Assembly: GCA_964023275.1 (NCBI GenBank)
Contig: OZ029914.1
Coordinates: 10,981,561 to 11,045,560, forward strand
Length of the DNA: 64,000 bases
Direction of reading: 5' to 3'
From: Norana najaformis
Taxonomy: Eukaryota > Annelida > Clitellata > Crassiclitellata > Hormogastridae
Of this stretch, positions 1 to 64,000 are shown in pieces (the stretch's first letter is position 1; every line of letters begins with the position of its first letter). The notes under the pieces were generated by a model. It saw only the letters and a program-made list of their open reading frames with translations, was not told the DNA's origin and did not search any database. Made by a program: the position numbers and the translations under genes.

Positions 1-520
1 AAGGTAATTGGCAAGATGTAATTGTTTAGTCGCCTTTGGCCTTCAGCGTTGTTTATGATATAGGCCATGGCTGAGAGACAAATTCAGCCACGTGACTGAG
101 CAAATGATAGTACAGGCTTGCTCGGCGTCCTTCAACCGATCGTTAAAACAAAACGAAGGAATGTTCAAACTGAATTTCAAACTCTACGATAAACAGTTAT
201 TCATACGATCGGCCTTTAAAAGAACAATACGTTGCTATGACGATTATTACATCGTAGATCATTTGAAATGGATTCTGGCTTGCAGCTGAAAAATTTGAAA
301 GGCGCGATGATTGGGAAAAAATTTTAAACACAAATATTGTGTTGTGTCCTCAGGGAGTCATCTTCGACGAACAAAGTCCTTAGATTGAGGAAGCGCCGAC
401 CGATTAATTGATATAGAAAACCAACCCTAACACTGAAGGTAACCAGAGAAATTTACATACATGCCTTGGGTTTAAAATCGTCGTCGAACCTGTCTTCTGA
501 TGACGTCACTTTAATTTTTA
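1..520. other. 5' flank, nothing recognised
   Basis: I see no coding exon, repeat family or RNA gene here. The short open frame at 92-289 has no recognisable domain and no paralogous counterpart upstream of gene 2, so I leave it uncalled. Confidence 0.5.
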
Positions 521-554
521 TTGTTGTTGTTGGTATTATTATCATTATTATTAT

Positions 555-604
<50 letters not shown>

Positions 605-905
605 TTGTTAATAAATAGCAAATTCTATAGCGCCTGTCTTTTTGCGCAATATTATGCGAAGGAGCACCAATACCGAGCCATAGTGAGGTCAGTAACCAGA
701 GGTCAGTCTACAGAAAAGCAGTCCGTGGTGGATAAGCCAGCGGAATGAGCTAAGTCTTAAGCTTGGACTGAAATTACATAAGAGACTGAGTACATTGAGC
801 AGATGAGAAGAGCTCCAAATTCTAGTTCCAGCAGCCGTTCACCAAGAATAGTTCTAGTTTTAGGTACAACCAGAGAAAAGCAATTAGGTAATTATGAGTT
901 TCTGC
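521..905 (-). repeat. LINE 3' end with trinucleotide tail
   Basis: An (ATT)n/(ACT)n run at about 530-606 is followed by sequence that reads on the minus strand as a CR1/L2-like 3' terminus (GGCGCTATAGAATTTG and then the trinucleotide tail). This 'gcgctata' terminus recurs at other LINE ends in the window. The poly-leucine frame across the run is only a translation of the microsatellite. Confidence 0.55.
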
Positions 906-913
906 TAGTTGGG

Positions 914-985
914 GAGCGCGATGATCTAGTGGTTAGCACGGTGGCCTGTCAACCGCGAGCTCGGTAGGTTCAAATCCCTCAGACA
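914..985 (+). repeat. tRNA-derived SINE head
   Basis: An A-box-like TCTAGTGGTTAGCAC and a B-box-like GGTTCAAATCCC are spaced as in a tRNA gene. The anticodon and acceptor stems do not pair well, so this is a tRNA-derived SINE promoter rather than a working tRNA. A related element lies antisense in intron 3 of both receptor genes. Confidence 0.55.
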
Positions 986-1256
986 AATTCGTAAATATAA
1001 AAAGATGGAACAGGGTCGAGCATTCGCGTTTCAGGCAGAGAAAATATAATAAGCGATTTCAGATCTTCACCAATCACAACTTCGAAATGGTCCTGGAGGC
1101 ATTATGTGGATGAATGCATAGTTGGAGCTCATCCCTTTGTCTCTTTGCGGTCAGCAAATACTTCTTGGTGACATAAAGCAGGTACTCCTCCCAGGAAAAC
1201 GGTAGGATCCGAGAAGTGCAGGAGCGGAATTCACGCATTCATATATCGTTCCAGAT

Positions 1257-1490
1257 AACCCGGCTGTCCTTACCCAGCTGTCGAGCAGGCTGTGGTGGAA
1301 GGCCTCACCTCTTCACTTCATAGGCATTTATATGCATAAATAACTATGAAATTAGTACGTATCTGTCTTCATGTTTATATAACACCCTTTCAGAATTTTC
1401 AGATAAGCTACATTGGATTAAACCGAATTAGTTTATTATCATTTTTTTTAGTTTCCATAATAAAACTGAATCTCGACATTGCTTTCAACG
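1257..1490 (+). promoter_or_regulatory. Conserved upstream/5'UTR region of gene 1
   Basis: About 230 bp before the start codon aligns with 34925-35139 before gene 2, marking the left edge of the tandem duplication. It probably holds the core promoter and 5'UTR. TATATAA at 1376-1382 is not kept in gene 2. A pyrimidine-rich tract ending in AG (1450-1451; 35099-35100 in gene 2) is kept in both and could be the acceptor of a 5'UTR intron. No transcription start can be placed by eye. Confidence 0.4.
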
Positions 1491-1551
1491 ATGGAGCATG
1501 CTCTAGTACTTCTAGTCACTAGCCTACTACTGAACGTCTTCCATAAATTTG
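1491..1551 (+). CDS. Gene 1 exon 1: signal peptide
   Basis: Twenty codons plus one base, starting MEHALVLLVTSLLLNVFHKF and ending at donor G|GTAAGT. The hydrophobic core (ALVLLVTSLLL) is a typical signal peptide. Gene 2 has a homologous exon of the same length and donor at 35140-35200. The start is the first ATG of this conserved frame. The exon ends in phase 1, and the shared G completes Asp-1 of the first Ig domain. Confidence 0.8.
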
Positions 1552-1928
1552 GTAAGTGCTTGTAAAAGTATCTAACTTTAAATCACTTACAATAACAATA
1601 TTCAGTTCGTAGAAGCTTACATGTTTTCAAGTTATCTAATGCGCTTGATTTTGTAAATAAGGAACTTTGTCGATAGAACGATGACCACTACAGGCCTAAA
1701 CTGGACTTTTAATAGAGACCTAACTGCAGCACATATAATTATATGGACTCTTGAATCTGATGTTGGGATCAAAAACTTTAAACCACATATAACTATATAT
1801 CGACATAACGGAAAGCCACGATCCTTCAGTGCGTAGGTGAGAATTTTATTTGACAGAAATAGGGTGTGATAATTATGAAGAATTGCGTCACAGCAATTAC
1901 TAAATTATGTTGAATTATGGAATTTTAG

Positions 1929-2228
1929 ATGCAGAGTTGAATTTGTTTCCTCGCGACACTGAAGTGTTGGCTAATGAATTGACTTACATGAACTGTTCGA
2001 CGTCTCTTGATGCGGAGAAAGTCCATTGGCGTCATGGCATTAAGTATGTTTACGCCGGAAGAGATATACTAGAACCGTATGATGTCAGGTTTTCGGTTGA
2101 AATTAACTCATCTACAGGAACAAACAATTTAGTTATTCGATCTGTCCAACCTTCAGATGCCGGACAATACGAATGTTTAGAGGACGAAGGGCACGGAGAA
2201 CAAAGATCGGCTCAGTTAATAGTGTTAG
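1929..2228 (+). CDS. Gene 1 exon 2: first Ig-like domain
   Basis: A 300-bp phase 1-1 exon between TTTTAG and G|GTATGT encodes a full V/I-set-like Ig domain. The B-strand Cys is in YMNCS, the C-strand Trp in VHWRHG, and the F-strand motif is DAGQYEC. NCS and NSS are N-glycosylation sequons. Being N-terminal and outermost, it is the likely ligand-binding domain. Against the gene 2 exon it differs at 20 of 100 residues, 16 of them in the first 49 codons. Confidence 0.85.
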
Positions 2229-2919
2229 GTATGTTTATATTTTACCGCTTTTCAAATTTTGAAAGTAGTGTCTGCTAAGACCCGAAATTATGGTGCCAGA
2301 AAACTCCAAGAACTTAAATTTTCGGTTGTCAAAACATTTTAGGCTGCCAGTCGCCAGATAGTTTTTGTCCAATTATTTAGAGAGGTTCAGTTATGCCTGG
2401 TTACAGTCTGCAATTACAGGTCTTGATTACTAGACACGTAATGTCTATAGGCGTTCTGACTAGTTAACAAATTAGTGTCTGCTGCTTTCAGACATTACAT
2501 TTTCTTGGAATAACTTGTGGGCTAATCTCTCGTTTTACCGATATGTTATGCAACTCTTGATTTTATCTGAGGCAGCCTTCCAACAGACAAACTCCATTTC
2601 TCGCCTTCTTTACAAACACAAGTGCTAAACATGCCGAGAGTTAAAATCTCACATTACTTATATTACGCTTGCGGAATATGTCGGCGAAAGCTTTGAAACC
2701 CCTTTAAATAACCAGGTATTCAAATATGTGGGCAAATGTTTGTTATTTAAACTTTTCAGAGAATTACTATGCTAGTAAACTTGAAAGTGAACCTGTTGAA
2801 GCCAGTGGAACTTTACAATTTTATCAAAACCTGGGTGTTACTTTAAGTTTTTTGTCGATTGATTACAGTCGGATAGTCTGAAGAATTCCTTGGGATGATG
2901 TAAGTCTAATGTGTTACAG

Positions 2920-3240
2920 ATGACGATCCAGTCTGCAAATCTAGCATGTCTTCAGCGGGAGTCATTGGACCAAACACTTGCGGTATTGAACCAGACGAAA
3001 TCAAACTTTCATGTAGCACAACATACCATGGCAACATTTTTCCAGTTCTTCATTGGAAACCGAGCGGAGATAATCAACCCAAAGAGGGACTGTTCAACTT
3101 CACCGTCAGTGAGAATGAAGTCACCTACACACTGACGATGAAAAGTACACTTGATCTCAGTGACTCTTCTTTTATTTGCCAGACGACGAGAAACTCCAAA
3201 AGAAACTACAGTTGTTCATCTGACTTTATAAGAATTTTAT
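2920..3240 (+). CDS. Gene 1 exon 3: second Ig-like domain
   Basis: A 321-bp phase 1-1 exon (TTACAG acceptor, T|GTGAGT donor). Key residues are Cys in IKLSCS, Trp in VLHWKPS and Cys in SSFICQTT, plus extra cysteines (DPVCK, PNTCG, NYSC) that may form additional disulfides. Sequons NFT and NYS are present. It aligns end to end with gene 2 exon 3, which is one codon longer. The domain is divergent, and its Ig assignment rests on the Cys-Trp-Cys spacing and context. Confidence 0.8.
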
Positions 3241-6200
3241 GTGAGTACATATTTTATCTGTAATGAAACAGAGGCAGAGCATCGATGCTGACATTAGTTT
3301 ATGAGTGTATTACTTTCATTGTTTTACTATCGTTTACCTTAGGTTCAAATGATCCATCAGGATTATAAAATGAGGTTAGGAGTAGAATACTCTATGGACA
3401 AAAATCGATTTGTAAGTTTTTACATTACTGATGAATTATCTTGTACAGCTCTTGAAATTGGACTGTCTGAACTTTCAACACCAAAACGTACCTTTTCTAA
3501 AATTGAGGAAAGCGTGATACGAAGATTTAAGAATAGAACGAAAGGGACTCTAAAGTTACTTAATTGCATCGCTGTAAATTGTCCTATGAATTTTTGTGTG
3601 TTTATGAACATCGCCAACGCTTGCCATCAGTGTGTTTAACACAAGTCACCAATTTCCGTTTTATTTCAGTTATGATGCAGTTACAAGACTTGCACTGACC
3701 AGTATGTAAGCCTAGTCTTCTGCATGACTTGCTTTTAAAGTAGTCACATATTTACAAGACTTCACGTCTGGGACCTTGAGAAACTTCCAGTGCCGATTAA
3801 AGGAGCAAGGTTTCTATTTAGGTCTGTGCAAAAAAGAAGAAGATTAAGTCAACTGCGCCTCATACCATGTTTGATATATACTAGGTGTTTCAGTTATTAC
3901 ACAGTATCATATTATATCGTTCTAAATTGTCCATTGAATTTGCATGTGTATATGAACATCGCCAACGCTTGCTTTCAATGTCTTTAATCTACTTCTTTTT
4001 GGAAAGACTTAAATAGAATGCCCCACCGTGGAACATAGAGGAGCCGCTCATCGCCCGCTCTTTGGACCTTGTATACATCATCTGATCAAATTAAGCCAAA
4101 GTGACTTCCTTTCAAGTGATAATTGTTATGTCATCGAATGCCAGCTGAATTAACTATCTTTCCGTACTTGATAGTGGAATGCATCTACCAGCTCACTATT
4201 ATCTGGATTAAACAAACCGAGGTAGGTTACCATACCTAGAAATGTACGTAACTCTGCTGTGTTACCTTGCAATTTTATTTGCTTTATGGCCAACACTTCC
4301 TGCAGATTCGACCCAAAGACCGAAAGGAGAAATGCGAAAGAGAAAAGATTCGATCACAAGCCTTTAAAATTATTATTAATCAGATTCGACTCGGTTCCAT
4401 CCTTCCTGTACATAACTACATAGAACTTTGTTCACTTCTGTTTAGTTTTGAAGCTTTTGTAATTCAACGTTAGTCCAACTGCTCTGCATCTAACCATCAG
4501 CTTGGTCAAGTTGGGAAAGTTGCAGTCATGTTGTGCTTTTGTTCTGCCGCAGGTCATCTACTATTCCGACCACACATCGCCATAATCAATTATTTGATCC
4601 ATTCTGGCCTGGAGTAAATCTTGGCTAACACAGTTCAAAATCCAAAAGGCTGTTCCGGCCGAATGGTGTATTGACTGTTGTGATATAGCTAGATTATTGG
4701 TCTATCGCACTATTCCAGTCTCCTTTCTTGGCAACAAGGATGGAGAATACCGCTGCTTTCGTTATTCTCGGTAAAACATCTTCCGAAGTGTAATGTTTTG
4801 TTATAATTCATAAGGTTTTTGGATTCAGACACATGTGTAATTTCCCATTCGGCGCTCTTCAATATATTGCAGAGCTCACGCATGTCGTTTATTCTTCAAT
4901 TTCAACCTTGGCTACAATATTATCCTGCCATAATTCAGTCAATAGCTTTTCCCAATATTATCTATTAAAGCTGGCGGCCCCATTTGAGGATCACTGCTGG
5001 AACTTCTGGATTCGTTCTCATGTGGTACTAATTCTGCACTTTTCCTATTCGAACAAAACAGCCTGGAAAGCATGCCACTAAGTCTTTCTTCGTATCAATC
5101 TTTATGCCGGTATCAACGTATTCTTGTTCATTTCCAAATTTAGACTGATTATGCCCTAATCCATAATTGCTGCTAATCCGAATATCGACGGCCCTTGTAT
5201 CAGGATAACGGAGAGTGTGCCGTGTTAGAGACACCTTCACATATTTAGTCTAAAGCACATACTTTACTTGTGTTCCTATATTGAGTTTTATCATATATCT
5301 CATCCATCTTTGTCCTGCTTTTTATATTGGTGGATTCTTGAACTTTCATCCGCTGGGCTTAGAAGTGGCTCTCACAAAAGTTTTCATATCGGTCGGGAGC
5401 ACCGATTTGCACACTGACATTGGCAGAATGTTGCCTTGTGTTCCTATATATCTTACATTTCATCCATCTTTGTTCAGCTTTTACCGCGGACATTATCAAA
5501 CGTGGAGCTCTTTCAGCTCTCATTAGTGGCTTTAGTTTTGAAAGAATTAAAACATACCTTTTAAGTGTCTTCCGATTGCTGTTCTTTTTCACCATCTCTC
5601 CGTTCCATATCCTAGAATTGCCTTCAGTTGCATTGTCTATCTGCTTTTTCTTTTTGGTGTTCTGCACATTTTCCCACAATGCCCGTTTCTTCTGCAAGAG
5701 TTGCGTATGCCATTAAAAGCAGGGCATAATCGTTCACCATATTTTTTGTGTTCTCTCCTCATCTCTGTTCTAAATTTGCATACTGTGTCGTTCCAAAAAG
5801 AATAGGTTCTATTAGACTTTCTTTGATTTCTCTAAAGTTTAGCAGCGTGAATTCTGCTTTGGACCATGAAATCATCAAGAGTTTCTTCTTTGTGCTGTCG
5901 AAACGAGCCAGTCTTGACTTTAATTTTGGTTGAAAATTATGTTAAAACTTACTTTAAAAATTTATAAGTCTATTTTATTGTGTTCGTCATCCAAGCTCCA
6001 ACTTTTGTAGTTTCGTTCCAACTGAGAAGCAACAAATCTTTCAGTAAGTGAGCTGATTTTTTACTGTTTGTGACACACAAAACCTAATAAAGTTGTCATA
6101 TTTATTCTTATGGTCAGGACTCTCAAGCCATTTGGATGTTGAATGTCTACAGTTGCTAGACACTGTTCGCACCATTTCGCACGCACTTCTGACACTGTCT

Positions 6201-6687
6201 GGTAAATTTGTGACTATTAGTTTTAAAGGAAGACATGATGATGACGTTTGAACATACTGGTCAATGTGTTATTGTTAATACAAAACGAAAGTGGTTGACT
6301 TGTATTCAATCAACCGTGCACAATACCACTTGCCGTTATACAAGATGTTTTACAAAAATAGTCCCTGCACTGTAAACTCACAACAGATGTCATTGCATCG
6401 CAGAGCTGGTCATTTACTTTTCAGCTTATGCCGGTACCAAATTTGACTATTTCGTGAGAGAGACAAGTGTGGGCAAACAATGTTACATGAAGTGCGCTCA
6501 GTAGGTCTGAACCCGCAATCGTTGGATTACAGACCAAGTGTGCTACCGAATGGACCAGCGTGTCGCGCTCATTACACCATTGCCTTAAATAAAGGAAATG
6601 GTTATTTTTCAGTTGTATTATTTCTGTGATAGCAATATATATGAAGTAGTTTGATGCTTCAACGCTTTTAGTGTTTTATTTAATCAG
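3241..6687 (+). other. Gene 1 intron 3
   Basis: Between the second and third Ig exons. It contains two diverged copies of a segment of about 75 bp (near 3567-3640 and 3918-3990) whose core reads AACATCGCCAACGCTTG, also found at about 17460 and 38200. A tRNA-like element lies near its end. Open frames at 4833-5716 show no domain I can name; they may be old transposon sequence. Confidence 0.5.
6503..6570 (-). repeat. tRNA-derived SINE, antisense in intron 3
   Basis: On the minus strand an A-box-like TGGTCCATTCGGTAGCAC is followed by B-box-like GGGTTCAGACC at tRNA spacing. The matching position of gene 2 (38651-38712) holds a decayed copy, so the insertion predates the tandem duplication. Confidence 0.55.
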
Positions 6688-6933
6688 ATGTCTTCAGCAG
6701 CAACGTTACAGTTAACATGACAACGAATGACGAAGTCACTTGTTTTGCGAACACCAGCCAATCATGCAGTTACAAATGGAAATGGTTCAGTGGCGATGAA
6801 TGGATCGTTGTGTCTGATGGCCAGACTTTGAAACCGAATAAAGTTGGATCGCATCGGTGTAAAGCTACGTGTTCTATAGGGTACAGACATTGTACAGTGG
6901 AGCCTATGTATGCTGAGGTTTATTCAATTCAAG
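6688..6933 (+). CDS. Gene 1 exon 4: third Ig-like domain
   Basis: A 246-bp phase 1-1 exon (AATCAG acceptor, G|GTAGGA donor) of 82 codons. A small Ig-like domain: EVTCFANTS, a Trp pair in KWKWF, and HRCKATCSIG with an extra Cys in RHCTVEP. Sequons NVT, NMT and NTS support an extracellular location. It is short for an Ig fold and rich in cysteine. The gene 2 exon has the same length, and a half-deleted version survives at 19565-19653. Confidence 0.78.
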
Positions 6934-7297
6934 GTAGGAGTATTTCAGTTCTATGAACGGAATCTGACTCTGAATTGCGATGGCCACCCAATTTCTTACC
7001 TTTCATGTTCTTGAGGGTCACTGTTAACTCTCTGACGTTCTGTTCCGGAACTATGCTTTGGCACCCAGTTAGCTTTTTCACGAAAAATTTGTAGAAGATG
7101 ATTTGTGGAAGATTTTTTAGGTACTTTAGGACTTTACTATTTTAAGGAAGATTTTTCCAACGCAAGATTTCTACAGTCTTTAGTAGTCGCTTCAGCTGAA
7201 CAAGTCTATTAATAATTATTTTAATCTCCAGCAGAATTTGTTGATGATAACATTATTATTCTCTTAATGTAACGAAGTAGTAAATATTTTGTTTTAG

Positions 7298-7396
7298 CTA
7301 CCAGCGGACAAAATTTGTTGGCATTGTTGGTTCTGCTTGTTCTACCAGTGATTGCAATAATCGTTGTGATCATATATCGTCGCTGGAGGAGAAACC
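7298..7396 (+). CDS. Gene 1 exon 5: transmembrane segment
   Basis: A 99-bp phase 1-1 exon (GTTTTAG acceptor, C|GTATGT donor) encoding ATSGQN, then about 22 hydrophobic residues (LLALLVLLVLPVIAIIVVII), then basic YRRWRRN. By the positive-inside rule the C-terminal side is cytosolic. Two homologous exons exist, at 39486-39581 (gene 2) and 20038-20133 (relic copy). It is the best conserved short exon of the family. Confidence 0.85.
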
Positions 7397-7989
7397 GTAT
7401 GTAAAAACCGCGTTTATTATAATTTAAACTTCCAGGGTTATTCTGTGAGTAGTTTGCATAACACAATTACCAACAACAAGTCAGGTATGAACCAAAACGC
7501 GTTAGCCACTTCTCTCATTCCCTTTATGAATATGTGTGTGGGTGTGTGCTTGTAGTGAAGGCAACGCAGGTCGGTATGGAGAAGAAAGACAGTTCAGGAG
7601 TGCAGTACAGATAGGTAGTGAATGACAGAGTCAAACTACTGCACAATAAAGGTGTATTACGGGAAGCACCGTTGTTACAGTCCAGTTTCAGAGAACAGTG
7701 ACAACTGATTGGTTTGCAAGCGATGTCGCTGCATTAGGCGCGCTGACTAAAGTTGATGCCGTTTGAAAGACACTTTTGAGCAATCCAATAAGAATTTCCT
7801 AAACACTATAGGGGGCCTATCAATCTGAGGCCAAAATCCTGGGACTGATGTGGATGGTTTGCGGTTTAACCTGAGAGTTTTCAAGGGGTGGTGAGTGATC
7901 AGAGGAGTTGGTCAGTATGTCCAATCTCCAAGAAAGTTTTGTTTATCACTGTTCACTGATCTTGATATGATGCATGGACGTGAATAATA

Positions 7990-8642
7990 CGAACAACAGC
8001 AGAAAGTTGTACTGCAGAAGCAATAGTATTACGTCTAATACTGCTCTCCAACTACTGGCTTCTGTTTTCGTCGTTGTTCAATCTTGGATGCTAGTAATAA
8101 ACTCTATCTGAATCCTTCTAAAATTGAAGTTTTTCTCCTAGGCACAAGCCACCAACTTCGCAAATTTGATTGGCTCATGTGTATGCAGTTTGGTGCTATG
8201 CTTATTAACTGTTGAATGCGCGCGCTGTTTTGGCGTGGTGCTTGATTCCACCATATCATTTTCTAACCATGTCGCGGCCATATGCAGATCACCTCAATTT
8301 CATATGTGGGATATTTGCAGAATCAGTCTTCTTTTGCTTCAACCTGTCTTAATCCAACTAGCCTATGCATTGGTTTACAGCAGAGTTGACTACTGTAACT
8401 CACTTCTTATTGGTGTCACTAAGGGTGATCTTCACAAACTACAAATCCTTAAAAATTCTCTGGCCAGAACCATAACAAAGACCCTGAATATTAGTATATC
8501 AAACCAATATTACATTCATTGCACTGGCTGCCCACTGAGCACAGAATTCGTTTAAAAAATCTATCAAGCAGTTCACAAAGTACTACATTTAAATCAGCAA
8601 CCTATCTATGTTCCATGCTCACTCCTAACATTAATAATTATC
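7990..8642 (+). repeat. CR1-like LINE 3' part, left half (family B)
   Basis: Broken frames encode the RT C-terminal pattern (SRVDYCNSLLIG, KLQILKNSLAR). It aligns with the LINE at 42735-43250 in the matching intron of gene 2, so the insertion is older than the duplication. It is interrupted at 8642 and resumes at 10208. Confidence 0.65.
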
Positions 8643-10207
8643 AACGTTATCCTTAATCCCGGCTTGGCCCCCAAATAGATGTAACCCCCTTGTCTCGTGC
8701 TCCCTTGTCTAGATCTGGTGACTATAGATGGCAGTCACTTTACATTACCTCATGGTACCTACAAGCTTGTTTAGGCTGTAGGTAGATACACATGTTAATT
8801 GGGGTTTAGTCTCCTGATATGATAATTATAGGTCAGACTCAAATCGACATGTAATATCTAGCGGAAATTGTAATGATATTACAATAGCTCGTACTTTTCC
8901 ACTACCATCTTGTATTATAAAGTCTGATTGAATAAGAATGAACAAAGTCACTTGTGCAAATCAATCAATGTATTATAAAGTTCAATGGCTTAATTAATAC
9001 TTAATTAAGGCCAGCTTCTTATCAAGCCTAGATCTTTAACACTACCCACCCACAAGCTTGGATGGCCATTTTCCCCCTGTATACTGACTCTGACGAAGTC
9101 TGAACAGTTTCACTGTAAGTTACAGTGAGATTGCATCGACGTAGTATGGTAGATTATCACTCACCACTAGCTGTCTCTGCACAAACGATTCTATTCACCA
9201 CACCGACATACCTCGTAGACCATTGGTTGAAAGTCTCTCGTAGAAGGTAATTTTCGTGAATTCCTTGTTGTTCAAGGATGAGAATCCACACGATTCGATC
9301 GTTACCGTCCAAAGGAATGTTCCTTGACGAGATGTAGTTGCACCGTAGAGTCGAAGACTTTCAACTCACGCCGCTAAGTCCGTTTCAACGCACTTGCATG
9401 GAATAGATCCACAACTTCCTGACATGAGTTTCTTGACGAGAACTTTGTCAGTTCGCAACCGAAACACAGGTGAAGAACCTGTAATACATGAGCCTTTATA
9501 TGCTCATTATTCGAGAATACAGTTCGACTTGACAAGTCCGCAACTGATCACTTATTTCTCGGAGTCACGCTGAATCGTAACGAGGACCTTCCTGCCCAAA
9601 ATCCAGCCGTGAACTGAACTTCTCCAACGGTTTTCACCGCGAATCGACATCGTCAAACGGTTGGCCGAAAGTGTCGTCTGCATCTTTCATCAACCTTTGC
9701 AGTGATTTCAGAGCCCATCGTTGAAATCATCGTCTGCTCGCTTGTTTACTAATGATAAGGAGTTACGTCCACTGCGCCCCCTTATTGGCTGACGACTTCC
9801 AATGGCAACGTGTCGCCATTGGTCGAAAATCCCCCAAGTAAAATCCCGATTGGCTGGCAATCGAAACATCAGTTTGAAATTTCCATCGTGATGACTCGCA
9901 AACTTTGGCAGATTGCGAATAAAACAATCCATCAACATCCACGTTGATCACACGTAAAAATAGTTCAGAAAACCATTCTTTGTTCCCCTTAATTAGTATA
10001 TTTTTAGAGCCTATGCTGGCCTGTCTATTTTGGTTAGTTTAAACGCCCTAAGCCGGCCATGTATTTTAAGTGAGTAATCACGTTAGTCAACACAAACGCT
10101 TATTCTAATATACGCATAACTATGTCAATTATACGCACAGTTCATACAATAGCAAAATCAACTAAAATTGATTAACATAGCGAGAACATATATAGATTCA
10201 GTCTACA
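8643..10207. mobile_element. 1.57-kb insertion flanked by ~39-bp direct repeats
   Basis: The 39 or so bases ending at 8641 (core TCTATGTTCCATGCTCACTC) recur just after the insert, at about 10208-10248. The LINE reads through continuously if the insert and one repeat are removed. The insert holds no recognisable ORF, RT or transposase and is absent from gene 2. It is probably a non-autonomous element of unknown class. The direct repeats are far longer than usual target-site duplications. Confidence 0.55.
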
Positions 10208-10445
10208 CTATCTATGTTCCATGCTCACTCCTAACATTAATAATTATTGCAATCGTTCATTGTACAACGTGACTCTTGCTGTGCCCCGTACCCGAAAAGT
10301 ATTGAGCTCTTTGACTTCTCAGTAGCTGATACAAAGCTTTTGAATACACTTCCCAGTTCAGTTCGTTCTAGTAATTCTTTGATGTAATTCAGGTCTAAAC
10401 TAACGACTCATTTCTTTCAACTTGCTTGCCCACCATAACCTAGTT
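10208..10445 (+). repeat. CR1-like LINE 3' end, right half (family B)
   Basis: Continuation of the LINE interrupted at 8642. It matches 12960-13340 and 43330-43685, and runs into the GTAT-type microsatellite in the same way as those copies. Confidence 0.6.
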
Positions 10446-10830
10446 AAGATGAGGTATCATGTATGCATGTAAGTATGTATGGATGCATGTTTGTATGTGC
10501 GTATATGTAGGTATAAGTCTATGGATGCATGCATATGTAAATGACTAAATATGTATATATATATATGTATATATGTATGTAAGCATGTAGGTATGTAGGT
10601 TCATATTGCGCGTAACTTTGTACGTACCTATGTATGTATGTATGTATGTATGGATGGATGTATATGTATGTGGGTGCGCATGTAGGTACGTACGCACGCA
10701 CGTACGTCTGCATGCATAGATACATGCATGTAGGTATGTATGTGTATATATACATGTATCCATGTATTTATGCATGTATGTATATGTGTCTATGTATGTA
10801 TGTGTGTATGCAGGCGATGTTTTTATGCAT
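10446..10830. repeat. GTAT/TGCATGTA microsatellite
   Basis: A long run of imperfect TATG/TGCA tetranucleotides. Open frames full of Tyr, Met, Cys, His and Thr in all phases are translations of the repeat, not genes. It directly follows a family B LINE end, as at 13340 and 43686. Confidence 0.9.
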
Positions 10831-10839
10831 ATATGGATC

Positions 10840-11480
10840 GTATTATAGTAATGTTACAAGTTAGATAGGTAGGATAGCAATGTATTTATTTAATCAATTT
10901 TGCTTGCATCTACATACCAGCATCTTAGGTATATAGAATATTATTACTAGGCCAGAGGGATCGTAATCGTAATTCCGAGATTTCTACAGCGGCCAATGAA
11001 AGCCACGTCGCGGGGAACAGCCTATTCACAGGCGCTCAGTCAAAACAAAATCGATAAGCAAAAGGGTTCGGCTCCAGGTCAAGATCCAAAAGTCAGACGG
11101 AGAGAGCGTGGCAGCTACGGAGGGTGGTGTTTGAGGTTGGAGAGAAGAGAGAGGTAAGAGGAATAAGGGGTTGATTATTCATCAAGCGAAGCATGGAAGG
11201 CAGTGATACAGTCTACAATTATTTGAAGTTTGAAACTAGAACAAGGCGTATCTTATCGTTTTGGCTCCCAGACGATTTCTGGGGAGGAATTCTTCAGTTG
11301 ACAGGAGATTGTTGAACTGGTTAGACGCCGAACAATAAAATTCCATAAACTCGGTCCGTTTTCGACGTAAACTACGAGATTAATAGTCAAAAAGAATCTA
11401 TAGTGAACTGGGAAGACTTGCTATCGATCTTACGAAGTGAATTGGCCATTGAGATCGATTGCTTTGACCGATGATAGCGA
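10840..11480 (+). other. Intron 5 block shared with gene 2
   Basis: Sequence at 10840-10940 and 11160-11480 aligns with 43920-44360 in gene 2, marking unique intron sequence retained from before the tandem duplication. A minus-strand LINE tail at 10960-11135 interrupts it only in gene 1. No exon is evident. Confidence 0.5.
10960..11135 (-). repeat. LINE 3' end, family A (TTACGA tail)
   Basis: Minus-strand copy of the tail also seen at 29815, 56139, 59060 and 63680: GGATCTTGACCTGGA, then TGTAGAAATCTCGGAATTAC, then the ATTACG repeat. Confidence 0.7.
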
Positions 11481-11483
11481 TAA

Positions 11484-11940
11484 CATTAATTGGTGAAAAC
11501 ATTCAGATCGCTCAAACCGTGTCAAGCCTTTCATATAAATTACGCCTATATGCATTTGAAATTTACTCCTACCAACAAGAGAACTATTATTATTAATATT
11601 ATTATTATTATCATCATCATCATCATCATTATTACTATTTTTATAACGTACTTTTTTGATGGCCTTAAAAATTTAGTTGTTCGCACTTCGTGTCTGTACT
11701 TCCCTACGTATCTTTGGTTTACACTGTCGATGTAGTCTGGAATCTCTGATATCGTGTGTTCTGATCTCTGTCTCAATTACCGTCTCTGTATGTTTGTCTG
11801 CTGTATCATTTCCTTTCACTACCCTAGTCTTTTTCAGAATAATGATCATCACCACCACTTTACTCTTTCATTCGAGTTGAAACATTCGAATCAAACAGTA
11901 AAAGAAATATTTTTTTCAGAAGTTTAGACAAATGTTATTC
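11484..11940 (+). repeat. 457-bp near-identical direct repeat, copy 1
   Basis: Matches 14507-14963 almost base for base (offset 3023); I saw only one clear mismatch, near 11888. It includes an (ATT)n/(ATC)n microsatellite of the same length. Copy 2 sits just before the propeller exon, as does the diverged counterpart in gene 2, so copy 1 is the extra one. Confidence 0.85.
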
Positions 11941-11944
11941 TTTT

Positions 11945-12935
11945 TATGAACTTGTGTTTGGATGAAACACACGTCCTGCATCTTTCCCTACCGAGGCCTG
12001 TGAACATATAAGCACTGTTGGAATCGACGAGGGAAACCAGTTAATAGGCCTACATGTCGAATGAAACCTAGCATTAAACTAACAGATGCTGGTCTAGGTA
12101 GCAATGGAATATTAAATAGGAGTTATTTGTCACGATGATGTAAATTGATCTGTAGAAGCATTAGTTAAGTAATCTATTTCTGACATAAAATCTCTTTAAG
12201 CTGAATGATCATAGTTATCTAAAGAGTAAATTATAAATAGCCTTATCTCTGCACGAAACTAAGCTAATCCACGCAGCCGACAAACCGTCTCTATTTGTAC
12301 CGGGGGCTCGGCACTGAATGAATTGAGTTGCGATACAATCTTAGATGCTGAGCCATTGTTCGGATAGTAGATTACATATAAGATGTAATTTAGACTCAAT
12401 AAAGTTCAATGGGATTTGTAGAAGCTGATAGAGTGACCTGGTCTAGACGCTTTGTTTCGTCTGCTATTACTAATTAATATTTGTGACGTAAACCGCGATG
12501 TTACTGAAGAACTTATTTATTTACAAGTCAGATCAAGGTTGTACGACTGTAAAAAAGTTGGCCTATAGGACGTATAAGTATATGGGCTACAGGTATGAGT
12601 TGGATGGTAATTTTTTAAATATAGATAGCGCCACCCGTCTTTGGCCTATAAGATAAATTGCATGTAAATTATTGAATTGTGTTATAAAATAGCCTACAAA
12701 AATGGCGTCAGAATACAAAAGAAATGGATCAAAGTGGGACAAGAGGTGGGTCACGACGGATATGTGCTGAAAAATTTCCTTAGAGATAAACAGAATGAGA
12801 CAAAAGCCATTGGAGAGGAGGTACATTTGCATAGCGTTCACGTAACGAACATCGGTTCGTTACAGAGCCATAACAAATAGTATAAAATACGAGCAGGGCT
12901 TACATCTTTGCATTCAGTAAAGGATTTTTTTTCAA
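11945..12935. other. Intron sequence, nothing recognised
   Basis: No repeat family, exon or RNA signal could be supported. The 67-codon frame at 12677-12880 has no counterpart in gene 2 and no recognisable domain. Confidence 0.4.
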
Positions 12936-12939
12936 TTTG

Positions 12940-13340
12940 GGACTTACAATTTATAAAACATTGAACTCTGGCCAATCACAACACTTAAAATCAGTCCTTG
13001 CACCTCTGACTCTTTCGCTATGCCCCGTAACCGAAGAGTTTTGGGCTCTGGGACTTCTCGTTAGTTGGTACAAAATTTTGGAATTCACTGTCCAGTTCAG
13101 TTCGTTCTGTAAATTCTTTGATGTAATTTAGGTCTAAACTAAAGACTCATTTGTTTCAATTTGCTTACCCACCGTAGCCTAGCCTGGCTTCGGATTTCTT
13201 TGACTTTGGGAATTCAACCAAGGTTTTCCAACGGATTATAAATTTTGATTGCGATTGCACTTGAAGCGTCAATCAACTGATGCCTTGGTCATCGTGATAA
13301 AGGCGTTAAAGAAGCCTTTAGTTAAGATTAGATTATTCAT
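12940..13340 (+). repeat. LINE 3' end, family B
   Basis: A second family B fragment in intron 5 of gene 1, ending in GATTAGATTATTCATGCA and running straight into a tetranucleotide microsatellite. Confidence 0.65.
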
Positions 13341-13640
13341 GCAGGCATCTATAGGTATATATGTATGTATGTTTGTGCACGTATGTATGTATAAGTCTAT
13401 GAATGCATGTAGGTAGGTAGGTTCGTATTGCACGTGCGTATGTACGTATCTATGCATGTATGGATGGATGGGTGTATATGTATGCATGCATGCGTGCATG
13501 TAGGTACGTATGCACGTATACACCTATTCATGGATAGATATATGCATGTAGGTATGTGTGTATATATATATACCATATATATGTTTGTAAGGATGTATGT
13601 ATCCATATATGTCTCTTTATGTATGTATTCATATAAGTAT
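13341..13640. repeat. GTAT/TGCATGTA microsatellite
   Basis: An imperfect TATG/TGCATG tract following a family B LINE end. Its Met/Tyr/Cys/His-rich frames are not genes. Confidence 0.88.
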
Positions 13641-14050
13641 GAATAATAATAATAATTAGTAACTTCTAATGCTCCGGTGTCTAATGCAGAAGGCATCAAC
13701 CGATGGCACACCAAAAGCAAACCGCAATCAGGTCAATATCCAAAAGGTCAGTCCACAAGACAGAGGTAGCCTATAGTGGATAAGCAATTTGCAAAAAAGT
13801 AATTTTTCTTATAAAATAATGTGTAAACTAGATTTTTCTGCATAACACTGCACATTAGTTTCAGGTCGACATAGTTTTATTTAGTCTGTTGATTAAATTT
13901 AGCATTTCATTTTGATAAAAAGAGAATCGAACAGATTAGGCCTAGATAAAGTTGTTGTATATGCCGCTACAATCCTGTTTTAGCCATATCTTGTCTTCGA
14001 TGTACAGTGACTTTTAATAATAACATTTTCCGTATTTTGTTGTTTTTAAA

Positions 14051-14143
14051 AAATTGAAAAACCAATGCTCAATACAATAGAACAAGAACTAATGGAACGA
14101 AGTCGACAACAAGAGCAGCAACAAGAGCAGCAAAGACTAATCG
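14051..14143 (+). CDS. Gene 1 exon 6: Gln/Glu-rich cytoplasmic exon, acceptor lost
   Basis: Aligns with gene 2 exons 51677-51760 and 55045-55128. It encodes IEKPMLNTIEQELMERSRQQ and then a Gln/Glu-rich stretch ending in LIG, a short charged probably helical segment between membrane and propeller. The 93-nt frame is open, and a GTAACG donor follows at the conserved position. The expected acceptor TTTTACAG reads TTTTTAAAA here, with no AG. The exon is either skipped (frame is preserved, since it is phase 1-1) or spliced from the downstream AATAG at about 14080. Confidence 0.5.
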
Positions 14144-14239
14144 GTAACGGTTAAACTTATAAATTTAAAATAGTTAACTATGTGTTGTAATTTACAATTT
14201 ATCAAAAGTTCTCATAATAGTTTTCTTGTATACGCTTAT

Positions 14240-14470
14240 GCATGTATGTATGTATCATTAAACGTGCATAGCGCCTTTTAAGTAACTCACAAAAGCGCTG
14301 CAGCACGGCTACCTAATGGTCTCTGAAGAGGAACGACTTGAGACGGGAGAGAACGCTTCTTGTGCTGTTGAACAGGCAAGAGATCGGATGTCTCGTGGAA
14401 GAGTGTTCCAGAGAGACGGCCCAACAGTAGAGATTTTGCTAATTATTTTGCCTTCTTCAGTGCAGTGCTA
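14240..14470 (-). repeat. LINE 3' end fragment
   Basis: On the minus strand it ends AAAAGGCGCTATGCACGTTT, the 'gcgctat' terminus shared by CR1/L2-like elements. It lies between exon 6 and the second 457-bp repeat copy. Confidence 0.45.
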
Positions 14471-14506
14471 TATTTAATAACATTGTTCATAGTATCACCA
14501 TTTTAA

Positions 14507-14963
14507 CATTAATTGGTGAAAACATTCAGATCGCTCAAACCGTGTCAAGCCTTTCATATAAATTACGCCTATATGCATTTGAAATTTACTCCTACCAACA
14601 AGAGAACTATTATTATTAATATTATTATTATTATCATCATCATCATCATCATTATTACTATTTTTATAACGTACTTTTTTGATGGCCTTAAAAATTTAGT
14701 TGTTCGCACTTCGTGTCTGTACTTCCCTACGTATCTTTGGTTTACACTGTCGATGTAGTCTGGAATCTCTGATATCGTGTGTTCTGATCTCTGTCTCAAT
14801 TACCGTCTCTGTATGTTTGTCTGCTGTATCATTTCCTTTCACTACCCTAGTCTTTTTCAGAATAATGATCATCACCACCACTTTACTCTTTCATTCGAGT
14901 TGAAACATTTGAATCAAACAGTAAAAGAAATATTTTTTTCAGAAGTTTAGACAAATGTTATTA
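14507..14963 (+). repeat. 457-bp near-identical direct repeat, copy 2
   Basis: Near-identical to 11484-11940. Its 3' part is also homologous to 57120-57235 in gene 2 (shared ATGATCATCACCACCACTTT), so this is the ancestral location upstream of the propeller exon. Confidence 0.85.
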
Positions 14964-15022
14964 TTTTAAAAATATATAAGTATAATATTTCAAATACTTA
15001 TCGTATTTGTTTCGAAATGCAG

Positions 15023-15891
15023 CTACACTTCCAGAGAAATACAAATTGGATCCAGTTTTTGTTCAGACGATCGGAACAAACGCTGCAGAGGAACAAAAGA
15101 AAAGGATCCGAGGGTTGACGATATTAGACAAAGAATTGTTTATTGTGACTGAAGAGAGTTCAGAAGTTGAAGTTTACGATTCAATGAAATTAAGTTTAAG
15201 TCGTCGATGGAATTTGAAAGAATTAATTGCTCCATTTGGCATGGTATCCTGCAACAGAAATAAATGTCTCTACATCTTCGACTACAAAGGCGATGATAAG
15301 TCGAGTGAAATCTTGAGAATTGATCCAAATGGAGAATTAATCAAATATTGGCCAACAGGAAGCAATCGTGGATGGGGTCTGTCTGTTACAGATGAAGCGA
15401 ATGTCATTTTAACTGTTTTTTCTAAAGATAAATTAAATGAATACTCGCCAGATGGACAATTGATTCGTGAAATAAATCTTTCCTCAAACGCTGATATTCA
15501 TCATCCATTGCATGCTATTAAACTGACCAATGGGCATTTTGTGGTAAGTCATGGCTGGAATGATGATGATCTGCATGGAGTGTGTATAGTGGACGCAAAT
15601 GGAAATCTTAAGAAGTCATTCGGTGGAAAACCTGGATCGACCATTGGACAAATGCATCAACCAGCCTATTTCGTCGTCGATGAAAATGGATTCGGGATGG
15701 TCGCTGATTTTCAGAACAGTCGAGTTTTGTTATTGGATTCAAATTTGGAATTTCAGAAAGAAATTCTCACAAACGAAAAATGCGGAATACGTTTTCCAAA
15801 CAGGGTTCTTCTGGATCAGACGAATAATCGACTGTTTGTGGCTGAGGTTTTGAGGGAAACAGGACGGCTTTCTGCCTTTGATTTTAAGTAA
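15023..15891 (+). CDS. Gene 1 exon 7: six-bladed NHL/TolB-like beta-propeller
   Basis: Starts after acceptor ATGCAG at 15022 in phase 1 and ends at TAA, 289 codons. It shows six blade-like repeats of an 'x-D/N-G-x-L-x-x-x' pattern, clearest at RIDPNGELIKYW, EYSPDGQLIREINL, CIVDANGNLKKSFGG and LLDSNLEFQKEIL, with HAIKLTNGHFVVSHG resembling NHL propellers of the TRIM71/TolB type. Such propellers bind protein or RNA. No RING, B-box or enzyme motif is visible. The in-frame ATG at 15007 lies before the acceptor in the intron and is not the start. Copy 2 (57287-58131) looks roughly two-thirds identical by eye. Confidence 0.85.
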
Positions 15892-16400
15892 TTAATTGAA
15901 CAAAATTACTATACATGTTGGTGGCTTACTGTGAATGGGACTCCGTAAAGAAGGACGGATATTTATATGCGATTTTACATGATTGAGGTATAAAATTTTT
16001 ACATGAAATCAAGGAAATTTGAATATTTTTATCATCATGCTTCATAACTGAAGTTTTAAAATTTATTATAAATCTGTAGAAGAACTTATAAGCAAAGGTT
16101 TTTCGGTTTTAATTTAGGAAATTATAATTTTTGCTCAGATTCGAAATCGTAACCCTATACGGTCAAAATGATGTCTATCTGTATTCACGCCACGTTAAAT
16201 CTGCTTGATTTGAGCGCTACATAAATGCTTCGAATGAATAAATGAATGGCTTATGCAGTTCTACCAAATATTTGCACGACTTTTCGAAAGAGTTAATTAT
16301 AAAGAGGGAAATCTATTTCAGTTGTACAGCTTCCATCTATGAATTCTATATAAATATATACTCGGCTCCTCATTCTGGAAGCCACTACAATAGTTTCTCC
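15892..16400 (+). terminator. Gene 1 3'UTR and poly(A) signal
   Basis: Aligns with 58132-58650 after gene 2 (shared CTGTGAATGGGACTC). AATAAA at 16237-16242 is the best poly(A) signal. Homology ends near 16400, which marks the right edge of the duplicated unit. Confidence 0.5.
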
Positions 16401-17380
16401 CATAACGCATAAATTGGTGCGTGACAACACACACGCGAGCGCACACACACACATATGCATGCCACTTGCTACAATAAAACGGTTTTAGGTCACACAATTC
16501 TTATGGGAAGAAGTTAAAGTCTATTTGAACAGATAGCCGATGCATTCAGACTGAAATCTTAGACCGAGAAACAAACAACTATATTTTGATTATGTTTATC
16601 GCCGGGCTCTTGTCATCTGTCATTAATGCACCTGATACGAGATATAGGAAATGACAACCTCTAGAATCAGCATATATTTAAGTGGCACTGATACACTTAG
16701 TCTGTTCCAATCCCCTTGAGTCTCATTTATAAAAGTCTTACTATATAAAACCTATACATCTGCACAAAATCTGATATGCGGAGTAACTGAGTAAGAAAAT
16801 GTGATGCAGGAACAGTTTCTGGCCCGTTATCTTTATTTGTGAAATTAATTTTATCATGAAGCAGTTTCTTTCCATTATTTTTAAATTTTCATGATTGAGA
16901 TGTCAGCAGTTGCACTGTAAAACAATTAATGAACAAATCAAAATGACATTCACGTATCAGTAGTAACAACCGACAGTTACATGCCCATCGTATACACCCA
17001 ACGAGGCAACTGGATTTGTTTACTGGTGCTGAAAATTTCAACCGCGTGTTTACTATGGACGTATGATATTCTAGAACAAACAGTTATGACATGATGGTCT
17101 TGTACAATAAACTACATTAGGCTTGTATGTACATAATATCATATTATAAAACCGATTCAAGTCTTCTTATTTTGGCTTGAATGCCCCAAGAGACGTTGGA
17201 ATTAGTATATGTCGCAGCCAAGACTGTCATGATTGATCGACTGGTCCACATCGCATTCGCCTACTGCTTGAAGATGGACGAATAATAATCTATCTTGCTC
17301 AGTATACTTGTTTTATCAAAAACACATGCTCCGATGGATGGTGGGAGGAATATGACAAGCACTCATAAAATAGCAAACCT
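16401..17380. other. Intergenic, nothing recognised
   Basis: A short CA-rich stretch (16422-16455) is the only feature. No exon or repeat family is supported. Confidence 0.4.
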
Positions 17381-18029
17381 ACATAATTATGTGTCGACCT
17401 GAATGGACGCCAAATTTACTCAATTGTATCGTTCTAAATTGTCCTGTGATTTCCATATGCATAGGAACATCGCAAACGTTTACTACCAAAGCCTTTGATC
17501 TACTTCCTTCTGCGAAGACTTGAATTGAAACTTTACCTCAAACCCCCTCGGTGGAGCTTAGAGCAGACGCTCATTCCCCAACGAATCTGGAGATCCTGGA
17601 CGCGAAGTCTCGTAAATTTCTGACTATGTTAAAAGCAAAACATGCAGACGACTGGACATGCTGGCAAGGGCAATGGTTCTAACTCCATCACAGTTAAAAC
17701 AAGAGGAAATTGTTGGCTTGTGTTCAATCAACCGTCGCTTATACCACGTATCCAATCTACAAGGTGTTACATAAATAATGCCCCGTAATATGATATCGCA
17801 ACATTTCCCTCTGTCTGTTTAGGAAATTAAAGTCATAATAATAACGGTAACATATTTTAGAAATCAAGTCTCTGAGGCAGTTTACTGACACGTCATGATC
17901 GTGACACTACAAATGTGACGGCGCCTGAGAAAACCTTCATAAAGCCGGAGAAATTAATTTGCGAGAATGCAAGTAGGCGTCAAATGAGTCAAAATAAGTT
18001 ATCGGCTGTTTTATAAAACTTGTTACATT

Positions 18030-18480
18030 GTGTTAAAGAATAGCATTGGCAAAGACGGATTCTGAAAACAAAAAGAGTTACTTAGAGGAAAAATGAACAA
18101 GAACTTAAAGAAACGAAGGATTAAAGCTCTGACGTGGGGCGTGGTGTTGTATGGATCCGAAACATGGACGATGAGAAAGGAAGACATCAAGAGATTGCAG
18201 GCCTTCGAAATGTGGATTTGGGGAGGATGGAAGAAGTTAGTTGATTTTTTTATAAACGAGGAGTGGCTGAAAAAAGTTGAGGAAGAAAGATCTATGAAGT
18301 TACAATAAAGAGGCGACAGAGAAAATGGATTGGTCACATATTGAGAGGGGACTCACACTTGAGGGCAGAATGGAGGGGAGGAGGACAAGAGGAAGACCTA
18401 GACAGATGATACTTGATTGGATGATGACGGACGGATACAGCAGGCTGAAAGAAATATACACAGTTGACATGAAAATTTAA
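18030..18480 (+). repeat. RTE-like LINE 3' fragment
   Basis: Encodes VLYGSETWTMRKEDIKRLQA and FEMWIWGGW, then decays. This is the same C-terminal region as in the LINE at 62640-63609 (LYGSETWTIGKAETEKLEAF). It is 5'-truncated, with stops. Confidence 0.75.
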
Positions 18481-19440
18481 ACAATTAGCCTTTTTCAGCG
18501 TTTCAGTAGGCTGTAACCTGGACTAACGTAATGAAACATTATTGTCTGTTAGATACCGTTTTCTATTGTTATTACGGAATTTTAGTAAGAAAGTGCAAAG
18601 TTCACCTGTGAATAATATTTACCAATTCTCATAACTAGGGTCAATTTCCACTCTCCTCTGAGTCCGCATCAAGTCTTTAAATATCAAAAGCTCGGTTGAG
18701 ATATAGACCTAATTGGCTGCAAATAATGGAATGAAGCTGAAGAATGTACATCAGTAGGTCCGAGGATTTCTGTGCTTTCTTTATCAACCTAAAATTTATA
18801 ATTGATTATGCTAATAATGTTTGACAGCAGTGCTCCCTCTTGCGGTGACCTGTCTACATAATTCAGCGACAGTTTATCATATCAAGGCAGAAGCCTACAG
18901 ACCACCAAATTCTGATACAGAAGATGTCGTATTGACATCAGCCCGACGTGAACTGCTATCTGGGTTATTTTTGGGGGAAGTAAATGGTATCGACAAAATA
19001 CTTGTAGTTTTAGAAACAAATTGATTTTAGAAACAAATGAATTTGGCAAAACGAAGCGGCTGCAAACGATATCGAACCAACAGTTCTATTCTTGAAGGAC
19101 AATTCAGTGTCTTGGTCACATGGATGAATCACAATAATTTTTTTTCCAAACAGTTTTCACCCGGGCATGATTTGGCTTTACATCAGCATGAAGTGGTTGA
19201 ATTCTTTTCTTGTGACCCATTTTAGTAGCAGCCGGATTAGACTTTTGGCCAAGCGGTATCGTATTTCTCAAAATATAGGGCCTAAGCAACACTTAAAGAG
19301 CACATGAAATTGGGTAAAGTCCGCATCAACAGTCGTGTTAAGAACCATATGATTAACCTGAGTATTAGTAGTTGGCTACGTAATATCGGCAGACGAACTG
19401 TCATACGGGAGAGACTCGCAGATTCAGTGACAGGTATTTC
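18481..19440. other. Nothing recognised
   Basis: Within the truncated copy. Open frames at 18821-19225 show no known domain and no homology elsewhere in the window. Confidence 0.35.
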
Positions 19441-19564
19441 GGTATATATCTATGCAATTCTGTAAATATTTCTGTGTATGGATATCTGTATACTATGCCC
19501 GAATATTTTCTTTTTCTGTATAGGTTTCTGTATTTCTGTATGCGTGCATGTGTATGTACTGCAT

Positions 19565-19653
19565 GTTGGATGGCATCGGTGCGAAGCGACGTGTTCTATA
19601 GGGAACATTTCATGTACTGGAGTCCATGTATGCCTAGGTTTATTCAACTTAAG
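19565..19653 (+). pseudogene. Remnant of exon 4 (third Ig-like domain)
   Basis: Matches the last 89 or so bases of gene 2 exon 4 (GGATGGCATCGGTGCGAAGC) and keeps the GTAAGA donor. A one-base deletion around 19618 shifts the frame. The first two-thirds of the exon are replaced by low-complexity TTTCTGTAT-type sequence. Confidence 0.8.
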
Positions 19654-20037
19654 GTAAGAATTTTTTAGTTGTTCTATCACGAAAACTAGCTCTGAATTGC
19701 AATTTTTTATCTTCAATATTGTTGAGAGTTGCTTACCAGAATTCGCTCTTACATATATCTTTTGCGTTTATTTTGAATTACGGGTGCGTTGACGTTTGAT
19801 TTTCTCGCTTTAAAATTTCTACATGGATGGGTTGTTTTTAACTTTCTATTCCGAAACTATGCATTTAAATTCGACTGCGTTGACTGCTTTGGCACCCATT
19901 TAGCTTTTTTGAATCAACATAAATTTTTACTCTTGGAATGTCTTTTGGAGTCTGTTAATGAATATTTTAATTCCTAACATATTTATGAATAACTACACTT
20001 TTTTCTCACTGTCAAAAGTAGCATATTTTTGTTTTAG

Positions 20038-20133
20038 CTACTAGGGGACAAAATCTTTTCCCACTTTTGGTTCTGTTTGCCATACCAGTGATTGTACTAA
20101 TCGGTGTCGTCATATGTTGCAGGAGGAAACACC
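20038..20133 (+). CDS. Intact orphan transmembrane exon
   Basis: GTTTTAG acceptor, 96 bp, C|GTACGT donor, phase 1-1. Encodes ATRGQN, then LFPLLVLFAIPVIVLIGVVI, then CCRRKH. The reading frame and both splice sites survive although the rest of the copy is wrecked. It is either recent decay or an exon still used by trans-copy splicing; the former is simpler. Confidence 0.6.
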
Positions 20134-20559
20134 GTACGTAAAATCCGCGTTTATTAAAGTTTAAACTTCCTCTTACCAGTAGCTTGCATATTCCAAAACC
20201 AACAACAAGACAGATATCAGGGAAAACGATTTAACATTTCCGTTATTCCCTTCTTGACTAATGATTGTGGATATGTGCGTGTACTGAAGGCAACGCAGAC
20301 TGGTATGGAGAGGAAGACAGTTCGATAGTGCATTACAGATAGCAAGTGAATGGCAGTCTCAGACTACTGTACACTAAAGTTCATTGCTAAACACATGATT
20401 GTTACAATCCAATTTCAAAGCGAACAGTGACAATTGATTGGTTGACAAGCGATGTTGCTGATACAGACGGGCTTGCTAAGTTGATGCACGTAGGTTGCAT
20501 TTCATACTCATTATATTTTAGTCTTAATACGATCTTACTTACAAATTAATGCATTCATT

Positions 20560-21380
20560 AAAGTCGTTGAAATAGAGGAACAGTTTTTGAAACATTATTT
20601 CAACTCTGTCTTTGGGACATTATCTCCTCTTACTCTGCATTGCCGTTCTTTAGGTTGTGGTAGATTCATATTGGGCTGGTCTGCGTTATAGCCACGTTGG
20701 ATTTTCGGTGGCCCGCAAGCTTCCAAGCCTGTTATTCTCCAAAGTCAAACATCCTCTTGTAGAATACACTTGCTAAGTCTTTTTTCAAACCGGAAGCTTG
20801 TGAATCCAAGTCGTCTAAAATGTTGGAAAGCACAGTGGATGGATATATCTGCCATGTGTTCAATGACTTAATCATCAAGAAAAAATTCAAACAAAGTTGC
20901 TGGAGATAAATCTATAGTGTTCGATGCAGTCCATGACAGAGCAGGACCTCGATCAGCTTTTACTCAGTGACGCTCTGGTGATACTTTCTTCTTCCTATAA
21001 TTTACTTTGGTTGCCTGGTCGGTTACCATTGAAATTCTGGTCTGGTGTCGAGATGTTGTCGATTTCTTGCTCGTTTTGCTGGAGAACAATATATTCTGCA
21101 GGCAATGATTGATCAACTTCATCGGTACTGCATTGGGGAGGCAATATCTTCAGTTGTATCATCTTTATCTAAAATGCGAATGCGGTTTTGCTCTTAAGTT
21201 GATACTGTTATTGTTGCTTCTGCTTCCGCACGCAACTGAATTTCCTGTCAAGTTATTTACTTCATCGTCATCGTCTACTGGTCCACTGTCTTCATCAGAT
21301 TTTGTTGGACCTTCAGATGGCAATATAAACAGGTCTATGTTGGTATTATGAAATTCGTCGTCTTCTTCCAACATGCTAAC
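20560..21380 (-). pseudogene. piggyBac-like transposase remnant
   Basis: On the minus strand an acidic N-terminal region (LPSEGPTKSDEDSGPVDDDD, 21374 downward) is followed, across stops and frameshifts, by LSPATLFEFFLDD-stop-VIEHMADIS near 20900. This matches the 'SP-x-x-x-F-x-x-F-x-D-x-x-x-x-x-I' start of the PiggyBac DDE domain. The catalytic core is deleted. It is inactive. Confidence 0.6.
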
Positions 21381-22700
21381 GAATTCCTGGCTCAGACTGA
21401 AGATAAACGCTATTCTACTATGGTACCCAAAATCCCGTTATGCCCCACCCATAAGGGTAAAATGGAATATACCTATCTCATTATGACCCATGATATGTAA
21501 CACCAAAAAGAAAGAATACAGGTCTTAATATAAACTTTATAATTTGATCAACTGTAAATTTGAACTTGTTAAGCTTGAATTTTTCAAACGTAACCCTGAA
21601 CAACATTAAAAGTATCGTTTTAGAAAACTTAACTGAAAATGTTATTTAAATTATTCCTTTATGATGTCAAACCTCTATTATTAAATTGACACAAAGTGTT
21701 TCAAGCTGTTAGTTGCAGAAGTCACAAACAAACCTATTAACATGTTTGTCTACGCCAGCACATCTGCTGTGTGCCCACTTCAAGCACATATGACATCTGA
21801 TCCAGCCTTCATCAGAGTACGCCTCAATAAAGACAATTAGTTGTATCATCGTCATCTTCCAAATTCTTGCAGTATGATGTCTTTCGCCTCTTTGTCGACA
21901 CCTTATTGCTTGTTTTTCTTGATATTTGTGCATTATCAATTGCAAAAGACTTTTAAATTGCCAATATGTTCTTTAAAATGGATTTGCGAGTTTCTTTACT
22001 TATTTCTTTCTTCAATTAAGGACTTGAGGCCAAACCATCCAGCAGGCTTCTCTTATACGGAGAAGTTGTGATGACTAATGTTTTCCAAATTCTGTTGGAC
22101 AACTTCTAGGTCGACATGGTGCCTTAGGTGGTAGCGATATTACAAAAGACCCGATAGCAGCACCCTCATTGGCCTATGGTTCAGTTGAAGTTGACGAGGA
22201 GGGTACTTCTTCACGAGGGGCAGTTGATGACGTTGATAGAACCGAGGCGGGTGCTTAGTCACTAATGGCTGATGTCAGTTGCGGTAATGTAGGTGTGTTT
22301 ACCTGAACTGTAACATCACTGAGTGCAAAGTGAACATCTGTGAACATATCACGATTTAGTGGGAAAATCCCTGTTTAACTGAAGCCATTCATAGCAACTT
22401 CCCGTGTTGCAGCTTTCATATAGGCAGTGGCCGCAGTGCCAAGCAGTGCTCCAACTTGGAATAATGATATAATACTTAACTATAAAGCCAGTGGACCTGC
22501 CTTAGGGCAGCGAACTCATCCTCATCATCATCATCGTCTTCAGTAGTAGGCATAAGCACATTTTTTATTATAAACTAAGCCTAATACCAAAATAGACAGC
22601 TGCCCATTTTTAACATGGGGGAAAATGGGATAGCTATATCCGGTTATGCCCCAAATACTCAAACTTCAAAGCCTGACATTTTTTACAAGCTACTAAAGGG
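21381..22700 (-). mobile_element. Decayed DNA transposon with PHD-type finger
   Basis: The minus-strand frame 21945-21709 ends in GWIRCHMCLKWAHSRCAGVD and a final CxxC (CDFC), a PHD-like C4HC3 tail of the kind carried by some pogo/Tc1-type transposases. No DDE core is visible. Both sides carry a TTATGCCCC motif (about 21438 and 22644), possibly termini. The class is uncertain. Confidence 0.4.
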
Positions 22701-22999
22701 TCACGACAATAGGAGAATATATGGCAGAATATATAACTCTTATTCAATATAATAGCTAACTTTAACCATTTTTTTTCAAACGGGCCTTGGATTATCTACT
22801 TACCTTACTTCAGCTATCGTGAAAATCAACTTTTAATGCGTAGAGCTTCACTTCGAAATATGCATATTCATGATGCAGAGTGCTAAGTTCAGCTGGGCGC
22901 GTTGATAACGTTCCGCAGTGCTTAACGTAGACCTCAAATTACAGGTGATACGAGCTTTGCTTGCATAACGAGTTTACATGGTTAGCCATGGACAGTTGT

Positions 23000-24300
23000 C
23001 CGTTAGTGAGCACTCCAAGTCCCGGACAAGGCGTTTGGACGACCAGGCCATAAAGGACGAGAGGAGCTCTTTTTGATTGATTTTAGCCCAAGCTGTCGAG
23101 TATCAAGCCACAGATATTGCATTTGGCTGAGTTGAGCCAGAGCCGATTTCATGATATCCACAAGATTATATCCAGAGAAGAGCATGCATGAAAACAAGGT
23201 GTTAATTTATCTTCTTTTACACCGGTAATTTAATACATGCTTTGAAAATATTACAGTAACATCGTTTATTTATAGACTTCACTTATATTCTTGACGTTTT
23301 TGACGCCTGCTACTATTAGCGCCGACCAGTGGAATGAAGTTTCGGATTAAAATATCGCTTCAATAGTTAACTATAGACAGTAGTAACATATTTCTAGAAC
23401 TATTGTTCTTAAATCTGAAGCATGAAAATTTATTGTTAAAACGGCAGAGTGTTGACATTCAAATTCAAATATAATTAAATTGTCAAATAAGGCCACATCA
23501 AACATAACCTTGTATGCTTCCAACTTGAAACGGAAATGGATTAGGCAACTTAACGCCTTTCAGATCAACTACGGTTTGGTCACGGTCAGTATTTCATATG
23601 GCTTGTATAGGTATCTCACATTACAGCTGTAGACGGTAAAGTTTAGAATAATTCTTGCGTCGAATAGACTACACAGAGATCGTGTCTGATGACATCGGCG
23701 TAGATGGCCATCGGGTTTTGTCTGACCAAATCTTTCGATAGCGACACTCCACCCGCTTGATTCTCTGCAGCATTGCTCTACTCTCCGAATCGAACCACGA
23801 AGTAAGGGGATTGAATATAACTCATCCGAGGAGATAACAGCGTCTGCAAACAAAGCGCCGACGGAACTCCTCTCTGTCAAAAACTCCCATTCTTTGAAAC
23901 AGACCTCGATACCCATGGGCCATTATAAAGGAATATAATACTATAGATACTGGGTTCTGGTCGCAGATGGGCGGAGATTCCGTTTCAACTGTATCCAGCT
24001 TGCAAATCGTCGCCGGTGATGACGGTTCGAGGTATCTGCCGTACGTGTGTGTGGTCTCTCTGACTGGCTAAAAACCAAAGCTTGAGGTGAGCTACTTGAG
24101 TTACTCAGCTTATAAACATTCCGGATCCTACTTATGGATGTTTAAATCACCTGTCGCAACCAGTCGAGAGTTGAAGATCGACAGATGCTCCAGTAAGAGA
24201 ATTAATTCCTGGATAAACTACGACGACGGCTGGGATTCCGGTCATTAGAAGGCTGCAATATGTAGGACCCCGCTACAGGTCACCGCGTGCTGGATCCTCA
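23000..24300 (-). repeat. L2/CR1-like LINE, endonuclease region, decayed
   Basis: Minus-strand frames give LLEHLSIFNSRLVATGDLNI (the GDxN motif of APE endonucleases, near 24160-24200) and, further along, a WFDSESRAMLQRIKRVECRY-like segment near 23740 typical of the linker before RT. There are several stops. Confidence 0.5.
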
Positions 24301-24367
24301 TCGTACGGATGATGATGACGATGGAATGACGATGACGACGACGACGACGATGATGATGATGATGATT
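24300..24367. repeat. GATGAC/GAT microsatellite
   Basis: A (GATGAC)n, (GAC)n and (GAT)n tract. Confidence 0.9.
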
Positions 24368-24369
24368 AC

Positions 24370-25380
24370 TGTCGTATATTTGATTTCAACAAATTGACAA
24401 AGACCCAGTTTTGCTTTATCAAAGTAGTCTATTTACAGCCTGCTATTTACGATGACTCTGGTCATCCTTAAAAACCGACTGTCGTACAACTCTATACATA
24501 GACAAACTCCCGCAAACTCTTTAAAAAACTCTCGCAAAACAAACAATTTTGAAGATTTATATACACGGACGCTAAAGAAAACCCGCGCCGTCGGCGTTGT
24601 CGCAGTTCGCTCGTAATTCTCAGACACCCCAGGTATAAGCAACTCAGGAAAGCATCTCGAGTTTGACTTGTCCGCAAGTCTCAGAGGACTCCGCCTTCAG
24701 TCCAAAGACTCCAATTCACCCCACCCACCGTGTTGACTATTTATATACACAATAACCTTTAAATGTATGTGCACAATAAATTCGAAAAATATGTGCAACA
24801 ATCAACTTCTAGGCCTACATAGCCAACCAAATCAGGCGTTTCAAAACTACACACATACAACCCTATCTTACACCAACTTTTTACATTTCAGTTGATGTCC
24901 AATACGTCTCATAGGTTACATAGAAACCTCCAAACTGTTTATATACAGTTTCGCACTCTTAAGTTCATTTAGTTTTTTACACTACAATTTCTTTCTTCGA
25001 CGTTGCCTCTATTCAGATAAAGGAACTATGCAGTAGAATCTCTAAGTCCTTCATTTGCTTCATAACACTGGCCAACACATAATTTGTTGCCTCAAATGTT
25101 AGAACTGTTTCTGGGTATATTTGACCTGCTGATTCCAGAAAAGGCACCAGTTTTCTCCCAGCAGGTCTAGTTTTCGAGATATAGAACATTATCCCATATA
25201 CCAGTCCTTGCCTCTGCTCGCCCATAAAACATAAGGCTATAGCTATAATTATGTAGTGCTCAATTTATTATGTGATACACTAAATAAACATAATAATACA
25301 AATACTTAAAAGAAAATGGTAGTACCTGAAACTGTACTTATATGATACCAAACAGAACAAGTTTGTTATAAAAATTTCAA
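24370..25380. other. Nothing firmly recognised
   Basis: The minus-strand frame 25013-25225 (70 codons) lies 3' of the zinc-finger ORF below and might belong to the same element, but no homology supports this. Confidence 0.35.
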
Positions 25381-25381
25381 G

Positions 25382-27085
25382 TCATTCGACACCGAAGAAG
25401 CTCCTTTTGTACGATTTCCGAGTGTGGCATCTGCCGGAACAATCGCGCATAATATTCCAGCAATAGTCTGCCATCATGTGTGCATCCCATCTTCCTTGAT
25501 ATCGATTTTCCATTGGTTTGATGTCTTGGTGAAATCTTTCACCTTGCTCTTCGCTGAAGTCACCAAGATTCTCTGGAAAGCGATCTAAGTGACTGTGGAG
25601 ATAATGGACTTTAATGCTCGTGTTGCAGCCAAGCTTGTTGAAATGAAGAAGCATATCCTCTACTAGTTGTGCATAATTGTCTGCCTTCTTGTTGCCAAGA
25701 AAATTTTTAGTTACAAGAGCAAAGGAAGACCAGGCACAAGATTCGATTTCATTCATTGATGGTATGAAAAGTGGGTCATTCATAAGTTGCCTGATCTGTG
25801 GACCATCGAAGATTCCAGCCTTCAATTTTTCCATTGTAATTCCTGGTAACTTGTGTACTATGTATTCGAAGCATGAACCTTCTTTATTCAAAGCCCTGAC
25901 AAATTGTTTCATCAGGCCTAGCTTTATATGTAGTGGTGGCAGTATGATCCTATCTCGTGCCACCAAAGATTCCTTGATTACATTTTGAGCTCCAACCACC
26001 ATGTCTTTCCTCGAAGGCCAATCTTTTCTTGTCCAATGTTCATGCTTGGCTCTACTGTCCTAAAGACACAAAAAGCAGGGATACTTTGTGTAGCCACTTT
26101 GTTGACCAAGGAGGAAATTTACCATCTTCAAGTCTACACAAATTACCCATTGATGTTCTTTGTATTTTATCTTTTCCAGTACTAAAGAGATGGCATTGTA
26201 CTCTTCTTTCATCCTGGTGGAGTGACCGATTGGAATATAACCAAATTTGTTGCCGTTATTTAAAAGCACACATTTCAGACTACGTTTTGAACTGTCGATA
26301 AAAAGACGCCACTCATCTGGGCTGTAATCCGACAGACCAATTTTCTTCAATAAGTTGCTGATGTCATTACAGAATACTAGGTTGTTGTCTTCGGTAAAGA
26401 ATGGCAGCAAATCCTTTTCTCTGTTTCTATAAATTGTAATTTTTGTTCCAGGCTGAAGTGCATTCTTTTCCTTTAGTCTGGACGCAAGCAATTCAGAGGA
26501 CTCTTTGGAAAGATTTAAGTCCCTGATCAGATCACTCAACTCTTTTTGGTCAAAACGTTCACTGTGTGAAGTTGTTTGGAAATCACTGTCACTGCCCCCA
26601 CTTTCTTCACTTTCGTCATCTTGTCCGATATTGGACATGCAAGTCTCATCGTCTGAGAGCTGAGGTAGTTCGCGAAAAGGTGGAACTGGTACAATATCCG
26701 AATGCGGAACAGGTCTCCTGGCTGAAGGTATATCAGGGTAAGACAACTTGTGACGATTATTTCGATTGATGCCTATGATATTAACCATACAAAAGTAACA
26801 GTCGTCCAAGTGGTTTATCTGTTCCCTCCAAACCATCGGTACACCAAATTTCAGGCAGCTTCTCTTTCCAATTGTCCAGTGGCGCAATTGTTCAATACAA
26901 GTTTTGCATACTGTATGAGGAGCCCATTGCTTATCTTGATCTCCAAGTTTGACACCAAAATAACCTACATATGCTCTTTTTACAAACTCATAAATCGGTT
27001 TCCTGTTTGCTTTTAGTGTGTATTCCCCACAAATGTAGCAGAATATGTCTGGATGGTTAATGCAGCTCCGTCTGGAAGTAGCCAT
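25382..27085 (-). pseudogene. Unrecognised zinc-finger/transposon-type ORF, one internal stop
   Basis: One continuous minus-strand frame from ATG at 27085 to a stop at 25382 (567 codons), interrupted only by TAG at 26060-26062. N-terminal paired cysteines (CYICGEYTL, CKTCIEQL, CYFCM) resemble zinc knuckles. An acidic Ser/Asp-rich linker lies at about residues 150-170. The C-terminal half has PCFLCL-stop-DSRAKHEHW and HSHLDRFPENLGDFSEEQGE. From memory, similar uncharacterised multi-copy proteins occur in many invertebrates and are probably transposon-encoded. I cannot name a superfamily or catalytic residues. It has no introns and no visible terminal inverted repeats. Confidence 0.6.
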
Positions 27086-28590
27086 AACCTTAAGGATGTT
27101 CGCATCTGAGGAATTAAATGACTAACCTAAAAAATAGTAAGAACATGTAGTTATTTAATGCTCACATTCACAGATTGTTCTTGCGACCAACTCTTAATAT
27201 GCCCTAAGACGACTGCGGCTGCTCTAGCTTTCAGGAGGCGGTTTATATAGGCTATAAATGCTGACTTCAGCATAATCTATTTACATAGTTCGAAACCATG
27301 AAACGCTGTATAAGCACAAATAAATTCTAAATGAGACCATGAATTTAGTGCTGAGTAAGCTGTAGGCTACGGAATAGTTATTTCGTTGAATCAGCAATAT
27401 CTCAGCACGCGGCAAGATATGCCGATTTTACATTATAAGGATGTAGGCATTATATGAATCAGCAAGAATTATAATTAGCCATAAATAAAGCTTATTATGA
27501 CATTTTAGTTTTGCCAAAGACATCGTTTAAAGAGTGGACTGGGTTTTCTTTACAAAATCGACGATATCTCAGAAACTAGACCTGATGCACTCAATCCAAT
27601 GACATTTTCTGAATCAGCGCCCAAAATTACCCCAAGAACAGGTCTAAAACCGAAGGCAACAAGAAAAAAATTTTTTTCTGTTGGCCAGTGTAATTAGCCG
27701 GCTCGGACGTCGCCCGGCTCCACAAACTTCTTAATCTGTTATTCCTTAACACCTTCCTAATCCAATTTCGCTTCTATATATTTTCTTCTCCTTCGGTTGG
27801 TTTTTGCATTCAGTTCTTGACTTTGGCTGCGCGCGATAGAGAAGTGTGAAGGGAAGCGACTTCATGTGCAATGTGATTAAATGCGTTTAATGGATAACAT
27901 CCGGATGTTCAGATTTCTTTGATTATAATGGTGTAAAGCGTGGATCCCTGGCAGAAATTGACACAGTGATAGAGTATTAAGACCGGCAACAGAAATGAAT
28001 AACACTTTTATCACAGTTATATGGTAAAAGAAATGCCAACAGAAAAGAAAACAAGACGCAAGAAAAAAGAAAAATTCAAGCAGGAGGGAGGGTTCTGAAG
28101 AAAGTTTGGATGGGGTAGTAACTGTCCGAATTAAGATTTATAAATCATGCCGATAGATACAAAAGATACAGATTTACAACTTTGTTTCATTAAAAAGAAA
28201 TTTCAGTTTTTGAGTTTTCTTCTTGTTTGTTTATTGTGGAAAACTAATGTACTGTTAGTATTTCGTTTTAGTTTGACTGGTCTTGTTTCTTGGAAATCAC
28301 AACTTCTGCTGTATGAATATTAGAGTAACTTAACTATTGATCACCATCAAGTATAAACATTTCCAGATAATGTGGTTTAATTCAACAGTTGTCAAAGGGA
28401 GAACTCAGTAGGAACTATCTTGCTTCCTGTTGCTGAAAGAAAAACATTGTCAGTAGGACTCCGATATATATCGCGGAGCTTTCCCTTTCAGTCTCGTCAA
28501 CTGGATCTTATAGGCCTTATACCATGTGCAGAGCTCCAAAGGAAATATTCAATCCGAAATTCCTGACGATTTCAAAGACGATAGCCAAAC
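27086..28590. other. Intergenic, nothing firmly recognised
   Basis: The segment 27540-27690 ends in a poly-A/T tract and could be the 5' end of the element encoding the preceding ORF, but no matching opposite terminus was found. The rest shows no features. Confidence 0.35.
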
Positions 28591-29305
28591 CTTTCGATGC
28601 AGTACTTGTGTCAAGGAGTCATTTATTATAATACTGTAAGTCGATTTTTAAAGCGCAAGATATTGCCTGTTTCAAGCTCCCCATTTATTACTTCTGAGGC
28701 ATTCCATTGGAAACTGAAGTCTCACCTTTTCAAGAAATTTTACCCCGATCCATCGAGACCGTCACCTTCACATTTCTCTCAACTTAAACACAAACCACCG
28801 TATAGGCTCATCTGCCCCTTCTCTCCAGTCTTCTGGAAAACCGAAATTTCTGTTACTTGTGAATAACCTAACACTGAGCACATTGGTCGCAGAGACACAA
28901 TGTATAATTATAAATACTTATATGACCGAGCTGGAAAGTGCGCTATACGAATTGTGTGATTCAGAGCAATACTGGCAAGCAGACAACCTTGGGCAGATCG
29001 GTATCTGCAGCAAGCGAGCAGCAAGACAGCTATCCAATAGCCCCAAGCTACAGCGGTCCGAATCTTAGCAGCAGACAGGTTACAGGTTGCACTGCATAGA
29101 AAAGCTATTATCAGGCCGCTCTATTAGATAATCGACGCCAGCGACGATTGACCAGTAGCCTCTATGTAAACTATGCGAACACACGGAAGAAAGGATCGTC
29201 ATTCTTGCTCGCCCACATAAGACGGAGGCTAACGCCCTTTTTTCGACCTCGGTCGTATTATGGCGCTATATAAATTGTCTTATTATTATTTGTAGTATTA
29301 GGCCT
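28590..29305 (+). repeat. LINE 3' terminal sequence
   Basis: A degenerate RT C-terminal frame (FHWKLKSHLFKKFYPDPSRP, near 28705-28760) is followed by a terminus TGGCGCTATATAAATTG with a TTATTATT tail (29270-29292). Probably a CR1/L2-type relic, possibly two fragments. Confidence 0.5.
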
Positions 29306-29439
29306 ATTAGTAGTATTATAACATCATTCGCCGATCGAAGATATTCTCGCAGATTCAGAGACTGTAACGTTTCGCGATAGATTTAGACAAGAACTTTGAT
29401 AGATTTATTAGTTGTTGCACAACGTAGGCTGTAGTTACT

Positions 29440-29705
29440 TCGCAGTTGAACTACAAGAATAGAATTCCCCTCTGGTTTGAGATTGAATGTGCCGCGCCCT
29501 CAAGAGGTCACGACAGATCTAGTAAGCATCTCGACACCGTACTCTCGGGCCTTCACGGTAGCTGGTCCGAAGTTTTGGAATTCGCTGCTCAGTTCAGTTC
29601 ATTCTGTCAGTTACTTGATTTTATTTGATATTAAACTAAGGACTTATCTCTTTCAACTTGCTTACTTACCATACCATTTAGTTGTCATTTATATTGAGCT
29701 ATGAG
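29440..29705 (+). repeat. LINE 3' fragment, family B-like
   Basis: Encodes AFTVAGPKFWNSLLSSVHSV and LRTYLFQLAYLP, the conserved last part of CR1-like RT proteins, also present at 13040 and 43430. Confidence 0.6.
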
Positions 29706-29814
29706 TAATATTACACCCACTGTAACTTGTCCTAATAATCTTTTTATTTTTTATTAAACGTGATTTTATGGCCTTTTATTTTAGGTTCCATTGATGTGTA
29801 TTCTTACCCGCTCC

Positions 29815-30010
29815 AAGTCCAAACATCATCCGCCTTACCCGCCTGACCGTCTGCCTACCTGACTTTTGGATCTTGACCTGGAACAGAACCCTTCCTGTCT
29901 TTCAATTTTGTTCTGATTGAGAGCTTGTGAATAAACTGATTCCAGCGATTTAGCTTCTGTTAGATGCTTTAGAAATCTCGAGTTAACGATTAAGATTACG
30001 ATTACCAGAG
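29815..30010 (+). repeat. LINE 3' end, family A
   Basis: Contains ACTTTTGGATCTTGACCTGG and TTTAGAAATCTCGAGTTAAC, followed by an ATTACG-type tail. Confidence 0.7.
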
Positions 30011-30045
30011 CTCGAATCTCAAATATTACTGCCCGCATATTACTG

Positions 30046-30135
30046 GCCTAGTTAGCTACATCGGTAAGTGCATATACCAAGGAGTCTATATGCGTGAGGA
30101 TCTCCGGTTCGCGTTCCAATCGTGGCTTATTCTAG
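30046..30135 (+). repeat. Possible tRNA-like sequence
   Basis: TAGCTACATCGGTAAGTGC and CCGGTTCGCGTTCC resemble A and B boxes at tRNA spacing, but no full cloverleaf can be drawn. A decayed SINE is the best reading. Confidence 0.25.
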
Positions 30136-30349
30136 AGATTTAAAGCTCTGGCTAGTACGGTCCTTGCACGGGAACCTTAAATGGCATGGCGTCCATTCAT
30201 AAGAATCTCACTTGATAAATTCAGTGATGTAGTCAAGTCCACCCAAGCCGAGTCGAGTCCGAGTCGAGTCTATCGACATCAAAATACAACGTAACACGTA
30301 ATTCAAAGGCACCGAAAAAATAACATCACTATTTATGCTGGAAGAATTG

Positions 30350-30592
30350 TCATTGTAATTTATCCAAATTACACTTTAAAGACACTAAATTCGATAAAGT
30401 TTTGTTCGATAATCTGGCACGATGAGGGCGCATAAAAATTCCCCCACTGCTAAACACACGTTCAACAGGCGCACTTGTAGCAGGAACAGCTAAAACTGTA
30501 ACTGCCACTAAGCGTAGTCGTGGCAATACAGTTGTCTGTTCTGCCCAGAAATTCAAGCAGGGCAGCTGTACTGAGCTTAAACTGTCACACAA
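30350..30592 (-). pseudogene. hAT transposase C-terminal dimerisation domain
   Basis: The 80-codon frame contains LPRLRLVAVTVLAVPATSAP and VERVFSSGG, then RPHRARLSNKTLSNL. This is the classic hAT C-terminal signature (A-x-P-A-T-S-A-x-x-E-R-x-F-S). No DDE residues remain upstream. Confidence 0.9.
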
Positions 30593-31364
30593 CTTTAGAT
30601 ATTTCCGAAATTCCTGCTTGTGCTTTGATCGTAACTATCGAATAACCGTCTCTTCTTAGGCAGAGGAGGTTCAGTTTCATTGCAGTCACGGCTGGCGATG
30701 TCGATATTTGTCAACTTGACAGCCTCCATTGCCGTTAGAATCGTGTCTGAATAATTTTACAAAATACAAAGTCTAAATAAAGTGCTTCTCTCTTCAGTTA
30801 GAGTGAAGTTATTATGTAAAATTTAACTCAACACTGCTAACAATTCTTAATAAGTAGTGTGCTGTGCCTAGAAACAGCTCATAGCAAATGATGTGTAGTA
30901 TGTGTTTGTTTGTGTTTGTAGTATGTGTTTGATTTTGCTAACATATTGATAACAGCAAACCTAATGTGCTAAAGATTTTATCATATGACAGTTGTTGCTG
31001 AAATAATACCATAGTGAATTGTTAGATAAACCTGTGAAAGGAAGAAAAAGAAAAACTTAGGTGTTCCCTGTGTTTGATGTCACAAAGTTACCATTAACAC
31101 TGGGCAACCTTTTTGCAACATATAACATACAGCAATTTTTCTTTTCAAAAAGCAGCTCTTTTACACTCTGAATTTCATACAGTGCTTATTTACTGCTTTG
31201 GTTACCTGTTGCGTGAATAAAAATTTAAAATTACAAATCTGTGAAGTCGATAGAAATACTATGTTCGCGAATATTTTAATATTCTCCAGTATTTGTATTT
31301 CACATTGCTATGATATAGGCTTACTGAACGTCATAAAGAATTTGAACGATAAAGTAAAAAGTAC

Positions 31365-31460
31365 AAATCACTGTGCGGCGTGTATTCGTTGTAGATGTCT
31401 TGTAAAATTCGATGTTGTGCCATGCTTTTCAACAATTGTAGTCTTTATAAGCGTATCCTA
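31365..31460 (-). pseudogene. BED zinc-finger remnant of the hAT
   Basis: The minus-strand frame VEKHGTTSNFTRHLQRIHAA matches the second half of a BED finger (G-T-T-S-N-x-x-x-H-x-x-x-x-H). The cysteine half is degraded. Confidence 0.65.
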
Positions 31461-31853
31461 CAACTTTTGGCTTCGAGACCTCAGAATTACAACAATTACA
31501 ATTTCAAAAAACCAATTTCTCAAACTCCAGCTTCAAGTACTTTGAAATAAAGGAAGAGCAGCCCGTGGAGAAACAGGAAGTTGTCGCATCACATAGATAT
31601 TTAATGCACTCTTTGTTTTAGAAGAATCTACTATTTCGGATGCGTAAGTAAGCAAGTCTACGTGTCATAGTCCTGTCGTTAGATCAAAATCGTGACTCGG
31701 AAATCGAGTCACCGAGTCAAATTCGAGTCCAGGGGTTTCGAGTCCGAGTCCAAGTCCGAGTCATGACGGTCCGAGTCCGAGTCCACAAAACAGCGGACTC
31801 GAGTCGGACTCGAGTCCTTGGCAGGACTCGAGTACTACATCACTGGATAATTT

Positions 31854-34335
31854 CATTGCAAAATGAGCATGGTCTAGGCCATACGGTCGCTGTATAAAAA
31901 CCCTATACATAGTAGGCGAGTGGGCGCGAGGAGAACACAGGTAGAGGAAACTATAAACCTCTGTTGACCAAGAACTTCGATAACCTGTCAAATGGCTTAG
32001 GCAGATACAAGCCTATAGTCCGTAGAGCAGAGTTATCTATTAACCATTTCGTAGACCATTCGACTTACGTCCACTGTGTTTGTATCAACTGGAATACAAA
32101 GAGTGTTTCTAGGACCACATTTCATGCGTAAAATATTTGTGAAAATGACTCTAAACGCTTGGATTTATATGGCAAATGACGTGACAAGACTGTTACAATA
32201 AAACGCTACAGCCTAATCACGTTTTAAAAGGTAGCAGAGACACTTTCTCGCATAAATGTGGATCTGTATAGACTATGTGTTCATCCAAAATAATATTCAG
32301 GTAAGAGAAATGAAATGGAAACACAACAAATTATGGTCAAACAATACGCTGTTCGCTTACGACCCTCTAAATTTCTGTGTAGGCCTTTTCATATATATAT
32401 ATGCATATATATTGTATATTTGTTCAGCAACGCCCACCGTTTATGTCATGGAGGCGTCGTTAAATAAACAAACTGTACACGCCCCTAACTGCAGTTATCG
32501 CGTATCGAATGCCAAGTTGAGTATGTTATCCTGGCCATTGCGCAGCAGCTGGTCATATTTTACTCGATCAGTCTGATTAATCGAAACATGGACTGCAGCG
32601 GAAAGAATATAGTAATCTTGAGAAACTTAAGGAACTGCGCAGATAAATTAGGGTGTCCTATCTGTAAATCGATAACAAGCGTGACATCTACAGGAAGTTC
32701 TGGGTTGTAACATTGTATATCGCCCGAAAGAGCCCTAACCGTAGAAAGTGGCGCCCCCACCCCCGAAGGAATGCGTCCACAAAAGGGGTGGCTGTGAAGC
32801 GATCAAAAGGAGAAGTCAAAATTATCGGTATGTGATATTACTTCGCGCTTACTACATACAGTTCAGTGTTAAACCCTTTTATTTTGCCTCCTTAATGATG
32901 GCATTAACATCAGAAGCGACTTAATTATTATTTTCGCCCGAGGTACGTATCATCACTCCAGATGTAGATAAAGGGTCTGGAGAAATAAAATGCCTGGGTT
33001 TAGCCAATTCTTGCCAATCTTTGCAGACAGAAAGTGATGGGGAAGGCGATAACACTAAAGCGTTGGATCGCTAATCATATATAGGCGCTGGAAAAGATGG
33101 TTTGTTTCTCATCTGTCCCCCAGATACTAACGTTAGAGAGCGCCCTTAGCCGCTCAAGCTACGTGATACATTATTTTTAGCCCGATGTACATATGATCCC
33201 TTGGGATTTAAAAACTTAGAGGAGAAGATGTAAAGCATCTCGATCACGACGAGAACGGTCCTAAACTGCTTACAGAACTAAAAGTAAGAAAGGTAAAAAA
33301 CTTTTCATTGTTATTTTTGCAGTTCAGTGTTGCTTCAATCGCATAAAAATTGTGTTCAAACTGTTAGAAGGAGCAATAGAAAAACTTGAACCCAAGTTAG
33401 ATTGAATGAGAAGCAGCAGTTGTGTGGTTGTGACATGCCTCCCATTGGTTATGTTCTAAGGCAGTTCTACCAACGTAGAATCACATCACAGCAATCGGAA
33501 CAGCAGGACAGCCATTGCTATGATTGAAATGTCTTGATAATGAACTGCCAGTTTTCAGTTACATGCCAGGATTCGAGATATACAAATGTGTATCAGCTTC
33601 GCTCTTAGTATCACCTAAGCATGATTAGTTGTTATTGATAGTGCAACATAGTTTTATGTTGCAGTCAATTTTCTCCCGTTGAGTTTTCTGCACGCAAAGT
33701 TTTTATGGGTAAATATAATATCATAATATCAACAATACCTCGTTACAAAATGGAAAATCTTGCACTTTTTACAAAGCATCTGTCTTTTGAATTATGATGC
33801 CCTGCAACAAAAGACAATTTTATTATGTTCTTTGGTGCCCCAAGTTCAAATCGTGTACATCAATAACTATGCAAATGAACAAGTCATGCAAATATTTTCT
33901 TGACCAATTTTTATGAAGATTTCACTGATGATAGCCTCATAGGCGTACGTATGAACACGCATCAGTTTAGCAGTCTTATAAATATTTATCACCAGTAGGC
34001 ACAATAACTTTGGTCCTAGTCATAGTTATGGTCAAATTTAACTCACAATTTCTCAATAGTTGCCAGGAAGATACTTCCGCCTTTAAATAGTTGTAACATT
34101 TTTTCTATTTGTGTCATAAACAAGCGTTTTTAACTTATTATGCAGCAGTAGCAGCCAAATGCAGTGCTGTATAAACTCGTTTTGATTTTTGCCGACTTTG
34201 TGACAGTTTTCTCATGCACGCTTACATTGGCCTAGGCCTATATGCGCGATAGTCAACGTCGATTTCACAACTACAGCCGCGGTAAGCAATGTAGAGGTTA
34301 ATTATTGAAAGCGACATCTGACATAAAAATGTATG
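31854..34335. other. Intergenic, nothing recognised
   Basis: About 2.5 kb with no exon of the receptor family, no recognisable transposon domain and no RNA gene. Confidence 0.4.
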
Positions 34336-34339
34336 CTTC

Positions 34340-34500
34340 CCCCAGTAGCCTAACTTCTGGTTTCTCTGACCTATCGGAATTCGACCTGGCTTCTCCAATG
34401 TGTTAGAAATTTGATTACAATTTTACTTCAAGCGACCATCGATTGATGCCTTGGGCATTATGATAATGGCGCTATAGAAGTCATTAAATGAGATTAGATA
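34340..34500 (+). repeat. LINE 3' end, family B
   Basis: Matches 43540-43685 (TTCTGGTTTCTCTGACCTAT; ACTTCAAGCGACCATCGATT) and ends in a GATTAGAT tail. Confidence 0.65.
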
Positions 34501-34924
34501 TTCAAGAGTTTGCAGGAATCGACTATGCAGCCTTTTTGTGACCTAACAGACGAGCATAAGAAGAAATCAAGCAGAATGATATATACTCTCGTTGGCAAAC
34601 GTATAAAGAGGTCGAACATTACGGACGTCCTAATAGGGCAGAAAGAGAGGTCACCCAAATTCCAACAAGGGAAGAAGGGGTTTATGTGGACGCCCAATGC
34701 GGACGTCCAACTCTAAATATGACACATGCTGTACCGTTATTTCAATATAACCTGCGCCTAAAATACGAACTTCAGTCAGATAGCAGTACGTAGTACTCCT
34801 AGCAGTATGCCTAACAGCGAGAACTGATACAAATAATTTTGCTATCGACGTGAACGGCCTCTGATGCTATAAGATGCACACGAGGCATACCCAGGTCGCG
34901 GATGAAAAGGAATCGCGACTTTAC

Positions 34925-35139
34925 CAAATATTCGACAAAGATGGCTGTCGAGTAGGCTCTGGGGAAGGCCTCGCCCCTTCACCGCATAGGCATGAATGCA
35001 CCAATATAATATTATGAAATGTAAACAATGTCTTGATATTTATGTGAACCCTTTAAGATCTTTCAGAAAAGCTTAAATGGATTACACCGAATTTTTGTAG
35101 TTTCCATCACACAACTGAGTCTCAACAGTGCTTTAAACG
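34925..35139 (+). promoter_or_regulatory. Conserved upstream/5'UTR region of gene 2
   Basis: Aligns with 1257-1490 of gene 1 (GAAGGCCTC, GGCAT, TTTAGTTTCCAT-type blocks). The pyrimidine tract ending in TAG at 35098-35100 is conserved and might be a 5'UTR intron acceptor. Confidence 0.4.
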
Positions 35140-35200
35140 ATGGGGTGTGCTCTGATACTTCTTGCCACTAGCCTACTATTGAACATCTTCCAAAAATTTG
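35140..35200 (+). CDS. Gene 2 exon 1: signal peptide
   Basis: MGCALILLATSLLLNIFQKF plus one base, then G|GTAAGT. Same length and donor as gene 1, with hydrophobic core ALILLATSLLL. Confidence 0.8.
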
Positions 35201-35399
35201 GTAAGTTTGTAAACGTTCCTAGTTCTTAAACACACGATAACAATTTTAAGTTCGTATAAATTTACGTGTGTTTTCATATTGTTTAATGCGTTTGAAGTTG
35301 TAAATGAGCAACTGTTCTCGATGGAACGATGACCACTATAAGCTGGATTTATATTCTAGGACTAACTAGTACACCTAATATTTGGAATAAAAACTTTCA

Positions 35400-36188
35400 A
35401 CGATAAGCTTACGTTTAAGCAACAATTGGCTAAAATCAATCTACCTGTACTACATTTAGAGTTTCCTCACATCACCTTCTGAGTCACTGTTTATGACCTT
35501 GGCATTGAGTTGGATCAGGAGCTCTCTTTTAAGGCTCAGGTACATCGTCTTTGTCGTAGTTGCTACTACCAGCTACGGCAACTTCGTGTTCTCTCAAACA
35601 CATCATCTAAGACTTTGGTTCCTGCATTTGTCACTAGTCGGTTGGACTACTGCTCTTCTTTATATGTAGGACTCCCTGATGTACGGCTTTTGTGCCTGGA
35701 ATGTGTGTTGCGGGCGGCTGCACGGCTTAATGGTGGCACCTCTAGGTTTGGTCATGTCTCTGATTTCATGCGGGATGAGTTGCACTGGCTTCCTATGACT
35801 CAGCGCATCCACTATAGGGTTATCGTCTTTGTTTGGAACTCCTTGTTGGGTATTGCCCCCTCTTACTTGAGGGAGCTTTGCCTTCCTGTCAGGCCAATTT
35901 GGGACGTGCTTCTCTTCGCTCCTCTGCTAGTGGTAATCTATTAGTGCCTCGCGCTCGCACCTCGACCATGCAGCGTCGTGCTTTCTCTGTTGCTGGGCCA
36001 ACCCTCTGGAACGGACTTCCTGTTACTCTACGTCTTCTACCCCGGGATTTTACTTCTATCTTCTATTCTTCTCTTAAGACTGTTCTCTTTCGCCAAGGTT
36101 GGTTTGGGAGCGTCTCTGAGTAGTTTTCTTGAAGGGGCGCTATATAAGTGTTCCGTATAAATAAATAAAAAAATAAAAAATAAATAAT
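35400..36188 (+). mobile_element. CR1/L2-like LINE, 5'-truncated, in intron 1
   Basis: Encodes the RT C-terminal part: LCRSCYYQLRQLRVLSNTSS, TSRLDYCSSLYVGLP, ELHWLPMTQRIHYRV and, after a frameshift near 35900, FSVAGPTLWNGLPVTLR. It ends GGGGCGCTATATAAGTGTTC with an A-rich AAATA tail. Gene 1 intron 1 lacks it, so it inserted after the duplication. Confidence 0.85.
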
Positions 36189-36311
36189 GACACAACGGAA
36201 AGTCACGACACTTCACTGCATAGTTGAGATTTTAATTTCACAGAAATAAAATGAGGTAATCATTAAGAATTATGTGACAGAAATAAATTATGTTTAATTG
36301 TGAAATTTCAG

Positions 36312-36611
36312 AAGCAGAGTTGATTGTGATTCCTCGCGACACTGAAGTGAAGGTTAATGATTCGACTTACATGAACTGTTCGACGTCGCTTGAAGCGGAG
36401 AATGTCCAATGGCGTCATGGCAGCAATTATGTTTACAATGGAATAGATATTCTACAGCCGTATGATGTCAGATTTTCGGTTGAAATAAACTCGTCTACAG
36501 GAACAAGCAATTTAGTTATTCGATCAGTCCAACCTTCAGATGCCGGACAATACGAATGCGTAGAGGATGTAGGATTTGGAGAACAAAGATCGGCTCAGCT
36601 AATAGTGTTAG
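36312..36611 (+). CDS. Gene 2 exon 2: first Ig-like domain
   Basis: 300 bp, TTTCAG acceptor, G|GTATGT donor. Ig landmarks are YMNCS, VQWRHG and DAGQYEC. Against gene 1, codons 1-49 show 16 amino-acid-changing and 2 synonymous differences, while codons 50-100 show 4 and 8. The tip residues around the CDR3-like loop (EDVGFGE against EDEGHGE) also change. Confidence 0.87.
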
Positions 36612-37231
36612 GTATGTTTATATTTTACCTCTTTTAAAGATTTTAAAAGCATTGTTTCCTAATACCTGACAACATGTGCCATAGCACTCACGGACATACA
36701 CTGTCTACTGTCGAAACACATTCAGAGCTGTCTGCCGCTGAAGTTTTCCAATTATTTCAAAAGGCCACAGTAGTCTGGTTACAGACTGCAATTACATTTT
36801 TTAAATACTACTTGATATACGCTGTTGGATGATGGATGTTCTGCTTTTACATGAGGCTGGTTTCAAAAGGAAAAACTCAATTATTCGCCTTGTTTATCAA
36901 CAAAATGCTTATCACTCCAAAACTGTTAAATTATCGCATTACTTACATTATGCTTGAAAATATGTCGACTTAATCGGGGCCCTATTAATCTATGCTTGAG
37001 ACCCTATTAGTCTAAATAACCAGATAAACAAACTCTGTGCAAAACGCTTCCTATTTAAATACTTTTTAGAGAATTACCACAATTATAAACTTGAAAAAAA
37101 TAAATCTAATGAGGTCAGCAGATTACAATAATTTCTCCAATACCAAAATATTCGTCTCAGTTTAAAGTCGCGTGTTTATAGTCGGATAGTCGGTAGAATC
37201 CCTAAGATATTGCAAATCTAATGTGTTTTAG

Positions 37232-37555
37232 ACGACGATCCCGTCTGCAAATCTAGCATACATTCAAATGGAGTCATTGGACCAAACACTTGCGGTATAG
37301 AACCAGGAGACGTCAAACTTTCATGTAGCGTAAAATACCATGGGAACATTTTACCAAGTCTTCTATGGAAAGCGAGGGGAGACAATCAATCCGTCATAGA
37401 AGGCCTGGTCAACTTTATCACCAATAAGAATGATGTCACCTACACACTAATGATGAAAAGTACAATTGATCTAGATAACTCTTCGTTTATTTGCCAGACG
37501 ACGAGAACTTCCAACAGAAACTACAGTTGTTCATCTGACGTCATCAAAATTTTAT
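37232..37555 (+). CDS. Gene 2 exon 3: second Ig-like domain
   Basis: 324 bp, TTTTAG acceptor, T|GTGAGT donor, phase 1-1. Landmarks VKLSCS, LLWKARG and SSFICQTT, with the same extra cysteines as gene 1 (PVCK, NTCG, NYSC). One codon longer than gene 1 in the QSVIEG region. Confidence 0.8.
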
Positions 37556-38650
37556 GTGAGTACACATTCCCATCTGTAGTGAAACAGAGGCAGGGCATCG
37601 ATAATAATATTAGTTTATTACTTTCGTTGCTTTATTGTTGTTCATGTTTGAGGTTAGTAGTAGACAACTATATGAACAAAATTTAAATTGTAATTGTTCA
37701 CATTACTGAATGATTAACTTGTGCGACTTTAGAAATTTGACTGTCTAAACATTCAATACTAAAACGCCCTTTTTCTAAAAATGAGGATAGCGTAAGATGA
37801 AGATTTAAGATTGGAGCAAAGGGCTCATTAACGGATTGGGTAACAGCAGCCTGCGAAAGGCAGACAAGCAGAAAAAGCGAAGGAACTAAAGTAACCCGAA
37901 GAACATAGTAAGAAGGGAAAAGATAAACCATTCAAACTGTGCTGCCGACGGGTAGGACTAACAGACGTTCTAAAACGTTCTCCAAGTGGATGACATGGGA
38001 AGATCACAGTTACTGAATATGAGTGTTACGCCGGTAAAATTCCGAGTTGATTTGGAAATATTGCTATGCAAGTTGCAGGAAATCGGCGTAGTTGTAAATA
38101 GGCCTCCGTTGTATATATATTCAAATAATACTCTTCTTCAGTTCTCCTTTTTTAAAGTAACATACTGCTAAGTGTCCCATCAATCGCTTGTGTACATGAG
38201 CATCGCAAACGTTTCATAGCAGTACCTTTAAGCTACTTCTTTTTGCTGTTACCTACACGGAAACATTGCTCCAAAGCTCCACGCGGAACGTCGCGCATAC
38301 ACTCATTCTTCGGCAAATCCCAAGGTCCTGGAAACAAAGCTTTGTTAATTTCTGACTATCTTTAAAGCAGGACAAGCAGTTGGCTGTACATGCTTGCAAG
38401 TGCAATGCTTGTAATTGCATCAACCTAAAACAAAAAAAAATTGTTGCCTTGTGTTCAGTCAACCATGCATTATACCATGTGTCACATACATGGTTTTTGA
38501 AAATCATGTTTTGTAATATAAAATCAGAGCAGAGGCCAGCGCATTGCAGGACTGGTCGTTAACTTTCCAGCTTATGCCGGTACGAAATTTAACTACTCAG
38601 CGAAAGAGAAAAGTGTGCGCAAAAATGTTACATGGAGTTTACTCAGCGCG

Positions 38651-38712
38651 TTAGAACCCGCAATCGTTGAATAACACACCAAGTTCGCTAACGAATAGAC
38701 CACATGTCGTGC
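38651..38712 (-). repeat. tRNA-derived SINE relic in intron 3
   Basis: Counterpart of 6503-6570 at the same intron position, more decayed. Confidence 0.5.
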
Positions 38713-38840
38713 CCATTAGACCATAACCTTAAATACACGAAATGGTTACTTTTCAGTTGTATTATTTCTGTAGCATCAATGTATTGTTCATGCATGAAGT
38801 AGTTTGATGCTTCAACACCTTTGGTATTTAATTTAATCAG

Positions 38841-39086
38841 ATGTCATCAGCAGCAAAGTAACAGTTCACATGACAATGAATGACGAAGTCAGTTGTTTTG
38901 CGAATACCAGCCAATCATGCAGTTACAAATGGAAATGGTTCAGTGGCGATGATTCGATTACAGTGTCTAATAATCAGACTTTAAAACCAAATAGAGTTGG
39001 ATGGCATCGGTGCGAAGCGACGTGTTCTATAAGGAACCTATCATGTACAGTGGAGCCTATGTATGCTGAAGTTTATTCAACTCCAG
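38841..39086 (+). CDS. Gene 2 exon 4: third Ig-like domain
   Basis: 246 bp, AATCAG acceptor, G|GTAAGA donor. Contains EVSCFANTSQSCSYKWKWF and HRCEATCSIRNLSCTVEP. Equal in length to gene 1 exon 4. Cysteine pattern conserved. Confidence 0.8.
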
Positions 39087-39485
39087 GTAAGAGTTAATTT
39101 GCTCTTATTGTTGGCATTTATGTTGAATTACGGTAGCATTGATTTTCTATTTTCTCGCGCTAAAATTCCTACATGGATGGGTTAACTTTTAACTTTCTAA
39201 CGTTCTGTTCTGAAACTTTGCATTTAAAATCGGCCATTTGGACGGCTTTGGCACCCAGTTAGTTTATTCTACAGATGATTTGTAGAAGACTTTTTAGATA
39301 CTTCGTTACTTTTACTTAGATACTTTTATAAAGATTTTCCAACGAAAGATTTTTACAGTTATCCCAACTTTTAGGAGTCGTTTGACCTGGACAAGTCTGT
39401 TAATCAATATTTTAATCTCTAACATAATTTATGAATGACAACACTATTCTCTTAATTTATTGAAGTAGCATATTTTTTGTTTTAG

Positions 39486-39581
39486 CTACCAGAGGACAAA
39501 ACCTGTTGCCATTGTTGGTTCTGCTTCTTCTATCAGTGATTGTATTAATCTGTGTGGTCATATATCTCTGGAGGAAAATCA
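39486..39581 (+). CDS. Gene 2 exon 5: transmembrane segment
   Basis: 96 bp, TTTTAG acceptor, A|GTATGT donor. ATRGQN, then LLPLLVLLLLSVIVLICVVI, then YLWRKI. Fewer basic residues follow the membrane segment than in gene 1 (YRRWRRN). Confidence 0.85.
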
Positions 39582-39849
39582 GTATGTAAAAACCTGGTTT
39601 ATTAGAGTTTAAACTTCTTGCTCTCAGTAGTTTGCATAACAAAGCCACCAACAGCAAGACATATATCAACCGTAACAGCTTAGCAACTTTCCCTTATTCC
39701 CTTTTTGAATATGTGCGTGTATGTTTGCGTGTACTGAAAGCAACGCAGATGGGTATGAAAAGGAAACATTTCGATAGTGGAGTACATATTGTTAGTGAAT
39801 GGCAGACTGAAACTGCTGTACATTAAAGGTTTGTTGTTGAACACACGGT

Positions 39850-40735
39850 TGTCACAGTCCAGATTTCAGTCTAGATACGATCTTCCACACACGATCTGCA
39901 CTCGTTACAGACGTCGGTGTTCAGGATTAGATGGTCTATCATATTCTAAATCTCCGACTAGTGCAACCAACAAGTTTGACTCTGATTCGTAATCTCATTT
40001 TTTTCATCTAAAACATTGAGTCTTGAGCTCTATTGTCACCACCTTTCCGAAAGAATGCTTCAATGGCTTGGGCCCAATCATCACATCCATTGTCAATTTC
40101 TCAACTTCTCCCTTGCTGAAGGCTGACTCCCAGCCAGTTTCGCTCATGCTGTGGTTGATCCTCTTCTTAAAAGCCATCTCTTTGTCTTGATGATCTATCA
40201 AACCATCGCCCCAACACTGCTCTCAATTTCATTCCCAAACTCCTGAATGATGTAGTTGCTAGTCGCCTGAGCTGTCACTTCTCGTCCCAAAACCTGTACC
40301 TTCTTTTCCAATCCGCCTACCGCAAACACCATTCCACTGAAACTGTACTACTTACCACACACAATGACATAATCAGATCTATGGATAATGGAAAAGTAAC
40401 TGGCCTTATTCTTCTTGACTTGTCTGCAGCGTTTTATACAGTTGGTCATGATATACTCAATCACCGTCTCGAATACTGGTTCGGTCTATATATTTCCGCA
40501 CCCAATTGGTTTGCATCTTACCTACACTGTCATACTCAACCAATCCGTATAAATCAACTCACTTCTGCGCTCAGTGTTTTGAATTGCGATGTTCTAGAAG
40601 GTCACAAGGTTCTCTACTGTGCCCGCTCCTGGTTACGTTATTTATCACTCCACTCGTTTCAGTACTCACTGATATCTCTCTAGACTACCATTTCTATGCA
40701 GATGCTGCCCTACTCTTCTTTTCATTTAATTAATA
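39850..40735 (+). repeat. CR1-like LINE, RT part (family B, left part)
   Basis: Plus-strand RT fragments: FQSAYRKHHSTETVLLTTHN (RT motif region) and GLILLDLSAAFYTVGHDILN (motif A). Frameshifted. It continues after a nested minus-strand LINE at 42630-43685. Confidence 0.75.
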
Positions 40736-40736
40736 A

Positions 40737-42620
40737 TTATTTTTTAAAGCATTTATTACGCGCTCAAATACAGTGAACCTGAATCTAAGGCGCGGATGTA
40801 TGTTCGCTAGGGGGCTAAGATTGAGTCATGCGAAGGCCAGATTGAAAAAGTGAATCTAGACAAGTTATTTAAATGATAATGGCTAGTTGGCAAGTCGAGC
40901 TGTTTGTGATAAACAATTACACAAACGAGGAGCACAGCAGCTGAAAGCAAGTGATCCTAAATTGTCAGGACAATCGGTTCTAGCAACTAGCCAGTATCTG
41001 AAGAACGCAACAGTCTAGGAGGGTGATATGGAGTTAGTAATGTATTAAAAATACGCCATTCGACAGGAAGTCAATTAAATTCACGAAGTCGATCTATGGC
41101 ATTTGATGATGACGATGAAGAAGAAGAACATTCAGTAAACTTAGAAAGAGAGTTTTGAACTCTCTGGAGCTTTCTAGATTGAAAGAGGACATACCATATA
41201 GCACCGCATTCGCATAGTCGCAAATCAACAAGTAAACAAGCAACTGCTTCAGCCATGTCATCAGTAAGAGATGCCTGTTGTGACGAAATGTCCTAATGTG
41301 GTAGACACAAGACCTGCAATAAGAAGACACTTGCAAAATCATAATGAGGATGTTATATTTGTCATTGATGACCCCAAACGATTTAATGTTGTCTGTTAAC
41401 AGCAGCTTTCAGAAAGGTCAACAGATGAAAGAGAAGAGTAAGACCGCATTCGCTGGATGGTGGTTAAAAGAATTGCCTCTGACTTATCTCTTTTGATTGC
41501 AAGGGCTTTAAGGCAGAACCAAATGTGAAGAAAGAACAGGCAGAGTTTAAGTTCAGTTCAAGAGAGCGACGTAGAGTTGAGTATCAACAGCATAGTGCTG
41601 GCTCGTTGTATTGTGGATGCGTGTAATTTGACAAATAAGCGAAATAAAGACGGAAAAACAGAAGGGGTCCAAGGAGGGAACCATGTGGCATACTTGAACG
41701 ACAAGCAACAGGATCAGAGCGAGATGAGTTTTTTGCAACTCGGTGAGAATGATCATTAAGGTAAGAAAATATGCAGAGAAGAGCAGAACCCAAAATGCCG
41801 AATAATATATTATAGAGTCGAGACAATACAATGCTAGTACCAAATGCGTCATTCAAATCGAGAGACATAAGAAGAGATGCTTTGTCAGAATCCATTGAAT
41901 TAAATACGTTGTTTAGTGTTCCACTGAGAGCAGTCTCCGCTGAATGTTGTTTACGATATTGAAAAGAACTAAACTTCAAACAAATTACATGTCTCTGAAG
42001 TGGTACAAGAAATAGGCGGTCAACCAGTTTAGAGATAATGTTATTAAGATAGGAAATAGGTCTATAATTAGTCAATCGGTACTTACCTAGACCAGGCTTT
42101 TTACTAGAGGTGTCACAAGAGCAGTTCTAAACGCAGATAAAAAACGGCCTTCAGAAAAGGAAAGATTAGCCATATGAGGGAAGTTGGAATGAAGTCAAGT
42201 TGTGATGACTTAGGTCGAACATTTCGATTGAGTCTTACAACTTTCTGTGTAGTAACTGGAGATACGGTACAGGACTCTCGCCAGAGTGTCGAACATCAGG
42301 AAACAGTTTTGTCCTATCTAGTCTAACCTACGCATTGATATTGCGGTTTTTAAATTAGATATGTTAACAGCAAAGAATTTTGAAAACCGACCCATTGTGT
42401 TTTGACCTCAAGGTCATTAGATTCACCGAAGAAACCGTTCGAAGAGTGAAGCAGTTTCTTTACAATGCTCCATCGGCCTCTAGTAGTTTTGACTATGTCC
42501 AACTGGACACAGTCGAACTGCGATCGAGATGTTACAATTAGTTTGTTCGACATCCTGCGAAATTTTCACTAGGTATTTCTTTCACTTTCCTGCTGAGTTT
42601 TCTTCCCACGACGTTCCAGA
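40737..42620 (-). mobile_element. CR1-like LINE nested in family B LINE
   Basis: Minus-strand pieces: GRWSIVKKLLHSS (42450), FSEGRFLSAFRTALVTPL (about 42150), TNYRPISYLNNIISKLVDRL (42070), FQYRKQHSAETALSGTLNNV and SLDLNDAFGTS (motif A), then stops. The 3' end reads GCGCGTAATAAATGCTTT with an AATTATT tail at 40737. It inserted into the plus-strand LINE. Confidence 0.75.
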
Positions 42621-42629
42621 CTATGATGA

Positions 42630-43685
42630 TCTCGCTTGTTTTGCTTTGCTTCAGCAGAAAGCCGTTTAGTGATTGGGAGATTTTCGAAAGTAGGTGGAAA
42701 TACGCGCAACTTTATCCAGCTCCCTCAGGACTACAGTAGAAATTTGCTCTGCAAAAACAATAGTTCCACGTCTAATTCTGGTCTCCAACTACTTGCTTCT
42801 GTTTTTGGCGATTTTCAATCTTGGATACCAGTAATGAATTATGTTTGAATCCTTCTAAAACCAAATTTCTTCTCCTAGAAACAAGCCAACAACTCTGCAG
42901 ATTTGAATGACTTACGTCTGTTAAGTTGGGTTCCTTACTTATTAACCGTTCTGAATGTGCACGCAGTTTGAGGAGTTGTTTGATTTCACCATGCCATTTT
43001 CTAATCATGTTCAGGCCATATGCAGATCAGCTCAATTTCATATATGAGATATTCGTAGAATCAGATAGGTTTTGCTCAAACTATCTTAATCCAGCTAGCC
43101 AATGCATCGGATTCCAGCAGACTTGACTACTGTAACTCACTCCTTATTGGTATTACTAAGGGAGATCTGTACAAACTACAAATGGTTCAAACTTCTCTGG
43201 CCATAGCCATAATATAATGTATGAATCCAATATCGCGTTCAATGATCTGGCTAGCCATTGTGCAAAGAATCTGTTTCAAAATATGTCTTATAGTTCACAA
43301 ATACATTTAAATTAGCCAACGTATCTCTGTTCCATGCTCCCTCCTCATACCAGCAAATATTGCTTTCGATCAATGGACACAGTGACTTTTGCTGTGTCCA
43401 GCACCAGAACAGTGTTGGACTCTTGGGTCTTCTCGGTAGTTTGTCCAAAGCTTTGGAATTCACTGACCAGTTCAGTTAGTTCTGTCAGGTCTAAACTAAG
43501 GATACATCTGTTTCAACTTGCTTACCTACGACTGCTTGACTTCCGGTTTCTATGACCTATCGGAATTAGACCTCGCTTATCCAGCGGATTGGGATTTTGA
43601 TTGCGACTTCACTTGAAGCGTCCATCGACTGATGCCTTATGGCAATATAATAACGGCATTATATAAGTCTTTAGATTAGATTAGA
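42630..43685 (+). repeat. CR1-like LINE 3' part (family B, right part)
   Basis: Aligns with 7990-8642 and 10208-10445 of gene 1 in the matching intron. Contains CNSLLIGITKGDLYKLQMVQ and ends in a (GATTA)n tail before a microsatellite. Confidence 0.7.
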
Positions 43686-43915
43686 TTATTCATGCATGCA
43701 CGTAGGTACGTATGCATATATTTACGTTAAGTACGTAAGTATATCGGTATGCTTGCATGTATGTATGCATATATCTATGCATGCATGCATGTGAGTATAT
43801 GGATGTATGAAGAGTGTGCTTGGATGCATATGTATATTTGTATGGATGTATTTATATGTATACATGTATGCATGGGTGCATATGTAGGTGTGTATATGTG
43901 TATGCGTAGCAGATA
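43686..43915. repeat. GTAT/TGCATGTA microsatellite
   Basis: Third microsatellite of this type, at the place matching 10446-10830 in gene 1. Confidence 0.88.
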
Positions 43916-44360
43916 TCGTATTCGAAATTCAGCTACGTGTTAAAAGTTCGATAGGTAGGGTACATGTGTATTTATTGAATTATATTAAGCCAGCATCTAC
44001 TAACCAGCATCTTAGGTATTATATCAGTTTTTGGTCTGGGAACCAGCGGATTATTCGTCAAGCGAAACATGAAAGGCAATGAAACAGCGTACAAATGTTT
44101 GAAGAATGGAAATCAGAACGAGGCGGACCTTACTGCTTGGGCGAGCAAACGATTTGTGACGTACAGTACAGGAAAATTCTTTAGTTGACCGGAGACTGTT
44201 GAGCTTGTAAGACACCGCACAACAACATTCCATAAACTCCGGTTCGTTTCCGACGTAAACTACGAGATTGATAATCAAGAGAAGGCAGAGTGAACCAGGA
44301 AGACTTGCTATCGATCGTATGTGAATCGGCCGAAAAAGTGTCTTGAACGATTATAGCGAA

Positions 44361-46270
44361 GTGTTGGCACCACGAGGGTTATGTATATCACACTACAGGG
44401 ATTACGAGGTCAATTTGCTCAAGCAGCCGCATCAAACGGCCTTGACCGATTGTGCAGACAACCAAATAGCTGTTTAACAATGTCGAAACGATCCACTTTA
44501 AATTGTGTGGCATATGGATGTAACAATTTTTAACACCCGAAACCAAGGCCGCCGTAATACGATTTCATTGGTAAGTTGTTTATTTTGTGTTTTTAGTTCT
44601 GTAATGTATGCTTCTAAATGAAATGCAAAAAGTCTCGTTTTAAGCTGAGCTTGATTGCGTGTGTCGGTCGCATTTTGGAAAATTTATCGTTTTAACATCC
44701 CCGATTTATTTATTTGTGTTTTAATATTTATTTTAATGTATAAGCTTCGAAATGAAATGCAAACAGTTTCATTAAGCTACGTATTTCATGTTTCCTATTG
44801 GAACAAATTGAACAATAAATATAGACAGTGTTATAATATTTGAACCAACATAGACCTAATTAATTACTGCTAGCAAACAGATCGTGGTGTAAGTGAATAA
44901 CTTTTTCGCATTCTGTTATAGGTTTCCAAAAGATCCGAAACTCATAAAGAATTCGTAAGTTCGTGTGCACCGTGACGACTGGGAGCCTACTGATTACTCA
45001 CTTATCTATTCCGTTCATCAAGTGGGCTTTCACTGACAATTTGCAAAATTTTCAGACAATAGAAGGTATGCGAGCAGGCAACAAGCTGCATGAGAGGCAG
45101 TTTCAGTAGTCCAGCAGAAAAGTGTGAAGTTGCCATTGTATGCTCTTAGTGCTTCTGTAGCTAATGCTTTAGTGTTCTCTCAGACAACATTGAACCTGTC
45201 ACAGTTTCAAGGATGTGAAGCGACTGTTCAGTTCATTCCGACAGTTGATCGTCTGTTCGATTTACTTAATAGTCACAACCTTATTGCTCGTGGATACAAG
45301 GCACCAGTGCGGATGACAAATGAAGCAGTCTGGAGGCCTTTGTTGCCGAAGCACAGAGGTACTTACGTGGATTGAAATTAGCTTGTGGACAACTGGTAAG
45401 CCAGAGTTTGCGCAAGACTGTTGTTGTTGGTGTCATACTGTTAAGCATGAGTGCAGTGTCATTATTTGACACACACGTGAAGGATGAGTCTGCTTTGAAA
45501 TATCTGCTAACGTATAAAGTGAGCCAGGAGCACCTTGAGCTCAGTGCTGTAAGAAGCCGTGGAGGATGGAACAATAACCCATTTCAGCTGCCATTTGAAA
45601 GCAGCTTGGAAAAGACTGCTGACACAACAGCAAGTGCAGGAAGTGAAAACTGGCAACTATATGTCCAGTTTAAACGATTTTATCTCGAATAGACAGGTAG
45701 GACAAGGTTGATATAGCTACTGTTGCAACTCTACGACTCACTGATATATTGATTAAGGTGGCGATGAATCCGCAGATTCTGAAACTTATGGAGGAAAGAT
45801 TGAAATTGGCACTTTGTCCAAATTGATAGAAAATGCGGTAGCGTGTAATGCTAGTTTTGTTGTTCACAAGTTAACAAAACGTCTTGCTTGCAATGATTGA
45901 TTGCAAAGGCGGTGATGAACCGTTTCCTACAGATTCTGGACTTCTGGAAACCAAAAGCCGTGGAGGCCTCCTGCGAACTTCTAACGATGTTGTAATGCTC
46001 TGGAAAGCTAGTGAGTCATACTTCAGAAGGAAGATGGGTCCAAAAGACAAAAACCAGTAAATGCTACAAATCTGAAAACTGTTCTAACTACATATATACT
46101 TCTATCTTTCATTGGGAGCAACATCTTTTTTGCACTAATGGACCATTCCACTGGGACTGAACCAATCGGGTTCAACGGGCTCAGCTGATGAAAACAGTTG
46201 TTGAAGAATATCTTTGTGTCGGCTGCACCACCAGGGCAGATGCTCCACAAGAAGCATTCACAAACAAACC
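44361..46270 (+). pseudogene. P-element/THAP9-like transposase relic
   Basis: Starts with a THAP-like N-terminus (SKRSTLNCVAYGCNN at 44478) and, after an intron-like gap, FPKDPKLIK (44930) and VHRDDWEPTDYSLIYSVH. Then QFQGCEATVQFIPTVDRLFD and LLNSHNLIARGYKAP (45200-45310), ALKYLLTYKVSQEHLEL and SAVRSRGGWNNNP (45495-45580), and SRGGLLRTSNDVVMLW (about 45955). These are diagnostic of P/THAP9 transposases. Several stops and frameshifts are present, and the catalytic middle is missing. It lies in gene 2 intron 5 and is absent from gene 1. Confidence 0.8.
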
Positions 46271-47039
46271 AAGCGATTCAAATTGAATAAAACTGTGATT
46301 TTTAGTGACCAGTTGAATATCTGGTATCTTCGCTATTTGTTACTTACTACATAGGATAAGAATACTTGGTAACGAAGTTACTGTTTGATCCAATTATTTT
46401 GCTTGCATAATTGTCCAAGTTTTATTGCAAACTTCAGTTTGGATTCAGTTTGGAGTCTTCCATGTTATCCTTTCTTATTTAGCAGACGAACTGCATACAT
46501 CTAGAATGAAAGTAGAATGATACTCCGATGATATGTGATTCCCTCAATGAATTATGACACAATGATCATTTCTGTCACTGGTTTGAATGAACAAAGCCGC
46601 CTTCGTCAGCTGGGCCTACACCAAAAAGAATCACTGCAGCTATGATTACACCTCTACCAGTCAAACGGCCTTGTTCGTAAAGGCGTTGTTGAAGGTGTAG
46701 GACGCCCAGGTGTTGTAACAACAGTACTGACTGACATAGAAGAATGGACTACAAAAGAAAGTTTAATAAATGAGAACAAGAAGCTCAACATTCATCTAAA
46801 ACGGAAAGTTTTACAACAGGGAAAAGAAAGGAAAATCAAAGGAAAGGTTTCAGAGAGGTCTACTGCCATCTTCTCTAAAACTAAAAGCATCAAATATTTC
46901 TAGGAAAAAATCAAAGATTCAAAAGAACGGAAAGAAAGACAGCGATGAAGAGACAGTTTATATTGCGTGTGGTTAGTTTTATAGAGAGAACAGGGTGTAG
47001 TCCAAAACATGTAACCGCTGGTCGCATGAAGACTGTGGA
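46271..47039. other. Intron sequence, nothing recognised
   Basis: Some degraded plus-strand frames (46570-46900, Lys-rich) may be further transposon sequence. No domain is recognisable. Confidence 0.35.
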
Positions 47040-47090
47040 GACTTAAGCCATCTTGATTTTTCATCAACATCATCATCAATAACCGTGGGC

Positions 47091-49475
47091 TCAATGCCCG
47101 TAGGTGTCCGATGCCCGCTTTACAATGTGTCTCCACTCGATTCTGTTTTGAGCCGCATGTCCCAGTCTCTGCAAGTCCGCGCCACACCACTCCTCAACGT
47201 CATCCACCCACTCTCGATGTGGTCTGCCTCTTTTGTTCGTACCTTCCATAATTCCAAACATCAGAGTCTTAATATTTCTGTCATCCTTCATTCTACAGAT
47301 ATGTCCAAACAATCCAAGTTTTCGCTGAATAACCTTCTGCAGTAGATTCTCGGTTATAGCCGCTCTTTCGTACACCTCTTCATTCCTAATCTTCTGAGTC
47401 CATCCGATCCTTAGGATTTTTCTGTAACATTTTCTCTCAAATGCCAAGACTCTCCGTCGTGAGTCTTTTGTCAGGACCCATGTCTCACATCCATACATCA
47501 TGGTGCTAAATACACATGTCTTTAATACCTCCAGTTTTGTTTTCATGCTGATTGCTCTGCTCTTCCAAGTTTTATCCATTGCTTTCAACACTGCTATTCC
47601 CCTCGCTATTCGTATCTTTATTTCACTTTTGCAATCTAGGTCATATGTCATATTACTTCCAAGATAAGTGAACCTCTCTACATTCTCCAGCTGCATTCTT
47701 TCAACCACTATCTGCTGGGTGATATTTTTGTCGCCAAATACCATTGTTTTTGTCTTATCAAAGTTCATGTACAGTCCATATTTCTTTGCTTCTTCATTCA
47801 GCATTTGTGTTGTGCATTCCAGCTCTGTAGGTCCCTCCTCCAATATGTCCACATCATCTGCAAAACGTAAATTGTTTATGCATATTCCCTGAACTGATAT
47901 TCCTTTGCTCTTGACCTTGTCCATTGCTCTTTCCAAATCTGTTATAAACACCATGGGCGATATTGGATCGCCCTGTCTCATACCCCTGTTGGTTCTAAAC
48001 CACGGTCCCAACTTGCCACATGTCCTGACCGCCGCTTGTGATGTACCATTTATATCTCGCAGCAACTGAATCAGTTTGTTGTCAACCCCATACGATTGTA
48101 GAACGGCCCATGTCACGTTCTGGTCTACACTGTCAAATGCCTTCTTAAAGTCTACAAAACAGTTGTATACCTTTTTATTCTTTCGCCTTGCTTTTTCTGC
48201 TATTAGTCTTAAAGCCAAGATTTGTTGTATCGTGCTTCTGTCCTTCCGAAATCCCGCCTGCTCATCCGTCAAGTATTCCTCCATCTGGCTTCTTAATCTT
48301 TCCGCGAATACCATCATCAGCACCTTGCCCAGGTGGCTTATCAGCGCAATGGTGCGGTAGTTGTTACATTCCAATGGGCTTCCCTTTTTGTAGATTGTTA
48401 CCAATATCGACTTCTTCCACTCTTCCGGCGCTTGTCCTTGCTCCCATGCCATGTTACATAACCTGTGGATTTCACCCAACAGAAGATCTCCTCCATGCTT
48501 GATCATTTCTCCCGTGATGTTGTCTCTACCAGGGCTTTTATTGTTTTTTAACCTTGTTATCGCTTTTTGAACTTCCTCCAACAATATGTCTGTGTTTGTT
48601 TCCGTCGTCGGAGGGGAGATATCCTTTAGTTCTTTTATTACCCCTCTAGTAAGATCTTGATTTGGCTGTTCGCTATATAATTCACTGCAATATTCCGTCC
48701 ATCGCTGTATTATATCTTCCTTTGTTGTCAGCATTTTATCCTTCTCGTCTTTTATTGCTGTGAGTCTCGGCTGCCAGTTTCTGTTTACATTTCTTATCAT
48801 TTTGTAGACTTCTCTGTTTTTGCCTTCTCCAAAATTCTGTTCAATTTCCCTGCATTGCTGTTCCAACCATTGTGCTTTATCCTCTCTTGCTGCCTTCCTC
48901 ACCCTGTTGCAACTCTCCTTGTACTTCCGTTCTGCTACCTGTGATGTATCTCTTTTGAGTTTTAGCTCCCTCTTTTCCTGTATCAACCGCAATGTCTCCT
49001 GTGTTATCCACTTTTGCTTGATCTTTTCTTCTTCCGGAACCGCCTCCTCTATCGCATTGTTTATAGCTGCAGTTAGTTTTTCTGTTCTGGTTTCCAAGTT
49101 CTGCTCTTCCTGAAGTTCTTTTAAATTCTTTCCTAGCGCCTGTTGGTACTTGATCCTGGTAGACTCCTCCTTCAGTCTTTCAATGTTCCTTCGCTTCACA
49201 AAGCATGGCTCATGCTTTTTCTTTAGCTTCAGTTTGATGTTTGCCATGACCAAGCTGTGGTCCGAGTCTATGTCAGCACCTTGAAAAGTACGGCATAGTT
49301 GAACTGCTGTGTTCCATTTTCGTCTTATTAAGATCATATCAATCATGCTTCTTGTTTGTCCATAACTAGAGCGCCATGTCCACTTTCGACATTGTTTTTG
49401 TTGGAATCTTGTATTGCAGATGGTCAGGTCATTGTCTACCGCAAACTCCAGTAGTCTTTCACCCCTTTCATTCCG
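47091..49475 (-). CDS. RTE-like RT and C-terminal part
   Basis: The frame is open from about 49475 (upstream of the Met at 49346) to the stop at 47091. RT motifs: VYNCFVDFKKAFDSVDQ (motif A), GMRQGDPISPMVF (motif B region), LRFADDVDILEEGP (motif C, the catalytic Asp pair). The C-terminus has YGCETWVLTKDSRRRVLAFE, GHICRMKDD and GRPHREWVDDVEEW, typical of RTE/BovB-type proteins. Role: target-primed reverse transcription. Without the endonuclease frame it is probably inactive. Confidence 0.9.
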   Translation of the reverse strand, partial: RNERGERLLEFAVDNDLTICNTRFQQKQCRKWTWRSSYGQTRSMIDMILIRRKWNTAVQLCRTFQGADIDSDHSLVMANIKLKLKKKHEPCFVKRRNIERLKEESTRIKYQQALGKNLKELQEEQNLETRTEKLTAAINNAIEEAVPEEEKIKQKWITQETLRLIQEKRELKLKRDTSQVAERKYKESCNRVRKAAREDKAQWLEQQCREIEQNFGEGKNREVYKMIRNVNRNWQPRLTAIKDEKDKMLTTKEDIIQRWTEYCSELYSEQPNQDLTRGVIKELKDISPPTTETNTDILLEEVQKAITRLKNNKSPGRDNITGEMIKHGGDLLLGEIHRLCNMAWEQGQAPEEWKKSILVTIYKKGSPLECNNYRTIALISHLGKVLMMVFAERLRSQMEEYLTDEQAGFRKDRSTIQQILALRLIAEKARRKNKKVYNCFVDFKKAFDSVDQNVTWAVLQSYGVDNKLIQLLRDINGTSQAAVRTCGKLGPWFRTNRGMRQGDPISPMVFITDLERAMDKVKSKGISVQGICINNLRFADDVDILEEGPTELECTTQMLNEEAKKYGLYMNFDKTKTMVFGDKNITQQIVVERMQLENVERFTYLGSNMTYDLDCKSEIKIRIARGIAVLKAMDKTWKSRAISMKTKLEVLKTCVFSTMMYGCETWVLTKDSRRRVLAFERKCYRKILRIGWTQKIRNEEVYERAAITENLLQKVIQRKLGLFGHICRMKDDRNIKTLMFGIMEGTNKRGRPHREWVDDVEEWCGADLQRLGHAAQNRIEWRHIVKRASDTYGH

Positions 49476-50089
49476 TATTTACCCATAACTCCTTCCCATC
49501 CCGTTCTATCAGTACCGATTTTAGCGTTCCAGTCTCCTCCAATTATGAGTGTATCTTTCTTCTGTACCTCTCCTATCAGCTCTGTCAACTTTGAGTAGAA
49601 GTCTTCAATCTCCTCTTCACTGCTTTCAGCCGTTGGTGCGTAAACCTGGATTGTTGTTATGTTGAATGGTTGTGCACTGAACTGTGCCAGCATCATCCTT
49701 TTGTTCACGGGTCTGTAGCGGATGAGTGCATTTCTGGCTCTTTTGCTGAGCAGAAATCCCACTCCTGCCTCATGTCTGCTGGGATCTCCAGACCATATTA
49801 TTCCTCCATTCCTCATCTCGCCTGATTGTGTCCAACGCATCTCTGATATTCCAAGTATGTCGCATCTGTATCTTGACATTTCCTCTTCCAGCAGCTCCAG
49901 TTTCCCTGCCGCCCATAGGGTGCGGACATTCCATGTGCCCACCGATATCATTTCTCTTGCGGGCTTCAGACTTTTTCTTTCGGTAGCTAATTTGTCGATC
50001 CAACCCCGATCGCTCGATTGGTTTCGCGGACCTTGTTTTACCGGGGGACGTCCGAGCCGGCATGTACTTGCATCCTTTTTGTTTGGCAT
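49436..50089 (-). CDS. RTE-like APE endonuclease part, frameshifted
   Basis: 217 codons from MPNKKDAST. ISVGTWNVRTL, DILGISEMRW, IQVYAPT and LIIGGDWNAKIG are the APE endonuclease blocks. The true continuation (NERGERLLEFAVDNDLTICN) is in the next frame because of a 1-nt deletion, so the last ten or so residues before 49436 are out of frame. Similar N-termini are often labelled 'craniofacial development protein 2-like' in databases through annotation transfer. Confidence 0.88.
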   Translation of the reverse strand: MPNKKDASTCRLGRPPVKQGPRNQSSDRGWIDKLATERKSLKPAREMISVGTWNVRTLWAAGKLELLEEEMSRYRCDILGISEMRWTQSGEMRNGGIIWSGDPSRHEAGVGFLLSKRARNALIRYRPVNKRMMLAQFSAQPFNITTIQVYAPTAESSEEEIEDFYSKLTELIGEVQKKDTLIIGGDWNAKIGTDRTGWEGVMGKYGMKGVKDYWSLR

Positions 50090-50235
50090 CAGATTTCAAT
50101 CGTCTTGGTTTTTACTGCCAGAGTATCGACACCCATCTGGCAAACCTTCCTCCTTTATCCGGGCTTAGGACCGGCGCAAGGGACTGCTGGCTTGCAGCCC
50201 CCTGTGGCGGAGTTTCTTGATTTTTACTACCGGCC

Positions 50236-51220
50236 AAATAATAACTTATGACGTAACTTCCTTGAATCAATTGAATGAGACTTTACATAAGCTGCTTACA
50301 AATAGAAACAGTAGAATTAATTATTCCTGCTTTTTGCTTGGCAAATGTCCTTAAAGTTGTTTAATTTTAATTGTTTTTTTAGTGTGAGTCATTTATAATC
50401 CTTGTCGTTTTTTAAATGTTTTAATATGATTCGGTGGCGCAGAAAATTTGCAAGTGCGTTAAGTGAGAATCTCAAGGTCTGAAACCTGATAAAGCTGCTT
50501 TAAAGCTGCCATCATTTCCTTCTTCTGTTGTAGGATCAGGTAGTTTTATAACATGTCTCACCCTGTACAACGTTGGTTCATATTACATCCATGGTTGCCT
50601 AAAATGAGCAAAATTCGGTATTTAAAAATTATTTAAAATTTATTTGTAAAGATTACGGAATAAATCCTTTTTAGTTGTCCAAAACTCATGTCAAGTAATT
50701 CATGGAATAAATAAAACTACACACTTAATTGCGTCTTTACCAGGTGATTCCATATTATAGGCCTTTCCCCTAAATTTTGCATAAATAACATACTATAATT
50801 TGTATTTTTTTCTTCTCACTTTCTGACAAACTTTGTTACATTTATGTACTGAAAACATTCACGAACAAAAAACGCAATACAAAAGCATTTCCTTAGTTTA
50901 ACGAGCCATCCCATTGTACACACACACGGGCTGGGTCTGCACAGCGAGTCAAGGTCGCTTAGCGACTGTTTCATAACACGCAGCGTTATTTGCTGGCTAC
51001 GTTCTATCTACATCATGTATATCATTGACTAGTGTCATCTAGGAATAATTCCTAGACCAACTGTTTCTAAATTTAAAGCGTAAAAAGTCATTGTTGAAAT
51101 ATTGACCTATTTTGGGAAATTTTCAATTTGCAATATTTTTCTGTTTTGGACACTGAAAGAAATTACTTTCCGTTGAAAAAGACTAAATGTCGAACTGCCA
51201 TTTTAGAAAAGCTTTTCATC
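50236..51220. other. Intron sequence, nothing recognised
   Basis: AT-rich. No exon, repeat or RNA gene is supported. Confidence 0.4.
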
Positions 51221-51676
51221 GATTGTGATGATCTCAGAAATGCACTTCAATTATCGCTTAGACCCATATTTAGGAATGTGTATTTTTCAATATTTCTCAT
51301 TCTTTGCCTCTTTATCTGGCTGGGATTTTTGTATCAAAATTTGTTTTCTTTCGTAACAATCACGCCCAAAATCATTCGATGGCTATTAGCAGGCAATGTC
51401 AGACAGTTGCTTTATAAATCCATATTTTTAAAAATAAAATAGTGCGTACAATAGTTTCCTGAATAACACAACACAATGGATTCAGATCGATACAGTTTTA
51501 CTTAATCTGTTCATTAACAATAGCTTTGCAGTTTGAGAAATAGGACACACAAACAGACGAGATCCAGAGAAAGTCAGTTTTAGCCATATCTTTTCTTACC
51601 AAGAATAAGTTTACGTTATCTTGTTCTGCACAGTGACTGAAACTAATAATATTTTCTGCATTTTGGTGTTTTACAG

Positions 51677-51760
51677 AAATCGGAAAACCAAGGCTTAATA
51701 TGACGGAAGAATCAGAACTAGTGGAACAAAGACAAGAACAAGAGCAGAAAAGCCGAAGCG
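51677..51760 (+). CDS. Gene 2 exon 6a: charged cytoplasmic exon
   Basis: 84 bp, TTACAG acceptor, G|GTACCG donor, phase 1-1. Encodes KIGKPRLNMTEESELVEQRQ and then a Glu/Gln-rich end. Homologous to exon 6b and to gene 1 exon 6. No tyrosine, so no ITAM/ITIM-type signalling motif. Confidence 0.65.
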
Positions 51761-51879
51761 GTACCGATTAAGGCTATAAATTTATGATGGCTGACTATTT
51801 AGTCTATGTTCTTTCAAAAGTTCTAATCAAGTTTATTCAACATTATCCAGTTTATTCCTACGATTATGCAAATCGCATT

Positions 51880-53015
51880 TTGACTTTTTCAATGCAGTAT
51901 TTATGCATCAAATAATGATGCGCCTGAGTGTGCAATTCAGACCCAACCACGGACAGGATAGGCTGTGGGCATGTGCATGGGCCCTTTAGAAGCTGTACAG
52001 CCAATGACAACACCGAGCAACTGATCAACTTCTGCCTTGGAGCGGTTCTCAGAATCGGCGGATCGTGGTTCCAGCGCAAAGATATATGCTGAATGTCCTG
52101 GTATTCAAACGAGGGCATACCAGGAAGGAGTTGGATCACATACTTGTCAAGATGGAGGCTGCTGCAAAACTGAGTGCAGCGTGGCATGGAATTTGACACT
52201 GACCACAGAACAGTTGTTGCCCGGCTAGAGATCAAATTCAGATGCCGGATAAGTAGATTTCCACCAAAGTCTCGATTCACCCTTTAAAAGACTGAACAAC
52301 CCGGGCACCAAATATGCATTTGCCGCAGACATAAGAGAGAGGTTTGCTAACCGGCCGGTGGATGAGACGCCAGGAAAGACTGGATTACCTGCGACACGTG
52401 GCAGCTGGTACTGAGGAAACATCTGGCCAGGTTACGTGACAGAAGAGTACAGGCGTCTGCAGGAGTACAGAAATACCCCTAGTCGGGTTTTGCCAGCTGT
52501 GGCCAGATAAAAAGGCTAGCGAAACTGAGGCTGCTCTCCACAAAACGCAGTTGAAGGACACATTTCGGAAACTGCGCTCGGTAAAACCACGAGTTTCAAG
52601 AACTAAAATAAGCTCGGATGCTTACCTTTTGAGCTACAAGACCCATAAGATCCAACGATGGAGGGTATATTATAAAGACCTCCTTAACCACGCTCCGCAT
52701 CAGTGGATCAAAGCTTTCAAACTATGGAAGCTGATCCGTCAGTTAACTGCTCATCACCAACGTAAGAGGAAGTGGCTGCTGAAGTGCACCGGTTAAAGAA
52801 TGGAAAGGCTCGAGGAGTCTGCCGCATATCAGCCGAGATGCTTAAAGCCCAGGATAGGCGAGTACAGGGTGGCTCACTGGCGCGTTTGAGGTTTCTGGAG
52901 CTCTGCCTCAGTTCCGAGTGACTGCACAAGAGGAATTATCCTCTCTTTTTACAAAGGCAAGGGCAGCCGCTGGACAGCAAGAACTATCGCGGCATCACAT
53001 TGCTCCCAATCTATT
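51880..53015 (+). repeat. LINE fragment with endonuclease C-terminus (unit a)
   Basis: Decayed frames of the DNTEQLINFCLGAVLRIGGS and WFQRKDIC type, the C-terminal part of an APE endonuclease, then a Lys-rich linker and NYRGITLL at the start of RT. It is interrupted at about 53015 by another LINE and resumes at 54095 (VPGKVFAGI; RRREQRGFTLGRSTIGRVIT; LWIAFVDLKAVFDFVGRDAI) to 54680. Confidence 0.7.
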
Positions 53016-54092
53016 GTCTTTGGAGAAACACGCACCGTCTGGTCACCTGTAACCATCGGTCTCCCACAGGGTTCAGTCCTCGCTCCGCTCCTTTTTATTC
53101 TTTATACTGCTGACCTGGGCTCCGTTCTGTCTTCATTAGGGGTAATATCCCATCAATATGCCGACGACACACAGGCTTATACTCATGGCACGGCGGCGGA
53201 GGCTGTTTCTATGACCCTCAGGTTGCTCCATGCATCGTCGGCACTCGAGGCCTGGCTTAAATCCAACCATCTTCGCTTGAACCCCAGCAAAACCCAATTC
53301 ATCTGGTTCGGTGGCTCCATCCAACTCTCAAAGATTGACATGGCAAATCTATCCCTACTCTTTCCTCATGTCTCTTTTCATTCCTCGGTGCGTAACCTGG
53401 GAGTGACCCTGGATCGGGAGCTTACGTTTCGGGAGCACATAAATAATATCTGCCGTACCTGTTTTTACCACCTTCGCCAAATACGCACTATCGGACGCTC
53501 CCTTTCAACACAGGCCTCCATCACTCTAGTCCACGCATTTATCTGTTCCAGAATTGACTTTGGAAACACGGTTTTTGCCGGTCTTGGATCCTCTTCCCTC
53601 TCTCAACTTCAGTCTGTTCTAAATGCTGCAGCTCGCTTGATTGGCGGTAATCCAAAGTTTGGCCATATCTCCTTATTCATGCTGGAAAAACTCCACTGGC
53701 TTCCAATCCGAGAACGCATCCAGTTTAAAATTATGGCCCTTGCGCGCAGCTGCCTTGTTGGCAGTGCACCTATTTATCTAAGGGAACTTTGTATCCCTGT
53801 TTCTTCTGTCCCTGGCCGCCGACTGCTGCGATCGGCAGTCCAGGGAGACCTGGCAGTTCCTATGGCTCGCACTACTACTGCACAGCGCCGCAGCTTCGCC
53901 GTTGCTGGCCCTGCCTCATGAAACAACCTGCCTGGTGACCTTAGGCGGGAATTCCTTTCTCTTCCTCCCTCTCTTTTCCGCAAGCGTTTGAAGACCGTGT
54001 TATTCCCCATTAGTCATGGGAAATTGGGCCGGGAGCGCCTCTGATGAGTTTTATCTTGAAGTGGCGCTGTATAAGTTTTTGATTACGATTAC
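53016..54092 (+). mobile_element. CR1/L2-like LINE nested in the LINE above
   Basis: 5'-truncated RT with an open frame for about 300 codons: TIGLPQGSVLAPLLFILYTA, SHQYADDTQAY (catalytic YADD), LRLNPSKTQFIWFGG, NLGVTLDRELTFREHI, RIDFGNTVFAGL. It ends at a TGA at 53919-53921 where the family has Trp (GPAS-W-NNL). The tail GGCGCTGTATAAGTTTTT runs into (GATTAC)n. Confidence 0.88.
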
Positions 54093-54685
54093 GATTGCTA
54101 TCAGTGCCCGGCAAGGTCTTTGCCGGCATCTCCCATTCAAGGTTTAAGAGGCACCTGCTACAGTTGAGACGAAGGGAGCAGAGAGGCTTCACCCTCGGGA
54201 GGTCAACTATTGGTCGCGTAATTACCCTGAACGGCATATTTGAAACAAGAAGAGAGTTCCGACTGCCGCTATGGATTGCCTTTGTCGATCTGAAGGCAGT
54301 CTTTGATTTTGTTGGTCGTGATGCCATCTGGCAGCTACTCCTGTCTCACGGGTGCCAGAGAAGATTGTTTTCCTAGTGAAGAATTTTTACACGGACAAGC
54401 TTAGTGCAGTCATCATTGATGGCGCAACACCTGAATGGTTCAGGGTGAATAGTGGAGTGCGACAGTGATGTAGAGGTGAATAGTGGAGTGCGACAGAGAT
54501 GTAGAATTGCTCCAGGCCTGTTCTTAAGCCCAATAGTTAAGGTCATGGAGTAAACAGTAGAGCAAGAACAGCCAAGTCCACATATTGGTCGGAGCGGTTT
54601 ACTGATCTGGATTATGCACGTGGCTCTTCTTGCCGAGATGCTTGAAATCCTGGTCATGTCGTTGGAACTGAAAGACTTCCATCCT

Positions 54686-56125
54686 TTGAGATAATCTCAG
54701 AAATGCACTTAAATTGTCGTTTAGAGCCATACTTAGGAATGTATGTCTTTCAGTGTTTGTGTCTCACTCTTTGCCTCTCTGTCTTCGTCTGTGTTTTATA
54801 TCATCTTCTGCGTTTCTGTTTCATTGATGAGTATTAGCAAGCAATGTCAGACAGTTGCTTCAGAAATCCATAATTTTTCTTGTAAAAAATGCCTAAAATA
54901 GAATTTTCTGCGTAACACTCCACAACAGTTTCAGATCGACATAGATTTATTTAATCTGTTCATTAAACTTAGCATTTCAGTTTCAGAAATACGAGAAACG
55001 AAGAGATAAGATCCAGACCTATAATTTTTGTTTTTGTTTTACAGCAATCGAAACACCAATGCTCTGTACGATAGAAGAAGAAGAACTAGAGGCCCTAAAA
55101 GAAGAACATGAGAAACAAAGACTAATCGGTACTGGTTAAACCTATAAATTTATGATGGCTGACTATATTGCAATTTAGTCTATATTTTGTCAAAAGTTCT
55201 AATCAAGTTTATTCAACATTATCCAGTTTTCTTTTCTACGGTGATACTAGTTATCATCTCGACTTTTCCAGTGCAGTTTTTATGCACCAAATAATGAGGC
55301 GCCTGATTCTAACAAGAATGCCTTTTCCAGGACTCTGGAACAGGCAGTGGTGATGGCCAAGATGGGTAGCGCGGTAGTGTGCAATTCAGACCCAACCACG
55401 GACAGGAAAGGCTGTGGGCATGTGCATGGGCCCTTTAGAAGCTGCACAGCCAATGACAACACCGAGCAACTGATCAACTTCTGCCTTGGAGCGGTTCTCA
55501 GAATCGGCGGATCGTGGTTCCAGCGCAAAGATATATGCTGAATGTCCTGGTATTCAAACGAGGGCATACCAGGAAGGAGTTGGATCACATACTTGTCAAG
55601 ATGGAGGCTGCTGCAAAACTGAGTGCAGCGTGGCATGGAATTTGACACTGACCACAGAACAGTTGTTGCCCGGCTAGAGATCAAATTCAGATGCCGGATA
55701 AGTAGATTTCCACCAAAGTCTCGATTCACCCTTTAAAAGACTGAACGACCCGAGCACTGAGCGTCTATTTGCCGCCGACATAAGAGAGAGGTTTGGTAGC
55801 GGGGCGGTGAATAAAAGGCCAGGAAAGACTGGATTGTAATAAGACACGTGGCAGCTGATACTGAGGAAGCACCCGGCCAGGATACCTGCCGAAAGAGAAG
55901 AATACAGGCCCCTACAGAAGAGTGCAGAATGGCCCTGAGACGGGATCGCCAGTTGTGTGCAGACAAAAAGGCGAGCGAACCTGAGGCTCCTCTCCACAAA
56001 GGGTAGTTGAAGGACGCTTTCACCAATTTTCGGAAGCTGCGATTGGCAAAACCCGATTTGCAAGCCCTGAAAAAGCTCGGATGCCCACCTTCTGAGCGAC
56101 AAGACCCATAAGATCCAATAATGGA
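54686..56125 (+). repeat. Intragenic tandem duplication, unit b (truncated)
   Basis: Second unit, carrying exon 6b and the LINE endonuclease fragment (55295-56125). It is cut at 56125 by a family A LINE end. Confidence 0.75.
55045..55128 (+). CDS. Gene 2 exon 6b: charged cytoplasmic exon
   Basis: 84 bp, TTTTACAG acceptor, G|GTACTG donor, phase 1-1. Encodes IETPMLCTIEEEELEALKEE and EKQRLIG. It is closer in sequence to gene 1 exon 6 (IEKPMLNTIEQEL, QRLIG) than exon 6a is. It can be spliced after exon 5 or after 6a in frame. Confidence 0.7.
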
Positions 56126-56545
56126 GGGAATATTACCTCATCCTTAAAATTTGGAAATCGCTTCACAGCCATAGCTGCCTCACCCCTCTGGAATAAACTC
56201 CCACCAGAATTACGACAATTATCTAATCCATCATACGAACTCACAAGCACTTCACCCCTTGCAATTTCTGCGCTGGTCTTTCACTCAAAACTGAAAGCAT
56301 TTCTTTTTCAAAAATCTTATCCTGATTCTTCCTCTTCCCCTTATCTCTCTTCTCGCTTCAATTATAAACACCATTCGCCTTAGCTGTCCGACTCTGATTC
56401 CTGGATCTTGACCTGGAACCGAACCATTTTGCTTATCGATATTTTTTGACTGAGCGCTTGTGAATAAGCTGGTTACCGTGACTTGGCTTTCGTTGGGCGC
56501 TGTAGAAATCTCGAGATTACCGTTACGATTACGATACTATCATGG
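56126..56545 (+). repeat. LINE 3' end, family A
   Basis: RT C-terminus pattern (AASPLWNKLPPELRQL-like, degraded), ATCTTGACCTGGAACCGAAC, GGGCGCTGTAGAAATCTCGA and an ATTACG tail. Confidence 0.8.
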
Positions 56546-57286
56546 AGTTAAGTTCATATAGTCTGCGAAATTTCTGAAGATTACGGTTTAGTTTTATTTA
56601 TAGATCGTTGACGTCACTGTAACTTATGTGGTCTTATGATAGTTGAGCGCCAAGTATTCAATCAAGATTCAAACTGAATGTGAATTAAGTTGTGAACGAC
56701 TAAGATTACAATATCTTGTCTTTACCTTCTGTATCATGCTTAACAAGTGCCTTTGAAAGTGTTTTACTAATTTCTTCATTTTATTATTTTTAAGAATAAT
56801 AAGCCTATTAATGATTTTGATGACTTTGCAAAATTTTCGTTTATAATATGTAGTAGTTAAGCAAGATTAAGTCTTATTATATTTTATGGTGTTTTGAAGT
56901 CCATTTCTGAAAGTGACGGCGGTCTACATGTATCCTTTGTTGTTGATTGCCTTGAAATTGCAATTGTTCCCGCTACCTGTATGATCTTCTCAATGTATCT
57001 TTGGTTGACGCTGTCTGTATGATCGTGTCTTTCTTTCTGTCGCTGTATCTCGATATCTGCCTCAGTTGGCGTTTATCTATGTTTGCCTGTCTGTATCATT
57101 TCCTTTAACGCCTTTCTCTCCTTCGCAGTTATGATCATCACCACCACTTTTCTCTTTTCTTCGAGTTCAAATATGCGAATCAAACAGTTCAAAAATATTT
57201 CTTATATTTTAGAAGTTTAGAACAAATATTGTTTTAAAAGGTATCAATATAACATTTAAAGTCATTGGATTTCTTTATACTTTCAG

Positions 57287-58131
57287 ATAAAATTCCAGAA
57301 AAATACAATTTGGCTCCAGTTTTAGTTCAGATGATGAGAACTGAACAGAAAGCGATCCGCGGATTGACGATCTTAGACAAAGAATTGTTTGTTGTGAGTA
57401 ACAAGAGTTCAAAAGTTGAAGTTTACGATTCGATGAAATTCACTTTTAATCGTCGATGGACTTTGAAAGAATTAATTGAACCAGAAGACATAAGATCCTG
57501 CAGCAGAAATAAATGTCTCTACATCTTCGACGTCAAAAAAGATCAGTCGGGGGAAATCCTGAGAGTTGATCGCAATGGAAAATTAATAAAGAAGTGGTCA
57601 ACAGGACATGATAAGGGATTCGGACTGTCTGTTACAGATGAATCGAATGCCATTTTAGCTGATTTTTGGAAAAATAAATTAAATGAATATTCACCAGATG
57701 GACAATTGATCCGTGAAATAAATCTATCATCAGGTATTTGTTTTCCAAGGCACGCTATAAAACTGACCAATGGCCATTTCCTGGTCAGTCATGGCGTTGA
57801 TGATGATATGCATAGATTGTGTGTAGTGGATGGAGATGGAAATATAAAGAAATCATTCGGCGGAAAATGTGGATCAAACATCGGACAGATGAATTATCCA
57901 GTCTATTTGGCTGTCGATGGAAATAGATTCGTGATGGTCGCTGATCGAGAGAACAATCGAATTTTGTTATTGGATTTAGATTTGGAATTTAAGAAAGAAA
58001 TTCTCTCAAACAAAAAACATGGATTAATAAAACCACGAAGGGTTCTTCTTGATGAGACAAATGGTCGACTGTTTGTGGCCGACAAGGAAGGCATCAATTC
58101 ACGGATTTTTATTTTTGAGTTTATGAAGTGA
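57287..58131 (+). CDS. Gene 2 exon 7: six-bladed NHL/TolB-like beta-propeller
   Basis: Acceptor CTTTCAG at 57286, phase 1, stop TGA. 281 codons, without the few-residue insertion near the start seen in gene 1 (NAAEEQKK). Blade signatures: EILRVDRNGKLIKKW, LNEYSPDGQLIREINL, CVVDGDGNIKKSFGG, LLDLDLEFKKEIL. No catalytic motif. Cytosolic by topology. Blade 3 (EYSPDGQLIREINLSS) is identical in both copies, while loops differ. Confidence 0.87.
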
Positions 58132-58650
58132 AAACAAATAATAATGAGTTAGTTTGCATATTTGTGGCTCCCTGTGAATGGGACTCTGAATATATGCACG
58201 GATTTTTTTCTGCAATTTTTGATAACTGAGATATAAAATAGTTTACTTGAAATCATGGTAATTTGAATATTTTTTCAGCTTACTTTATAATAAGCTTTTT
58301 AAAATTGATCATAAATCTATAGTATAATTTTGTAGCACACGGTTTTTGTTTTAATTTAGGGATATATTATAATTTGGTCAGAATTACTTCAAACTCGCAC
58401 TCATAGCCTACATTACAAGATCGAATTGATGCCTAGCTGTGTTCACGTTTTATTACGTTTTATCTCATAAAGGCCCTAAATAAACGCTTTGAATGAGTAA
58501 ATGAATGGCTAACGTCGTTCTATCAAGTTCTTGTACGACTTTTCAAAAGTCTAATTAAGAAGAGCCAATTATGAAGAACCAAAATCTATTTTAATCGTAT
58601 AGCTTCGATGTATAATTTCTATATGCGATGGGCTCTTCATTCTAGACGCT
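58132..58650 (+). terminator. Gene 2 3'UTR and poly(A) signal
   Basis: Homologous to 15892-16400. AATAAA at 58479-58484. Similarity to gene 1 stops near 58650, the end of the duplicated unit. Confidence 0.5.
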
Positions 58651-58689
58651 ATGTCGTGAGCTTCTTTCGAAACTTCTATTCCGCCAGCG

Positions 58690-58800
58690 GTTGATTGATC
58701 ATTTAGTTCGAGCGTGGTATTGTATCGCCTGGTCCGGAGGAATCTTCTGAACAGGCGCTATTTAAATGAGCAATTACAAATTACAAATCCCATAGCGCCA
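58690..58800 (+). repeat. LINE 3' terminus
   Basis: ACAGGCGCTATTTAAATGAG followed by an ATTACAA-type tail. Confidence 0.5.
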
Positions 58801-59059
58801 TAGCATTTATTTCCGGCAGCTGCAAAGTGATACCAAAAGCAATAGAATAATCCTAGGGAGCATAGAAACTGTTGCGCAATAGCTTCTAATTACTTTCCTC
58901 TGAAAGAACTTTTTCTTTTGAAATTTACCTGTTCGATTACTTAAACAGACGAAACAACTAGGCTCTTGCACACCTGATTTGACTAAACCGTCTGCAAATT
59001 ATTAATAGAAAAGGTAAACCAGCTCCTCTTCTGCCCTAACACTTCTCCGCCCTCCGGTC

Positions 59060-59480
59060 ACCTCATCCTTAAAATTTGGTAATCGCTCCGTAGCAATAGC
59101 TGCCCCACCACTCTGAAATAATCTCCCCCCAAAACGGCGACAGTTTTCTGACCCATCACACAAACTCATCGATGCTCCACCTCTTGCAATTTCTGCATCG
59201 GCCTTTCACTCAAAACTGAAAACATTCCTCTTTCACAGATCCTATCTTGACACCCCTTCTTCCTCTTATATCTCTCTCCTCTCCAACCCCAAACACCACC
59301 CCATAGCTGCCAGACTGTCTCTCCATCTGACTTTTGGATCTTGACCTGGAACCGAACCTTTTTGCCTATCGATTTTGTTTTGACTGAGTGCCTGTGAATA
59401 AGCTGGTCCCCGCGATGTGGCTTTCGTTGGGCGCTGTAAAAATCTCGGAATTACGATTACGATTACGATTAAATTAAATA
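59060..59480 (+). repeat. LINE 3' end, family A
   Basis: Same organisation as 56126-56545 (CCTCATCCTTAAAATTTGG at 59063), ending in three ATTACG units. Confidence 0.82.
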
Positions 59481-59926
59481 AAATACACAGCTGTAAACGC
59501 TTAGAAAATTTAGAAATTTCTAAAGCGTTTCTCCCAAGGTAGAAAATTTGTAAAGAGCCTTTGCCATATAACTACTCCTAAAATACATGTTTACGTCGTC
59601 TTCTACGACGCAGTCTTGGTTTGATTACTTTCGCAAGATATCACTTGCTCTTAACGGAGTTACGTAATTATTAAGAAATGCGCCATCTGACGAATTCACT
59701 TGCATCATGAGAAAGAGTCTGTGGTCACCTGGCGAATCAGCCGAGAATATTTAAAAAAAAACTCTTGAATTCTGCTTTTTCCGTGTATGGTGGGAGACCG
59801 AGTCCGTGCCGGTGAAGAGCCAGAAGGACGGACGATGGAGACCCTCGACGCTTCTGAGATGGTGTCTCGTTAAAAACACGGGGAGGAAGGCAACGGGAAA
59901 CCACCTCTCTACTTTTCCCAAGCACG

Positions 59927-60700
59927 ATGAAAACGACGACAAAAAAGATTGGAGATAAGAACGTTAACGGGACTCCTCAGACTATCCTGGGGAGTGTCGC
60001 GTTCTGCGGGAGAGGGAACAGGGCCTCTTCGGTCGTCAACCAGAGAAACCCCTGCCCAAAGAATATAGCAAGATCATCTTTGAGGATAGGAACTTGGAAC
60101 ATTCGAACAATGCAAGGAATTGGGCAGGTGGCAAATGTAATCAGTGAAATGAGAAAGGCAGAAATTCATATCATGGGGTTGGCAAAGGTAAAATGGAGAG
60201 ATGATGGAGATTTCACTAGTGATGGAGTAAGAGTTATCTACTCAGAAGGGAGAGAAAACCAAAGAAGGGTTGCACTGCTGCTAGAGAGGACAGTTGCAGA
60301 TTGCGTCACCAGTATTGAAAAACACGGAGACAGAATTATGGCTGTAAGAGTACATGCAGAACACATAAACACTTTAATAATACAGGTGTATATTCCTACA
60401 TCCTTACATGAAGAGAAGAAAATTGAGGAAATGTACGAGAAACTGGGAGAGATTATCAAGAAGGTGAAAGGCACTGAATTTTGGTGTTGATGGGAGACTG
60501 TAATGTTGTAGTAGGCGAGGGAAGAGAAAAGAACTGTATTGGAAGCTATGGACTTGGCGAACGCAACAGCAGAGGTGAAAGACTGATAGAATTCTGCGAA
60601 CAACACAAGTTGATAGTGACAAATACATGGTTTAAGCACAAAAACAGACGTCGATACACGTGGAAGGCACCAGGAGATACATGAAGATATTAGACAGACT
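59927..60700 (+). pseudogene. APE endonuclease of second RTE-like LINE
   Basis: LRIGTWNIRTMQGIGQVANV, IHIMGLAKVKWR, LIIQVYIPT, then after a frameshift at about 60480 LMGDCNVVVGEG and RRYTWKAPGDT. The catalytic GDxN block is GDCN. Confidence 0.85.
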
Positions 60701-61930
60701 GCATCTTGGTAAGGCATAGATACAGGAACAGTGTTATGAACTCATGAGCTTACCCAGGTGCTGATACTGATACAGTTCAGAATATGATCATGATGTTGGT
60801 ATCACAAATCCCTAAAGAATGTGAAACATAAGATCGGACAGAGACGATGGGATATAGAAAAACTCAAACACTTTGGACAAGAATTTGCTTATGCGGTGGA
60901 CCAACGGATTATGGATAAGAGACAGGGAACAGGGAACGAAAAATGGGAACAAATGAAGAATGTTATTACAACTGAGTCAAAGCGGATAGTGGGATATAAG
61001 AGTAGACCACAACCAAAGAAACCATGGGTTACAGATGAAATGATTCAGAAAATGGAAGAGAGACGGAAAGTAAAGCATCAAAGCACAGAACTGGCAATGA
61101 TGGAATACAGACGACTGAACAACGAACTGAGGAGAACCACTGAGAAAGCTAAAGAACGTTGGTGGGAAGAACAATGTGCAGCATTGGAGGATCTTCAGAA
61201 GCAGGGGAGATATGATAAGGTTTACAACAAGATACAGGAAATGACGAAGAAAGACAGTCGGAAAAGTACAACGATAATGGATGCAAAGGAGAATATCCTA
61301 ACAGATGAAAAAGAGATAAGCGACAGATGGAAAGAATACATTGAGGAACTATATGACAAACAGACCAACAGAGAAAGAAATGGATGAAATCACCAAGGAA
61401 CCTGAAGATGATGAAGAGATGGGCCCTGGATTGCTGAGGCAGGAAGTTGAAAAAGCAATAGAAGAATTGAAGTATGGAAAGTTTGAAGGCATAGATGAAA
61501 TACCAGCTGAGATGTTGAAAAACCTGGGAGGAAAAGAAACAGCAGAATTGGTAACAATAGACCAACAGATATTTACAACTGGAGAATGGCCAAAAGATTT
61601 CAGACAAACAGTGATAGTACCTTTACCAAAAAAGGCAAATGCAAGTGAATGCAGTGATCACAGGACAATAAGCCTCATACCACATGCGTCGAAGATCATG
61701 CTGAAAATATTAACTCGAAGAGTGGAAAATGAAGCAGAAGCTATACAAGTTATAGGAGATCAATTTGGATTCAGAAGAGGAAGGGGATCAAGAGACTCAA
61801 TTGGAGTCCTAAGAAACATTGGAGGAGAGATATTTACAACGTGGGAAAGATTTGTATATCTGCTTTGTGGATTATGAAAAGGCTTTTGACAGAGTGAACT
61901 GGTGCAAACTCATGGCAATACTCAAAGATT

Positions 61931-62120
61931 CTTATAAAAAAAACTGTGCAAATGTACCACACAACTGCCTCACATTCGACTGCATTGTATCATTGAGCCT
62001 GTATTTCTGTGCCTTTATGCAATCATGCATTCACGTCTAGGCCTATTGGTCGTGTCTTCGTGTTGTGCATATGGTATCCCTTTGGCCTTTCACCTCTGTG
62101 TTCAGGTTACGATTGCGATT
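61931..62120 (+). mobile_element. Short SINE-like insert in LINE RT
   Basis: Separates ...LMAILKD from GVDWKD of the RT. Flanked by GATT on both sides (61927-61930 and the end of the insert). It ends GGTTACGATTGCGATT, the same tail type as LINE families A and D. No tRNA boxes found. Confidence 0.55.
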
Positions 62121-62142
62121 GGAGTAGATTGGAAGGACAGAC

Positions 62143-62612
62143 TGTCACGTCCTCGATTCCCCTCTAGTCTAGCAGGAACGAGACGTGATGGGTTCGCTTA
62201 GTACGAAGCGATATTTTAATAAAGAATATATTGATTAATGAAATTAGCGGAAAGAAAGTTATCGTTCGGTCCAGTCAGTTCTTCTTAGCTTGCGTTCACT
62301 GCTGTATTCTGTCCGATCTCTGTTCGAATCTTAATCCCTCCTCGTATGAGCGCAACCCTCTTTTATCGAAGTCTGCCGAACATATGGTCCCCTTCCCCTG
62401 GGATCGTCCGATGTATACGGGGTGTCTATTCACGATTATACCGCTGTCTCTATACATGTCCCTCGCTGTCGCTGTCGGAGTCTGTGGGGGATTCACGTCT
62501 ATATCCCAGAGAGGCTCATCGAAGACCCCCGCCTGCTCTCCAATGGCATAATGGCGACCTCAGGGGGGTGTTGTAACCGCCTTAATGCTGGCTGCTGATC
62601 TTGGCCGTGACA
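62143..62612. mobile_element. Solo LTR (470 bp)
   Basis: Begins TGTCACGTCC and ends GGCCGTGACA, a TG...CA terminal inverted repeat. It is flanked by CAGAC (62138-62142) and TAGAC (62613-62617), a 5-bp target-site duplication with one mismatch. Joining the flanks restores the LINE codons for KDRRLI. AATAAA at 62218-62223 fits an LTR poly(A) signal. No internal region remains, so this is a solo LTR of an unidentified LTR retrotransposon. Confidence 0.85.
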
Positions 62613-63679
62613 TAGACGGCTAATAAGAAACTTATACATGGAACAGTCACTGGTAGTGAGAGTAAAGGGAATAAACTCACAACCTGGAGGAATAGGAAGA
62701 GGAGTCAGACAAGGCTGCTCACTATCGCCTTTACTGTTCAACATCTACATACAGATATTGGTCACAGAAGCGTTAGAGAATATAGATGACGGAGTCAAGG
62801 TTGGAGGGAATCTGGTAAATGCCATAAGATTTGCAGATGATCAGGCAATGGTAGCAGACACCAATGCTGGACTTACCAAGAATAATGGATGCATTGAACA
62901 AAAAACGGAAGAATATGGTATGAAGATCAATAAAAAGAAAACAAAGGTGATGAGATTGAGTAAATGCGGAGGAAAACGAATAACTATTGTAGTCGATGGT
63001 ACGGAAATTGAACAAGTACACCAGTTCTGTTATCTGGAAAGTTTAATATCAGATGACTGCAGATGCAGTACTGAGATTAAGAGTAGAATAGCAATGGGAA
63101 AAGAAGCATTCTGGAAGAGAGGAGAACTTATAAGAGGAAGGCTGAATATGGATCTAAAGAAAGGAATGGTAAAATGTCTCATTTGGAGTGTAACACTATA
63201 TGGTTCTGAGACATGGACTATTGGAAAGGCGGAAACTGAGAAACTAGAGGCATTTGAAATGTGGATATGGAGAAGACTGGCCAAAATCAGTTGGAAGGAT
63301 TATAAAACCAGTGAGGAGATTTTACAACTGGTACAAGAAGAAAGGGCACTAGTCAATACAATAAGAAAGCAAATGAACTGGATTGGTCACATACTGCTTG
63401 GAAATTCTCTGCTGAGGACAGTGATTGAAGAAAGAATAAAAGGAAAGAAGGTTCCTGGAAGACCAAGAAATATGCTGTTGGACTGGATGATGGATAAAGA
63501 AGGAAGACGGGGCTACAGAAAAGTTCATAAAAGGGCACAGAACAGTGGCCTCGTTGGACTCTTGGACCTGCCTAACGGCAGAACACCGAAGAAGAAGAAG
63601 ATTATTTAGCTTTATAATTAATTACTACTTGTTATTTACTTTATTATTCATTGCCATAATTTGTTACTAGATAATTAAC

Positions 63680-63990
63680 TGATCCATCATACAAACTCAC
63701 CCCTTGCAATCTCTGCCCAGGCCTACCACTGAAAACTGAAAACACTTCCTTGCCACAGATCCTACCCTGATTCCTCTTCTTCCCCTTAGCTATCCAGCAC
63801 ATTGAATTCAAAACACCACCCACAGTAGCCATCTGACTGTCTGCCAGCGTGACTCCTGGATCTCGACCTCTTCTTGCCTTTCGATTTTGTTTTGACTGAG
63901 CGCCAGTGAATAAGCTGGTTCTTGTGACTTGGCTTTCGATGGGCGCTGTAGAAATCTCGAGCTTACGATTACGATTACGACAGCGCAGGA
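63680..63990 (+). repeat. LINE 3' end, family A
   Basis: Same tail as 56126 and 59060 (TCCTGGATCTCGACCTCTTC; GGGCGCTGTAGAAATCTCGA; TTACGATTACGA). It runs to the window end. Confidence 0.8.
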
Positions 63991-64000
63991 TAATAAGCTG

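What the first reader, a model, noticed from the sequence alone, without database searches (positions are those of the whole stretch)
1491..58131. Tandem pair of receptors with three Ig-like domains outside and a beta-propeller inside
Seen: two direct copies with the same eight-part exon order, phase-1 junctions, lengths summing to multiples of three, and a last exon that lacks its own start. Known: Ig ectodomains are common recognition modules, and NHL/TolB-like propellers are usually soluble or attached to TRIM proteins. Inference: a receptor that couples Ig recognition directly to a cytosolic NHL-like propeller, which I do not recognise as a described architecture. Self/non-self or pathogen recognition is a plausible role.
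Basis: partly seen in the sequence, partly recalled or inferred. Interest (0 to 1): 0.88.

Follow-up and report, generated by a model that had tools for sequence, protein, structure and literature searches.

The report
Ig receptors with cytosolic NHL propeller
Two neighbouring animal genes seem to encode cell-surface receptors with antibody-like domains outside the cell and a TRIM-type NHL propeller inside, a layout that resembles vertebrate butyrophilins but uses a different inner sensor, and they belong to a large unnamed family.

Summary
The observation largely holds. Two direct copies (1491-15891, 35140-58131) have matching exons: leader, three Ig-type exons, TM exon, linker exon(s) and one NHL exon, joined in phase 1. 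"Same eight-part order" is wrong: copy 2 has eight exons (two linkers); copy 1 has six sure exons plus a linker exon whose ancestral acceptor is lost. A broken third copy lies between them. Exon 7 models confidently (pLDDT 96) as a six-bladed propeller closest to TRIM-NHL domains. Ig domain 1 is certain; 2 and 3 rest on a weak model. No cDNA of these genes was available. Relatives give partial support: one ORF joins Ig1-Ig2-Ig3-TM, another joins leader-TM-linker-NHL; none with both Ig and NHL was found. A profile search gave 139 relatives of TM-linker-NHL; long ones carry CARDs, coiled coils or TM segments before the same propeller. I read this as a butyrophilin-like receptor with NHL in place of B30.2. 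The propeller's top loops are its most variable part, so sensing may be cytosolic, but dN/dS does not exceed 1 there and no ordinary TRIM-NHL control was run. Function and source organism are unknown.

The parts
1491..1551 (+). Copy 1 exon 1: start codon and hydrophobic leader (by eye), ends in phase 1
   Evidence: matches copy 2 exon 1
1929..2228 (+). Copy 1 exon 2: Ig domain 1
   Evidence: Pfam ig 8.2e-08, I-set 5e-06; 81% identical to copy 2
2920..3240 (+). Copy 1 exon 3: Ig-like domain 2
   Evidence: no Pfam hit; weak beta model of relative P0001; present spliced in P0001
6688..6933 (+). Copy 1 exon 4: Ig-like domain 3 (five Cys)
   Evidence: no Ig Pfam hit; weak model; present spliced in P0001
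7298..7396 (+). Copy 1 exon 5: transmembrane segment with basic end; reading on into the next intron gives a stop after two codons
14081..14143 (+). Copy 1 exon 6 (possible): charged/Q-rich linker from an alternative acceptor; the ancestral exon would start near 14053 but its AG is lost
15023..15891 (+). Copy 1 exon 7: NHL propeller and stop, no own start
   Evidence: Pfam NHL below cut-off in this copy; 64% identical to copy 2 exon 7
35140..35200 (+). Copy 2 exon 1: start codon and leader
36312..36611 (+). Copy 2 exon 2: Ig domain 1
   Evidence: Pfam I-set 4.7e-09
37232..37555 (+). Copy 2 exon 3: Ig-like domain 2
38841..39086 (+). Copy 2 exon 4: Ig-like domain 3
39486..39581 (+). Copy 2 exon 5: transmembrane segment
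51677..51760 (+). Copy 2 exon 6a: charged linker exon
55045..55128 (+). Copy 2 exon 6b: charged linker exon (paralogue of 6a)
57287..58131 (+). Copy 2 exon 7: NHL propeller and stop
19565..19653 (+). Third copy remnant: 3' part of an Ig3 exon with broken frame and stop
20038..20133 (+). Third copy remnant: transmembrane exon with AG and GT at its ends

Best explanation
Each copy encodes a type I membrane receptor: leader, three Ig-like domains, TM helix, short charged linker, and a cytosolic six-bladed NHL propeller. They belong to a large, fast-diverging family of NHL proteins in which the same propeller is joined to different front ends (leader-TM, coiled coil-TM, CARD-like/coiled coil, three CARDs). 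I propose that it works like a butyrophilin with NHL in place of B30.2: the variable top face of the propeller binds a cytosolic ligand, and the linker/TM passes the change to the Ig ectodomain (or ectodomain clustering exposes the propeller). Shown: exon anatomy, propeller fold (predicted with high confidence), family size, TM-NHL fusion in a relative's ORF, top-loop variability. Inferred: Ig-TM exons spliced to the NHL exon in these two genes, topology, ligand in the cytosol, immune role, direction of signalling.
For: Collinear phase-1 exons in both copies with coding-type conservation. The TM exon has no stop of its own and copy 1's E7 no start near its 5' end, so each needs a spliced partner. 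P0001, a 361-aa ORF from a 1356-base contig, runs Ig1-Ig2-Ig3-TM; it fits the predicted E2-E3 and E3-E4 joins and has about ten extra residues between Ig3 and TM. P0052, 401 aa from a 1707-base contig, runs leader-TM-charged linker-NHL; its linker ends in LI, as do E6b and copy 1's E6 but not E6a. P0039 joins an E/R-rich stretch to the propeller. In 35 relatives whose ORF reads past the start of the NHL exon (43 pattern hits less 8 mis-hits), the junction residue, placed by eye, is A, D, E, G or V, as a phase-1 acceptor requires. Propeller. Front ends: P0126 with three CARD stretches (Pfam 1.7e-24), P0124 CARD-like by a weak match only (E 0.17), P0085 coiled coil-TM by eye. Variability: top loops 2.39 bits (70 positions), bottom loops 1.64 (49 positions), P about 1e-5; copies 1 and 2 differ at 36 of 70 top and 14 of 49 bottom positions, P 0.015.
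Against: No protein with both Ig and NHL among the hits of two searches that could have shown one; each scored only the roughly 8000 candidates sharing most words. P0001 reads on into intron 5 instead of joining a linker exon and lacks exon 1. Copy 1 lacks the ancestral linker acceptor. Copy 2's E7 has in-frame ATGs 15-16 codons in. dN/dS in the propeller is 0.79 overall and 0.85 in top loops, not above 1; dS is also raised in the top loops (0.57 against about 0.24), so gene conversion or misalignment could explain part of the variability. The N:S ratio of the propeller does not differ significantly from that of the Ig exons (P 0.19). No control shows how variable the top loops of ordinary TRIM-NHL proteins are. 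The source organism is unknown.
Confidence: 0.55

Rival explanations
1. Outside-in receptor: the Ig domains recognise a ligand or a neighbouring cell (allorecognition or adhesion), and the propeller is only the effector arm, for example docking partners or binding RNA as Brat and TRIM71 do.
For: The ectodomain resembles cell-adhesion Ig proteins such as NCAM, contactin and IgLON5/NEGR1. The propeller's nearest solved structures include RNA-bound Brat, Lin41 and TRIM71.
Against: The propeller has a higher proportion of non-synonymous change between the copies than the Ig exons (P 0.0003) and varies most in its top loops across the family, unlike a conserved effector. Relatives keep the propeller but lack Ig domains (P0052, P0124, P0126).
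Confidence: 0.27
2. Two interleaved genes: an Ig-TM gene that ends inside intron 5, and a separate cytosolic NHL gene that starts at the in-frame ATG of a linker exon (or, in copy 2, inside E7).
For: Linker exons of both copies contain an in-frame ATG, and copy 2's E7 has two near its start. Reading into intron 5 gives a stop after two codons in all three copies, and P0001 shows such a read-through. Raised from 0.10 to 0.12 on rechecking, because of the ATGs in copy 2's E7.
Against: Copy 2's linker exons have phase-1 acceptors matching the TM exon's phase-1 donor. P0052 has leader, TM, linker and NHL in one ORF. The order TM-linker-NHL is kept in both copies. A start inside E7 would cut into the strand that closes the propeller.
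Confidence: 0.12
3. One or both copies are decaying pseudogenes and the open frames are leftovers of a recent duplication.
For: A third copy is clearly broken, copy 1 lost a linker acceptor, retroelement pieces lie in the introns and flanks and dN/dS is high in exon 7.
Against: No stop and only in-frame gaps in E1-E5 and E7 of both copies; 5.5 stops would be expected in E7 under neutral drift, P of none 0.004.
Confidence: 0.08

Closest known systems
Butyrophilins (BTN/BTNL) of jawed vertebrates
   Same: Membrane proteins with Ig-like domains outside, short cytosolic heptad repeats and a C-terminal B30.2 domain (layout from passages of PMC4046983), a domain also found in TRIM proteins. BTN3A1 senses a cytosolic ligand with its intracellular domain and signals inside-out (abstract of PMC10533412).
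   Different: C-terminal domain is an NHL propeller, not B30.2; three Ig-like domains instead of two (one or four in BTN-like molecules); linker exons of 84 nt. No homology of the ectodomain to BTN was shown.
TRIM-NHL proteins (TRIM2, TRIM3, TRIM71/LIN-41, Brat, Mei-P26, Thin)
   Different: No RING, B-box or filamin domain seen in front; Ig and TM exons instead. 15-22% identity in the structural alignments.
IgLON/NCAM/contactin-type Ig adhesion proteins
   Different: Has a TM helix and a large cytosolic propeller; ectodomain model is of low confidence (pLDDT 65.8).
CARD-NHL and TM-NHL relatives found here (P0126, P0124, P0085, P0052), unnamed
   Same: Same propeller family (43-55% identity to the query).
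   Different: Front ends differ: CARDs, coiled coils, short stalk plus TM; no Ig domain seen in them.

Membership tests
Butyrophilin | Ig-like ectodomain followed by TM | tested here: met
   Ig1 by Pfam, TM exon by sequence, joined in the ORF of relative P0001; not seen as mRNA of these genes
Butyrophilin | C-terminal B30.2 (PRY-SPRY) domain | tested here: not met
   no SPRY family among the Pfam hits of E7 at E up to 1; model is a six-bladed propeller at pLDDT 96
Butyrophilin | Short helical linker exons between TM and C-terminal domain | tested here: inconclusive
   E6a, E6b and copy 1 E6 are short charged phase-1 exons; helix not modelled, use in mRNA not seen
Butyrophilin | Intracellular ligand sensing with inside-out signalling | not testable with these tools
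   needs binding and cell assays
TRIM-NHL | Six-bladed NHL propeller at the C-terminus | tested here: met
   (copy 2 above cut-off, copy 1 below)
[quoted passage not shown]
   exons upstream encode Ig/TM; no RING or B-box among Pfam hits of the eight exons scanned (E2, E3, E4, E7 of both copies; E1, E5, E6 not scanned)
Immunoglobulin superfamily | Ig fold in domain 1 | tested here: met
   I-set 4.7e-09, ig 8.2e-08; PDB matches to NCAM/contactin
Immunoglobulin superfamily | Ig fold in domains 2 and 3 | tested here: inconclusive
   no Pfam Ig hit; low-confidence beta model that aligns over residues 1-282 with three-Ig IgLON5/NEGR1
Allorecognition receptors of colonial invertebrates (recalled, e.g. 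Hydractinia Alr) | Polymorphic Ig ectodomain controlling fusion or rejection | not tested
   no population data, source species unknown

The most novel reading that the evidence does not exclude
An animal lineage has built an NHL counterpart of the vertebrate B30.2 system: one diversifying propeller, varying on its ligand-binding top face, has been shuffled onto CARD adaptors, coiled-coil and TM proteins and Ig receptors. The Ig-TM-NHL members report a cytosolic signal to neighbouring cells inside-out, as BTN3A1 does.
Probability: 0.3. Interest if true: 0.9.

Novelty: new variant of a known kind. Interest (0 to 1): 0.72.

Why it matters
Butyrophilins couple Ig display outside the cell to a sensor inside it, and how such receptors arise is an open question. 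A receptor with the same order but another TRIM C-terminal module would suggest convergent construction of the same logic. The large family with CARD-bearing members gives a direct way to ask whether NHL propellers can act as diversified immune sensors.

Tried and rejected
TolB-like propeller: no TolB family among the Pfam hits of E7, and TRIM-NHL domains lead in sequence and fold. Positive selection on the propeller: not supported, dN/dS below 1 overall and in top loops, and dS raised there too. Sister grouping of the two window propellers: not recovered in a FastTree of 103 propellers (support 0.18 at copy 1's parent node, 0.85 at copy 2's), not interpreted. Organism: not identified. Loci with flanking DNA: none found with one propeller query each in viral contigs or genome contigs. 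A loose first count of intron read-through (53 of 90 judged) included truncated ORFs and was replaced, whose pattern list I drew up after looking at these sequences. In the ectodomain fold comparison most rows are two-domain antibody chains that cover about residues 1-206 only; families absent from that list are not excluded.

Literature: nine searches; others (20 of 25; 12 of 24; 12 of 1,545) listed only part of what matched. No listed title or abstract start describes an Ig-TM-NHL receptor. Papers read: PMC8242945 (passages and section 13; its figure legend lists IG and NHL among sponge receptor domains without saying in the text which architecture carries NHL, and the figure was not seen), PMC10533412 (outline and abstract), PMC4046983 (passages). 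Other titles were seen only in listings.
Full report
What is there. The window contains two direct copies of a gene on the + strand. Copy 1: exons 1491-1551, 1929-2228, 2920-3240, 6688-6933, 7298-7396, a doubtful linker exon ending at 14143, and 15023-15891. Copy 2: 35140-35200, 36312-36611, 37232-37555, 38841-39086, 39486-39581, 51677-51760, 55045-55128 and 57287-58131. Apart from the doubtful copy 1 linker, internal exons start after AG and end before GT. E1 ends in phase 1 and E2-E5, E6a and E6b are multiples of three, so the junctions are phase 1.

The eight-part claim. Only copy 2 has eight exons. In copy 1 the linker exon is recognisable (50% and 54% identical to linker exons of copy 2 over 30 and 24 residues), but the two bases before it are AA, where copy 2 has AG twice. 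A downstream in-frame AG would give a 63-nt exon, 14081-14143. A third copy is reduced to a broken Ig3 fragment (19565-19653) and a TM exon (20038-20133), so the array once had at least three members. The last exon lacks a start in copy 1. In copy 2 two in-frame ATGs lie 15-16 codons inside it, within the strand that closes the propeller.

Coding evidence. DNA identity is 84% (E1), 88% (E2), 84% (E3), 86% (E4), 79% (E5) and 79% (E7), against 71-78% in the introns and flanks compared. The seven gaps in these exon alignments are all multiples of three (one each in E3 and E5, five in E7), against 8 of 48 non-coding gaps. The linker comparisons with copy 1 each show a one-base gap because the interval began a base early. 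Simulated neutral drift of E7 gives 5.5 stops on average and none in 0.4% of 5000 runs; for E2-E4 the test has little power (none in 22-29%). Pairwise dN/dS is 0.45 (E2), 0.70 (E3), 0.51 (E4) and 0.79 (E7). E1 (0.74) and E5 (2.4) rest on 20 and 31 codons. The propeller has a higher proportion of non-synonymous change than E2-E4 together (P 0.0003), but the ratio of non-synonymous to synonymous changes does not differ significantly (P 0.19).

Relatives. The first protein search (copy 2, 651 aa) gave 4 hits among 7996 scored candidates. P0001 (62% identical) is a 361-aa ORF on a 1356-base contig. It starts inside Ig1, fits the predicted E2-E3 and E3-E4 joins, has about ten extra residues between Ig3 and TM, and after the TM reads into what looks like intron 5. 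P0002 is a propeller ORF. The profile of TM-linker-NHL (A2, 3 rows) gave 139 hits among 7997 scored candidates; 120 were listed and all 120 read. Of the 96 rows aligned in A3 (2 window exons and 94 of the 120; long-fronted and short partial ones dropped), 73 match Pfam NHL at E up to 0.01. P0052 (401 aa on a 1707-base contig) has leader, short stalk, TM, charged linker and propeller in one ORF, so a TM-linker-NHL fusion exists in this family; the contigs themselves were not seen. The third search (a chimeric query scored on its TM-linker-NHL part; 16 hits among 7996 candidates, 6 of them strong family members) added P0124 (622 aa: N-terminus weakly like the APAF1 CARD at E 0.17, long coiled coil, propeller), P0125 (481 aa, no known domain in front) and P0126 (797 aa: three CARD stretches, Pfam 1.7e-24, then propeller). 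Leaders and coiled coils are called by eye. None of the hits had both Ig and NHL. That absence counts against the model, although many relatives come from contigs of 1-4 kb.

Exon boundary across the family. Of 43 pattern hits, 8 were mis-hits and were dropped (P0037, P0066, P0071, P0094, P0099, P0108, P0115, P0122). In the other 35 the ORF reads from intron-like hydrophobic residues into the propeller exon, and the junction residue is A, D, E, G or V, which a phase-1 acceptor demands. The pattern was drawn up from these sequences and the junction placed by eye, so this is a loose test.

Where the variation lies. On 96 sequences the top loops (b-c and d-a) have a mean entropy of 2.39 bits (70 positions), the bottom loops 1.64 bits (49 positions), P about 1e-5. 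18 of the 30 most variable positions are in top loops. Copies 1 and 2 differ at 36 of 70 top and 14 of 49 bottom positions, P 0.015. The top face carries bound RNA in the Brat and LIN-41 complexes (recalled; those entries appear). Cautions: dS is raised in the same loops (0.57 against about 0.24), which points to gene conversion or alignment error; dN/dS there is 0.85, not above 1; no ordinary TRIM-NHL set was run as a control.

How it probably works. Butyrophilins are described as Ig-like domains, TM, heptad repeats and B30.2 (PMC4046983, passages), and BTN3A1 senses a cytosolic ligand with its intracellular domain and signals outwards (PMC10533412, abstract). The gene here has the same order with the NHL module. 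That resemblance is of layout: the B30.2 feature was tested and not met, so it is not a butyrophilin. Likewise it is not a TRIM protein. The CARD-bearing relatives make an immune role likely, and the variable propeller makes cytosolic sensing the best guess. Outside-in recognition by the Ig domains is the main rival.

Limits. 

Noticed in passing
window 19565-20133: Remnant of a third tandem copy: broken end of an Ig3 exon and a TM exon with AG and GT at its ends.
   Followed up: partly
P0124, P0126: Proteins that join a CARD-like/coiled-coil front (P0124) or three CARDs (P0126) to the same NHL propeller family; no listed paper of the nine searches describes them.
   Followed up: partly
window 7397-7404, 39582-39589, 20134-20141: Reading into intron 5 gives a stop after two codons in all three copies, and relative P0001 seems to read into this intron: a possible tail-less Ig-TM isoform.
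   Followed up: partly
window 11480-11945 and 14500-14970: Near-identical direct repeat inside the long intron region of copy 1 (the same 81-aa ORF is listed twice); both match the end of copy 2's last intron.
   Followed up: no
window 41587-42126 (-), 47094-50095 (-), 52890-53918 (+), 62611-63606 (+): Retroelement fragments: reverse transcriptase in four ORFs and an endonuclease in a fifth, out of ten ORFs scanned.
   Followed up: partly
window 25385-27121 (-): Two adjacent long ORFs without Pfam hit, perhaps parts of a transposon gene (by eye).
   Followed up: no
window 57289-58128 against 15025-15888: Synonymous divergence is about twice as high in the propeller's top loops as elsewhere, which may mean local gene conversion between paralogues.
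   Followed up: partly
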